Source of the DNA: Paracoccaceae bacterium
Lineage (GTDB): Bacteria > Pseudomonadota > Alphaproteobacteria > Rhodobacterales > Rhodobacteraceae
DNA length: 47,160 bases
Direction of reading: 5' to 3'
Assembly: GCA_020425125.1 (NCBI GenBank)
Contig: JAGQRV010000016.1
Span: forward strand, 10,955 to 58,114
Shown here: piece by piece, positions 1 to 47,160 of the stretch
Layout: each line of letters opens with the position of its first letter
Position numbering within the stretch: position 1 is the stretch's first letter
Position numbers and translations under genes: made by a program
Notes under the pieces: model-generated
Database searches by the model: none
Seen by the model: only the letters and a program-made list of their open reading frames with translations
What the model was told of the DNA's origin: nothing

Positions 1-2
1 GC

Positions 3-113
3 AAGCAGCGCCACGGCCCGATCGGGACGGTCGAACTGAGCTTCGAGGGCCGCTTCACCCGGTTCGGAAATCTGGCCAAGCCGTGGCAGACCGGGGCGGC
101 AGAGGGGTTCTGA
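3..113 (+). CDS. dnaB: Replicative DNA helicase, C-terminal fragment
   Basis: Only the last 36 codons are in the window; the gene enters from the left edge and stops at a TGA at 111-113. The peptide reads KQRHGPIGTVELSF followed by a FEGRFTRFGNL-type ending, which is the conserved C-terminal strand of DnaB (the KxRxGPxGxxxLxF motif that lies against the nucleotide site of the neighbouring subunit). DnaB unwinds DNA ahead of the replication fork as a hexamer. The motif is diagnostic, but the fragment is short and RadA/Sms-like RecA-fold proteins were the only alternative considered. No convincing T-tailed terminator follows. Confidence 0.85.
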   Translation, partial: KQRHGPIGTVELSFEGRFTRFGNLAKPWQTGAAEGF

Positions 114-222
114 GGCCCGGAAGCCAGCCCCGCGGACCGTTTTCACCAATGCCCCGGCGGCGCCCCGGAAACGCAGCAGAAAAGAGCTGCTACCGGTGGA
201 AGTTTCGCCTGTCGGCGGTGCC

Positions 223-522
223 CTAGATCACCTGCTCTGCCGCAGCCCAGCCCTTGACCATGTCGTCATGGCTCAGAGCCGGGGCGTCGAAGACTTCGGC
301 GCCGATCTTCTGGAAGAAGGGTTCGTGGACCGAGAGGAACGCCGCGCTCTCCGAGATCTCGTAGAACATGAAGACGCAGCGCTTGCCTTCGTCCATCGAA
401 TAATAGACCGCCTCCGGTTTGATCCGCGCGATGACCTTGTCGAAGGTCTCCTGCAAGCTGCCGTCCCGGATCGCTCGGTTGCCGGCGTCCGTCGGAATAC
501 GCACTTTCAGCATCATACGCAT
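223..522 (-). CDS. Small conserved hypothetical protein, possible dimeric alpha-beta barrel
   Basis: A 99-residue cytoplasmic protein with no signal peptide or membrane segment. An early strand (LKVRIPTDAGN) is followed by a helix, then a strand pair around VYYSMDEGKRCVFMFYEI and a C-terminal helix, a pattern like small dimeric alpha-beta barrel (ferredoxin-like) proteins; this fold guess is inference. The ATG at 522 was chosen because GGGG lies a few bases upstream; a TTG four codons earlier (534) is possible. It lies between dnaB, on the opposite strand, and the autoinducer synthase gene, about 85 bp downstream of that gene's stop and on the same strand. No function can be assigned. Confidence 0.6.
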   Translation of the reverse strand: MRMMLKVRIPTDAGNRAIRDGSLQETFDKVIARIKPEAVYYSMDEGKRCVFMFYEISESAAFLSVHEPFFQKIGAEVFDAPALSHDDMVKGWAAAEQVI

Positions 523-606
523 CTCTTGCCCCAATCCATTCTGGCGAGTCGGGAAAGGCTAGCGCGATGAGGCGGTTGTGAAAAGCGGGCGCGATCTCCT
601 TGCACG

Positions 607-1227
607 TCACGCCGCCGCAATCTTCGCCACCGCAGCTGCCGGCCGGACGATCTCCAGCGTTTCCAGGCGCTCCTGCAACTGCCAGTCGACGAGCGACGAA
701 CATTCCCAGCGCGCCAGCACGATGGCGCGGCCGTCATGCTCGAACCGGTCCATCACCTCGCATTCCCAGCCCGCACGCTGGATGGTGCGGGCGACCGCCG
801 GGTAGACGATGCCGAACAGATCCCGCTGCCCGGAGGTCACGCCAAAGCGGCAGAGGCCCAGCAGCAGCTCCACTGTGGCGGCCTGGCGCACCGGCTCGGC
901 CAGAAAGCGGCCCGAACACAGCCGGGTCACCTCGAGTCCCCCGGCGAGATCACCGCCGTGACGCGCCCAGACATCGCCGAACGCGCGTTCCAGCATGGTG
1001 CCATCCGCGGCCCGGCGCAGCCTGAGCGAGGCCTGGTGCCGTTCGTTCAGATGGACGAGGCAATAGGTTGTCCCCAGGACGTCGAAATCGTCGATCTCCA
1101 GCCCCTCGGCATTCACGTCCATGGGCCAGCAATGGCGGGTGGCGAACTGGTGCGCCCGATCCGTGTGGTGGCCGCGGCGAAGTTGCTGCCGAGTCGCCAG
1201 CCGATCAAATGAAAGTGCTTCGAACAT
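607..1227 (-). CDS. LuxI-family acyl-homoserine-lactone synthase
   Basis: A 206-residue protein that should make an N-acyl-homoserine lactone from S-adenosylmethionine and an acyl carrier. The invariant LuxI-family residues are present at near-canonical positions: Arg24, Phe28, Trp34, the acidic run Glu44/Asp46/Asp49, Arg69, and the Glu99-x-x-Arg102 pair (LEVTR). Length matches the family. The ATG at 1227 has GGGGAA upstream. It diverges from the LuxR-type gene at 1355, and a dyad lies in the 127-bp gap, so the pair is probably a self-contained quorum-sensing circuit. Acyl-chain length cannot be read from the sequence. The C-terminal tail is alanine rich and not conserved in the family. Confidence 0.9.
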   Translation of the reverse strand: MFEALSFDRLATRQQLRRGHHTDRAHQFATRHCWPMDVNAEGLEIDDFDVLGTTYCLVHLNERHQASLRLRRAADGTMLERAFGDVWARHGGDLAGGLEVTRLCSGRFLAEPVRQAATVELLLGLCRFGVTSGQRDLFGIVYPAVARTIQRAGWECEVMDRFEHDGRAIVLARWECSSLVDWQLQERLETLEIVRPAAAVAKIAAA

Positions 1228-1293
1228 CTACGTTCCCCGTCCGTTCCGTGCTGGACGAAGAACAAACCAGAAACACTAAAAAAGCTTCGATGT

Positions 1294-1315
1294 TTGGTTA
1301 ACCCTTTGTAACCAA
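1294..1315. promoter_or_regulatory. 22-bp dyad between luxI and luxR, lux-box-like candidate operator
   Basis: TTGGTTA-N8-TAACCAA is a perfect 7-bp inverted repeat centred in the divergent intergenic region, about 70 bp from the synthase start and 40 bp from the receptor start. Its size and position suit a LuxR-type dimer site, but the half-sites do not match the classical lux box (CTGT...ACAG), so assignment to the neighbouring LuxR protein is inference. Confidence 0.5.
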
Positions 1316-1337
1316 TTCAACTTTAGGACGGAGGGAA

Positions 1338-1382
1338 ATGAGCGGATTTTTGCCATGTCTGACTGGATTCAATCGTCGCTGA
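1338..1382 (+). CDS. Possible 14-codon leader ORF overlapping the luxR start
   Basis: An ATG at 1338 sits 2-3 bases behind the strong Shine-Dalgarno-like run GGACGGAGGGAA and opens a 14-codon frame (MSGFLPCLTGFNRR) that ends at the TGA at 1380-1382, out of frame with and overlapping the receptor gene that begins at 1355. The only good ribosome site in the region is therefore unusually close to the leader ATG and about 20 bases from the receptor ATG. Either the leader is translated and couples to luxR, or the site serves luxR at a long spacing. Confidence 0.3.
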   Translation: MSGFLPCLTGFNRR

Positions 1383-2263
1383 CGGACACGATCACGTCGT
1401 TGCGGAATGTCGGGATGATCGACCTCGCCAACGACATGGAGCGGCTGCTGTTCTCGGGCGAGATCGATACCCTGCGGGTCTACCGCAAGACCGAAATCGA
1501 ATCACTCGCCTCCGCGACCGACGAACTGAACGACGAGGCCGGACTGGTCGCGCTGCTCCGCCAGGTCACCGAATCGCTGCCGCTGGCCCATGCGACCATC
1601 CATGTCGTGCGCGAGACCGAGAACATGACCTTCAACCCGAAGGTAGTGACGACCTATCCCAAGGCCTGGATCGAGCGCTACGTCGCGCGCAAATACGCCC
1701 GCATCGATCCGGTCTTCTCGGTCTCCAGCGAACGGATCGCCGGATTCTACTGGGACATCATCGACCGCTCGAACCCGATCGTGGACGCCTTCTTCAAGGA
1801 TGCCGAGTCGATGGGGATCGGCCGGTCCGGATACACGCTGCCAAGCCTGGTCTGGCATGGCGCCAAGGTCGCGATAAGCGTCACGTCGATGCTGACCCCG
1901 GACGATTTCCGCAGGACCTTCGAACCGATGCGGTCGGATTTCGAAATGCTGGCAGACGACCTGCTGTCGGCCTACAGCGAGCTGGCTGCGCAGGAATTCC
2001 CGCCTGAACGGGTCCCGCCCGAGCGGCTCCTGCGGCTGCTCTACGGCCTTGCCCACGGCAAGACGATGCGCGAACTGTCCGAACAGTTCGGCATCGGCGA
2101 CATCGAGGAGGAAAGCCGCGCGATCTGCGAGTTCTACGACGCGCGCACGCTGTTGCAGGCGGTGATGATCTGCACCCGACTGAACCACCTCGAAAGCCTG
2201 CCCTTCGACCGGTGGGAGATCGCCTCGGACGCCGACGAAGAGGCTGAAACGGTCGACTTCTGA
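1355..2263 (+). CDS. LuxR-type autoinducer-binding regulator with divergent C-terminal HTH
   Basis: A 302-residue protein with an autoinducer-binding domain in the middle: Tyr101-Pro102, Trp105, Tyr109 and Asp118-Pro119 reproduce the TraR Trp57/Tyr61/Asp70 ligand-binding spacing exactly (4 and 9 residues). The C-terminal part (about 222-280) aligns with a GerE/LuxR helix-turn-helix (GLAHGKTMRELSEQFGI matches the scaffold of helices 1-2), but the recognition-helix region reads IEEESRAICEFY, acidic where LuxR proteins are basic, and is about two residues shorter. There are about 48 extra N-terminal residues compared with TraR. It diverges from the synthase gene. It probably binds the cognate lactone; whether it still binds DNA is open. 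Confidence 0.8.
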   Translation: MSDWIQSSLTDTITSLRNVGMIDLANDMERLLFSGEIDTLRVYRKTEIESLASATDELNDEAGLVALLRQVTESLPLAHATIHVVRETENMTFNPKVVTTYPKAWIERYVARKYARIDPVFSVSSERIAGFYWDIIDRSNPIVDAFFKDAESMGIGRSGYTLPSLVWHGAKVAISVTSMLTPDDFRRTFEPMRSDFEMLADDLLSAYSELAAQEFPPERVPPERLLRLLYGLAHGKTMRELSEQFGIGDIEEESRAICEFYDARTLLQAVMICTRLNHLESLPFDRWEIASDADEEAETVDF

Positions 2264-2271
2264 CTTGGCTC

Positions 2272-2295
2272 GCGGAACATTTCCCGATGCTCCGC
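2272..2295. terminator. Hairpin between convergent genes
   Basis: GCGGAACAT-TTCCCG-ATGCTCCGC forms a 9-bp stem with one mismatch, 9 bp after the luxR stop and 18 bp before the stop of the convergent gene at 2313. There is no T-run on either side, so it may be a weak bidirectional terminator or an mRNA end-protecting hairpin. Confidence 0.4.
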
Positions 2296-2312
2296 CCGCC
2301 CCTCCCGGATCC

Positions 2313-2732
2313 TCACTTGCAGGTTGACGATCCGCCGCCGTACTTGCCGCCGGCATATCGCAGCGTGATGCCATCCGCGACGACATCCCGCCAGCCGTCA
2401 TGCTCGGTGGTGCCGGGGGCCAGTTCGAAAGCCAGCAGATCCGCCCGGCTGCAGGCCTTCTGCGCACTCAGTTCGAGCACGAAGGCACTGCATCCGCCCG
2501 CGCCGCAATAAAGCGGGCTGCTGTACACCACCAGCGCCTCGTCCGTGCCGTCGCCATTCAGATCGGCCAGCGTGATCGCAACGTCCTTGGAGCTATCGGC
2601 CTCGGAGACGCCCAAGTAGTCGGCAAGGAACGCCGACACCTTCTCCCGCGCTGCGCCCTCGCTCATTGCAGGGGCGGCAAGCGGTGCAAGCGCGACCAGG
2701 GCGGCGGCCACACCAATCAGCCGGTCGAGCAT
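2313..2732 (-). CDS. Secreted small hypothetical protein with a DxNGDGxDE motif
   Basis: A 139-residue protein with an N-terminal Sec-type signal (LIGVAAALVALAPLAAPAMS, cleavage near residue 22). The mature part begins with a charged helix and holds LADLNGDGTDEALVVY around residues 56-71, resembling a calcium-binding EF-hand/FG-GAP-type loop, and three Cys residues near CGAGGCS and AQKACS that could form disulphides. The start at 2732 is supported by AAAGGAG about 8 bases upstream. It is probably periplasmic; its role is unknown. It is separated from htpX by 86 bp on the same strand. Confidence 0.65.
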   Translation of the reverse strand: MLDRLIGVAAALVALAPLAAPAMSEGAAREKVSAFLADYLGVSEADSSKDVAITLADLNGDGTDEALVVYSSPLYCGAGGCSAFVLELSAQKACSRADLLAFELAPGTTEHDGWRDVVADGITLRYAGGKYGGGSSTCK

Positions 2733-2818
2733 GACGGGTCTCCTTTCAGGCTTCCGGGGCGCAGATGCCCGTCACTTGGATGCAGTTCCCGCGCCCTGCG
2801 GCGCGGCGGTGCCGCCGC

Positions 2819-3736
2819 TCACCCCCAGGGTCCGCTCTTCGTGCGCGCTGTCCGGCCGGATCGGGGCACGTCGCTCGGCCGGGCCGCCGGCGCGCGGCGC
2901 TCTCCCGAACCCGCCATCGCCCTCAGCCGGGCCACGCGATTCTCGGTCGACGGATGGGTGGCGAAGAGATTGTCCATCCGCTGGCCGTGAAGCGGGTTGA
3001 TGATGAACATGTGCGCTGTCGCCGGGTTCCGCTCGGCCGTCATGTAATCGATCCGGCTCGCCGCCCGCTGGATATCCTCCAGGGCCGAGGCGAGCCACAT
3101 CGGATGTCCGCAGATTTCGGCGCCGATCCGGTCGGCCTCGTATTCGCGCGACCGGCTGATCGCCATCTGGACCAGCGATGCCGCCAGCGGCGCCAGGATC
3201 ATCATGGCGAGCGTCCCGACGATCCCCATCCGCTCCCGCGATCCGCCGAAGAACAGCGCGAAGTTCGCCAGCATCGAGATCGCACCGGCAAAGGTCGCCG
3301 TCACCGTCATGATCGCCGTGTCGTGATTGCGGATATGGGCAAGTTCGTGCGCGATCACCCCGGCAAGTTCCTCGCGCGAGAGCCGGCGCAGAAGCCCGGT
3401 CGTCACCGCGACTGCGGCATTCTGGGGGCTGCGGCCGGTGGCGAAAGCGTTCGGCTGATCGGTGTCGATGACATAGACGGCCGGAACCGGCAGGTTGCCG
3501 TTGCGCGCCAGATCCGCCACCAGTGAGACCAGACCTGCGGCGTCGTTTCCCGAGACGGGCCGTGCGTTGTGCATCCGCAGGACCATCTTGTCCGAGTTCC
3601 ACCAGGTGAACACGTTCATCAAGCCGGCCACCACCAGCGCGATGACCGCGCCGCCGCCGCCGCCCAGAAGATAGCCCACGCCCATGAAGAGCGCGGTCAT
3701 CGCCGCCATCAGCATGGCTGTCCGGACGTACCCCAT
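2819..3736 (-). CDS. htpX: M48-family membrane zinc metalloprotease HtpX
   Basis: A 305-residue inner-membrane protease of the HtpX family, which degrades damaged membrane proteins. Two N-terminal hydrophobic segments (about residues 5-45) precede the zinc motif HELAH at 130-134; the third zinc ligand lies in SREYEAD (Glu198). Two more hydrophobic segments lie between (about 142-190). A Pro/Arg-rich tail ends the protein. A GTG-ATG pair opens the frame; the ATG at 3736 fits GGAG 8 bases upstream better. It follows the M32 carboxypeptidase gene by about 110 bp on the same strand. Confidence 0.93.
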
Positions 3737-3847
3737 CACACCGTCTCCGCTGCCTCGGGCAGAATATGGGTCACCGATCCGCGCGCCGCAACGCCCGCGC
3801 GGGTCCGATGAAAGTCCGACGGAAGTCCGATCGAATTCCGATGCCGG

Positions 3848-5320
3848 TCAGAGCCCAGCAAGCTCGCCGAACTTCGCCTCCAGATAATCCAGCAGCGGGG
3901 CCTCGTCCGGCTCCGCACCGATGGCGTGGCGGATCGTTTCGCGCCCCAGGCGAAGCGCTCCGAAATTCCGCAGCCGTGCCGTCAGCCAGGCGGTAATGGC
4001 GGCGGTGTCGCCGCGTGCCAGGTCGGCGTCCAGAGCTTCAATATCTTCCCGCAACACCTTGTAAAGACAGCCGGCGTAGACGTTTCCAAGGCTGTAGGTC
4101 GGGAAATAGCCGAACAGCCCTACCGACCAGTGCACGTCCTGCAGCACGCCTTGCGAAGCCCGCGGCACCGCAACCGAGAAATCCCGGAAGAAGCGTGCAT
4201 TCCAGGCATCTTCCAGGTCAGGCACGGCGAGCCGCCCGGCGATCAGGTCGCGCTCCAGATCGAAGCGCATCAGGACATGGAGGTTGTACTGCACTTCATC
4301 CGCCTCGGTACGAATGAAACCGGGGTGAACACGATTGACCACGGCATAGAAGGTTTCTGGCGTTCCGACGCTTCCCGTGCCGAATTCCGCCTCCATCCGG
4401 CCGTGGAGCCAACCGCAGAAGGCGTGACTGCGGCCCAACTGGTTCTCGAACAGCCGGCTCTGGCTTTCATGCACCCCCATCGACGCGCCGCGCCCGATCG
4501 GCGTGAGTGCGAAGGCCGGATCGACCTGCTGCTCGTAGGTGGCATGGCCGACTTCGTGGATCGTCGAATACAGACAATTGAACGGATTGGCTGGATCGGT
4601 CCGGGTGGTGATCCGCACATCCGCCCCCGAACCCGAGGAAAACGGATGCACCGCCTTGTCGATTCGCCCGCGATTGAAATCGTAACCGAACACCCTCGCC
4701 AGCTCGGCCGCGAGCCGAGCCTGAATCGCCTCGTCGAACACACCCGTCAGCGGCGCGGGTTGCAGTGCGCCGAGCATCTTGTCGCGCAGCGCCACCAGCC
4801 GAGGTCTCAGTGCCCCGAACATCGCGTCGAGATCGGCCGCGCGCGTCCCCGGTTCGTAATCGTCGAGCAGCGCGTCATAGAGATCGCCGCCGCTCGCCAA
4901 CGCTGCGGCCTCCTCGCGCTTCAGGGCCACCACTTCGGCCAGCCGCGGTGCGAAGGCGGCAAAGTCGTCTGCAGCCCGCGCCACTGCCCATTCGCCTTGC
5001 GCAACGCTCGTCACCCGAGCCAGTGCGGCAGAAAGATCGGCGGGAACCCGTGTCGCCCGGTCGAAGGCGCGGCGGATCTCGCGGATCTGCGCGATCGCCA
5101 CAGGCTCGTCCGGTTCGACGACAGCCGACAGCCATTCGCCGACCTGCGGATCACTGTTGCGGGCGTGGAGGACCCGCTGCATCGCCGCCATCTCCTCGCC
5201 CCGTTGCGCGGCGGCCCCCCGCGGCATCACGGTTTCCTGGTCCCAGCCCAGCCGCCCGGCGACAGAAGCCAGGGCCTCGGTCACGCGCGCATGGGCCATG
5301 AGGGCCTCAAGCGGGGTCAT
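3848..5320 (-). CDS. M32-family (Taq-type) metallocarboxypeptidase
   Basis: A 490-residue cytoplasmic zinc carboxypeptidase, the normal length for family M32. Signature motifs are in order: HPF (225-227), HEVGH (255-259, zinc ligands), HESQSR (284-289), then an IRTEADE segment and the GYFPTYSLGN motif near the C-terminus. It should trim C-terminal residues from peptides. The ATG at 5320 was chosen because it overlaps the ctaA stop as ATGA, implying translational coupling; a longer upstream frame runs into ctaA and is not coding. The pairing with heme A synthase looks like operon economy rather than shared function. Confidence 0.93.
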   Translation of the reverse strand: MTPLEALMAHARVTEALASVAGRLGWDQETVMPRGAAAQRGEEMAAMQRVLHARNSDPQVGEWLSAVVEPDEPVAIAQIREIRRAFDRATRVPADLSAALARVTSVAQGEWAVARAADDFAAFAPRLAEVVALKREEAAALASGGDLYDALLDDYEPGTRAADLDAMFGALRPRLVALRDKMLGALQPAPLTGVFDEAIQARLAAELARVFGYDFNRGRIDKAVHPFSSGSGADVRITTRTDPANPFNCLYSTIHEVGHATYEQQVDPAFALTPIGRGASMGVHESQSRLFENQLGRSHAFCGWLHGRMEAEFGTGSVGTPETFYAVVNRVHPGFIRTEADEVQYNLHVLMRFDLERDLIAGRLAVPDLEDAWNARFFRDFSVAVPRASQGVLQDVHWSVGLFGYFPTYSLGNVYAGCLYKVLREDIEALDADLARGDTAAITAWLTARLRNFGALRLGRETIRHAIGAEPDEAPLLDYLEAKFGELAGL

Positions 5321-6465
5321 GCCCGGCCCCGCACGCTTTGCGCCGCCGGATACTGGCTGAGGAACCGCGCCCTCAGGATCAGCACCCAGAGCGTCACCGC
5401 CCCCAACTGATGCAGGATCGCCAGCGGCAGCGGCGCGCCATGGAGCACGGTGCCGATCCCCAGAACGACCTGGCCGAACAGCATCACCCCCATCCAGTCG
5501 AAGGCCCGCGCTGTGCTGCGGCTGGCCGAGTGGCGGCCGCGCCACCAGACCACGAGGCCGAACAGGAAGACCGTGTACCCGAACACCCTGTGCACCAATT
5601 GAACGAGACCCGGATTCTCGAAGAAATTGCGCCAGACCGGGGTGAGATCGAACATGTCGGGCGGCACGATCTGCCCCGCCATCAGCGGCCATTCGGGATA
5701 GTTGCGGCCCGCATCGATCCCGGCGACCAGCGCCCCCAGCAGTACCTGCAGAAGAACCATGTGCATCAGGCCGGTGGCCAGTCCGAACCGCCGCGCATCT
5801 CGCGACCGGCGCGCGGTCATCAGCGCCGGCTCGGGCCGCGACAGCAGGAACGCGTCCCAGGCGATCAGGCCCAGGATCGAGAAGGCGATGCCGAGATGCA
5901 CGGCGAGCCGATAGGACAGAACGTCGGTCCGTCCGTCACCCAGCCCCGACGCCACCATCCACCAGCCGATCGCGCCCTGCACCGCCCCCAGCCCGCCGAG
6001 GAGAAGCAGCCGTCCCGTCCAGCCCGGAGGGATCTTCCGCGCTGCGAGGAACCCCAGGAACCCGACAGCCCATACGAGTCCGATCGCGCGCCCAAGCTGC
6101 CGGTGACCCCATTCCCACCAATAGATCGACTTGAACGCCGCAAGCGTCATGTCCGAGTTCTGGAGCTGGAATTCCGGCGTCGCCTTGTATTTGGCAAATT
6201 CCGCATCCCACGCTGCGGCACCCATCGGCGGCAACGCGCCTGTGACAGGCCGCCATTCGGTGATTGACAGACCGCTGTCGGTCAGCCGGGTCAGACCGCC
6301 CACAACGATCATCGCCACAACGAGGAGGAACAGCACGGCAAGCCAGGCCCGGATGCCCCGCCGCGCACCGCCGCGGCCTTTCTCGATCAGCCCGCCTGCA
6401 CGTGGCACGGGCGCGGTCTTCGCACCGCCCACCTCTTCGAAGATGCTGCGTTTCTTTTCGGCCAT
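5317..6465 (-). CDS. ctaA: Heme A synthase (COX15/CtaA)
   Basis: A 382-residue polytopic inner-membrane protein that oxidises the C8 methyl of heme O to make heme A for aa3-type cytochrome oxidases. After a basic cytosolic N-terminus come about eight transmembrane segments. CtaA hallmarks include GGLTRLTDSGLSITEW near residues 57-72, the WEWGHRQLGR histidine segment, and the later LVQLVHRVFGYT and LHQLGAVTLW histidine segments (heme ligands). Type II-length alphaproteobacterial CtaA. The gene follows trmJ by 27 bp and overlaps the carboxypeptidase gene by 4 bp. Confidence 0.95.
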   Translation of the reverse strand: MAEKKRSIFEEVGGAKTAPVPRAGGLIEKGRGGARRGIRAWLAVLFLLVVAMIVVGGLTRLTDSGLSITEWRPVTGALPPMGAAAWDAEFAKYKATPEFQLQNSDMTLAAFKSIYWWEWGHRQLGRAIGLVWAVGFLGFLAARKIPPGWTGRLLLLGGLGAVQGAIGWWMVASGLGDGRTDVLSYRLAVHLGIAFSILGLIAWDAFLLSRPEPALMTARRSRDARRFGLATGLMHMVLLQVLLGALVAGIDAGRNYPEWPLMAGQIVPPDMFDLTPVWRNFFENPGLVQLVHRVFGYTVFLFGLVVWWRGRHSASRSTARAFDWMGVMLFGQVVLGIGTVLHGAPLPLAILHQLGAVTLWVLILRARFLSQYPAAQSVRGRA

Positions 6466-6492
6466 CGAAACCTCCGGTCGCCGCCGCGGCTG

Positions 6493-7251
6493 TCAGTGAT
6501 AGGTTCTGTCGCCCCGTTCGCGCCACCGCACCATCTGGCGCAGCACGCCGTGGAGGATCTGGACATCGGCACGGGTCAATGGCATCCGCGACCAGAGGTT
6601 GCGCAGGTTCATCTTCATATGCGCGGCCTTGACTGCGGGGAAGAAGAAGCCGGCCTCCTGCAGGCGTGCCTCGTAATGGGCGGCAAGCTTCTCGATCTCC
6701 AGCGCCGTCGCCCAGTCCGTGCCGGCCATCTCGACTTCGCCCGACGGCAGCTCGGCCCATTGCCGACGCCATTCGTACCCGACCAGCAGCACGCACTGGG
6801 CCAGGTTGAGCGACGGAAAATCCGGGTTCACGGGCACCGAAATGAGGGCATTGGCCCGCGCGATATCGTCATTTTCGAGCCCCGCGCGCTCGGGGCCGAA
6901 CAGGATGCCGACGCGCTCGCCCGCCCGCGCGCGCATCACCGCTTCGGCCATCGCGGTTTCGGGCGTCATCACCGGCTTGGTCAGACCGCGCACTCGCGCC
7001 GTGGTCGCGAGGACGAAATGGCAGTCGGCAACAGCCTCAGAGGTCGTCGCGGCCAGCTTCGCCTCGTCCAGCAGTCGTCCGGCACCGCTCGACATCGCAA
7101 CGGCCCTGGGGTTGGGCCAGCCGTCCCGCGGCGACACCAGCCGCATCCGATCGAGTCCGAAATTCCACATCGCCCGGGCCGCGGCACCGATGTTTTCGCC
7201 CATTTGCGGGCGCACGAGCACGAAGACGGGCGCAGGAGGAGTCGTCACCAT
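6493..7251 (-). CDS. trmJ: tRNA (cytidine/uridine-32-2'-O)-methyltransferase TrmJ
   Basis: A 252-residue SPOUT-superfamily methyltransferase that 2'-O-methylates position 32 of tRNAs using SAM. The fold is recognisable by FVLVRPQMGENIGAAARAM at the N-terminus, VGILFGPERAGLENDD in the middle and the C-terminal SLNLAQCVLLVGYE knot motif with its conserved Asn. A C-terminal dimerisation helix region follows (about residues 180-250). The ATG at 7251 is 92 bp from the divergent ThiE-like gene. It heads the run trmJ-ctaA-carboxypeptidase, with a gap of 27 bp to ctaA. Confidence 0.93.
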   Translation of the reverse strand: MVTTPPAPVFVLVRPQMGENIGAAARAMWNFGLDRMRLVSPRDGWPNPRAVAMSSGAGRLLDEAKLAATTSEAVADCHFVLATTARVRGLTKPVMTPETAMAEAVMRARAGERVGILFGPERAGLENDDIARANALISVPVNPDFPSLNLAQCVLLVGYEWRRQWAELPSGEVEMAGTDWATALEIEKLAAHYEARLQEAGFFFPAVKAAHMKMNLRNLWSRMPLTRADVQILHGVLRQMVRWRERGDRTYH

Positions 7252-7343
7252 GATCGCGGTCTAAGGCCAACCTCCGGAAAGGGCAATGTCCGGGCTGACG
7301 GGTGCCCTTGTGAGCGGTCCCGGCACGGAGTAGCAGGAACAAT

Positions 7344-7985
7344 ATGCCCAGACCCGAGGCCAGAATGCCCCCACCCGACCGCGCACAGGTCTATCTTGTC
7401 ACTCCGCCGGACCCGGACCGGGACGGCTTCGATGCGCGTCTCGCGTCGGTGCTGGACGCAGTGCCGGTGGCCTGTCTCAGGCTGCGCCTCGCCAGTCAGG
7501 ACGAAGATCGCATCATCCGGTCCGCCGACCGGCTGCGCGACCTCGTCCACGCCCGCGACATCCCGCTGGTCATCGACAGTCATGTCGGGCTGGTGGAGCG
7601 GCTGGGATTGGACGGGGTTCACCTGACCGACGGCGCGCGGTCGGTCCGGAAGGTACGCAAGACCCTGGGCGACGACGCAATCGTGGGGGCCCATTGCGGC
7701 GCCTCGCGCCATGACGGGATAACCGCAGGGGAAAGCGGCGCGGATTACGTCGCCTTCGGTCCGGCCGGCACCACGGCCCTGGGCACCGGCGAACGCGCAA
7801 CCCGGGATCTCTTCGCCTGGTGGTCCGAGATGATCGAGATCCCGGTTGTCGCAGAGGGCGCTCTGGACGCCGCGGTCATCGCCGAGCTCGACTCCGTCAC
7901 CGACTTCTTCGCCTTCGGCGACGAGATCTGGCAGACCGAGGATCCCGCCGCGACCCTGCGCAGGCTCGTCAGCGAACTGGGCTGA
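7344..7985 (+). CDS. Thiamine-phosphate synthase-like protein (ThiE/TenI family)
   Basis: A 213-residue TIM-barrel protein of the ThiE/TenI family. Family features include YLVTPP at strand 1, the LVIDSHVGLVERLGLDGVHLT segment (ThiE: NDRxDLAxxxGADGVHLGQ), IVGAHCGASRHDG, and ADYVAFGPAGTTA (ThiE: ADYVGxGPxFxT). Several ThiE phosphate-binding and Mg residues look changed (for example IDSH for NDRV), so it may be a paralogue rather than the main enzyme. An unrelated short N-terminal extension (PRPEARMPPP) suggests the second Met, at 7362, as an alternative start. Its 3' end overlaps the convergent acyltransferase gene by 17 bp. Confidence 0.8.
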   Translation: MPRPEARMPPPDRAQVYLVTPPDPDRDGFDARLASVLDAVPVACLRLRLASQDEDRIIRSADRLRDLVHARDIPLVIDSHVGLVERLGLDGVHLTDGARSVRKVRKTLGDDAIVGAHCGASRHDGITAGESGADYVAFGPAGTTALGTGERATRDLFAWWSEMIEIPVVAEGALDAAVIAELDSVTDFFAFGDEIWQTEDPAATLRRLVSELG

Positions 7986-8820
7986 TGCGGCCGGCTTCCA
8001 CGCCGGCATCGTGTCCACGGCGCACGGAAACCTCGGCTTCCGCAGCGAGCTGCTTGCGGCCGGCGTAGTCGGCGACCCTCAGCGGCGGGTGATAGACCAC
8101 CCGAACCCTTCCCTGCCGGGGCGCCGCCAGAACCTTCAGAAGATGCGGGGCAAAGTCCATGCCACCCCACCAGGAATAGAACCGCGGCTCTTCTCCAAGC
8201 GGCGCGTAATAGGTCACGCTCACAGGCTGCACCCAAATCGTGTCGCGCAATTCCGCATCGAAGAAGGCAGCAAAAAGTGTCGGCTTGAACGACAGGACCC
8301 GTTGACCGTCCGTGCTCGTACCTTCGGGAAAGAAGAGCAGCTTGTGGCCTGCGGCGAGGCGCCGGATGAACAGCGCCCTTTGTTCGGCCGCTTCCTTGGG
8401 ATCGCGGTTGATGAACACCGTTCCGGTGGCGCGCGCGAGCCAGCCGATTCCGGCCCATCCGGCGACCTCCGCCTTGGCAACGTAATAGATCCGCTTCCGC
8501 GCATTCAGCGAGAAGATGTCGAGCCAGGAGGAGTGGTTGGCCACCACGGCGCCATGCGACCGCATCGGTTCGCCGTCGGATTCGAAACGCATCCCGAGAA
8601 TGCGGAAGGCGTTGCGGCAGACGAACTGGGTGATGAACGGCGTCACCGGACGGCGAAGGCCGAATAGCGGCGCTTCAATCAGGCGCACAAGAAGCAGAAG
8701 CCCGAGACAGCCGAAGGTCAGCAGCCCGAGCAGCCCCCCCTTCACGGCCACCCGCACCCAGGCGACCCCTTTCGGCCGCGGGTGATCGGGCTCCTCTTCC
8801 CCGCGCCAGGTCGTGCTCAC
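7969..8820 (-). CDS. olsA: Lyso-ornithine-lipid/1-acylglycerol-3-phosphate O-acyltransferase (PlsC family)
   Basis: A 283-residue membrane-associated acyltransferase. One N-terminal hydrophobic segment (about 26-48) anchors it; the catalytic HX4D motif is NHSSWLD (His96, Asp101), followed by the GTVFINRD and FFPEGTSTDG motifs of the PlsC family. The GTG start at 8820 overlaps the stop of the olsB-like gene (GTGA), so the two are translationally coupled. That coupling makes OlsA, which adds the second fatty acid to form ornithine lipid, the most likely identity; a general PlsC role in phosphatidate synthesis is the alternative. Confidence 0.88.
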   Translation of the reverse strand: MSTTWRGEEEPDHPRPKGVAWVRVAVKGGLLGLLTFGCLGLLLLVRLIEAPLFGLRRPVTPFITQFVCRNAFRILGMRFESDGEPMRSHGAVVANHSSWLDIFSLNARKRIYYVAKAEVAGWAGIGWLARATGTVFINRDPKEAAEQRALFIRRLAAGHKLLFFPEGTSTDGQRVLSFKPTLFAAFFDAELRDTIWVQPVSVTYYAPLGEEPRFYSWWGGMDFAPHLLKVLAAPRQGRVRVVYHPPLRVADYAGRKQLAAEAEVSVRRGHDAGVEAGRISPVR

Positions 8821-9620
8821 GCTCGATCTTCCCCTGCAGGGACCGCCTCGAGTCCCCGGGTATAGATGGCGCGCTGACGCGCATTCATCCGGTCCGTGTC
8901 GAGAACGAGGCAGACATCGATGGTGTTGAAGGCATGGTCAATGAAGCCGCCCTCACCGATGAAGCCGCCGAGCCGCAAATAGGCCTTGATCAGTGCCGGA
9001 ACGGCCCGCATCGCCTCGACCCGGTCGATCTTGTCCTCCGGACAGAGATCGAGCCGCTGGAAATGTTCGGGGAGTGCCCGCACTCTCAGGTCCGGCGGGG
9101 CGAGATGGCGGTGATGCAGCAACGACAAAGGCGCCGCAAGGCCGGTGACATCCGTGCCATGAAAGCTCGCCACGCCAAACAGCACCTCGATCTCGTTTCG
9201 CAGCGTGAAATCGGCGAGTCCGGTCCAGAGCACGTGCATGGCCGGCCCTCCGCGGTACTCTGCGCGCAGGCACGAGCGGCCCAGTTCCAGCAAACGTCGC
9301 CCACTACTGGTCAGCGGCGACAGGTCGTATTCGCCGGCCGTGTAAAAGCCGCCCGCCGCGTCCGCCCGTTCGCCCCGCATCAGCCGATAGACCCCGACGA
9401 CATGGTCTATTCCGCCGGTGTCGCGCTGGCGGTCCACCAGGATCATGTGGTCGTAGAACGGATCGTAGGCATCGCATTCGAGCCGCCGGACATGATCCAC
9501 AAGGGCTCCGTCGCCGCCCAATTCCTCGACGAAGACCTCGTAACGCAGCCGCTGGGCACCCAGAAGGTCCCTTTCGTCCGTGGCGATCCGGACCGCGAAG
9601 GGACTATCGGCAGATGGCAT
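8817..9620 (-). CDS. olsB: L-ornithine N-alpha-acyltransferase (OlsB-like GNAT)
   Basis: A GNAT-fold acyltransferase that makes lyso-ornithine lipid from ornithine and an acyl-ACP. Family features include the early AQRLRYEVFVEELG motif, the YDPFYDHMILVD segment, VVGVYRLMR, LELGRSCLRAEYRGG (CoA/ACP-binding loop) and DFTLRNEIEVLFGVASFHGTD. With the ATG at 9620 it has 267 residues; this start is preceded by GGGGA at good spacing and begins just before the conserved region. Longer forms from 9674 or 9704 are possible. It overlaps olsA by 4 bp; the pair is a two-gene ornithine-lipid operon. Confidence 0.87.
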   Translation of the reverse strand: MPSADSPFAVRIATDERDLLGAQRLRYEVFVEELGGDGALVDHVRRLECDAYDPFYDHMILVDRQRDTGGIDHVVGVYRLMRGERADAAGGFYTAGEYDLSPLTSSGRRLLELGRSCLRAEYRGGPAMHVLWTGLADFTLRNEIEVLFGVASFHGTDVTGLAAPLSLLHHRHLAPPDLRVRALPEHFQRLDLCPEDKIDRVEAMRAVPALIKAYLRLGGFIGEGGFIDHAFNTIDVCLVLDTDRMNARQRAIYTRGLEAVPAGEDRA

Positions 9621-9979
9621 CAAGTCCCCGAAGTCGCGCGCTTTTCCGCCATGTCGCGAAGCCTGGAACCGCATCGCATCCGCCTGGGAAGTCCGTACAC
9701 GCAATGGTTGACTCGTGTGGTTCTTTTGTTAACGGTGTCATGACCATCTTCACTCTGGCGAGTCAATCTCAAGCGGCACCTGTTCTGCGTTGATCACGAC
9801 CTTACCGGCATGTTGAAAGTTAACTGTTATCTTACCGGCAGCATTGGATTGGACCTGTCCCAACCCCCAGTCGGGGCGGGCCGGATTCCGGACGAGCATG
9901 CCGGGCTCGAGAAGGGAATTCACCATTTGCGCCTCTGGCCCCGTATCCGCGTCGTTCCCTGCATTTGCAGGACGCCGCG
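9621..9979. other. Divergent intergenic region olsB-chpT with 10-bp direct repeats
   Basis: About 360 bp without a clear gene (275 bp if olsB starts at 9704). It is AT-richer than its surroundings. CTTACCGGCA occurs at 9801-9810 and again exactly 30 bp later at 9831-9840, and the palindrome AGTTAACT lies between them at 9818-9825. A TGTTAT element at 9825-9830 could be a -10 box for chpT. These look like regulatory sites but no known operator is matched. Confidence 0.4.
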
Positions 9980-10579
9980 ATGAATGTGCGATCGAACGAC
10001 CTCGTGTCCCTGATCGGCAGTCGAATCTGCCATGACCTTATCAGCCCCATCGGCGCGATCGGCAACGGCATCGAACTGATCTCGCTGACCGGATCGGGTT
10101 CGGGGCCCGAAATGGCGCTCATCTCCGAAAGCGTGAACAACGCCCAGGCCCGGATCCGGTTCTATCGGATCGCGTTCGGCGCCAGCAATGGCGGCCAGAA
10201 CGTCGCTGGCAGCGAGGCCGCCGAAATCATGCGCGACATCTATGGTACGGGCCGGCTCAGCGTCACCTGGGAACCGCGGGGCGAGGTGCGTCGCGCCGAA
10301 GCCAAGCTTCTGTTCCTGCTTGTGCAATGCCTTGAAAGCGCCATGCCCCACGGCGGGCGCATCGTGGTGGCCGCTTCGAATGGCCGCTGGACGACCACCG
10401 GCTCAGCCGCCAAGTTCCGCAACCTTGCCGAATTCTGGGACCTGCTGCGCGAGCCGTCTGCCGAGGCCGAGGTCGGGCCGGACACCATCCAGTTCGCCCT
10501 GGCACCGCTTCAGGCAGCGGATCTCGGCCGCCGGCTCGACTTGCAGATCAGCCCCACGGATATCCGGATCGCGTTCTGA
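9980..10579 (+). CDS. chpT: Histidine phosphotransferase ChpT
   Basis: A 199-residue cytoplasmic protein with a degenerate histidine-kinase architecture. Helix 1 of the DHp domain carries SRICHDLISPIGAIGNGIEL with the phospho-accepting His18; the C-terminal half resembles an ATPase domain but lacks nucleotide-binding boxes. This is the ChpT pattern, the phosphotransferase that passes phosphate from the hybrid kinase CckA to the cell-cycle regulator CtrA and to CpdR. The ATG at 9980 is chosen over one five codons upstream because family members begin just before NDLVSLIGSR. It ends 6 bp from the convergent proA stop. Confidence 0.88.
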   Translation: MNVRSNDLVSLIGSRICHDLISPIGAIGNGIELISLTGSGSGPEMALISESVNNAQARIRFYRIAFGASNGGQNVAGSEAAEIMRDIYGTGRLSVTWEPRGEVRRAEAKLLFLLVQCLESAMPHGGRIVVAASNGRWTTTGSAAKFRNLAEFWDLLREPSAEAEVGPDTIQFALAPLQAADLGRRLDLQISPTDIRIAF

Positions 10580-10585
10580 AGCGGC

Positions 10586-11847
10586 TCAGGCGCGCACGGC
10601 GCCGTTGCCCTCGACCAGATACTTGAAGCTCGTCAGCTGTTCGACACCGACCGGGCCGCGGGCATGCATCTTGCCCGTGGCGATGCCGATCTCCGCCCCC
10701 ATGCCGAACTCGCCCCCATCGGCGAACTGCGTGGAGGCGTTGTGCATCAGGATCGCGCTGTCGATCCGGGCGAAGAATGTCGCGACCGCTGCCGCGTCTT
10801 CCGTCAGGATACAGTCGGTGTGGTTCGACCCGTAGCGGCGGATATGGGCGATGGCCCCCTCGACACCATCGACGATCCGTGCCGCAACGATCATGTCGAG
10901 GAACTCGCGTCCGAAATCCTCGGGAGCCGCGGGGACCGTCCCGTCGATTGCGGTCAGGTCACCCTCGGCACGCACCTCGACACCCGCCCTGACGAGATCG
11001 TCCAGAAACGGCGCGCCATTACGGTCAAAAAAGGCCCGGTCAACCAGCACGCATTCGACAGCGCCACAGATGCCCGGCCGCCGCGTCTTGGCGTTCAGGA
11101 TCACCTGGCGCGCCATCTCCACGTCGGCCGCTGCATCCACGTAGATGTGGCAGATGCCTTCGAGATGCGCAAAGACCGGCACCCGCGCCTCCCGTTGCAC
11201 CAGCCCGACGAGCCCCTTGCCGCCGCGCGGGACGATCACATCGATGGTCTCGGTCATGCCGAGCATCTCGCTCACTGCGGCGCGGTCCCGGGTCGGCACC
11301 AGTTGGATCGCGTCAGCAGGCAGTCCCTGAGAGGTCAGCCCTTCGACGAGGCAGGCATGAAGCGCGCCCGACGAATGGAAGCTTTCGGACCCGCCGCGCA
11401 GGATCACCGCATTGCCCGCCTTCACGCAAAGCGCGCCGGCGTCCACGGTCACGTTCGGACGGCTTTCATAGATGACCCCGATGACGCCGAGCGGCGTGCG
11501 GACACGGCGGATATGGAGGCCGGTCGGCCGATCCCATTCGGCAATCACTTCGCCTACGGGATCGACCTGCACCGCGACCGACCGCAGACCTGCGACGACC
11601 CCTTCGATCCGGCCAGGCGTCAATTCGAGCCGGTCGAGCATCGCGGCACTCAATCCCTTGTCGCGCCCGTATTCCATGTCGCGCGCATTGGCATCGAGGA
11701 TCGTCGAAACGGACGTTTCGATCCGGTCCGCAGCGGCCTGAAGCGCCGCCACCTTGACGTCGGGATCGGCCACGGCAAGGAGCGACGCCGCGGCGCGGGC
11801 GCGTTCGCCGATTTCCGCCATCATCGCGGGGATGTTGTCGAGATCCT

Positions 11848-11851
<4 letters not shown>
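10586..11851 (-). CDS. proA: Glutamate-5-semialdehyde dehydrogenase (gamma-glutamyl phosphate reductase)
   Basis: A 421-residue cytoplasmic enzyme of the aldehyde dehydrogenase superfamily that reduces gamma-glutamyl phosphate with NADPH, the second step of proline synthesis. The catalytic Cys is in [13 protein letters not shown], the IPRGGKGLV-type segment appears as [13 protein letters not shown], and [11 protein letters not shown] and the C-terminal [19 protein letters not shown] motif are typical. The ATG at 11851 overlaps the proB stop (ATGA), so the two are coupled. Length matches the family. Confidence 0.97.
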
Positions 11852-14054
<2,203 letters not shown>

Positions 14055-14095
14055 TCAAGGGCGCAGCGACACCTCATACCCGCGCGCGGCGGTCG

Positions 14096-14635
14096 TCAGA
14101 CCAGCTTGCGCAAATAAGTCCAGGTCGGGACAGTCTTGTTCTGCGCCACAGAGAAGGCCTCCGCATCGCCGATATAGTCGAAGCCCGCATTGGTCAGAAG
14201 CCGCGCCGAAACCGGGTTCGACTGGAAAACCTCGGCAAAGACCGTCGTCACGCCCTGCGGATTGGCCGATAGCAGCGCCTGAACCGCCTCGCTGGCGAAG
14301 CCGGTATTCCAGAACGCCGGCGCGACCCAATAGCGGATTTCCGACCGCTCGGCGCTCAGGCGCTCCATCGACACGATCCCCAACAGCTCGGTCAGCCCGG
14401 CCGCCTTTCCGTCCAGCGCCCAGACATCTTCACGGCGGTGCGGCGACAGCGCACGTGCGATGAACGCTTCGGCCGCCCCTGGCGGCAGGGGATGCGGAAT
14501 GCTGCAGGTATTCGCGGCCACACGTTCGTCGCCGGCATAGAGTGTCAGCAGCCCTTCGTCGGAGCGCCGCAGGGGGCGCAGAACCAAACGGTCACTTTGA
14601 ATCGTGGGCTGCTCGGCAATGGATTCCTGAATCAC
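14096..14635 (-). CDS. GNAT-family N-acetyltransferase (RimJ/RimL-like)
   Basis: A 179-residue acetyltransferase of the RimJ/RimL type: the N-terminal SDRLVLRPLRRSDEG motif, the EIRYWVAPAFWNTGFASEAVQALL acetyl-CoA-binding helix region, and NPVSARLLTNAGFDYIG near the C-terminus. The GTG at 14635 was preferred over an upstream ATG at 14668 because GGGAGGA lies 5-7 bases before it and the extra residues are not family-like. The substrate is unknown; similar genes lie between rpmA and obg in many Rhodobacterales (general knowledge). Confidence 0.85.
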   Translation of the reverse strand: MIQESIAEQPTIQSDRLVLRPLRRSDEGLLTLYAGDERVAANTCSIPHPLPPGAAEAFIARALSPHRREDVWALDGKAAGLTELLGIVSMERLSAERSEIRYWVAPAFWNTGFASEAVQALLSANPQGVTTVFAEVFQSNPVSARLLTNAGFDYIGDAEAFSVAQNKTVPTWTYLRKLV

Positions 14636-14885
14636 GCACTTCCTCCCAAAAGCGCAGAACGCGCGCAACGCGCAACGACCATTCGGCTGTCACGGATAGG
14701 ATCACCTCCAGACCCCACCCTTCGGATCGCACTCCGAAATCTCCCGCGACCGTCAAGACATGCCGATGGATCAGATGGTTATTCTAACCTAGAACCTCAA
14801 GGTACGGCATCTTGTTCCATAACTTGAGTTAAGACGTCTCGAATGCGGCACGGACCGACCACAGATTCTTGCTGCGAGAACATCA

Positions 14886-14913
14886 AGGGGACCGGCGCCA
14901 CCGCCGATCCCCT
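14886..14913 (-). terminator. Strong hairpin after rpmA
   Basis: Read on the minus strand, AGGGGATCGGCG-GTGG-CGCCGGTCCCCT is a 12-bp stem (one T-G pair) with a 4-base loop, 25 bp beyond the rpmA stop. The following bases (TGATGTTCT) are only mildly T-rich. It probably terminates or attenuates rplU-rpmA transcription. The rest of the 302-bp gap to the acetyltransferase start (14636-14937) shows no gene. Confidence 0.6.
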
Positions 14914-14937
14914 CCGACCTGTGCCCGGAGGCGGGGC

Positions 14938-15207
14938 CTATTCGGCGGCTTCGGCGGACGGAGCGACCGAGATGAAGGTGCGCCCCTTGAGGCCGGTGTG
15001 GAAGCTCACGCGTCCTTCGGCCGTCGCGAAGATCGTGTGATCCCGGCCCATGCCCACATTCTCGCCCGGCCACCACTTGGTGCCGCGCTGGCGGACGATG
15101 ATGTTGCCCGGAACCACGGCCTCACCGCCGAATTTCTTGACGCCGAGGCGCCGGCCCGCAGAGTCGCGGCCGTTGCGGGACGAACCGCCTGCTTTCTTGT
15201 GTGCCAT
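14938..15207 (-). CDS. rpmA: 50S ribosomal protein L27
   Basis: An 89-residue ribosomal protein near the peptidyl-transferase centre. The [20 protein letters not shown] start and [21 protein letters not shown] segment are diagnostic. No N-terminal extension of the Firmicutes type (cleaved by Prp) is present. It lies 14 bp after the rplU stop and is co-transcribed with it. Confidence 0.98.
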
Positions 15208-15221
15208 TTCTCGCGCTCCCC

Positions 15222-15650
15222 TTACTCGGTCGTCACCAGGCCGGCATCGTCGGCCGCGGGCGCTTCGGTTGCGATCGCGTCTGCCGGCGCCGGATCGGCT
15301 GCCGCAACGGTCTCGGCGGCCGCAGCGGCCACGCCGCCAGCCCCGAGGATGCCCGTGACCCGCACCAGCGTCAGTTTCTGCCGGTGGCCGCGCGTCCGCT
15401 TCGAGCTGTGCTTCCGGCGGCGCTTGTGGAAGGTCAGGACCTTGTCGGCCTTGATCTGGTCGATCACCTCGGCCTCGACCGCCGCCCCTTCGACCAGCGG
15501 ATTTCCGATCACGGGGCTGTCGCCGCCCAGGACCAGAACTTCGCTGAACTGAATCTTGTCACCCGACGCGCCATCCAGCTTCTCGACGCGCAGAACGTCG
15601 CCGTTCTGTACCCGGTACTGCTTGCCGCCGGTCTTGATCACCGCGAACAT
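15222..15650 (-). CDS. rplU: 50S ribosomal protein L21 with Ala/Pro-rich C-terminal extension
   Basis: A 142-residue protein; the first ~103 residues are ordinary L21 ([18 protein letters not shown] at the start, [18 protein letters not shown] basic segment binding 23S rRNA). Beyond GILG comes an acidic alanine/proline-rich tail of about 35 residues ([18 protein letters not shown] and on), absent from most bacteria but seen in some alphaproteobacteria. The ATG at 15650 is the family start; a longer upstream frame is not L21-like. First gene of the rplU-rpmA unit. Confidence 0.97.
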
Positions 15651-15774
15651 CTGTCGTTTCCTTGTCTCCGCGTCCTGTGGTCCCGCATACGGGCGGCGTT
15701 TCGGGCGTAAGCCCAACCGTCGGACAGCGCGCCTTTCGGCGTGATTTCTCTTTTCCGGCCGAACCGGAGCGTGC

Positions 15775-15803
15775 CGTATCTCCGAACGGCAGCGGGAAGT
15801 CAA
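15775..15803 (-). promoter_or_regulatory. Candidate promoter and structured leader for rplU-rpmA
   Basis: On the minus strand TTGACT (15803-15798), a 17-bp spacer and GATACG (15780-15775) resemble a sigma-70 promoter with a good -35 and weak -10. The ~120-nt transcript leader down to the rplU ATG contains two small hairpins, CGCC-GAAA-GGCG and CCCG-TATG-CGGG, which could be part of an L21-type autoregulatory leader. The first hairpin has a GNRA tetraloop. Confidence 0.5.
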
Positions 15804-15836
15804 GTATTCGCTGGGGTCTCAGGCTATCGCAATGCC

Positions 15837-16661
15837 TCAGAGATCCTCCGAATTCATCCATCTCCCCAGGGCCTCGCCGGTCTCGAACGAGGTGGACACG
15901 AACAGCGCGTCGAAGGCCTCGAACAGCGCGGTGTTCATCGCCTGGCCGGCGGGGCTGCGGCAGAAGTCGACGTAGTCGGCCATTTCGGCATCGCTGAGCG
16001 GCTGGTAGGCCAGTACCACATAGGCCCGCACCCAATCCTCGGTCTCGGCTCTGAGTTGCGGCTCCTGCTGCCAGACCTGCGTCAGGATCTCCGCTTCGCT
16101 CGCGGGCACGCCCCGCGCACCTGACGCGCCCGCGCTCAACCCCTTGAGGAAGGCCGCATTGGCGTTCAGCGCGCCGACCACGTTGCCGTCGATCAGGTTG
16201 TTGACGCGGATGAAGTCCTCCAGAAGGTCGATCCGCGGATCGTGCGCCGCGCGCATGTCGGCATAGCGGACCAGAACAGCCTGCTGGGTTTCGGGATCGC
16301 GCAGCGCCTTGCGCGCATCGAGCTCAAGATCGACGATCTGCTGCCCGAGGGGGGCCTCCAGATAGTGCAGGATCTTCGCGGAATAGCGGCCTTCCAGCAC
16401 CTCGGCGAACCTGTCGGAGAGGATCGGGCCGGTTCGCTCGGGACTGTTGATCCGCCCCACAGTGTCGGCCCAACCCTGCGCGGCGCGTCCCGGCATAATC
16501 GTCCCGGCGATCTCCGACCCGGCATCCACCGCCTCGTCCTGCAGGACGCGCAACAACGACTCGGTCTGCAGCGCTGCCAGGATCGCGTCGCTTCCCCGGC
16601 TGACCTGAGCGGCGGCGAAAGTGGGAAACAGGACCAGACAGATCAGGGCGATCGCACGCAT
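15837..16661 (-). CDS. DUF2059-domain secreted protein
   Basis: A 274-residue protein with a clear Sec signal (MRAIALICLVLFPTFAAAQ, cleavage near residue 18). The mature part is helical and matches the DUF2059 type: an early region on paired helices (EGRYSAKILHYLEAPLGQQIVDLE) and a C-terminal copy (QPLSDAEMADYVDFCRSPAGQAMNTALFEAF) showing the motif in which a residue stretch near the membrane ends with SPAGQ. The ATG at 16661 was chosen as the start of the signal; a longer frame upstream is not coding. Periplasmic role unknown. Separated by about 175 bp from the rplU promoter region on the same strand as the aminotransferase gene. Confidence 0.8.
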   Translation of the reverse strand: MRAIALICLVLFPTFAAAQVSRGSDAILAALQTESLLRVLQDEAVDAGSEIAGTIMPGRAAQGWADTVGRINSPERTGPILSDRFAEVLEGRYSAKILHYLEAPLGQQIVDLELDARKALRDPETQQAVLVRYADMRAAHDPRIDLLEDFIRVNNLIDGNVVGALNANAAFLKGLSAGASGARGVPASEAEILTQVWQQEPQLRAETEDWVRAYVVLAYQPLSDAEMADYVDFCRSPAGQAMNTALFEAFDALFVSTSFETGEALGRWMNSEDL

Positions 16662-16785
16662 GACATCTCCGAACTTTGGCGCAAGGATGCGGGCTGAGGC
16701 TGGATTTGGCAATCGGCAAGCCGTCCAGCGCCGGCTCGCCGTCGATCTCCGCGTACGCGGTTCGGCTTGCCTCGCGCCGCAGAAC

Positions 16786-18105
16786 TCAGATGCAGCCTGA
16801 AATCGCCGTATCCAGCTTGTCGACCAACTCCTCGATCTCGTCGTCGGAAATGATGAACGGCGGCGCCAGCAAGATGTGATCACCGGTCCTGCCGTCGATC
16901 GTTCCCGACATCGGATAGCAGATCAGCCCGGCCTCGAACGCCGCCTTCTTGATCTTCGCGGCAATCCCGAGTCCGGGATCGAACGGCATCTTGGACGCGC
17001 GGTCGGCGACCAGTTCGACCCCTCGAAAGAGGCCGCGGCCGCGGATGTCGCCGACATGCGCGTGCTCGCCGAAGCGGCTGATGAGACGTCGTTCCAGCGT
17101 CTGGCCCTGAACTTGAACACGCTCCAGCAGGCCGCGCTCGAGGATCGCGGTCAGCACCGCGAGCCCGGCAGCCGTGGCGACGGGATGGCCGTTATAGGTG
17201 TGCCCGTGCTGGAAGAAGCCCGACCCCCGGTCGATCGCGTCATAGATGTCGGCGGTGCACAGCATCGCGCCGATCGGCTGGTATCCGGCGCCCAGTCCCT
17301 TCGCGATGCAGACGATATCAGGGGCGACGCCATCCTGTTCGCAGGCGAAGAGCGTGCCGGTGCGACCCATCCCGCACATCACTTCGTCGAGAATCAGAAG
17401 AACCCCGTGCGCATCGCAGACCTCGCGGATTCGGCGGAAATAGCCTGGCGGCGGCGCCAGCGCGCCTGCCGTGGCGCCCACCACCGGTTCCGCGACGAAG
17501 GCCATCACCGTTTCAGGGCCAAGCCGCAGAATCTCGTCTTCCAGCGCGTTGGCTGCACGCAAGCCATAGGCCTCGGCACTCTCGTCCGGGCGCCGGTAGC
17601 GGTATTCGTAACAGGGGTCGATATGGCTGACATCAAGAAGCAGTGGACCGAACTGCAGCCGCCGCCATTCGTTCCCGCCAGCACTCAGCGCGCCGATGGT
17701 GTTGCCGTGGTAGCTTTGCTTCCGGGCAATCAGCCGCGCACGCTGCGGCTCCATCCGTTCGTACCAGTACTGGCGCGCGAGCTTGATGGCGGCTTCGGTC
17801 GCCTCGCTTCCTCCGGACACGAAATAGACGCGGTCGAGCTTGCCCGGTGCATTTGCCGCCAGCAGGTCGGCCAGAGCCTCGGCCGGTTCCGAGGTGAAGA
17901 AGCCGGTATGCGCAAAAGCGATCCTCTCGGCCTGCGCCTTGATCGCGTCGATCACGGTCCGGTCGCCATGGCCGAGGCAGGACACCGCAGCGCCACCGGA
18001 CCCGTCCAGATACCGCTTCCCGTCCGCGTCGATCAGATAGCAGCCATCGCCGCCGGCGGCCGTCGGCAGATGCCGGTGGCAGTGGCGTGGAAAGACATGC
18101 GACAT
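16786..18105 (-). CDS. Class III pyridoxal-phosphate aminotransferase
   Basis: A 439-residue cytoplasmic enzyme of the class III family (omega-amino acid/diamine transaminases). Features are LDGSGGAAVSCLGHG at the start, VYFVSGGSEATEAAIKLARQYW, SYHGNTIGALS, VAEPVVGATAGALAPP, ILDEVMCGMGRTG with the PLP-ring Asp, and the Schiff-base Lys in CIAKGLGAGYQPIGAML. The donor substrate cannot be set from the sequence; beta-alanine/taurine-pyruvate-type and omega-amine transaminases share these motifs. A GGGAGGGGG run precedes the ATG at 18105. It lies downstream of the formate dehydrogenase genes but is separated from them by a block of hairpins. Confidence 0.9.
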   Translation of the reverse strand: MSHVFPRHCHRHLPTAAGGDGCYLIDADGKRYLDGSGGAAVSCLGHGDRTVIDAIKAQAERIAFAHTGFFTSEPAEALADLLAANAPGKLDRVYFVSGGSEATEAAIKLARQYWYERMEPQRARLIARKQSYHGNTIGALSAGGNEWRRLQFGPLLLDVSHIDPCYEYRYRRPDESAEAYGLRAANALEDEILRLGPETVMAFVAEPVVGATAGALAPPPGYFRRIREVCDAHGVLLILDEVMCGMGRTGTLFACEQDGVAPDIVCIAKGLGAGYQPIGAMLCTADIYDAIDRGSGFFQHGHTYNGHPVATAAGLAVLTAILERGLLERVQVQGQTLERRLISRFGEHAHVGDIRGRGLFRGVELVADRASKMPFDPGLGIAAKIKKAAFEAGLICYPMSGTIDGRTGDHILLAPPFIISDDEIEELVDKLDTAISGCI

Positions 18106-18136
18106 GAGGTGTCCCCCTCCCTATCCCGCTGGGCGC

Positions 18137-18213
18137 TGCGCGATTGCGCAAGGTGTCCGCCCGTGCGGTTCACGGCTCGAAGCGCTGCCCATTCCGCAGC
18201 GCTCGCGGAATGG
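18137..18213. repeat. Cluster of hairpins with two mutually exclusive stems
   Basis: AGCGCTGC-CCATTCC-GCAGCGCT (18181-18203, perfect 8-bp stem) overlaps CCATTCCGC-AGCGCTC-GCGGAATGG (18189-18213, perfect 9-bp stem), so only one can form at a time. A third small stem, TGCGC-GATT-GCGCA, lies at 18137-18150. They sit between the last formate dehydrogenase-linked gene and the aminotransferase gene, both minus strand. No T-run follows, so they may be an attenuator, a Rho-linked end or an mRNA-protecting structure. Confidence 0.55.
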
Positions 18214-18222
18214 CGCCCGCAC

Positions 18223-18348
18223 CTAGTTTATCCGGACATTGGCCGAAGATTGCCGCTGCTCGGACGAGAACCCGGCATGGTCCAGCCCGAAATTGGCAAG
18301 AAAGGCGATCGCGAAGATCGCCAGAAAGGCCAGAAACATGACTCGCAT
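18223..18348 (-). CDS. 41-residue single-span membrane peptide
   Basis: A very short ORF (too short for routine calling) that starts at an ATG at 18348 with GGAGGGTTC immediately upstream and lies 11 bp beyond the WD40-cytochrome stop. After MRV, a hydrophobic stretch (MFLAFLAIFAIAFLANFGL) forms one transmembrane helix, followed by a polar tail (DHAGFSSEQRQSSANVRIN). The strong ribosome site, spacing and composition make it a likely real last gene of the formate dehydrogenase operon, perhaps a small subunit or assembly peptide. No homologue is recognised. Confidence 0.6.
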   Translation of the reverse strand: MRVMFLAFLAIFAIAFLANFGLDHAGFSSEQRQSSANVRIN

Positions 18349-18359
18349 GAACCCTCCGT

Positions 18360-19679
18360 TCACTCGGGCGCGGTTTCGCGCTTGAGAAAGGCGATCAGGT
18401 CGGCGCGATCCTGCGCCGCCACGATCCGCTGCATCGGCATCTTGCTCCCCGGAGTAACATGCTCCGGCCCAAGCGCGAACAGGCGGTCGATGGTGGTTTC
18501 GGACCAGATGATCCCACTTTGGCGCAAGGCAGCCGTGTAGCCATAGCCCGGAAGCGACCCCGCCCGGCGTCCGAAAACCGCATGGAGCGATGGGCCGGCA
18601 TGGCGCGCACCGTCGTCTTCGAGACTGTGGCAGATCGAACATTTGCGCAGGAACTGCCGCTCCCCGTTGGAGACCGTGCCGGGCGCGACATGAAACCTCC
18701 GCTGCGACTCCGCCAGGTGCTTCCGCTCGTCGCCTTCCCCCGGGCCGCCGGAAAGCGGCCAAAGCATAGCCTCGTCCGCGATGCCGCCCGCGATAATGCC
18801 CTGGCTGACGGCAGTGAACGCGAGCGCCCAGATCGGACCATTGAGCGCAGCGTGGAAGTCCCGTTCCACATGCCAGTCTGCGGTCGCAACGATCATGATG
18901 TAGCCGTCGCCATCACCGATCGCGAGACGCGTGCCGTCCGGGCTGCGGGCCAGTGCCAGGATCGGCCGCCGGTCGCCGGAGAGATCGGCAATCGTCGCCC
19001 CTGTCGCCGGATCGAGTATCTCCACGCCCCCATCGGCCGCACCAAAGGCGAGCCATCCTGCAGCCTCGTCGATGGCAAGCACGTTCACTCCGAAGCCGTG
19101 GCTCACGACGCGCCGCGGCGATGCGCCGGCCGCGACGTCATGCTCGAGGATCAGACCATCGTATCCCGCCGAATAAAGTGTCGCCCCTCCCCGCGCCCAG
19201 GCGACGTCGTTGATCGGTCCCTCGTGCCCTGTCAGCACCGCAGTCGGATGTCCGCTCACACCATCCCAAAGGCGGATCGTTCCGTCCCAACTCGCCGTGG
19301 CGATCCGGCTGGCATCGGGCGACGGGCGCACCGAGACGATCTTGCCCGTGTGACCATCGAGCCGCGCCGCCGGCTCATGAGTTTCAAGATCCCAGATGAT
19401 CCCCTCGAAATCGTCACCGACCGAGACGGCGCGGCTTTTCGGCAGGAAGGCAGCCGCGTTGACCGCCGCCCCGTGCCCCTCCAGCCAGACCGGGGACGCG
19501 GTACCTTCGACCTCCCACAGGCCGAGTGAGTTGTCGAAACTGGCCGTCAAAATGCGTCGCCCGTCCGGCGCGACGGCAATATCCATGATCGGCCCGCCAT
19601 GACCGCTGAACGTCCGGAACCCATCCGCAAATGCGGGAGCGGCGAGCGTGAGGGCAACGAAAAGGGCCGCGCGCAGCAT
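18360..19679 (-). CDS. Secreted WD40 seven-bladed propeller fused to cytochrome c
   Basis: A 439-residue periplasmic protein: signal peptide 1-18 (cleaved after AFA), then seven WD40-type repeats (about 20-312; for example PDASRIATASWDGTIRLWD), then a class I cytochrome c domain with heme motif CSICH at 347-351 and distal Met in GSKMPM (Met414). It starts 4 bp after the cytochrome b subunit gene, so it is co-translated with formate dehydrogenase. It probably accepts or relays electrons in the periplasm, with the propeller docking a partner; this is inference. The combination of a complete propeller and one c-type heme is unusual but appears in formate dehydrogenase loci of related bacteria. 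Confidence 0.85.
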   Translation of the reverse strand: MLRAALFVALTLAAPAFADGFRTFSGHGGPIMDIAVAPDGRRILTASFDNSLGLWEVEGTASPVWLEGHGAAVNAAAFLPKSRAVSVGDDFEGIIWDLETHEPAARLDGHTGKIVSVRPSPDASRIATASWDGTIRLWDGVSGHPTAVLTGHEGPINDVAWARGGATLYSAGYDGLILEHDVAAGASPRRVVSHGFGVNVLAIDEAAGWLAFGAADGGVEILDPATGATIADLSGDRRPILALARSPDGTRLAIGDGDGYIMIVATADWHVERDFHAALNGPIWALAFTAVSQGIIAGGIADEAMLWPLSGGPGEGDERKHLAESQRRFHVAPGTVSNGERQFLRKCSICHSLEDDGARHAGPSLHAVFGRRAGSLPGYGYTAALRQSGIIWSETTIDRLFALGPEHVTPGSKMPMQRIVAAQDRADLIAFLKRETAPE

Positions 19680-19683
19680 CGTC

Positions 19684-20934
19684 CTATTCGGCCGGCGACG
19701 CCCGTGCCCGGCGGAAGCCCGGATCTTCCATCTCCACTTCCTCGACCCAGAGACTGTGGTGCTCGCGCGCCCAGTTCAGATCGACCTCGCCGTCGCCCAT
19801 GGCGTCGAAGGCGCCTTCCATCCCGATCGACCCGATATAGATGTGAGCAAGAATGATCGCCATCAGCACGAAGGCCACGATGGCATGCCAGAGCTGGGCG
19901 TACTGCATCTCTTCCTGCGCGGCGAGTTGGTCGGGAAACGGCGCGAGACCGAACCATCCGGGCACGCCGAGCGCATTGAGTTTCGCGAACGTGGCCGCGA
20001 AGAGCGGCATCTCGAAGGGGAACAGAAGCGACAGGCCAGAAACCGAAATCGACGCGCCGAGAAGGATCACCGACCAGAATACGATCTTCTGCCCGGCATT
20101 GAATTTCCGTGCGGGCGGATGCCCGTTGCCGATGATCCCGCCCCCCTTCGCGAACCAGACCAGATCCAGGCGGTTCGGAATGTTGTGCGCCACCCAGAGG
20201 ATGAAGACGAATACCAGGCCGAGCATGAACGCCCAGCTGACATTGTTGTGGATCCACTTGGAATAATGCGCCATCGCGGCATAGGCGGCGCGGGCGCTGT
20301 CATAGGTCTGGGGATCACCGGTGCCGCTCAGAAGGCCGATGGTCTTGCGTCCGAACAGCGTGAACAGACCGGTCAGCGCCAGTAGCACGAACGACCCGGC
20401 AGTCAGCCAATGGAAAAAGCGCTCGACAGCGGTGAACCGCAGGATCCGGATTCCCGACCAGCCGTGACTGATCCGGATCCGGCCGCGGACCAGAAAGAAG
20501 AGCGCCAGAACTGCGATCGTGCCCAGAAGCAGCCACCCGCCATAGGTCGCTAGCGGTCCCCTGCGGAGCTTCAACCAGTCCATTCCGCCGTTCTGGATCA
20601 CCACCCGAGCCTGCGGCCCTCCGGCCGACACCTTGACCTCGGCGGTGCCGAAGCGCAGCGCGTCCCAGACCTCCGCATCCGAAACGCCGCCCAGCGTGCC
20701 CAACTGGGTGTGCGCGGGTAAGGCCCGCTCGGCTTCTGTCGTGAAGTCGCGCGGCTGGCGCGGATCGGCGATGCCGTCCTGGCGCTTCAGGATATCATCG
20801 AGCGTCTGGCGCGGGTGCACCGGCGCCTGTTCGGTGTCATGGCTCAGCGGCGGCAGATCGGCGTCCTGCGCCGCAACGGATCCGGCGCAGATTGCAAGGA
20901 CGAGAAGCAGAACGGCGCGTCGAAGGAGCGTCAT
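19684..20934 (-). CDS. Formate dehydrogenase cytochrome b (gamma) subunit
   Basis: A 416-residue membrane subunit of the FdnI/FdoI type that moves electrons from the Fe-S subunit to quinone. It opens with a signal peptide (LLLVLAICAGSVAAQ), a periplasmic stretch of about 110 residues carrying an LGTLGGVSDAEVWDALRFG motif, then a transmembrane anchor (about 133-152) and the four-helix cytochrome b core with heme-ligand histidines in VERFFHWLTAGSF, HYSKWIHNNVSW and LWHAIVAF. The ATG at 20934 is preferred, since a longer upstream frame would overlap fdhB. It follows the Fe-S subunit by 79 bp. Confidence 0.92.
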   Translation of the reverse strand: MTLLRRAVLLLVLAICAGSVAAQDADLPPLSHDTEQAPVHPRQTLDDILKRQDGIADPRQPRDFTTEAERALPAHTQLGTLGGVSDAEVWDALRFGTAEVKVSAGGPQARVVIQNGGMDWLKLRRGPLATYGGWLLLGTIAVLALFFLVRGRIRISHGWSGIRILRFTAVERFFHWLTAGSFVLLALTGLFTLFGRKTIGLLSGTGDPQTYDSARAAYAAMAHYSKWIHNNVSWAFMLGLVFVFILWVAHNIPNRLDLVWFAKGGGIIGNGHPPARKFNAGQKIVFWSVILLGASISVSGLSLLFPFEMPLFAATFAKLNALGVPGWFGLAPFPDQLAAQEEMQYAQLWHAIVAFVLMAIILAHIYIGSIGMEGAFDAMGDGEVDLNWAREHHSLWVEEVEMEDPGFRRARASPAE

Positions 20935-21013
20935 CGGTTTCTCCCGAGAGATGGTGCGGGGGGCCGATGCGGGCCGCCCCGATACGACCCTTGCCGGATA
21001 AGGCAGGGCCGGC

Positions 21014-21607
21014 TCAGCCGCCTTTCTGTCCATAGGCCGTGCCCCAGCCCCAGGCGCCCGACCCGAAGCCGCGGGCCACGACCCGTTCGCGGTAGATCGC
21101 CGAGACATCGTCGCCATCGCCGGCAAGCAACGCCTTTGTCGAGCACATCTCGGCGCAGATCGGCAGCTTGCCTTCGGCAATCCGGTTCCGGCCGTACTTC
21201 TGGTACTCGGCTTCGGACATGTCGGGTTCCGGCCCGCCATTGCAGAAGGTACACTTGTCCATCTTTCCGCGGCTGCCGAAATTGCCCGCCTGCGGATATT
21301 GCGGCGCACCGAACGGACAGGCGTAGAAGCAGTATCCGCAGCCGATGCACAGGTCCTTCGAATGCAGCACCACGCCGTCTTCGGTCTGGTAGAAGCAGTC
21401 GACGGGGCAGACCGCCATGCAGGGCGCGTCCGAGCAATGCATGCAGGCGACCGAGATCGACCGTTCGCCAGGCTTGCCGTCCTGGATCGTCACGACCCGC
21501 CGCCGGTTGATGCCCCAAGGCACCCCATTCTCGTTCTTGCAGGCGGTGACGCAGGCGTTGCATTCGATGCAGCGTTCGGCGTCACAGAGGAATTTCGCGC
21601 GTGCCAT
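21014..21607 (-). CDS. Formate dehydrogenase iron-sulfur (beta) subunit
   Basis: A 197-residue ferredoxin-like subunit with four [4Fe-4S] cysteine sets: CDAERCIECNACVTACK, CMHCSDAPCMAVCPVDCF, CIGCGYCFYACPFG, and CTFCNG with CAEMCSTKAL. It wires electrons from the molybdenum/tungsten site to the cytochrome b subunit. It lacks the C-terminal membrane anchor of E. coli FdnH, matching the shorter FDH3-type beta subunits. No signal peptide, so it is presumably exported with the catalytic subunit by the Tat system. It lies 15 bp after fdhA. Confidence 0.95.
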   Translation of the reverse strand: MARAKFLCDAERCIECNACVTACKNENGVPWGINRRRVVTIQDGKPGERSISVACMHCSDAPCMAVCPVDCFYQTEDGVVLHSKDLCIGCGYCFYACPFGAPQYPQAGNFGSRGKMDKCTFCNGGPEPDMSEAEYQKYGRNRIAEGKLPICAEMCSTKALLAGDGDDVSAIYRERVVARGFGSGAWGWGTAYGQKGG

Positions 21608-21622
21608 CGTGTCGTTCCTCCC

Positions 21623-24601
21623 TTACGCCGCCGAGATCTTGCAGAGCGTGGCCTTGGTCTCCTGCATCATCGTGACCGAGTCGTATCCATAGGTCTGTGC
21701 AGTGTTGCAGGCTTCGCCGAGGACGATCGGATCGGCGCCTTGCGGATATTTCGATCTCTGATCCTCGCCCATCCAGTAGCCGCCGAAATGGAACGGCATG
21801 AACGCGACGCCCGAGGCCACGCGTTCCGTTACCAGCGCCATGACCTTGACCTTGCCGCCTTCCGGACCTTCGACCCAGACCTGCCCGCCATCGCGGATTC
21901 CGAGGTTGTTGGCGTCCCTCGGATTGATCTCGATGAACATGTTCTGCTGCAGTTCGGCCAACCAGGGATTCGACCGGGTTTCGTCTCCGCCGCCTTCGTA
22001 TTCCACGAGCCGGCCGGAGGTGAGGATGATCGGATAGTCCTGGCTGAAATCCGTCTTCTGGATCGACGCGTAGAGCGTCGGCACCCGCCAGAACTTCTTG
22101 TCATCGTAGGTCGGATAATCCGCCACCAGATCGCGCCGGTTCGAATAGAGCGGCTCGCGATGAACCGGCACCGGATCGGGGAATGTCCAGACCACGGCGC
22201 GGGCCTTGGCGTTGCCGTAGGGGGCGCAGCCATGGGCAATGGCAACCCGCTGGATGCCGCCCGACAGGTCGGTCTTCCAGTTCACGCCGCCGACCTTGTC
22301 GGAGTAATCGGACGGAACATCCCCCTGATGCGACGTCTCTCCGACCTCGTCCTGTCCGGGTCTCGCGTCGCGATACCCGCCCACCCATTCGATCATCCCG
22401 CGTTCGTAAGGAGTCAGGTCGCCGTCCCAGCCGAGATCCATCAGCATCTGCATGGTAAACTCGGGATAGCCGTCCTGAATCTCGGACCCCACCGGCGCAA
22501 CGCCTTCGGCGAGCAGGTTGTCGCCGTCGCGCTCCACCCCGAACCGGGCGCGGAAGCCCATGCCGCCTTCGGCGACCGGAATCGACACGTCATAGAGATT
22601 GGCCGAACCCGGATGGTTCATCTCGGGCGTTCCCCAGCTTGGCCAGGGCAGGCCATAGTAATCTCCGTCGGCCGGCCCGCCGACCGCGCGCAGCGTGGTC
22701 TTGTCGAAGGTCTGCTGGTTCTCCATGTGCAGGCGCAGCCTCTCCGGCGACTGGCCGGTGTAGCCGACCGTCCACATCCCGCGGTTGAACTCACGGGTCA
22801 GATCCTCGATCAGCGGCTCGTCGCCATTCACCTCGATGTTGCGGAACAGGCGGTCGGAAAAGCCGAACTTGTCCGCAAAGAGCTTGGCGATGACATGGTC
22901 GGGCTTCGACTCGAAAAGCGGCTCCACCACCTTTTCGCGCCATTGCAGCGAGCGGTTCGAGGCCGTGACCGAGCCATAGGTTTCGAACTGCGTCGCAGCG
23001 GGCAGCAGGTAGACACCGTCGGTCCGGTCCTGCATCACCGCCGTCATCGTCGGATAGGGATCGATGACGACCAGCAGGTCGAGCTTCTCCATCGCCTCCT
23101 TCATGTCCGGCAGGCGGGTCTGCGAGTTCGGCGCATGCCCCCAGAACACCATGGCGCGGGTGTTGTCGGGCTGGTCGAGGTTTTCCTTGGCTTCAAGCAC
23201 GCCGTCGAACCAGCGGGACACCGTGATGCCGGACTCGTTGATCATCATCCGGTCGGCGCCGTCCGGACCGGCACCCGGCATCACCGCGAAACGGCCGCGC
23301 AGCCAGTCCGGGTCTTCGTCCCAGACCCGCGCCCAATGCGCCCAGGCGCCGTCGGTCAGCCCGTAATAGCCGGGCAGCGTGTCCGCCAGGACCCCGAGAT
23401 CGGTCGCGCCCTGGACGTTGTCATGGCCGCGGAAGATGTTGGTGCCACCACCGGCCAAACCCATGTTGCCGAGCGCGAGTTGCAGGATGCAATAGGCGCG
23501 GGTGTTGTTGTTGCCGGTCGTGTGCTGGGTCCCGCCCATGCACCAGATCACCGTTGCGGGCCGGTTGTTCGCCAGCGTCCGCGCCACCCGCTCGACCTGG
23601 CTGCCGGGGACACCGGTGACCCGCTCCACTTCGTCGGGCGGCCACTGGTTCACCTCGTCGCGGACCTGGTCCATGCCCCAGACCCGGGTGCGAATGAATT
23701 CCTTGTCCTCCCAGCCGTTCTGGAAGATGTGCCAGAGCAGCCCCCAGACCAGGGCCACGTCCGATCCGGGACGCAGGCGCACATATTCGTCGGAATGGGC
23801 GGCGGTGCGTGTGAAGCGCGGATCGCAGACGATCAGCGGCGCATTGTTCTCCTCCTTCGATTTCAGCAGATGCTGCATCGAGACCGGGTGCGCCTCGGCC
23901 GGATTGCCGCCGATAATGAAGATGGCGCGCGAATTGTGGATATCGTTGTAGGAATTGGTCATGGCGCCGTAGCCCCATGTATTTGCAACTCCGGCGACTG
24001 TGGTCGAATGACAGATCCGCGCCTGGTGATCGACATTGTTCGAGCCCCAGTAGGCCGCGAACTTGCGCACCAGATAAGCCTGTTCATTGTTGTGCTTCGC
24101 CGATCCCAGCCAGTAGACGCTGTCCGGGCCGCTCTGTTCGCGGATTGCCAGCATCTGGTCGCCGATCTCGTTGATCGCGTCCTCCCAGCTGATCCGCACC
24201 CACTCGCCATTCACCTTCTTCATCGGATACTTGAGCCGGCGTTCACCGTGAGCGTGCTCGCGGACCGCAGCCCCCTTGGCGCAGTGCGAGCCGAGATTGA
24301 ACGGGCTGTCCCAGCCGGGTTCCTGACCGACCCAGACGCCGTCGGACACTTCGGCGATGACGGTGCAGCCGACCGAACAATGGGTGCAGACGGATTTCAC
24401 TGTCTTCAGCGAGGGAGAGGCCGGCTGAGCTTCCGCCCGGCGCACTGTTCCGCCGGTGGCGCCGATGGCCGCCAGCCCGCCGATCGCCAGACCGGAGGTG
24501 CGCAGAAACGCGCGTCGATCGACCGTGGTCTCTGCGACGCGTTCCAGAAGCCCGCCTGCGCGGTGGCGTGCCGGCAATCCGTTGGTCTTTTTCTTCAGCA
24601 T
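21623..24601 (-). CDS. Formate dehydrogenase catalytic (alpha) subunit, Cys type, Tat-exported
   Basis: A 992-residue molybdopterin oxidoreductase (bis-MGD) that oxidises formate to CO2. A twin-arginine signal with DRRAFLR at 28-34 precedes a hydrophobic stretch. The [4Fe-4S] site uses Cys72, Cys75, Cys79 and Cys107. The metal ligand is Cys197 followed by His198 in QARICHST, so no selenocysteine is needed. The usual glycine-rich and MGD-binding segments follow (IFIIGGNPAEAHPV, WCMGGTQHTTGNN), and the C-terminal domain has RLVEYEGGGDETRSN and FMPFHFGGYW. The ATG at 24601 has GGGAGG upstream. Adjacent tungstate transport genes suggest W at the site; Mo is the alternative. Confidence 0.96.
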   Translation of the reverse strand: MLKKKTNGLPARHRAGGLLERVAETTVDRRAFLRTSGLAIGGLAAIGATGGTVRRAEAQPASPSLKTVKSVCTHCSVGCTVIAEVSDGVWVGQEPGWDSPFNLGSHCAKGAAVREHAHGERRLKYPMKKVNGEWVRISWEDAINEIGDQMLAIREQSGPDSVYWLGSAKHNNEQAYLVRKFAAYWGSNNVDHQARICHSTTVAGVANTWGYGAMTNSYNDIHNSRAIFIIGGNPAEAHPVSMQHLLKSKEENNAPLIVCDPRFTRTAAHSDEYVRLRPGSDVALVWGLLWHIFQNGWEDKEFIRTRVWGMDQVRDEVNQWPPDEVERVTGVPGSQVERVARTLANNRPATVIWCMGGTQHTTGNNNTRAYCILQLALGNMGLAGGGTNIFRGHDNVQGATDLGVLADTLPGYYGLTDGAWAHWARVWDEDPDWLRGRFAVMPGAGPDGADRMMINESGITVSRWFDGVLEAKENLDQPDNTRAMVFWGHAPNSQTRLPDMKEAMEKLDLLVVIDPYPTMTAVMQDRTDGVYLLPAATQFETYGSVTASNRSLQWREKVVEPLFESKPDHVIAKLFADKFGFSDRLFRNIEVNGDEPLIEDLTREFNRGMWTVGYTGQSPERLRLHMENQQTFDKTTLRAVGGPADGDYYGLPWPSWGTPEMNHPGSANLYDVSIPVAEGGMGFRARFGVERDGDNLLAEGVAPVGSEIQDGYPEFTMQMLMDLGWDGDLTPYERGMIEWVGGYRDARPGQDEVGETSHQGDVPSDYSDKVGGVNWKTDLSGGIQRVAIAHGCAPYGNAKARAVVWTFPDPVPVHREPLYSNRRDLVADYPTYDDKKFWRVPTLYASIQKTDFSQDYPIILTSGRLVEYEGGGDETRSNPWLAELQQNMFIEINPRDANNLGIRDGGQVWVEGPEGGKVKVMALVTERVASGVAFMPFHFGGYWMGEDQRSKYPQGADPIVLGEACNTAQTYGYDSVTMMQETKATLCKISAA

Positions 24602-24642
24602 GTCATCCTCCCTCGCAGGCGCGAAGTTGTCTATCCGGCCGG

Positions 24643-24834
24643 TCAGAACCGGGCGCTGTCCAGATAGGCCTGAACGTGCGGGGTCTTGCGCAGGCCGGTT
24701 CCTTCGGGCTTCGCCTCGGCCGCCTCGCCGGCCCCGCCGGTGACGGTGGCCGCCGCAGCAGCCGGACCGGCAACGGCGGCCAGCTTCAGGAAGCTGCGCC
24801 GTCTGTCGTCCTTCGGCTTTTCGTCGTCGGTCAT
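24643..24834 (-). CDS. Formate dehydrogenase region small Tat-signal protein
   Basis: A 63-residue peptide with a twin-arginine signal (DRRRSFLKLAAVAGPAAAA) and a short charged tail ending KTPHVQAYLDSARF. It matches the formate-dehydrogenase-associated TAT target family (TIGR02811 type) found next to catalytic subunits in many proteobacteria. It lies 41 bp before the catalytic subunit gene and 44 bp after the chaperone gene. The function is not known; it may be a small subunit or export helper. The small size is normal for the family. Confidence 0.85.
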   Translation of the reverse strand: MTDDEKPKDDRRRSFLKLAAVAGPAAAAATVTGGAGEAAEAKPEGTGLRKTPHVQAYLDSARF

Positions 24835-24878
24835 GGAACACTCCCTCCTTGTGTCATGCGCCCGGATCAGCGCCGCGG

Positions 24879-25499
24879 TTACGCCGGAACTTCCCCGGCC
24901 ATCCGGAATGCCTGTACCTCGATTTCCATGAAGGCCTGCCCGACAGCGCCGACCGGCGCATAGAATGCCGCTCCCTTGGCCCCGGCCAGGTCGGCGAAGA
25001 AATGGCCGGCCCAGGGCGCGAGGTGGCGATCGAAGAAATCGCGCTGCACCGCAAGTGGGGCCGGCGATCCGAAGCGGCCAAGGATCAAGCCGGCCATCAT
25101 TTCGCAAAGACTGGCGATGTTGTCTTCGGGCTCGCACACATCCGGTGCGCGCTCGATGCCGAGCGACGCCATGTCCCGGCGCAACTGCGCCAGAGGCCGT
25201 TCATTCAGGAAGCCCGTCAGGTACACGCTGCCGAAAGGCAACAGTTCGCCCCGCCCAAGGCCGATGAACAGACGGTTGAATTCCCGCTCGACCGACCGGC
25301 CGGTGGCCTGCGCGGCACCGCTTGCGAGCGCCGAAATCGCCCGTCCGAGAGGCGTATCGCCGCCGGAGAGCGCCCTCACGCGTGCGATCAGATCGCTCGA
25401 CGGCGGCCGCACCAGAAGCGCAGCCATGAGGTCATAAAGATCGGCACGAAGTCGATCTTCTTCGGTCACCGTCCAGAACTCCTCCCTTCGCGCGGTCAT
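24879..25499 (-). CDS. TorD/DmsD-family molybdoenzyme chaperone
   Basis: A 206-residue all-helical cytoplasmic protein of the TorD/NarJ type that binds Tat signals and guides cofactor insertion before export. Typical features are an N-terminal DLYDLMAALLVRPPS helix, EFNRLFIGLGRGELLPFGSVYLTGFLNERPL (family motif region E-FxxLFxGxxxxxxxPYxSxY), and VCEPEDNIASLCEMMAGLI followed by FFDRHLAPW. It is the first gene of the operon that makes the formate dehydrogenase; its ATG at 25499 lies 58 bp from the promoter-like -10 element upstream. Confidence 0.88.
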   Translation of the reverse strand: MTARREEFWTVTEEDRLRADLYDLMAALLVRPPSSDLIARVRALSGGDTPLGRAISALASGAAQATGRSVEREFNRLFIGLGRGELLPFGSVYLTGFLNERPLAQLRRDMASLGIERAPDVCEPEDNIASLCEMMAGLILGRFGSPAPLAVQRDFFDRHLAPWAGHFFADLAGAKGAAFYAPVGAVGQAFMEIEVQAFRMAGEVPA

Positions 25500-25556
25500 T
25501 CGTCGCCGCGGCGTTGGCCGTGTCCGCAGGCAGACAATGTCCGCGCTGCGACTAAA

Positions 25557-25586
25557 ATATTAGCTGCACAAAAGCTAAGCGTTCAA
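25557..25586 (-). promoter_or_regulatory. Candidate formate dehydrogenase promoter with dyad in the spacer
   Basis: On the minus strand TTGAAC (25586-25581) and TAATAT (25562-25557) are separated by 18 bp, pointing at the chaperone-fdh operon. The perfect inverted repeat TTAGCT-N7-AGCTAA (25560-25578) fills that spacer and enters the -10 box. Such a layout would let a dimeric regulator block or remodel the promoter, as MerR-type activators do. The regulator is not known; the MerR-like HTH protein at 32323-33216 is one candidate. Confidence 0.55.
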
Positions 25587-25618
25587 GTAATTATCGGTTC
25601 GTCGCGCTCAGTGCGATT

Positions 25619-26221
25619 TCAGCCGTCGAACCGAAACCGCATGCGTCGGCGCACCGGATCGGCTGCAAAATCCTGCACTTCCTCGCAGTTCATTCCCAGG
25701 TCCTGAGGCTCTTCGAAATCTCTGCAATCCGACGCAGTCTCCTCGGCCGCATCTGCTGCGTCTTCTTCCGTGACGTCACTGTCAGCGGGTCTCGCGGCCT
25801 CGTCCTGCCTCGTCTCTGCCAGCTTGCGGACGAATCCGGAGCCCACTTCGTAGGCTGTCTTCAGATTCCCCGTCGATCCGCCGCGCCCGACATAGTCGAT
25901 ATCGTAATCGTTGAGCCCGTCGAGATTGGCGAGCAACGGGTTCGACCGCCAGAGGCTGCGCAATGCCCGGCGCCTGAGACGCGCTGGCACTGCGGACCGC
26001 AGGAAAGCGGCGAAATCGTCACCCTTTTCGAGAAGATCGGGATCCTTCAATCCCAGCTCTGCCAGGATTTCGGCATCGTCCCGTTCAGTCTCCTCGGGCT
26101 CGGAATGTATTTCACGTGGGTTCCCCCGTGGTGTCTCAGTTTCATCGCGGGGGTATTCATTGGGGCCGCGCCGCTTGAGGCGCGACCAGCGAGCCGCGAA
26201 ACCTTCGTCCTTTTCGGTCAT
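25619..26221 (-). CDS. DUF3306 protein linked to formate dehydrogenase
   Basis: A 200-residue cytoplasmic, acidic protein with the DUF3306 core: EGFAARWSRLKRR at the N-terminus, a variable acidic stretch, then FAAFLRSAVPARLRRRALRSLWRSNPLLANLDGLNDYDIDY. The C-terminal third is low complexity and acidic with several Cys (DCRDFE, MNCEEV) that could bind metal, which is inference. Its ATG overlaps the stop of the DUF3305 gene (ATGA). The pair lies upstream of the chaperone gene in the same direction; a role in enzyme maturation is suspected from context only. Confidence 0.8.
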   Translation of the reverse strand: MTEKDEGFAARWSRLKRRGPNEYPRDETETPRGNPREIHSEPEETERDDAEILAELGLKDPDLLEKGDDFAAFLRSAVPARLRRRALRSLWRSNPLLANLDGLNDYDIDYVGRGGSTGNLKTAYEVGSGFVRKLAETRQDEAARPADSDVTEEDAADAAEETASDCRDFEEPQDLGMNCEEVQDFAADPVRRRMRFRFDG

Positions 26222-26793
26222 GAGCCAGCCTTCGGGATGGTCCCCGGTGCCCGATAGACATCCGATGCCTGCCGGATCCGCGCGTCGCCGCGGCCGTCTT
26301 CATCCGAGGCATCGACCCGCGGGCCCCGCTTGCGCTTGTAGAACGGTTCCTCGGCGTGGTGCCGGCGGCAGAACTCGCCGACCCATGCCGCAAGTCCGTC
26401 CGGCATCGGTACCCGCTCGACGATATCCTCACCGTTGTCGGCGTAGTCCTGCGCCTCGAAGGCAGATGCAGTCACCAGGCTGACCTCCGGTCGTCCGGTC
26501 TCGGACACCGGCGGCGGCCGCAGGATGACGTAGACAGATGGCGGGCGGCCGTTCAGGGCGACGAGGTAGCCTTCGGTTTCGCTCCGGTGCAGTTCCAGCG
26601 GGACCGTGGCCGCATGGAACTCGGCGCTCTCGCCGTCGCGGCGCAGTTCCGTCCAATGGCCGGGCCCGCCGCCGGGAACGACGGCCGCCACGGTCCAGGA
26701 CCATTTCGCCCACCGCGTCACGCCTGGACTTCGGCGCAGGACAACGCCCAGCGGCAGCGACGCCCGGCGCTCGTCCCTCTCTCTCATGCGCAT
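26218..26793 (-). CDS. DUF3305 protein linked to formate dehydrogenase
   Basis: A 191-residue cytoplasmic protein of the DUF3305 type: LPLGVVLRRSPGVTRWAKWSWTVAAVVPG at the start, then ELHRSETEGYLVALNGRPPSVYVILRP and VSLVTASAFEAQDYADNGEDIVERVPMP and AAWVGEFCRRHHAEEPFYKRKR. It has no signal peptide or membrane helix. The ATG at 26793 is preceded by GGGGAGGACAAG; a longer frame upstream lacks a good ribosome site and enters the divergent promoter. Coupled by 4 bp overlap to DUF3306. Function unknown, but the pair tracks with formate dehydrogenase genes. Confidence 0.82.
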   Translation of the reverse strand: MRMRERDERRASLPLGVVLRRSPGVTRWAKWSWTVAAVVPGGGPGHWTELRRDGESAEFHAATVPLELHRSETEGYLVALNGRPPSVYVILRPPPVSETGRPEVSLVTASAFEAQDYADNGEDIVERVPMPDGLAAWVGEFCRRHHAEEPFYKRKRGPRVDASDEDGRGDARIRQASDVYRAPGTIPKAGS

Positions 26794-26889
26794 CTTGTCC
26801 TCCCCTCCGGCGCGCTCTAGGCTGCCCTCTGCCCGAGTATAGCGCCGCCACATACGCCAAAGTCCAGCGGCACCGGGCGGGAGGGTTTC

Positions 26890-28884
26890 TTGGCAGCCAG
26901 GCTTTTCCTCTGCGATTGCGGAGGTACTCAGCGGCTTGACGACGCGGCCATCGGAGATGCGACCGGGCTCGACTGCCGCGGCCTGCACACGGCCCTCTGC
27001 ACACGGCAGATCGACAGGCTTGCAGAGGCGCTGGCCGTACCGGACGCCGAAGTGATCGTGGCCTGCCGGCAGGAACGCGAGACATTTGCCGCGCTGGCCG
27101 AAGAATTGGGTCAGGCCCCACCGCTCGCCGTCGACATCCGCGACCGCGCCGGCTGGTCGGACCAGGGACAGGCAGCGGTCCCGAAGATCGCGGCCCTGCT
27201 GGCCGCGGCCCGGGCGGGGCGGACGCCGGCCAAGGCGATCGACGTCGTCTCGACCGGACTTTGCCTTGTCGTCGGCGCATCAGATGTCGTGCTTCCGGCT
27301 GCCGACCAGTTGGCCGGGCTGCTGTCGGTCACCTGCCTTCTGAGCGACATCCCCGACCTGATCCCGGCGCCCGTGCGCAGATTCGACGTCATGTCCGGGC
27401 GGTTGCGCAAGGCTGCCGGCGCCATCAGCGGGTTCCAGGTGACCGTCGACGGGTTGAGGATCGCCGAACCGTCAGGCCGCGGCACACCCGTCTTCGGTCC
27501 GCCCCGCGATGGCGGGACATCCGAATGCGACCTGATTCTCGACCTTTCGGGCAACACGCCGCTGTTTCCGGCGCATCGGAAGCGCGACGGGTATCTGCGC
27601 GCCGATCCGGGCGATCCTCTGGCCGTGCAGCGGGCCATCCTTGCCGCTTCGCATCTGGTCGGAACCTTCGAAAAGACTCTCCATGTCGCGCTCGACGAAA
27701 GTCTGTGCGCCCATTCTCGCGCCCGGCAGACCGGCTGTACCCGCTGCCTCGATGCCTGTCCCACCGGGGCGATCGCACCGGCCGGCGACGCGGTCCGCGT
27801 CGATCCGATGATCTGCGCCGGTTGCGGGGCGTGCTCGGCGCTCTGCCCCTCCGGCGCGGTGAGCTATGACGCACCGCCGGTCGCCGATCTCTTCGCCGAG
27901 ATCCGCCTGATGGCCGCTGCCTATCGTGCGGCCGGCGGTGCTGCGCCCCGGCTTCTGGTTCATGACGACACGCACGGACGCGAGATGATCGCACTCGCCG
28001 CCCGGTTCGGGCGCGGTTTGCCCGCAGATGTGGTCCCGCTGGAACTGCCCGCCCTCGCCGCCTTCGGCCATGCCGAGATGATGGCCGCGCTGGCAACGGG
28101 CTTTGTGGCGGTCGACCTTCTGTTGGCACCCGGCTCCGACCGCGCGACCATCGAGGCAGAGACGGCCTTGGCCAATGCGCTGGCGGCGGGCACGGGGGCG
28201 GGAAGCGGACGGGTGCGGGTGCTGGATGTCGGAACGCCCGATGGCATGTCCGAGAGCCTCTATGCGTCCCGCGCGGCACCACTCGACATCACGCCGATCC
28301 TGCCGCTCGGGCGGCGACGGAGCGTCACCCGCCTCGCGGCCCGAGCGTTGGCCAGAGGCGCCGACCTTCCGCCGGTCCCGCTGCCCGGCGGCGCCCCTTA
28401 TGGCACGGTTCATGTCGATCAGGATGCCTGCACGCTCTGCCTCTCCTGCGCCGGACTCTGCCCGTCGGGCGCGCTCGGCGACAATCCGGACCGGCCCGAA
28501 TTGCGCTTCCAGGAAGATGCCTGCCTGCAATGTGGGCTCTGCGCCACGATCTGCCCGGAAGATGCAATCACCCTGGAGCCGCGGCTCGACCTTTCCGACG
28601 GAGCCCTTTCGCAGCGGATCCTGAAGGAGGAAGAACCCTATGCCTGCATCGAATGCGGCAAGCCCTTCGGCGTGAAATCGACCATCGAGCGGATCGTCGC
28701 GAAGCTCGAAGGTCAGCACGCGATGTTCACCGGGTCCGACAATGCACGGTTGATCCGGATGTGCGACGATTGCAGGGTGCGAGCGCAGTACCATGACTCG
28801 GGCGCGCCGTTCCGCCTCGGGGAACGGCCGCGAGTCCGCACCACGGACGACGATCTGGAGGCGCGCAAGCTTGGCGAAAGCTAG
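26890..28884 (+). CDS. Multi-cluster 4Fe-4S protein of the formate dehydrogenase locus (TTG start)
   Basis: A 664-residue soluble protein with an N-terminal FLCDCGGT sequence, two ferredoxin pairs and a C-terminal zinc-ribbon-like end. One pair is GCTRCLDACPTGAI (first Cys of the usual CxxCxxCxxxCP displaced) plus CAGCGACSALCPSGAV (about residues 280-320); the other is CTLCLSCAGLCPSGAL plus CLQCGLCATICPEDAI (about 515-560). A further CIECGKPFGVKS and MCDDCR pair follows. It probably carries electrons or supports sulfur/cofactor maturation of the dehydrogenase. The TTG at 26890 fits GGGAGGGTTTC just upstream. Its stop shares CTAG with the convergent cytochrome gene. Confidence 0.85.
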   Translation: MAARLFLCDCGGTQRLDDAAIGDATGLDCRGLHTALCTRQIDRLAEALAVPDAEVIVACRQERETFAALAEELGQAPPLAVDIRDRAGWSDQGQAAVPKIAALLAAARAGRTPAKAIDVVSTGLCLVVGASDVVLPAADQLAGLLSVTCLLSDIPDLIPAPVRRFDVMSGRLRKAAGAISGFQVTVDGLRIAEPSGRGTPVFGPPRDGGTSECDLILDLSGNTPLFPAHRKRDGYLRADPGDPLAVQRAILAASHLVGTFEKTLHVALDESLCAHSRARQTGCTRCLDACPTGAIAPAGDAVRVDPMICAGCGACSALCPSGAVSYDAPPVADLFAEIRLMAAAYRAAGGAAPRLLVHDDTHGREMIALAARFGRGLPADVVPLELPALAAFGHAEMMAALATGFVAVDLLLAPGSDRATIEAETALANALAAGTGAGSGRVRVLDVGTPDGMSESLYASRAAPLDITPILPLGRRRSVTRLAARALARGADLPPVPLPGGAPYGTVHVDQDACTLCLSCAGLCPSGALGDNPDRPELRFQEDACLQCGLCATICPEDAITLEPRLDLSDGALSQRILKEEEPYACIECGKPFGVKSTIERIVAKLEGQHAMFTGSDNARLIRMCDDCRVRAQYHDSGAPFRLGERPRVRTTDDDLEARKLGES

Positions 28885-29711
28885 CGCGGCTGGACCCTGG
28901 CGCCCAGATCCTTCGGGGCAATGCGCGCCACATAGGCAAGGATCGCGTCCAGATCCTGCCAGTCGATCACCACGGGCGTGATATGCCGTGGACTGTCAGG
29001 GTCGAGCGGCGCGCTTTGGCCTTCGACCTCGGTGAAGGACGGGTGCGGGTTTTCGGACCAGAATTCCCTGAACCGCTGCTGCCAGTCCGGAAAGCTGCGC
29101 AACGCGGGAAAGGACGGGGCCGAACCGTTGCCGCCGAAGGGATTGCTGGCAGACACCACATGGCAGCGGCCACAATGTATCTTGGCGAGCCGTTCACCCT
29201 CATCGCGGTCGCCGTCAGGGAGAACCGCGGCGACACGCGGCGGATCGCGCGCGGCCGCTACATAGCGCTGCCCGTCCCGTCCAACGAATTGCGCGACCGT
29301 GTTCTGCCCGATCTCGGACAGGAGCCAGTCGAAGAACCGCACGCCGTTTTCCGGGCGCGGCGCATTGGGCGGAACGGCGACAAGATAGCTGTCGCCCGCT
29401 TCTGCATCGTCCGCCCGAAAAGCCACACGGGCCTCGGCGCCGCCCGGAATCGTGGCGATTACGGCGTCCGGTACAAGCACGACGTCGGCCGTGCCATCGA
29501 CCGCCATGCGCGTCACCGCCTCAGCGTCGCCGGCCCGCACAGCGACACGAAGGCCCGTCTTGAGCGCGAAGCGCGGCACCAGGAAGCCAAGGAATCCGGA
29601 GGCTTCGAGCCGCGCGTCGGCGGCCAGCGTCAATGACCGGTCCTCCGCGGGTTGTGCCGCGGCTCCCGCAACCGCAAGGCTTATCAAGGCGGCGCCCAGC
29701 ACCACGCGCAT
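28881..29711 (-). CDS. Periplasmic binding-protein-like domain fused to cytochrome c
   Basis: A 276-residue secreted protein: signal peptide (VVLGAALISLAVAGAAAQ), a TupA/ModA-like solute-binding domain (about 25-165, with a FFDWLLSEIGQNTVAQF segment that parallels IDWLLSDDGQTAIAGY in the nearby TupA), then a cytochrome c domain with CGRCH at 180-184. No methionine occurs after the heme motif, so the distal ligand would have to be His (for example in NPHPSF or RHITPV) or absent. Divergently transcribed from DUF6494 and convergent with the ferredoxin gene. It could link oxyanion sensing to electron flow, which is inference. Confidence 0.78.
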   Translation of the reverse strand: MRVVLGAALISLAVAGAAAQPAEDRSLTLAADARLEASGFLGFLVPRFALKTGLRVAVRAGDAEAVTRMAVDGTADVVLVPDAVIATIPGGAEARVAFRADDAEAGDSYLVAVPPNAPRPENGVRFFDWLLSEIGQNTVAQFVGRDGQRYVAAARDPPRVAAVLPDGDRDEGERLAKIHCGRCHVVSASNPFGGNGSAPSFPALRSFPDWQQRFREFWSENPHPSFTEVEGQSAPLDPDSPRHITPVVIDWQDLDAILAYVARIAPKDLGARVQPR

Positions 29712-29821
29712 TCCGAATCTCCGCTCGTCGGGGCTTCCCTTGCTTCGGGGGGGCCGTTGCTTCAAGAAATGCCAACCGCGCACTGATGACAATATCGGCG
29801 GGCCGAGAGGGAGAACGTGCC

Positions 29822-30034
29822 ATGAGCGACGACGACTTCAACATGTCCATGCGGAAGTTTCTGAAACAGGTGGGTGTCACCTCCCAGCAGGAGATCGAGG
29901 CTGCCGTGCGCGCCGCCCGCGAATCCGGGACGCTTCCCGACGGCGGCCTCGAGGCGCGTATGGTGCTGACGATTGACGGCCTCGGCCTCACGCACGAGGT
30001 CAAGGGACGGATCAAGACCGGAGGGACGGCTTGA
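29822..30034 (+). CDS. DUF6494-type small protein
   Basis: A 70-residue soluble protein: MSDDDFNMSMRKFLKQVGVT, then a helix with QQEIEAAVRAARESG and a strand-rich end LEARMVLTIDGLGLTHEVKG. It fits the DUF6494 family found in formate dehydrogenase neighbourhoods; assignment is from memory of the family, not a search. GAGAGGGAG precedes the ATG. Its TGA overlaps the TTG start of the Mrp gene, so translation is coupled. Role unknown; it may form a complex with Mrp. Confidence 0.75.
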   Translation: MSDDDFNMSMRKFLKQVGVTSQQEIEAAVRAARESGTLPDGGLEARMVLTIDGLGLTHEVKGRIKTGGTA

Positions 30035-31101
30035 CCGTCGACGCCATCACACGCGCGGCCGTTCTGGATGTCCTGAAATCCATCACCAACCCGGCGACGG
30101 GAACCGACCTGGTGGCGTCGGACGTGATCCGCGCGCTGACGGTCGCAGACGGGCGGATCCGCTTCGTGATCGAGGTCCCGCCGGAGGAGGCGGACAGAAT
30201 GGAAGCGGTCCGGTCCAAAGCCGTCGCCGCGTTGGAAGGTCTTGCCGGGGCGGGTAACGTCTCGGCGCTGCTGACCGCTCACACCGAGCGGAAGCCTCCC
30301 GACCTGAAACCGGGCCGCGTGGCGCCACAGGGGCCGCAACCGTTCCCGGGCGTCAAATCAGTCATAGCCATCGGCTCCGGCAAGGGCGGCGTCGGCAAGT
30401 CCACCGTATCCGCCAATCTGGCGGTCGCACTGGCCGCGGCGGGCAAGAAGGTCGGGCTTCTGGACGCCGACGTCTACGGGCCGTCCCAGCCGCGGATGCT
30501 GGGGGTCTCCGGGCGTCCGGCGTCGCCCGACGGCAAGACCATCTTGCCGCTGCGCAATCATGGCGTGACACTGATGTCGATCGGGCTCTTGACCCGCGAG
30601 GACGAAGCGGTCGTGTGGCGCGGGCCGATGCTGATGGGCGCGCTGCAGCAGATGCTGGGCCAGGTCCAGTGGGGCAATCTGGACGTCCTCCTGGTCGATC
30701 TGCCGCCGGGAACCGGCGACGTGCAGTTGACCCTGTCGCAGAAGACCCGCCTTGCCGGCGCAATCGTGGTCTCGACCCCGCAGGACGTCGCGCTCCTCGA
30801 CGCGCGCAAGGCGCTCGACATGTTTGCCAAGACCGGCGTTGCGGTCCTCGGCATGATCGAGAACATGTCGGCCTTCGTCTGCCCCGGCTGCGGACTGGAG
30901 ACGCATGTCTTCGGACATGGCGGGGCGCGCGCCGAAGCAGCGCGGCAGGGGATCCCGCTTCTCGGGGAAATCCCTCTTGATCTCGACATCCGGCTGGCCT
31001 CGGACGGCGGTGCCCCGATTGTCGCCGCAAAGCCCGAAAGCCCGCAGGCTGCAGCGTTCCGGGCCATCGCGCAGCGCCTGATCGACGATGGGCATGTCTG
31101 A
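30031..31101 (+). CDS. Mrp/ApbC-type P-loop ATPase, iron-sulfur carrier
   Basis: A 356-residue protein of the Mrp/NBP35 family that assembles or carries Fe-S clusters. An N-terminal MIP18-like domain (about 1-95) leads to the deviant Walker A GSGKGGVGKS at 115-124, DADVYGPSQPRMLG, the Walker B DLPPGTGDVQLT and the conserved CPGC (Cys284, Cys287) for cluster binding. The TTG at 30031 is preceded by GGAGGGACGGC and overlaps the DUF6494 stop as TTGA. A local copy beside formate dehydrogenase suggests dedicated Fe-S supply for its subunits. Confidence 0.92.
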   Translation: MTVDAITRAAVLDVLKSITNPATGTDLVASDVIRALTVADGRIRFVIEVPPEEADRMEAVRSKAVAALEGLAGAGNVSALLTAHTERKPPDLKPGRVAPQGPQPFPGVKSVIAIGSGKGGVGKSTVSANLAVALAAAGKKVGLLDADVYGPSQPRMLGVSGRPASPDGKTILPLRNHGVTLMSIGLLTREDEAVVWRGPMLMGALQQMLGQVQWGNLDVLLVDLPPGTGDVQLTLSQKTRLAGAIVVSTPQDVALLDARKALDMFAKTGVAVLGMIENMSAFVCPGCGLETHVFGHGGARAEAARQGIPLLGEIPLDLDIRLASDGGAPIVAAKPESPQAAAFRAIAQRLIDDGHV

Positions 31102-31828
31102 CGCCCGACACGCGACACGGACACTCGACCTGCCCCCTCTTCTGCGCGGGCAGGCGATCTCGGGCGATCCGCTTGCCGAAGCCGTCCGCATCGCGCGCAC
31201 CGGAATCGATCCGGGTCTCATCGTCCACCAACTGCGCCCCGAGCGCCTGGCCGCGGCCATCATCCTGTCACCCGAAGCGCCGCTGGCGGACGCGATGGCG
31301 ATGGTCTTCGCTGGCGCCAATGCCTTTGCTGACGCATTCGGCGCACTGGCCCCGGCGGAGATCGCAGCGGAGTTCGACTGGCCGGGCGGATTCCGCGTCA
31401 ATGGCGCGCGCTGCGGCGGTCTGCGAGCAGCGGCCGCCACGCCAGCACCGGAGGTCGAGCCGGATTGGCTGGTGATCGCCATCGACGTGCCCTTCCGTTC
31501 GACCGGGACGCGGGAGCCTGGTCACACGCCCGACGTCACGACCCTTTACGCCGAAGGTTGCGGCAGCCTGACGCCGACGGCCGTACTCGAGTCATGGTCG
31601 CGCCACATGCTGCACTGGATCGACCGATGGCTCGACGACGGCATGGCACGGCTCCACCGGGACTGGTCCGGCCGGGCGGCCTCCCTCGGCCGCGATGTGG
31701 TTTTTGACCTCGCAAGCTCCGCCTGGGCGGGAAGGTTCGTCGGGCTCGATGACCGCGGCGGGATGCTGCTGAAGACGGCGACGGAGACCCGGCTCCTGCC
31801 GCTGACGCTGATGCTGGAGGAGGCCTGA
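31088..31828 (+). CDS. Biotin/lipoate-ligase-like protein (DUF4444 C-terminus), catalytic Lys replaced
   Basis: A 246-residue protein with a BPL/LplA-type N-terminal domain and a C-terminal DUF4444-like part (about 180-246, ending LLPLTLMLEE). In biotin ligases the active segment reads WPNDLLVNGRKxxG; here it is WPGGFRVNGARCGG, so the usual Lys is Arg108 and the adjacent PND Asp is Gly. That suggests loss of normal ligase chemistry. It overlaps Mrp by 14 bp and the next gene by 1 bp. Start could be 31094. A role in formate dehydrogenase maturation is inferred from position. Confidence 0.75.
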   Translation: MGMSDARHATRTLDLPPLLRGQAISGDPLAEAVRIARTGIDPGLIVHQLRPERLAAAIILSPEAPLADAMAMVFAGANAFADAFGALAPAEIAAEFDWPGGFRVNGARCGGLRAAAATPAPEVEPDWLVIAIDVPFRSTGTREPGHTPDVTTLYAEGCGSLTPTAVLESWSRHMLHWIDRWLDDGMARLHRDWSGRAASLGRDVVFDLASSAWAGRFVGLDDRGGMLLKTATETRLLPLTLMLEEA

Positions 31829-32307
31829 TGCCAAAACTTGCCCGCACCATCCGTTTCGACGACAGCGACGCGCGTGTCTACGCCCGGGCGGCAGAAAGCG
31901 GCGAATGGGCGATCCCGGGCGGTTTCGAGTTCTCGAACTGGAGCGAAGGCGATCTGGCCGGCAAGGCGCGGCAATCCTTCGCAAATGGCTGGCTGTCGCT
32001 GGAAGGCTTCGGCCGCGCGACGCTGGTGGCCGTCGCCCAGATCGAAGCGGCAGAAGTTGACGCGCTCACCGATCGGTTGGCGGACCATTTCGTCCACCTC
32101 TACGGAGCACCGGATCGCGCAACCGCCCTGCCCGCAGCCCGTGAAGAAATCGCCTTCATGCAGGATCTCTGCGCGGATCATGATCCAAACGTGATCCTGA
32201 TCGTCCAGCGCGAACTCACAGAGGCGGGCGTACGCGAGAGCTTTCGTGCCATCACACCGGCCGAGGCCGAAATCGGCATCGTCGCCATCCACGGCACACC
32301 CGATTGA
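31828..32307 (+). CDS. DUF6505-type protein
   Basis: A 159-residue soluble protein: LARTIRFDDSDARVYARAAESGEWAIPGGFEFSNWSEGDLAGKARQSFANGWLSL near the start is the typical region, and IVQRELTEAGVRESFRAITPAEAEIGIVAIHG near the end. It fits the DUF6505 family, often next to DUF6494 and Mrp in Rhodobacterales formate dehydrogenase loci (recalled, not searched). Translation starts inside the preceding stop (TGATG). Function unknown; a small binding or chaperone role is possible. Confidence 0.72.
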   Translation: MPKLARTIRFDDSDARVYARAAESGEWAIPGGFEFSNWSEGDLAGKARQSFANGWLSLEGFGRATLVAVAQIEAAEVDALTDRLADHFVHLYGAPDRATALPAAREEIAFMQDLCADHDPNVILIVQRELTEAGVRESFRAITPAEAEIGIVAIHGTPD

Positions 32308-32322
32308 GTGCGCCCTGCCCGT

Positions 32323-33216
32323 TCAGGCGTTCCACATCACCCTGCCCAATTCGCCGATATCGAAGCCGGCAACCGTCGCGGCGTGGTCGGTGAAGCTGGA
32401 ACTCTTGCAGAAGGAGAACAATCTTTGCAGGGGCGGCTCGAACCAGGCACGCCGGTCCACCACCAGATCAAAGCGTTCCTCGACCAGCGGCACGAAGCCA
32501 AGTCCGAAGAGCCGCGCAAAAGACTCGAGCCCGAACGTGCATTCGACCGCCCCCTGCGCCACGGCCATGACCGCGTCGCTTTCAGACGGCGCGGATTCGC
32601 CGAAGAGCGTGTCGCGGGGGCTCAGCCCCGCTTCGGCCAGCAAGTGCTCTAACAGGCTTTGCGTGCCGGTGTCCGATGACCGCGGCGCGACCCGCCGTCC
32701 TGCCAGATCCGCGACGGACCGGATCGCACCCTCGGCTGCTTTCGGGATCACCAGGCCGCGACTGCGCCGCGCCCAGGCGATCAGCACCGCATTCTGATCG
32801 GCGAATGTTTCGGCAACGCGGTTCCGGTTCCAGTCCTTGCCGTTCTCATCCAGAAGGTGCAGCCCAGTCGCCACCCCTTCTCCGTTGCCGAAGCGCCGAA
32901 GACCGTCGAGGCTTCCGTCGAACCGGGTTGCAAGGCCACAGCGGGACTGCCGGATCGCCCATTCGAGAAGCGGGTCGTGGCTGCCGAGAAAGATGTCTGC
33001 GCGGACAGGCGCTTCCGACGCTCGGCCGCCGCTGCTGCCGCCGGCGATCCAGGCGCGAATTTCGCGTTCGGGAAACAGCAGCTTCCCGGTGACCCGCGAT
33101 ACCGGAATCTCGCCCGAGGCCGCGAGGTCATAGACCTTGCGCTCCTTGATCCGCAGCAGCGCGGCAAGCTCGGGGACCGTCAGGAATTCGGGCGAGGCGG
33201 TCTGCGTGTCGGCCAT
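32323..33216 (-). CDS. HTH regulator fused to periplasmic-binding-protein-like sensor domain
   Basis: A 297-residue cytoplasmic protein. Residues ~12-60 form an excisionase/MerR-like winged HTH (LTVPELAALLRIKERKVYDLAASGEIPVSRV), and the rest is a substrate-binding domain like a molybdate/tungstate-binding protein (FLGSHDPLLEWAIRQ, VAGRRVAPRSSDTGTQSLLEHLLAEAGL). It is the last gene of the tupB-tupC-tupA run, 63 bp after tupA. It probably senses tungstate or molybdate and controls this operon or formate dehydrogenase genes; this is inference. Such one-component PBP-fold regulators are known beside Mo/W genes. Confidence 0.85.
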   Translation of the reverse strand: MADTQTASPEFLTVPELAALLRIKERKVYDLAASGEIPVSRVTGKLLFPEREIRAWIAGGSSGGRASEAPVRADIFLGSHDPLLEWAIRQSRCGLATRFDGSLDGLRRFGNGEGVATGLHLLDENGKDWNRNRVAETFADQNAVLIAWARRSRGLVIPKAAEGAIRSVADLAGRRVAPRSSDTGTQSLLEHLLAEAGLSPRDTLFGESAPSESDAVMAVAQGAVECTFGLESFARLFGLGFVPLVEERFDLVVDRRAWFEPPLQRLFSFCKSSSFTDHAATVAGFDIGELGRVMWNA

Positions 33217-33279
33217 GCCGCTGGATGCTCCCTTCGATGTCGTGGCCGCCTCCGCACCGGCGGCCTCCGCATCATCGCA

Positions 33280-34098
33280 TCAACTGGCGTCCGGGAAAAA
33301 GAGTTGTTGTCCGTCCACCCGGTAGCCGGCAATCGCCGTCTGACCGTCGTCCGACAGCAGCCAGTCGATGAAGGCCTGCCCCTCCTCCGTCTTGACCGAC
33401 GGGCATTTCTCCGGATTCACGAGGATCACGCCGTACTGGTTGAAGAGGTTCTTGGCCCCTTCGACCACAATCTCGAAATCGCCCTTGTTCGCAAAGCTGA
33501 TCCAGGTCGCCCGGTCGGTCAGCACATAGGCGCCCATGCCGATGCCGGTATTCAGCGTCGCGCCCATCCCCGACCCGGTCTCGCGGTACCAGCTTCCGGA
33601 CGCGCCCGTCGGGTCGATGCCTGCGCTCTTCCAGAGCGCCTGCTCCTTCTTGTGCGTACCGGAATCGTCGCCGCGCGAGGCAAAGATGGATTTGGACCCG
33701 GCGATCTTCGTCAACGCGGCCTCGGCATCCTTCATGCCCTTGACCCCTGCCGGGTCAGCCGCCGGGCCGACGATGATGAAGTCGTTGTACATCAGATCCG
33801 AACGCTTCACTCCGAAGCCGTCCGCCACGAATTTCTCTTCGGCGGGCGTGGCATGGACGAGAAGCACGTCACCGTCGCAATTCTGGGCATTCTTGATCGC
33901 CTGCCCGGTGCCGACTGCCACGACATTGACCGTGATCCCGGTCTTGTCGTGGAAGATCGGCAGCAGGTAGTCGTAGAGCCCGGAATTCGCCGTCGATGTG
34001 GTCGACTGGACGAGAATGGACCTGTCCTGAGCCGCTGCCGGACCAGGCCCCGTTGCGAGTATTGCCGAGACGGCAATCGCATAGGCCACGAGTTTCAC
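33280..34098 (-). CDS. tupA: Tungstate ABC transporter substrate-binding protein
   Basis: A 272-residue periplasmic binding protein: signal peptide (MKLVAYAIAVSAILATGP, cleavage near AAAQ), then QSTTSTANSGLYDYLLP, the TTST motif of TupA that contacts the oxyanion, DVLLVHATPAEEKF, NDFIIVGPAADPAGV and GDDSGTHKKEQALW. TupA homologues prefer tungstate over molybdate. A GTG start at 34098 is preceded by GGAGGTTAGCAA. It follows tupC by 28 bp. Adjacent formate dehydrogenase genes fit a tungsten supply role. Confidence 0.9.
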   Translation of the reverse strand: MKLVAYAIAVSAILATGPGPAAAQDRSILVQSTTSTANSGLYDYLLPIFHDKTGITVNVVAVGTGQAIKNAQNCDGDVLLVHATPAEEKFVADGFGVKRSDLMYNDFIIVGPAADPAGVKGMKDAEAALTKIAGSKSIFASRGDDSGTHKKEQALWKSAGIDPTGASGSWYRETGSGMGATLNTGIGMGAYVLTDRATWISFANKGDFEIVVEGAKNLFNQYGVILVNPEKCPSVKTEEGQAFIDWLLSDDGQTAIAGYRVDGQQLFFPDAS

Positions 34099-34126
34099 TT
34101 GCTAACCTCCCTGACAGTTTTGTTTT

Positions 34127-34897
34127 TCAGAGAACGAACCGGCCGTCGAGGAACGCGCGGGCCCGTTCGGATTGGGGTGCAGAAAAGAAGCTGTCGGCGA
34201 ATCCCATCTCGACCACCTGACCGTGGCTCATGAAGACCACGTCGTCGGCAAGGCGGCGCGCCTGACCGACATCATGGGTCACCAGGATCACCCGGACACC
34301 CCGCGCAGCGACCAGCGCGATGATCTGTTCGATCCGGAGACTGGAAGCCGGATCGAGACTCGCCGTCGGTTCATCCAGGAGCAGAACGCAGGGATCCGTT
34401 GCCAATGCGCGTGCCAGAGCGAGCCTCTGCTGCTCGCCCCCGGAGAGCAGCCGAGCAGGCTGGTCGGCCCGATTCGCCAGGTCGACCGTCTCCAGAAGCT
34501 CGTTGCGGCGGTCTGTACGGTCTTTCACGCCACGTGCGGCAAGAACGAAATCGACGTTCGCCGCAACTGTCCGCCGCAACAGCGCGGGCTTCTGGAACAC
34601 CAGCGCGATGTTACGGCGCGTCTCTTCGTTCAGTGATCTGCCGCCCCAGGTGACCGCTCCGGACGTCGGCGCGGCCAGGCCATGAACCACGCGCAGAAGG
34701 AGGCTCTTGCCGGCACCGTTCGGCCCCATCAGAACGGTAATGCCGCTGCGACCGAGCGTCAGGTTGATCCCGGACAGCAGTGCCCGGCCGCCCGCCAGGT
34801 ACCAGAGATCGTTCACTGCCAGACTACATCGCTCCGCGCCCCCGGCCCGAAGCGGCGGCCAGCTGGCGCCCGCCATATCGCAATTCCCGTCATGCAT
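34127..34897 (-). CDS. tupC: Tungstate ABC transporter ATP-binding protein
   Basis: A 256-residue ABC ATPase with Walker A GPNGAGKS, Q-loop LVFQKPALLRRTV, signature LSGGEQQRLALARAL, Walker B VLLLDEPTASLD and switch His VILVTHDVG. The N-terminal ~25 residues are not conserved, so the Met at 34876 may be the real start; the ATG at 34897 overlaps tupB by 8 bp. It powers the TupB permease for tungstate uptake. Confidence 0.9.
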   Translation of the reverse strand: MHDGNCDMAGASWPPLRAGGAERCSLAVNDLWYLAGGRALLSGINLTLGRSGITVLMGPNGAGKSLLLRVVHGLAAPTSGAVTWGGRSLNEETRRNIALVFQKPALLRRTVAANVDFVLAARGVKDRTDRRNELLETVDLANRADQPARLLSGGEQQRLALARALATDPCVLLLDEPTASLDPASSLRIEQIIALVAARGVRVILVTHDVGQARRLADDVVFMSHGQVVEMGFADSFFSAPQSERARAFLDGRFVL

Positions 34898-35597
34898 AGG
34901 CAGAGCGAAGCGCGGTGCATCGGATGTAGTAGACGAGACCGTTCACGAACAGCGCGATCGCCATCAGGATCGTGCCGAGCGCAAGCGCAAGCGCCAGATC
35001 CCCCTTCGAGGTCTCAAGCGCGATCGCCGTCGTCATCACACGCGTCAGATGGTCGATGTTGCCGCCGACGATGATGACCGCGCCAACCTCGGCCACGGCG
35101 CGACCGAACCCGGCTAGACCGGCCGTCAGCACCGAGAACCGGCCGTCCCAGATCAGCGCCGCGACGACATTGCGATGCGGAAGGCAGAGCGAGCGGAAAT
35201 ACTCGTCATATTCCACGTGCAGGTCTTCGAGGATCTGCCGCGACAGCGCCGCAACGATCGGCGTGACAAGAATCGTCTGCGCAATGATCATCGCGGTCGG
35301 CGTGTAAAGCAGCCCGAGAAAGCCAAGCGGGCCGGACCGGGAAAGAGCCAGATACACGATCAGACCGATGACGACCGGCGGCAGCCCCATCAGTGCATTG
35401 ACCACCGCGATCACCGCACCGCGCCCCGCAAACCGCGTGGTGGCGAGGACAGCCCCCAATGTGACTCCGATGATGCAAGAAAGGGCAGTCGCAGTGAGGC
35501 TGACCAGCAGGGAGAGCGAAACGATCTCGGCAAGATTCCGGTCTGCCGATACAATCAGCGACAGCGCCAGCTGGATCGCACCCCCCAAATCCTGCAT
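34890..35597 (-). CDS. tupB: Tungstate ABC transporter permease
   Basis: A 235-residue integral membrane permease with about five transmembrane helices and the ATPase-coupling segment LSLPHRN-type EAA loop (FRSLCLPHRNVVAALIWDGRFSVLTAGLAGFGRAVAEVGAVIIVGG). The GGNIDHLTRVMTTAIALETSKGD end is characteristic of TupB. The ATG at 35597 has GGAGGAAAGC upstream, the best ribosome site of the operon. First gene of tupB-tupC-tupA-regulator; a dyad-containing region lies just upstream. Confidence 0.92.
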   Translation of the reverse strand: MQDLGGAIQLALSLIVSADRNLAEIVSLSLLVSLTATALSCIIGVTLGAVLATTRFAGRGAVIAVVNALMGLPPVVIGLIVYLALSRSGPLGFLGLLYTPTAMIIAQTILVTPIVAALSRQILEDLHVEYDEYFRSLCLPHRNVVAALIWDGRFSVLTAGLAGFGRAVAEVGAVIIVGGNIDHLTRVMTTAIALETSKGDLALALALGTILMAIALFVNGLVYYIRCTALRSAYA

Positions 35598-35942
35598 GCT
35601 TTCCTCCGACGACCATTACTGTCGCATTTTATGCAAGACTATCACAGTCAATGCAGTGGTCCACCGAAGACTTGCCGGGAAATGACTGACATGTCGGGAC
35701 CGGCAAAGGACGCACGGGCGATCGGATGTCCGGGTCAGGGAATGGGAATTCGAGCATGGCCGTGGCGTCTGCGTACGGGCACACGGCCACGGGTTGCGAT
35801 CGCAGCTTCAGGGACCGGTCGTGGGGTAACTCGCAGGCATGCCGGTCGCAGGTTCACAGTCGTCACGGCACAGCATCGTTGCGAGCGGTCCGCCCCCCCC
35901 CCGGAAGAGGCGCCTCACTGTACCCGAATCGTGACGACCATT
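35598..35942. other. 345-bp intergenic region with tup operator candidates and a C10 tract
   Basis: Nothing clearly coding is seen. Near the tupB end lie two short dyads, GCAT-TTT-ATGC (35624-35634) and GACT-ATCAC-AGTC (35637-35649), plus TTGACT on the minus strand at 35647-35652, together plausible as the tup promoter and operator. A run of ten C (35893-35902) lies 40 bp from the kinase stop; such a tract is prone to slippage and sequencing error. The middle is ordinary GC-rich sequence without a recognised gene. Confidence 0.45.
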
Positions 35943-37805
35943 TCAGCTTCGGCCGAGCGTGATGACCTGCGCAGCAGCCTCCGGCGATTGCTTCGCGAGC
36001 TTCTCGGGAAGCCAGTTCCGCAGCGTCTGCTGGAGTTTGGCGAGAGTGACCGGCTTGCTGACAAAATCATTCATTCCGGCGTCGAGACAGGCATCGCGGT
36101 CGGTGTCGAAGGCATTCGCTGTCAGACCGACGATCGTGGTCGTATTTCCCTTTTCCCGGATCGTTGCAGTGGCACCGAGGCCGTCGAGTTCCGGCATGCG
36201 CATGTCCATGAAGATCAGATCGTAGGGCTGAGACATGGCCATCTCGACGCCCTCTTTCCCGTCAATCGCGCAATCCGGCACCACACCCATCTGCTTGAGC
36301 AGGGCGCAGGCGATCTCGCGGTTCGTTCGATTGTCTTCCACCACCAGGATCCGGGTATCCGCATCCATGCGCAGAACGGTCCGCTTCTTCGGCGTTTCCG
36401 GCGCCGCCGGGGTATCCAGCTTCGCGTCGCAGTTCCACAGCTCGAACCAAAAGCAGCTTCCGGCTCCCAACTCGGACTGGACTCCGATCTGCCCGCCGAG
36501 CGTTTCGACCAGACGCTTGCAGATCGCCAGTCCCAGCCCGGTGCCTCCGGCGCGCCGCGTCATCGAGGTGTCCACCTGAGTGAACTCCGTGAAGAGCTTG
36601 GGAATGTCGTCTTCGGCAATGCCGATGCCTGTGTCACGGATTTCGAACCGCAATCTGCCGCCGGTCAGCAAGCGGACGGTCAGCCGAACCGAACCGCGTT
36701 CGGTAAACTTCAGCGAATTGCCAACAAGGTTCACCAATATCTGCCGCAAGCGTGCCGGGTCGCTATCGAGTGACAGGGTCTGGGCGTCGAATTGCAGATC
36801 GATTCCCTTGCTGCGGGCCGTCGATGCCATCAGTTTCTGGATCGGCTGCAGGACGCCCGACAGCCGGAAACGGCATCGGGAGATGTCGACCGTGCCGGCC
36901 TCAAGCCGTGAAATTTCAAGCACATCGTTGATCACGTCGAGCAGGAGATCACCGGATTGCCGGATGATCTCCACTTCCCGTGATTGTTCGGAGTTCAGGT
37001 CGGTCAACGCGAGTGCTTCGGTCATGCCAATGATCCCGTTGAGGGGCGTCCTGATCTCGTGGCTCATCGTCGCAAGAAACTGAGACTTGGCACGGTTTGC
37101 CGCATTCGCCGTGATCGCAGCGCGCTCGTTCTCCTCGTTGAGGCGGCGCAGTTCATGCTGCGCCCGGAAACTCTGCCGGATCTGCGACATCAGCAACATC
37201 ACCATCGTTCCGAGCGTCAGCGTGAGGATGGTGACCGACCAGGCAATCGATCTCTGGGTGCGACTGACCAGTGCACGCGCGCCGACAAGCGAGTCGCTTT
37301 CCGCGCGATCGGTCAACAGGCTGAGATCACCGGTCATGGTGCGTATCTCGCGCGCCTTGTCCAGGAGGAATGGAATGCGGGAAATCAGCAGGTCAGAGTC
37401 CGACGCGGCCTCATCAATAGTCGGCGCAAGCGCCACGATCGCGTCGCTGACCTTCAATCCGGCGTCGCGGACTTCCAGATTGCCGCCGATCCGCCGTGAG
37501 AAATCGTCAGAGGTGAGTTCCGATGTCCTGCTGTAGAAGACATCGTATCGCAAGAGCAGGTTGTCGATATCCTCTTGGGCGTGCGATTCCTGCGCCTTGA
37601 GCAGCGCCTCGATAAAGCGCCCGGCTTCCCGGTCGGCCGAAAAGCTGGCCCACGAGGAATCCTCGCGAACGCCCGCGGCAACTTCCTTTTCCCGCTTCTC
37701 CAGGTTGTTGAACATCAGCATGATTGCGATGAGGATCCCGAAGCTCACCGCAGCCAGAGTAGTTATCCCGATGGAGGCACCACGAAAGGGGAGCTTCCGC
37801 AGCAT
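35943..37805 (-). CDS. Membrane-bound hybrid sensor histidine kinase with receiver domain
   Basis: A 620-residue kinase: a transmembrane helix near the N-terminus (TTLAAVSFGILIAIMLMF), a periplasmic helical sensor of about 150 residues, a second helix (VTILTLTLGTMVMLLM), HisKA with FLATMSHEIRTPLNGIIG (His249), HATPase with NLVGNSLKFTERG, DTGIGIAEDDIPKLF and GGTGLGLAI, and a C-terminal receiver with VVEDNRTNREIA and DLIFMDMRMPELDG. The ATG at 37805 lies 16 bp after the stop of the periplasmic-protein gene; a TTG at 37835 would overlap it. The two likely form a sensor pair. No cognate output gene is adjacent. Confidence 0.85.
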   Translation of the reverse strand: MLRKLPFRGASIGITTLAAVSFGILIAIMLMFNNLEKREKEVAAGVREDSSWASFSADREAGRFIEALLKAQESHAQEDIDNLLLRYDVFYSRTSELTSDDFSRRIGGNLEVRDAGLKVSDAIVALAPTIDEAASDSDLLISRIPFLLDKAREIRTMTGDLSLLTDRAESDSLVGARALVSRTQRSIAWSVTILTLTLGTMVMLLMSQIRQSFRAQHELRRLNEENERAAITANAANRAKSQFLATMSHEIRTPLNGIIGMTEALALTDLNSEQSREVEIIRQSGDLLLDVINDVLEISRLEAGTVDISRCRFRLSGVLQPIQKLMASTARSKGIDLQFDAQTLSLDSDPARLRQILVNLVGNSLKFTERGSVRLTVRLLTGGRLRFEIRDTGIGIAEDDIPKLFTEFTQVDTSMTRRAGGTGLGLAICKRLVETLGGQIGVQSELGAGSCFWFELWNCDAKLDTPAAPETPKKRTVLRMDADTRILVVEDNRTNREIACALLKQMGVVPDCAIDGKEGVEMAMSQPYDLIFMDMRMPELDGLGATATIREKGNTTTIVGLTANAFDTDRDACLDAGMNDFVSKPVTLAKLQQTLRNWLPEKLAKQSPEAAAQVITLGRS

Positions 37806-37821
37806 GGATCCATCCCGGGAG

Positions 37822-38328
37822 TTACTCGATGCCAATTCTCGCGACCTGCCAAACCGACTTGTTGAAGGTCACTTCGTTGTAAAGTTCGGGCGCTTCCGAG
37901 AACGGATAGACCACGAAGAGCGGTCCCTTGTCCCGAACCGAGATTCGCTTGCCGTCGATCCGCGTCGCCAGAATGACCGGATAGTCCTTGACATCGGAAA
38001 TCGGAATCTCGGCCGTGTAGTCGTTCAGCGCCGAGACCTTGATGATATCCCCGGATCCCGCGACTGCCGCCATCACGTCGGAAAGCAGCGGGCCGGTGAA
38101 GGTGGTTTCACCCTCGAACCACGGCGTCTTTGTTGTCGTGGTGTGCTGGGGCAATGCCTCCAGCATGTCGAGATCGAAGTCGGCCATCTTCCCGGCATTC
38201 ACCTCGGCGATGCTCCCCGATACTTCGAGAACGACGGGGCCGGTCGGCTTCGCAAGATCCGCGATGCCGGATGCCGGCGAGAGGACCAATGCGAGGCAGA
38301 GACCCGCGATGCGAAGATTCACAACCAT
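37822..38328 (-). CDS. Periplasmic molybdopterin-oxidoreductase-fold protein lacking cysteine
   Basis: A 168-residue secreted protein: signal peptide (RIAGLCLALVLSPASGIAD), then a fold like the oxidoreductase molybdopterin-binding domain (VVLEVSGSIAEVN, ... EGETTFTGPLLSDVM, TAEIPISDVKDYPVILATRIDGKRI, GPLFVVYPF). The only Cys is in the signal peptide, so the usual Cys that binds molybdenum is absent from the mature protein; a binding rather than catalytic role is likely. It lies directly upstream of the hybrid kinase on the same strand. The ATG at 38328 was chosen over one at 38400 because it starts the signal. Confidence 0.75.
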   Translation of the reverse strand: MVVNLRIAGLCLALVLSPASGIADLAKPTGPVVLEVSGSIAEVNAGKMADFDLDMLEALPQHTTTTKTPWFEGETTFTGPLLSDVMAAVAGSGDIIKVSALNDYTAEIPISDVKDYPVILATRIDGKRISVRDKGPLFVVYPFSEAPELYNEVTFNKSVWQVARIGIE

Positions 38329-38582
38329 TGTCGCAAGCTCCCATAACTGGACACACCTCACCCCATCGCCACCGTTGACGTGGCAGGCTTGACAAACCAT
38401 TAACGCGTGCTCTGCTCGTCAAAATTTTTCGCTCTCATACTTTTAAAATTCAAGGAACTTTTCGAACGATCTGGCCGTAGGTCGAAATCGTCATTGAAGC
38501 AATGATAACCCGCGCCAGATAATCCCGGCTTTGTGTCGGAGATTGTCTCTCCGCGCCCATCGTCCGGCTGGAGCCTATCGTC

Positions 38583-39764
38583 ATGCCGCTCGAGCGTGAT
38601 CTCTTCGTCGGTTCCGCAGTGGTTACTCTCGCCTATCTGGGAGAGAGTCTGTTCGGTCCGATTGCAGGAAGCATTGCCCTTTCGTTCGACCGTCCGGAAA
38701 CGGCCGGGTACGCATTCATTTCCGCGGCTTTTTATGGATCGGCGGTTTCCGGATTTGTGATACTGCTCTTCCTGCGCGACTTGAATTTGGCGCGGTTTTC
38801 CGCCTCGGCGCTCATTCTCGGCTCGGTGGTCAATCTTTTCGCCGTCACGGCAGGGAGTTGGGTCGAGGCTCTGGCGCTGCGGTTTTCAGCGGGCATCTGT
38901 TTCGGAACCGCCGTCGCCGGCGTCGTGATCATGCTCGCCCAATCGGCGTGCGGTCTCCTCCTGGCCCGCCAGTTTTCCATCATGTTTTCGGTAGTCTTCC
39001 TGACCATGACCCCGGTGATGATCGTGGTGCCCAATCTTGCGCCACAGTTTGGCCCCGTAAGCCTCTCCGGGATCCACCTTCTCCTGTCGGTAGCCGCCGC
39101 TATCATGATCCGGAGTGGCCATACTTCAAAGACCAACTTGCAACCCATGACGGTCTCACACCGGATCCGCGAGACGCTGCCCATGGTCTTCTGGTCTGGT
39201 CGGAAATCGGTCGCGTTCAGCCTGCATGCCATAAATCTCTTCTCGGCATTGTTGCTGGTCATCGGCATGCAGCCGGCACTGGCAGCGCGCGGTGTTGCCG
39301 AGGTCGAGATCGGTGTCGTTCTTGCGCTTCTGAACGCCGCGACCTTTGCGGGAGGCTTCATTCACAACTGGATTTCAAAGGCCTACTCACTGACCCATGC
39401 CCGCTGGGCCCTGATCCTCAGCGAAACCGCCGCACTGCTTCTCGCCGCGATCCTGCTGAGCCTGGACTTCGCGTTCGTTCCAGTCGCCATCGGGATCGTC
39501 CTCGCGACAAAGGGCATCTGTGGTGGTCCTCCCACGTTCGAGGCGATGCTGTACGATCTCGGCCCGACGGATCCGGCTGCCTCCGGCCTGCAACGAAGCC
39601 TCGGCATGATGGCGGCAATCGCGTCAGCAACGGCCGCCCTGGCCCTCGCCGAATGGCTTGAACTCGACATCCTCGCGACCATCATCGGCACGCTGGCCCT
39701 TGCCTATGCTCTGCAACTGGCGGCTTTCGCATGGTTGTCACGGGCGCTGCCGCTGACTTCCTGA
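38583..39764 (+). CDS. MFS-like membrane transporter
   Basis: A 393-residue polytopic protein with about 11-12 hydrophobic helices of the major-facilitator pattern. A short central loop (HTSKTNLQPMTVSHRIRETLP, near residue 185) separates two halves, and basic residues sit at loop positions (LRDLNLARFSASAL, ISKAYSLTHARW). The substrate is not readable. It is divergent from the periplasmic-protein/kinase pair, with a 254-bp gap that holds a small hairpin GGAGA-TTGTC-TCTCC (38538-38552). GGAG precedes the ATG by about 10 bases. Confidence 0.75.
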   Translation: MPLERDLFVGSAVVTLAYLGESLFGPIAGSIALSFDRPETAGYAFISAAFYGSAVSGFVILLFLRDLNLARFSASALILGSVVNLFAVTAGSWVEALALRFSAGICFGTAVAGVVIMLAQSACGLLLARQFSIMFSVVFLTMTPVMIVVPNLAPQFGPVSLSGIHLLLSVAAAIMIRSGHTSKTNLQPMTVSHRIRETLPMVFWSGRKSVAFSLHAINLFSALLLVIGMQPALAARGVAEVEIGVVLALLNAATFAGGFIHNWISKAYSLTHARWALILSETAALLLAAILLSLDFAFVPVAIGIVLATKGICGGPPTFEAMLYDLGPTDPAASGLQRSLGMMAAIASATAALALAEWLELDILATIIGTLALAYALQLAAFAWLSRALPLTS

Positions 39765-40044
39765 CAGCCGCCTCGGCCCGACACTGCACTGGAGATCGTA
39801 CCGTATTGCGTAGGTGCCGCCGCCGCCAGCAGCGCGACGGAGTTCGAACCGTGGATGCAGGGCGATTTTGCCCGGATCCGCTCCACTCATATCGCACCTA
39901 ATTCCATCGTATTTTACGGAAATACCGCCGCGCCTTTACCTCTTGAAAACCATGATCGCCGACTGACGTTTTCGGATCGACCGGCAATTACTATCTTGTC
40001 GGAAGAGGGAGCGAAGGCAGCTCGGACAAAAAAAGGTTGCGCCA

Positions 40045-41148
40045 ATGTACTTGGAGCCCAAGAAGAACTACTATCGCACGGCGGGCCGCGATGTTGCGCG
40101 CGCACTCGATATCCTGCGCAATTGGCTTGAGCGCGCCAATCCCGAAGAAGCAGAATCTCGGAAAACTGCGATCGAGGCTCTGTTGCCTGAAACAATACGG
40201 CTCTCTTATCCTGACCTATCGCGGGAATATCCCTCTGATCTGACTGTCGACGATGCGTTCCGGGACGCGCTTCCAGACATCCAGAACGGTCCGGCGTCGC
40301 TGATCCGCGGGGCCGCGACGGCGATTCAACACGTCGGGATCTCAAATTTCCGTATGCCGCTGGCCTACCGGACTCGCGACGGGGCGAACCTGACCCTGGA
40401 GACGTCGGTCACCGGCACGGTCAGCCTTCTCGCCGAGCGGAAGGGCATCAACATGAGCCGCATCCTGCGCACGTTCTATGCGCATGCGGACCAGTGCTTC
40501 GGCTTCGACGTGGTCGATCGCGTCCTGGATGACTACAAGACCAATCTCGACAGCCTGGATGCCCGCCTGCTTTTGCGGATGTCCTTTCCTGCCAAGGTGC
40601 CGAGCCTGCGGTCGGGACTGACCGGGTGGCAATACTACGATGTCGCGTTCGAGGTGACCGATACCCGGGACAGCCGCAACAAGGTCATCCATCTCGACTA
40701 CGTCTATTCGTCGACCTGTCCCTGCTCGCTGGAGCTCAGCGAACACGCGCGCAGGACGCGCGGCCAGCTCGCGACCCCGCATTCGCAGCGCTCGGTGGCC
40801 CGCATCTCGGTCGAAATCGTGGACGGAGGCGCCCCGCTTTGGATCGAGGATTTGATCGAGCTCTGCCGAAAGGCCGTGCCGACCGAAACCCAGGTCATGG
40901 TCAAGCGTGAAGACGAACAGGCATTTGCCGAGTTGAACGCAGCCAATCCGATCTTCGTCGAAGACGCCGCGCGCCTCTTCTGCGAACAGCTCAGGGCGGA
41001 TCCGCGCATCGGCGATTTCCGTGTGGTTGCGAGCCATCAGGAAAGCCTGCACAGCCACGATGCGGTATCCGTCCTCTGCGATGGGAAGCTTTTTGCGGCG
41101 TCGAGCATGGACCCGAGGCTGTTCGCAACTCTGGCACACGGGAACTGA
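40045..41148 (+). CDS. folE2: GTP cyclohydrolase IB (FolE2) with N-terminal extension
   Basis: A 367-residue enzyme that converts GTP to dihydroneopterin triphosphate for folate or related pathways. The core begins at PDIQNGPASLIRGAATAIQHVGISNFRMPL (about residue 77), with GINMSRI, FPAKVPSLRSGLTGWQYYDV, the active-site STCPCS (Cys225, Cys227) and TPHSQRSVARISV. The first ~75 residues are extra compared with many FolE2 proteins; they look helical and may be real. FolE2 can use metals other than zinc and is often induced in zinc limitation. No confident Zur box was seen upstream. Confidence 0.88.
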   Translation: MYLEPKKNYYRTAGRDVARALDILRNWLERANPEEAESRKTAIEALLPETIRLSYPDLSREYPSDLTVDDAFRDALPDIQNGPASLIRGAATAIQHVGISNFRMPLAYRTRDGANLTLETSVTGTVSLLAERKGINMSRILRTFYAHADQCFGFDVVDRVLDDYKTNLDSLDARLLLRMSFPAKVPSLRSGLTGWQYYDVAFEVTDTRDSRNKVIHLDYVYSSTCPCSLELSEHARRTRGQLATPHSQRSVARISVEIVDGGAPLWIEDLIELCRKAVPTETQVMVKREDEQAFAELNAANPIFVEDAARLFCEQLRADPRIGDFRVVASHQESLHSHDAVSVLCDGKLFAASSMDPRLFATLAHGN

Positions 41149-41149
41149 C

Positions 41150-41170
41150 AACAGTCGCTCAGCGGTTGTT
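41150..41170 (+). terminator. Hairpin after folE2
   Basis: AACAGTCGCT-C-AGCGGTTGTT forms a stem with two wobble pairs beginning 2 bp after the folE2 stop. There is no T-run, so it is only a weak terminator candidate. Confidence 0.35.
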
Positions 41171-41292
41171 CGGTGCGATCGATCGCGCATCCGCGCTGCC
41201 CGAACTCCATCCCGCGAAAAGCGTGAGCCACGCCTTGTCCACGTGTCCCGCGCGGCCATCAGAGCCGACTGCACCTTGGTCGGAAAATCTGG

Positions 41293-41321
41293 TTGCACGC
41301 CCCCGGCGCTTTGACTACATC
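41293..41321 (+). promoter_or_regulatory. Sigma-70-like promoter for tRNA-Ser
   Basis: TTGCAC (41293-41298), a 17-bp spacer and TACATC (41316-41321) lie 18 bp before the tRNA 5' end, suiting a start of transcription a few bases ahead of the tRNA. Confidence 0.55.
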
Positions 41322-41338
41322 GCCGCGAGACACTCTGC

Positions 41339-41428
41339 GGAGAGGTGCCGGAGTGGTCGAACGGGGCGGTCTCGAAAACCGTTGACCCTTTACGGGGTCC
41401 CAGGGTTCGAATCCCTGTCTCTCCGCCA
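41339..41428 (+). tRNA. tRNA-Ser(CGA), with encoded CCA
   Basis: A long-variable-arm tRNA: acceptor stem GGAGAGG pairs with the 3' stretch at 41418-41424, D arm and anticodon arm are regular, and the anticodon loop CTCGAAA gives anticodon CGA at 41373-41375 (reads UCG). The T arm has GGTTCGAATCC. CCA is encoded at the 3' end. Serine identity fits the long variable arm. tRNA-Ser genes are common integration sites, and the region just downstream is lower in GC. Confidence 0.96.
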
Positions 41429-41589
41429 TAATCCTTCAAGATTATAGCGCCATTTCATAGTGTTGCGGGCCGATTGGTCCGGGAGCTTGAAGTTCTGCCC
41501 ACGAGCGTCATACGTCCCGACCTCGGATTTTGGCGACAAACGACCCCGCTCAACCTCACGAAAACGTGAGTGGCGGGGCCGCGCTTCCG

Positions 41590-42168
41590 TCAGTCTCTTG
41601 GCTCTTGCTGTCGTGCTTCTTCGAAGTACTGCACTCCAGCGAACTCGCCCATCATCTGCCCGGAAACCCTCGCACAAAGGTAGCGGCATATCTGTCGAAG
41701 ACGGGTGACGCGTTGGCGGTCCGTGCTTACCGAAAAGTTGTCGTAGGCTTCGGAGTTGATCCGCAGAATTTCATCTAGCCGGGCGCGGTCCAGTTCGAAT
41801 GTATGCGCGATCTGGTTTCGAAGCCTGTTCAAGCCTCCCACCGTGGGGAGCATGTGCGGGTCGTTTACCCCGAAGCCCAAGAGGTAAGCTGTCTCAAGCT
41901 TCTGTGCGAAACCTGCCTTAACATCCTTCACGGCAACATGGATAATTGGGTAGGCGCGGATGTACTGCAACAGGATGTGCTCAATAGTTAAGTGCGCCTT
42001 CAGTAGCGCGCGTTCGATGTTCTGAGTGCGCGGAAACTTCTTCGCTAGCTGCTCAAGGTCTTCGGCAATCACTTCTATCTCTGCGTCCCGTTCCTCTGAC
42101 GACGCGTAGTGGGCTACGGGATCAATCGAGATACTGACCTCTTTAAAGAAATCATGCGCAGTCTGCAT
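41590..42168 (-). CDS. HEPN-like hypothetical protein
   Basis: A 192-residue cytoplasmic protein, helical, less GC-biased than its neighbours. LNRLRNQIAHTFELD near residue 114-128 contains RNxxAH, the RX4-6H motif of HEPN-domain RNases and HEPN-like proteins found in defence and toxin modules. No antitoxin-type partner is clear beside it. It lies 160 bp downstream of the tRNA on the opposite strand, consistent with horizontally acquired DNA. AAGG precedes the ATG at 42168. The HEPN assignment is inference from one motif. Confidence 0.6.
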   Translation of the reverse strand: MQTAHDFFKEVSISIDPVAHYASSEERDAEIEVIAEDLEQLAKKFPRTQNIERALLKAHLTIEHILLQYIRAYPIIHVAVKDVKAGFAQKLETAYLLGFGVNDPHMLPTVGGLNRLRNQIAHTFELDRARLDEILRINSEAYDNFSVSTDRQRVTRLRQICRYLCARVSGQMMGEFAGVQYFEEARQQEPRD

Positions 42169-42272
42169 GTTTGGCCTTGGGGCGCTTGACTTGACGATAC
42201 TTCATTTCTGGACGCGATAGATTCCTCTGCCTTCCAATGCCTTATCCTACGCTGAGCATTAGAAAGAAAAAA

Positions 42273-42292
42273 GCCGCCCCCGAAGGGACGGC
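42273..42292 (-). terminator. Intrinsic terminator, minus strand
   Basis: Read on the minus strand, GCCGTCCC-TTCG-GGGGCGGC (8-bp stem with one T-G pair, TTCG tetraloop) is followed by TTTTTTC. This is a textbook Rho-independent terminator for the minus-strand ORF ending at 42323. A second weaker stem, CCCTT-N7-AAGGG, lies at 42298-42314. Confidence 0.8.
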
Positions 42293-42322
42293 AGCTGCCC
42301 TTGGCACTTAAGGGAACTTGTG

Positions 42323-42601
42323 TCAGGCGGCGACTGCGCAGGTGCTGCGGCAGATTTCACGAACGCCGGCGCGGTCGGTCGCGGTGACGGCGTAGCGCGG
42401 CACGGCCAGCACGGCGGTTTCGGCGAAGGCTACGGCCAGCCCTTCGGCGGCAAGGGTGGCGGAAATCGACTGCGACGGCGAGGCGAAGCCCACAGCGAGG
42501 CGCCGGGGCAAATCCCAACGGTGGTGCAACATGTGCGCCAGCCTGTCAGGGACGCTTGGCAGGCTGGCACAGGACCAATCCGCCCTGTTGTGGTCATTCA
42601 C
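42323..42601 (-). CDS. Hypothetical protein of uncertain start
   Basis: The frame has strongly GC-rich third positions through its C-terminal part (LAVGFASPSQSISATLAAEG, then a VPRYAVTATDRAGVREICR segment) and ends 30 bp before a perfect minus-strand terminator, which supports a real gene. The start is unclear: a GTG at 42601 or ATG at 42532 are possible, and the frame stays open to 42910, where a Lys/Pro-rich stretch (GRKDAPPAAKPEAAPKSQ) is seen. No family is recognised. Confidence 0.4.
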   Translation of the reverse strand: MNDHNRADWSCASLPSVPDRLAHMLHHRWDLPRRLAVGFASPSQSISATLAAEGLAVAFAETAVLAVPRYAVTATDRAGVREICRSTCAVAA

Positions 42602-42906
42602 ATGAGCAGATAGGGCCAGAGCGGCACAGAACAGCGGCAGGGACCGTTCCCCGAGCCCGGACAGGTTCGGATAGCTGGCGCCACTGTCTGGACCACCCCA
42701 TGGCGGCAGGCCAGTCGGGCATCGAAGCTGTCGCTGGCTCTTCGGGGCAGCCTCGGGTTTGGCGGCGGGTGGGGCGTCCTTGCGACCGCCCTTGCCGGCC
42801 CCGCGCAGCTGATGACTGTCGTGGCTCAGGCTGCCCCGCTTCGACCACACAGGGTTCGGTGGAAGGACGTTTGGCGCCCCCCTACCCCACGGACATCCGC
42901 GCCCGC
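42602..42906. other. 305-bp stretch, possible N-terminal part of the preceding minus-strand frame
   Basis: The minus-strand frame of the 42323 ORF remains open here but its codon bias weakens, and no ribosome site stands out. It may be an upstream extension of that gene, or spacer between the possible insertion and the HAD gene. No repeat of the tRNA-Ser 3' end was noticed. Confidence 0.3.
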
Positions 42907-43932
42907 TCATTCCTCGAACGCGAAGACCTTCTTCCAGTCGTTCTTCATGCTGACAATGACCCAGCCTTCCTTTTCCCCGAGATCGTACATCTCCTGAGAG
43001 AAGGTGCCGACCGGGCTGTCGGGCAGGCCCTGGGCAGGACCATAGGCATATTCGCGCTCTGCGTCGTCATGCAGGATCGCCACCGAGAGCCGCAGACCGG
43101 GGCTCGCCTTCACGTATTGCAGCGCCTGCTGGTCGTCGGAAGAGGAATTGCCGAACTGGGCATAGGGGGTGCGGCCATAGACCATGCGAAAATTCTCGAT
43201 CTTGCCAGCCTCGATGTTCTCGAGCGCCAGCTTCGGCTCGCGCATCAGCACCGGCTTGCCGTCCACGATCTCGAATTTCAGGCTCTGCGCGCTGCCCGAG
43301 ACCTGCTCCGGCGGGATGCCATAGAATTCCTCGCTGTAGGGGGCGACGACGCCGACGCTGCCGCCGGTGGCGATGAAGGTCTTGTAGCCGTTGGCGCGCA
43401 GATAACTCAGGACCTCCTGCATCGGCAGGTAGGTCAGGTCGATGAACGGCCGGTGCCAGCGCGGGTCGCGCGCGGTCTTCAGCCACGCATTGACCTCCCG
43501 CCCGAGCGCGTCGGGCGTCATCCCGCTCAGGGTCGCGAGCAGCACCTCGAAAAGCTCGCGGGGGTCGAGGGCGGCGATCTTCTTCTCGTCCTTCGAGAGG
43601 ATGGCGGCGAAGCCCGGCTTCTCCGCCAGCTCCGGATGGGCCGTCACCAGATCCGGCACCCGGTCCATGACGAACCGGAACTCGGTGTAGATCGGATGCT
43701 CGACCCAAAGCGTACCGTCCTGGTCGAAGGCGGCGATGCGCGCTTCGGGCGGCACGAAATCGGCGCTGCCTTCGGTGGTAGTGCGAGCGACGAAGTCGAG
43801 GATCGCCTGCCTGGCCGCGCCGTCGTTCCATGAAGGCAAGGGGTCGGTCTGGGCGGAAACAACCGCGGTAAAGAGGCCGAGCGCCAAGAGGCTGGATGCG
43901 GCAAGGCGCAGGACGGATCGGATGGGAGGCAT
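42907..43932 (-). CDS. Secreted HAD-superfamily phosphatase-like protein
   Basis: A 341-residue protein with a signal peptide (LAASSLLALGLFTAVVSAQ) and a HAD domain: motif I DQDGTLWVEHP with Asp70 and Asp72, FIATGGSVGVVAPYSEEFYG as motif II (Thr), a Lys-containing GKPVLMREPKLALEN segment and FGNSSSDDQQAL (motif IV). It is probably a periplasmic phosphatase. It follows the sulfatase gene by 80 bp on the same strand, so both may act on ester substrates such as sulfated or phosphorylated compounds; this is inference. Confidence 0.85.
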   Translation of the reverse strand: MPPIRSVLRLAASSLLALGLFTAVVSAQTDPLPSWNDGAARQAILDFVARTTTEGSADFVPPEARIAAFDQDGTLWVEHPIYTEFRFVMDRVPDLVTAHPELAEKPGFAAILSKDEKKIAALDPRELFEVLLATLSGMTPDALGREVNAWLKTARDPRWHRPFIDLTYLPMQEVLSYLRANGYKTFIATGGSVGVVAPYSEEFYGIPPEQVSGSAQSLKFEIVDGKPVLMREPKLALENIEAGKIENFRMVYGRTPYAQFGNSSSDDQQALQYVKASPGLRLSVAILHDDAEREYAYGPAQGLPDSPVGTFSQEMYDLGEKEGWVIVSMKNDWKKVFAFEE

Positions 43933-44012
43933 GTCAAGACTCGGTTGGGATCGGAAATGGCCGTGAGGGCCGGCGGCGGCCAGCCCTCACGCATCTGTGG
44001 GACTGCTGGCGC

Positions 44013-46628
44013 TCAGTCGTTCACCTTGTCCATCGCTTCCTTCATCTTCTTGATGTCGGCCTCGCTGAGCTGCGGCCGATCGATCGTGATCGTCAGCTTG
44101 TCGAGCTTGGCGGTCAGCGGAAACGGCGGCAAGTAGTCCGCGTCGTTCACCCCGGTGATCGTGTCCGAGCCGATGTCGAAGCTCTCGTCCCATTGCAGGA
44201 TGATCGGGATCGTCTTATCCATCCGCTTCTCGTCGACCACTACGCCATCCACGATCAGCTTGGTATTCGCTGCCCGCCCGATGCCCGAGAAATTGTTGTA
44301 GGCCATCGTGCCGATCCCGAGCCCCTCGTAATCGGACACGAACTCGATCACGTGCTTGCCGGGCGAGAGCGGCTCCTTCGCCTCCCATTTCGGGCGTTCG
44401 AGATCGAGGAGGTTCCAAAGGAAGACCGGCCTGCCCTTGAGAAGGTACATTCCGTAGCCAGCGAAACGCCCGCCGGAGGTCACGATCATGCCTTCGGCGC
44501 CACCTTCGGGAACGGTGATCTCGGCCTTGATGGTGAACGAGGTGTCGAGAAGATAGGGCGCATCGCCCTGCGGCGTGCCGGTCATCGGCGCGGTGTAGAC
44601 CAGCGTGTCTCGCCCTGCGATCAGGCTCGGCCGCGGCGCCGCGACCCGCGCCCCCACCGAAGCGTCAAGCGGCAGAACCTGGTACTTCTTGGCCTCCTCC
44701 AGGAACTTGGCGCGCATTTCCGCGACCTTGTCGGGATGCTCCGCGGCAATGTCGTCGGACTGGTTCCAGTTGCTCTTCAGATCATAGAGCTGGAACACCT
44801 GATTGTTCAGCGGGTCCGGGTTGGCCGGCGAATAGGCGTCCCACGGAACGCGGTTGACCTTGGTGCTGAGCAGCCAGCCGTCGTCATAGAGCGCCCACTG
44901 CCCCATCATCTCGAAGTACTGGCGCGTGTGTCGCGTCGGCGCATCGGCGTTGGCCTTGTCGAAGGTATAAGCATAGCTCGTGCCCTCGATCGGCTTCTGC
45001 TTGATGCCGTCCACCATCTCCGGCGCAGCGATGCCGGTTGCCTCGAGGATCGTGGGCACGTGGTCGATCACGTGCATGAACTGGTTGCGCAGGCCCCCCT
45101 TGTCCTTGATGACGTTCGGCCAGGTCACCACCATGTTCTGGTTGATGCCGCCAAGCCGCGAGGCGTTCTGCTTGAACCAGTCGAACGGTGTGTCGAAGGC
45201 CCAGGACCAGCCGGCCGACATGTGGTTGTAGGCAAACTCGGTGCCCCAGGCATCGTAGAACTTCATCTGGGTGTCGACCGGCGGCCGCACGCCGTTGAAG
45301 AACGCGACCTCGTTGAACGTGCCCTCCGGCCCGCCCTCGGCGCTCGTGCCGTTATCGCCGTTCTGATAGATGATCAGCGTATTGTCGTAGCGCCCGAGAT
45401 CCTTGAAGTGCTGGATCACCCGGCCGATCTCGTAGTCGTTGTAGGCAACATAGGCCGCGAACACCTCGACCTGACGGATGAAGAGCTTCTTGGCCTCGTC
45501 GCTCAGCTTGTCCCAGGGCGTCAGGATGTCGGCGGGCCAGGGAGTCAGCTCCAGATCCGCCGGGACCACGCCCATCTTCTTCTGGTTCTCGAAGATCCGC
45601 TCACGCAGCTTTTCGTAGCCGTCGTCGAAGAGATGCATGGCGTGGATCTTGTCGACCCATTCCTTGGTCGGATGGTGTGGTGCATGGGACGAGCCGGGCA
45701 CGTAGTTGATGAAGATCGGCTGGGAGGGATCGGTCTGGTGGATCCGGTCCATCCAGGCGATCGCGTCATCGGCCATCGCGGTGATCAGGTTCCACGAGCT
45801 TTCCTTGCCGGTGACGGGCCATATCTTTGCATTCGGGTCCGAGCGGTCCATCTTCAGCGTGCTCGGGAAGTCGTTGAACGGATAGATCTGGGTCGTGTTC
45901 CGGAACAGGTTCGGCCCCCACTGGTTGGCGTCACCGCCAACGAAGCCGTAGAAATAGTCAAAGCCCATGCCGGTCGGCCACTGGGTGAACGGCCCCGCCT
46001 GGCTCGCCTCGTAGGTCGGCGTGTTGTGGTCCTTGCCGAACCACGACGTGGCATAGCCGTTGTCGCGCAGGATCCGCCCGATCGTCGCGTTGTCGGCACC
46101 GATCACGCTGTCATAGCCTGGAAAGCCCGTTGCCTGCTCGGCGATGACGCCGAATCCGACCGAATGGTGGTTGCGCCCGGTGATCATCGCCGCCCGCGTC
46201 GGCGAGCAGAGTGAGGTCGACATCATGCGGGTGTAACGCAGCCCGTCGGCCGCCAGCGCATCCATCGTGGGCGTGGGAATGACGCCGCCGAAGGTGCTGG
46301 GAATGGCAAAGCCCGCATCGTCGGTCATGATCATCAGGATGTTGGGCGCATCCTTCGGCGGCACGATCCGCGGTGGCCACCAGGGCGTGGAATGCAGAGC
46401 GTCGTCCTTGATTACGCCGCCGAATTCCGGTGCGGGCGCGGGCAGTTCATTGCCCGGGATGGTGGTGGTGGCGCTCGGTGAGCCCAGTGTGCCGGTGACC
46501 TGGACCGGCGTCGTGGCTGCCTCGCTCGATGCCTCCTGAGCGATACCGGCTATGGGTATTGAAACAAGCGCCACCGCAGCGGCACCTGCCAGTGCGGTGG
46601 TACGGATGAACCGTAGTCTTGCAAGCAT
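44013..46628 (-). CDS. Secreted Cys-type arylsulfatase
   Basis: An 871-residue secreted sulfatase: signal peptide 1-30 (cleaved before QEAS), a linker, then NILMIMTDDAGF with metal Asp103/104, the formylglycine motif SLCSPTRAAMITGR with Cys141, GKDHNTPTYEASQ, FINYVPGSSHAPHHP and NGDNGTSAEGG (metal). The C-terminal ~300 residues form an added beta-rich domain with SGIGRAANTKLIVDG near the end. It needs a formylglycine-generating enzyme, not seen here. It hydrolyses sulfate esters in the periplasm; the natural substrate is unknown. Confidence 0.93.
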   Translation of the reverse strand: MLARLRFIRTTALAGAAAVALVSIPIAGIAQEASSEAATTPVQVTGTLGSPSATTTIPGNELPAPAPEFGGVIKDDALHSTPWWPPRIVPPKDAPNILMIMTDDAGFAIPSTFGGVIPTPTMDALAADGLRYTRMMSTSLCSPTRAAMITGRNHHSVGFGVIAEQATGFPGYDSVIGADNATIGRILRDNGYATSWFGKDHNTPTYEASQAGPFTQWPTGMGFDYFYGFVGGDANQWGPNLFRNTTQIYPFNDFPSTLKMDRSDPNAKIWPVTGKESSWNLITAMADDAIAWMDRIHQTDPSQPIFINYVPGSSHAPHHPTKEWVDKIHAMHLFDDGYEKLRERIFENQKKMGVVPADLELTPWPADILTPWDKLSDEAKKLFIRQVEVFAAYVAYNDYEIGRVIQHFKDLGRYDNTLIIYQNGDNGTSAEGGPEGTFNEVAFFNGVRPPVDTQMKFYDAWGTEFAYNHMSAGWSWAFDTPFDWFKQNASRLGGINQNMVVTWPNVIKDKGGLRNQFMHVIDHVPTILEATGIAAPEMVDGIKQKPIEGTSYAYTFDKANADAPTRHTRQYFEMMGQWALYDDGWLLSTKVNRVPWDAYSPANPDPLNNQVFQLYDLKSNWNQSDDIAAEHPDKVAEMRAKFLEEAKKYQVLPLDASVGARVAAPRPSLIAGRDTLVYTAPMTGTPQGDAPYLLDTSFTIKAEITVPEGGAEGMIVTSGGRFAGYGMYLLKGRPVFLWNLLDLERPKWEAKEPLSPGKHVIEFVSDYEGLGIGTMAYNNFSGIGRAANTKLIVDGVVVDEKRMDKTIPIILQWDESFDIGSDTITGVNDADYLPPFPLTAKLDKLTITIDRPQLSEADIKKMKEAMDKVND

Positions 46629-46694
46629 GTTGGATCTGTCCCTGCTATCAGTATTTGCCTCGGCGTATCGGACCTTGTCCGAACGGGTGTCGTG

Positions 46695-46946
46695 TCAGCC
46701 CATCTCGTGCACCTCGATCTGCGGCGGATGGTAATGTCCAAATTTCTTCCGGTCTTCTCTTTCGGCGTCAGTTGGTGCGATCACCTTCCGTCCCGCATTA
46801 CCGCGATCGAAGAAGGCGGTCCCGTTCGAAAATTCCGGGTCGGTGACGTCCGTGTGCGGGCTCCGTTCAACTTCCGGCAAGGCGAGCAAGCCGATAAGCG
46901 TCATGGGCATGGTCGTGTCCAGTCTGGGCTTTCGGTTCATCGACAC
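46695..46946 (-). CDS. Possible 83-residue hypothetical protein
   Basis: A GTG/ATG-started frame (MSMNRKPRLDTTMPMTLIGL and on) that ends 66 bp before the sulfatase start. The C-terminal part (DAEREDRKKFGHYHPPQ) is polar. No family is recognised; no ribosome site is strong. Could be a non-coding open frame; it is listed because it follows the partial gene on the same strand with a small gap. Confidence 0.35.
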   Translation of the reverse strand: MSMNRKPRLDTTMPMTLIGLLALPEVERSPHTDVTDPEFSNGTAFFDRGNAGRKVIAPTDAEREDRKKFGHYHPPQIEVHEMG

Positions 46947-46984
46947 TGGCCCGCCCCTGCGCCCCCGGCCTCGCGCCAGGCTGG

Positions 46985-47160
46985 TCAGCGCCAGTATGGT
47001 CGGCGGTAGAAGGCACCGCGATAGGCCGTGCGCCGAGCTGCACCGGCATAGGAGACCGGGGTCATTGGCCGTCCGATGATGTCGATGAAGACCGCCGCCG
47101 GGCCAGTTGCACCGGTCAGGCTGCCTTCCAGAACGGCAACGTCGAAGACCAGGTCTGCCC
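46985..47160 (-). CDS. C-terminal end of a hypothetical protein, cut by the window edge
   Basis: The last 57 codons of a minus-strand gene entering from the right edge, ending at a TGA at 46985-46987. The sequence has strands (LVFDVAVLEG, AAVFIDIIGRPMTPVSYAG) and an Arg/Tyr-rich end (ARRTAYRGAFYRRPYWR) that resembles secreted proteins with a basic aromatic tail. No function assigned. Confidence 0.55.
   Translation of the reverse strand, partial: ADLVFDVAVLEGSLTGATGPAAVFIDIIGRPMTPVSYAGAARRTAYRGAFYRRPYWR

Follow-up and report, generated by a model that had tools for sequence, protein, structure and literature searches.

Among the closest described systems is FDH3 of Methylorubrum extorquens AM1, which reportedly has three subunits and after which we take the NCBIfam family matched here, whose name is FDH3, to have been called. 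The AM1 enzyme is cytochrome-linked and NAD-independent according to the accessible part of PMC6520949. In the available text of PMC13397495, SoFdhAB of Shewanella oneidensis (PDB 9VAP) is a Cys-tungsten formate dehydrogenase, four residues of whose FdhA (H653, V666, Y776 and T927) are named for a gas tunnel and oxygen protection. Genes for TorD, a TAT protein, DUF3305, DUF3306 and ferredoxin-type proteins have already been noted beside formate dehydrogenase in TorD/DmsD-fdhGHI operons (Bay 2015, PMC4464133, as far as its accessible text goes). Air-tolerant tungsten formate dehydrogenases are wanted for formate production from CO2; excerpts of two reports name as barriers the building and insertion of the metal cofactor, in the case of FDH1 (PMC13197769), and the lack of a production host (PMC13396061).

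Gene content and extent of the locus

The window, a stretch of 47,160 nucleotides from a Paracoccaceae bacterium, contains at 18223..35597 an alphaproteobacterial FDH3-type formate dehydrogenase locus. Profile searches recovered every gene that an earlier note on this DNA had placed in one 17-kb stretch, each with profile support that in some cases lay below a cut-off; TorD, DUF3305, DUF3306, DUF6494, DUF6505, Mrp and the ligase-like protein all scored above theirs in Pfam:

18223..18348, minus strand: ORF of 41 aa with one membrane span, following the WD40-cytochrome gene, with GGAGG upstream
18360..19679, minus: WD40 beta-propeller joined to a mono-haem cytochrome c (PF00400, PF00034; CxxCH at residue 347)
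19684..20934, minus: FdhC, gamma subunit (cytochrome b561 type); a signal-like leader precedes an N-terminal extension
21014..21607, minus: FdhB, FDH3-type beta subunit (4Fe-4S motifs; NF038355)
21623..24601, minus: FdhA, catalytic subunit, with a twin-arginine leader (PF04879, PF00384, PF01568)
24643..24834, minus: small twin-arginine protein of formate_TAT type (TIGR02811-like), the Tat helper of the earlier note
24879..25499, minus: TorD/DmsD-type chaperone (PF02613)
25619..26221, minus: DUF3306 protein (PF11748, over cut-off)
26218..26793, minus: DUF3305 protein, start inferred (PF11749, 138.9 bits)
26890..28884, plus: multi-cluster 4Fe-4S protein (ferredoxin), TTG start, several Fer4 matches and three CxxCxxC motifs
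28881..29711, minus: one TupA-derived lobe joined to a mono-haem cytochrome c (CxxCH at residue 180)
29822..30034, plus: DUF6494 protein (PF20104, 107 bits)
30031..31101, plus: Mrp/ApbC-type Fe-S carrier ATPase with CPGC (PF10609, 333 bits)
31088..31828, plus: biotin/lipoate-ligase-like pseudo-enzyme (PF16917), orthologue of PDB 3bfm
31828..32307, plus: DUF6505 protein (PF20115, 241.6 bits)
32323..33216, minus: TaoR-like regulator (HTH_17 PF12728 and PBP_like PF12727)
33280..34098, minus: TupA-like tungstate-binding protein (PF12849, over cut-off; NF041772)
34127..34897, minus: TupC-like ABC ATPase (PF00005, over cut-off; NF041774)
34890..35597, minus: TupB-like permease (NF041773, NF038017)

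The left end of the island is the 41-codon membrane ORF, which corrects the first reading; among 25 class-level FDH3 loci, some of them shortened by contig ends, tblastn matches to this ORF lay beside FDH3 only in G022 and G154, besides the window. Two neighbours were tried as members and rejected: an aminotransferase gene on the left (16786-18105; 150-bit threshold) and a hybrid histidine kinase gene on the right (35943-37835; 200-bit threshold) were each near FDH3 in 1 of the 25 loci, the window itself, and both flank the island from outside. The description of the island as self-contained had to be given up, because FdhD, MobA, MobB and MoeA are encoded together on another contig (C4) of the same genome.

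The core enzyme and its metal

FdhB scored 340.1 bits against NF038355 (FDH3_beta; cut-off 240), 100 bits above the threshold, and FdhC scored 135.2 bits against TIGR01583 (cut-off 115.85), which places them in the FDH3 beta family and among FDH3-type gamma subunits; FdhC was near FDH3 in 24 of the 25 class-level loci. FdhA aligned over nearly its full length with SoFdhA, scoring 1387.7 bits against 9vap_A and 321.9 bits against the next solved chain. Its metal ligand, Cys197 of 992 residues, lies in a RICHS motif that aligns with the identical motif of 9vap_A, so that the Cys ligand is shared, and the residues aligned with H653, V666, Y776 and T927 of SoFdhA are all four identical. FdhABC is predicted to couple formate oxidation to quinone or cytochrome. 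Of the two helpers, the small TAT protein has a twin-arginine motif and scored 39.2 bits against TIGR02811, under the family cut-off of 48.45, while the TorD-type chaperone scored 111.7 bits, over the Pfam cut-off, and was near FDH3 in 22 of the 25 loci.

Homology to the Cys-tungsten enzyme SoFdhAB (9VAP), taken with the Tup genes, suggests that tungsten would be the active-site metal. The same locus might instead serve an enzyme that uses molybdenum in the cell, with the nearby ABC transporter carrying molybdate or both metals, a reading that we consider somewhat unlikely. To our knowledge, sequence does not reveal which of the two metals a bis-MGD enzyme uses, which leaves room for molybdenum, as do the transporter scores: TupA-like reached 237 bits (NF041772, cut-off 400), TupC-like 125.8 bits (NF041774, cut-off 400) and TupB-like 152 bits (NF041773, cut-off 320), none of them over the NCBIfam tungstate equivalog cut-offs, hence our term Tup-like. 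The TupB equivalog cut-off was reached in 0 of the 172 genomes of the class, and these cut-offs may therefore be narrow; against NF038017 the permease scored 246.9 bits, over the cut-off of 100. The molybdenum reading also draws on the position of Tup genes near FDH3 in 11 of the 25 loci (12 when the two contig pieces of the G001 locus are put together) and on PMC6520949, whose accessible part does not say which metal the Fdh3 of M. extorquens contains. Against it stand the Cys-tungsten nature of the closest solved enzyme and the distribution of TupB homologues, present in 23 of 24 class genomes with FDH3 versus 33 of 148 others. TupA-like also keeps the stretches STTST and SRGDDSGT, which we take to bind tungstate. 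Tungsten is our tentative assignment. The regulator beside the Tup genes combines HTH_17 and PBP-like domains, the architecture given for TaoR in the available part of PMC11980592; its ligand and DNA binding are predicted, and it was near FDH3 in 4 of the 25 loci.

Linkage of the accessory genes to FDH3

That the accessory genes belong with the FDH3 enzyme is well supported by their co-occurrence in 172 genomes of the class (24 with FDH3, 148 without), in which shared ancestry makes Fisher values overstate the independence of the counts. DUF3306 was present in 24 of 24 FDH3 genomes versus 3 of 148 others, DUF6352 in 19 versus 3, the pseudo-ligase in 16 versus 2, and DUF6505 in 14 versus 2; 23 of the 24 FDH3 genomes had DUF6505 or DUF6352, as had 4 of the 148. 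Ten of the 24 FDH3 genomes were without DUF6505, eight were without the pseudo-ligase, and one (G075) was without these two and DUF6352, so none of the three is required everywhere. In G125, a 98% complete genome, no FDH3 beta subunit scored over cut-off, though DUF3305, DUF3306 and the ferredoxin gene were present. The multi-cluster ferredoxin was near FDH3 in 18 of the 25 class-level loci and Mrp in 6.

Of 120 genera sampled from the window's family, 64 had FDH3 and 65 had DUF6505; 63 had both and 54 neither, an agreement of 117. The remaining three are G239, where a contig breaks off inside FdhA, G264, with DUF6352 instead, and G234, a truncated remnant. The earlier note had named accessory genes lying mostly away from formate dehydrogenase as evidence against its reading; DUF6505 does not show this pattern. 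Of the top 80 of at least 539 DUF6505 loci, 61 had complete 20-kb windows, and 58 of these 61 hold FdhA, TorD, DUF3305, DUF3306 and the ferredoxin.

It could be argued that the DUF6494-Mrp-pseudo-ligase-DUF6505 group serves general Fe-S or cofactor metabolism and is here by shared neighbourhood ancestry, not for FDH3. The operon lies away from FDH3 in the other 3 of the 61 complete windows (again from the top 80 of at least 539 loci), the pseudo-ligase and DUF6505 of G135 are on a different contig from FDH3, and DUF6494 occurs in 13 of the 148 class genomes without FDH3. Yet those three genomes and G135 all have FDH3 elsewhere, and of the 56 family genomes lacking an FDH3 match, 54 also lack DUF6505; we hold general metabolism to be an unlikely explanation. 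The proposal of the earlier note is supported in so far as several genes of unknown function are linked to FDH3, and a role of these in maturation and electron exit is plausible; the presence of DUF6494 in FDH3-less genomes means that it is not FDH3-specific.

Individual accessory proteins are placed with differing precision. DUF3305 has a further match in the fusion family NF011058 (MobA-DUF3305), over the portion that corresponds to DUF3305; in G051, G159 and G125 its gene adjoins genes of MobA and FdhD type, where the family calls come from one representative each. Mrp passes its Pfam profile and scored 326.9 bits against the equivalog NF008669, under the cut-off of 348. DUF6505 gave a confident structure model (pLDDT 90.7).

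The ligase-like protein

The ligase-like protein belongs to the fold family PF16917 (BPL_LplA_LipB_2; 211.9 bits, cut-off 27) and is an orthologue of PDB 3bfm (E 5e-61). A glycine/arginine nucleotide loop, a KWPND motif and a catalytic Lys, which we take to be the catalytic motifs of biotin/lipoate protein ligases, were absent from 18 of 18 island-type copies. Each of 20 housekeeping-type copies has all three, and in 17 of these the loop reads exactly GRGRxGR. Judged by these motifs, the island protein is a pseudo-ligase, not an active biotin/lipoate ligase. PF16917 hits as a whole could not stand for it, as the family includes housekeeping-type ligases and matches in 111 of the 172 genomes; we counted matches above 100 bits (19 genomes) less G087, in which the match is the housekeeping-type copy. 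Of the resulting 18 genomes, 16 have FDH3 and the other two (G071 and G127) are incomplete.

Two cytochrome c fusions

The WD40-cytochrome was near FDH3 in 16 of the 25 class-level loci. The second fusion lay below both Pfam cut-offs (22.2 against 25 for the solute-binding lobe, 15.8 against 21.3 for the cytochrome) and was settled by alignment, profile and structure model. In an alignment of 53 members, picked out of 95 usable loci, the C, R, C and H of its CGRCH are invariant (53 of 53), a class I CxxCH motif with predicted haem attachment. The lobe spans about 136 residues, compared with about 249 in TupA, and the alignment shows that STTST, SRGDDSGT and the second lobe are absent, for which reason we rejected a tungstate-binding role.

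Within the family, 54 of the 120 genomes matched this fusion at E 0.001; the matches in G188, G201, G257 and G263 were weak (E >1e-4), are probably ordinary binding proteins and were set aside, leaving 50. A class-level count of 8 of 25 loci was unusable, as the matches in G105 and G079 are TupA itself. The lobe fusion was seen in no family but that of the window, and in other families the cytochrome stands alone; FDH3 loci of G096, G107 and G001 carry such a plain, lobe-less cytochrome c. These loci, and the variable length of the lobe between members, would suit a leftover, the outcome of fusion between a decaying tupA and a plain cytochrome c gene linked to FDH, with no role for the lobe. 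Decay would not be expected to leave invariant residues (G20, P27, R28, F29, K32 and W110 in the 53 members) or a well-predicted fold (pLDDT >=90 in 10 of 13 ten-residue blocks), and each of the 30 loci that were fetched has the lobe; these were drawn from the 50 counted genomes, and all but one of them were used in building the profile. We regard a roleless lobe as unlikely.

Proposed working of the locus

We consider it probable that this is a respiratory FDH3-type locus that brings along its own genes for biogenesis and electron exit; on this reading the whole set plausibly forms one module, with predicted functions, that builds FDH3 and leads its electrons out. The analysis shows gene content, conservation, linkage, lost motifs and predicted folds, and every functional step is our inference. 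Tungstate would be taken up by TupABC under control of the TaoR-like regulator, and W-bis-MGD would be built and sulfurated by the MoeA, MobB, MobA and FdhD encoded off the island. DUF3305 and DUF3306 may act next to MobA and FdhD in cofactor loading, TorD would guard the Tat precursor of FdhA, and Mrp would supply Fe-S clusters. The pseudo-ligase and DUF6505, which in other lineages has DUF6352 beside it or in its place, could be non-catalytic binders in the same cytosolic assembly path. After export, electrons from formate would pass from FdhA through the FdhB clusters to haem b of FdhC and on to quinone, with the two periplasmic c-type cytochromes as a putative second exit and the TupA lobe as a docking domain that binds no tungstate.

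More tentatively, as a possibility that we put forward without leaning on it, the island would encode a dedicated FDH3 assembly apparatus in which a dead ligase fold of the 3bfm family, DUF6505 of possibly new fold (elsewhere with or in exchange for DUF6352), Mrp, and DUF3305/DUF3306 load cofactor or clusters into the enzyme, together with half a tungstate-binding protein turned into a cytochrome c docking domain. If the genes of unknown function are FDH3 assembly factors, they make a short candidate list, with testable roles named for DUF6505, DUF6352, DUF3305 and DUF3306.

Comparison with known systems

SoFdhAB was made as AB only, and the available text of PMC13397495 mentions no DUF6505, pseudo-ligase or TupA-lobe cytochrome; likewise, the accessible part of Bay 2015 (PMC4464133) does not name DUF6494, DUF6505, DUF6352, the pseudo-ligase or the cytochrome fusions. 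MoeA, MobB, MobA and FdhD of the tungsten cofactor pathway for M. extorquens FDH1, as given in the available portion of PMC13197769, are also present in the window's genome, in one off-island cluster; in M. extorquens, where the pathway serves the NAD-dependent FDH1, moeA1-mobB and tupBCA lie together. Compared with TupA of Desulfovibrio alaskensis (5my5), the cytochrome fusion is without the second lobe and the binding motif, and has a cytochrome c added. The PDB entry 3bfm, a biotin protein ligase-like crystal structure deposited without a function, gains a genomic setting here, its family being tied to FDH3 by co-occurrence.

Gene content of the island

The island at 18223-35597, which an earlier note had listed as core formate dehydrogenase subunits with accessory and tungstate-uptake genes, contains every gene on that list, each with profile support. 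Because FdhB (beta subunit) passes the NF038355 profile (340 bits, cut-off 240) and FdhC (gamma subunit) passes TIGR01583 (135 bits, cut-off 116) in profile searches, the core subunits are by sequence of the FDH3 type. The catalytic subunit, FdhA, carries a twin-arginine leader and has Cys197 within a RICHS motif. We read the island as a conserved FDH3 locus that also encodes two periplasmic cytochromes and helpers for cofactor loading, export, Fe-S supply and cytosolic steps. Behind the gene for the WD40-cytochrome lies a 41-aa membrane ORF (18223-18348), which is matched at FDH3 loci in two further members of the family.

The right flank of the island holds the following features:

35943-37835, hybrid histidine kinase, beyond TupB
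37822-38400, small oxidoreductase molybdopterin-binding domain protein (PF00174, E 1e-5), adjoining the kinase
40045-41148, folE2-type GTP cyclohydrolase (PF02649)
41339-41428, tRNA-Ser(CGA)

At a threshold of 200 bits, this kinase had no match near FDH3 at any of the other 24 loci.

Association of accessory genes with FDH3

An even sample of 172 genomes from the class Alphaproteobacteria included 24 with an FDH3 beta subunit over the cut-off (one of these, G001, counted on two fragments). DUF3306 occurred in all 24 FDH3 genomes versus 3 of the 148 others, DUF6352 in 19 versus 3, the island's ligase-like protein (31088..31828, plus strand) in 16 versus 2, DUF6505 in 14 versus 2, and DUF6494 in 18 versus 13; Fisher values were computed for these counts. 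DUF6505 or DUF6352 was present in 23 of 24 versus 4 of 148. The three genomes with DUF3306 and without FDH3 were G071 (82% complete), G127 (74%) and G125 (98%). G125, in which genes for DUF3305, DUF3306, a ferredoxin and MobA- and FdhD-type proteins lie together (locus L059) with no FDH3 beta subunit over the cut-off, is a case against a strict tie of the DUF3305/DUF3306/ferredoxin set to FDH3. These genes adjoin a long ORF, perhaps of another formate dehydrogenase type.

DUF6352, absent from the genome of the window and from G022, G154, G096 and G075, lies among the ligase-like, DUF6505 and DUF6494 genes in G079, G107 and other FDH3 loci (L042, L008). Near it, a one-span membrane protein of ~95 aa recurs in four relatives (L008, L040, L048, L050); the one copy scanned had no Pfam match at E 0.001. 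Two FDH3 loci (L023, L024 and L031, L032) were seen in G159, one with accessory genes and the other with just FdhA, FdhB and FdhC of the set.

Across 120 genera of the family of the window, which is probably Rhodobacteraceae by the names attached to the DUF6505 loci, the FDH3 beta subunit was over its cut-off in 64, DUF6505 in 65, and both in 63. Where the two disagreed, a contig end cuts through FdhA in G239, whose locus is therefore partly there; G264 lacks DUF6505 and carries DUF6352 and the ligase-like protein; and G234 has a truncated Mrp and DUF6505 beside tupA, close to a contig end. The fusion of a TupA-derived lobe to a mono-haem cytochrome c (28881..29711, minus strand) matched in 49 of 64 FDH3 genera versus a single genome, G239, among the 56 others. 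At the 30 fetched loci of this fusion, including the window, its neighbours in stretches of less than 4 kb were Mrp (29 loci), the ferredoxin (28) and DUF6494 (25). DUF6505 matches in G233, G239, G249 and G286 contain an internal stop.

A DUF6505 scan gave at least 539 loci; the best 80, all with titles naming Rhodobacteraceae, genera thereof or alphaproteobacterial bins, were kept, 61 of them with complete 20-kb windows. FdhA, TorD, DUF3305, DUF3306 and the ferredoxin were present in 58 of these 61, and Mrp and the ligase-like protein in all 61. The proposed tie to formate dehydrogenase was borne out here for DUF6505, which lay away from the enzyme in only three of the 61 windows; these hold the operon without an adjoining formate dehydrogenase, and all three genomes encode FDH3 elsewhere. 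The nearest named DUF6505 among the best 80 of at least 539 loci, from Rhodovulum robiginosum (81% identity), has the same genes from FdhA to tup in its 20-kb neighbourhood (L118), with the tup genes inverted. Because the best 80 are close relatives, the figure of 58 of 61 is better evidence for a stably kept linkage than for repeated independent events.

Predicted roles of accessory proteins

The ligase-like protein (PF16917, 211.9 bits) is an orthologue of PDB 3bfm, an entry that gives the function as unknown. We aligned 18 island-type copies with the other PF16917 copies, treated as housekeeping ligases, from 20 FDH3 genomes. In such ligases a glycine/arginine loop, a KWPND motif and the following lysine hold the adenylate and do catalysis. 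All three were kept in 20 of 20 housekeeping copies (the loop as exact GRGRxGR in 17) and were missing from 18 of 18 island-type copies; the island protein is by these motifs a pseudo-ligase, probably a binding protein. DUF6505 gave a confident structure model (pLDDT 90.7), and its 10 invariant columns over 16 sequences include no Cys and no His, which speaks for a structural or binding role instead of a metal site or thiol chemistry.

Contrary to what had been suggested, the island is not self-contained: FdhD, MobA, MobB and MoeA genes lie in a row outside it, on another contig (C4) of the same genome. In other genomes, FdhD, MobA or MoeA genes lie within or near the FDH3 locus (one representative each was checked for the FdhD and MobA families, and MoeA was named by its sequence alone). 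In Methylorubrum extorquens, a recent study assigns MoeA1, MobB, MobA and FdhD to the assembly of the tungsten cofactor of FDH1 (PMC13197769). DUF3305 also matches NF011058, whose annotation is a MobA-DUF3305 fusion, and in G051, G159 and G125 its gene has MobA- and FdhD-type genes next to it. DUF3305 may therefore act on the cofactor once it is complete.

Among the open-access papers listed in literature searches, we found no published tie of DUF6505, DUF6352, DUF6494 or 3bfm to FDH3; the placement of TorD, a TAT protein, DUF3305, DUF3306 and ferredoxin beside formate dehydrogenase had been described by 2015 (PMC4464133).

Metal use and comparison with a solved enzyme

TupB homologues, counted at E up to 1e-25, occurred in 23 of 24 FDH3 genomes versus 33 of 148 others in the class sample, and none of the 172 passed the tungstate equivalog cut-off for TupB. 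Tup genes lay near FDH3 at 11 of 25 loci, or 12 when the split G001 locus is counted. This distribution backs tungsten use in part.

Compared with solved structures, FdhA was by far nearest to chain 9vap_A (1387.7 bits; the second chain scored 321.9). PDB 9VAP is the Shewanella oneidensis enzyme SoFdhAB, for which a 2026 review (PMC13397495) describes a Cys-W site and oxygen tolerance, linking Y776 and T927 to oxygen protection and H653 and V666 to the tunnel exit. In the alignment, all four residues are identical in the 992-aa window protein, where Y776, T927, H653 and V666 correspond to Y819, T970, H663 and V676. Because 9vap_A is the nearest chain and these four residues are shared, the FdhA of the window is likely a tungsten-containing, oxygen-tolerant enzyme like SoFdhAB.
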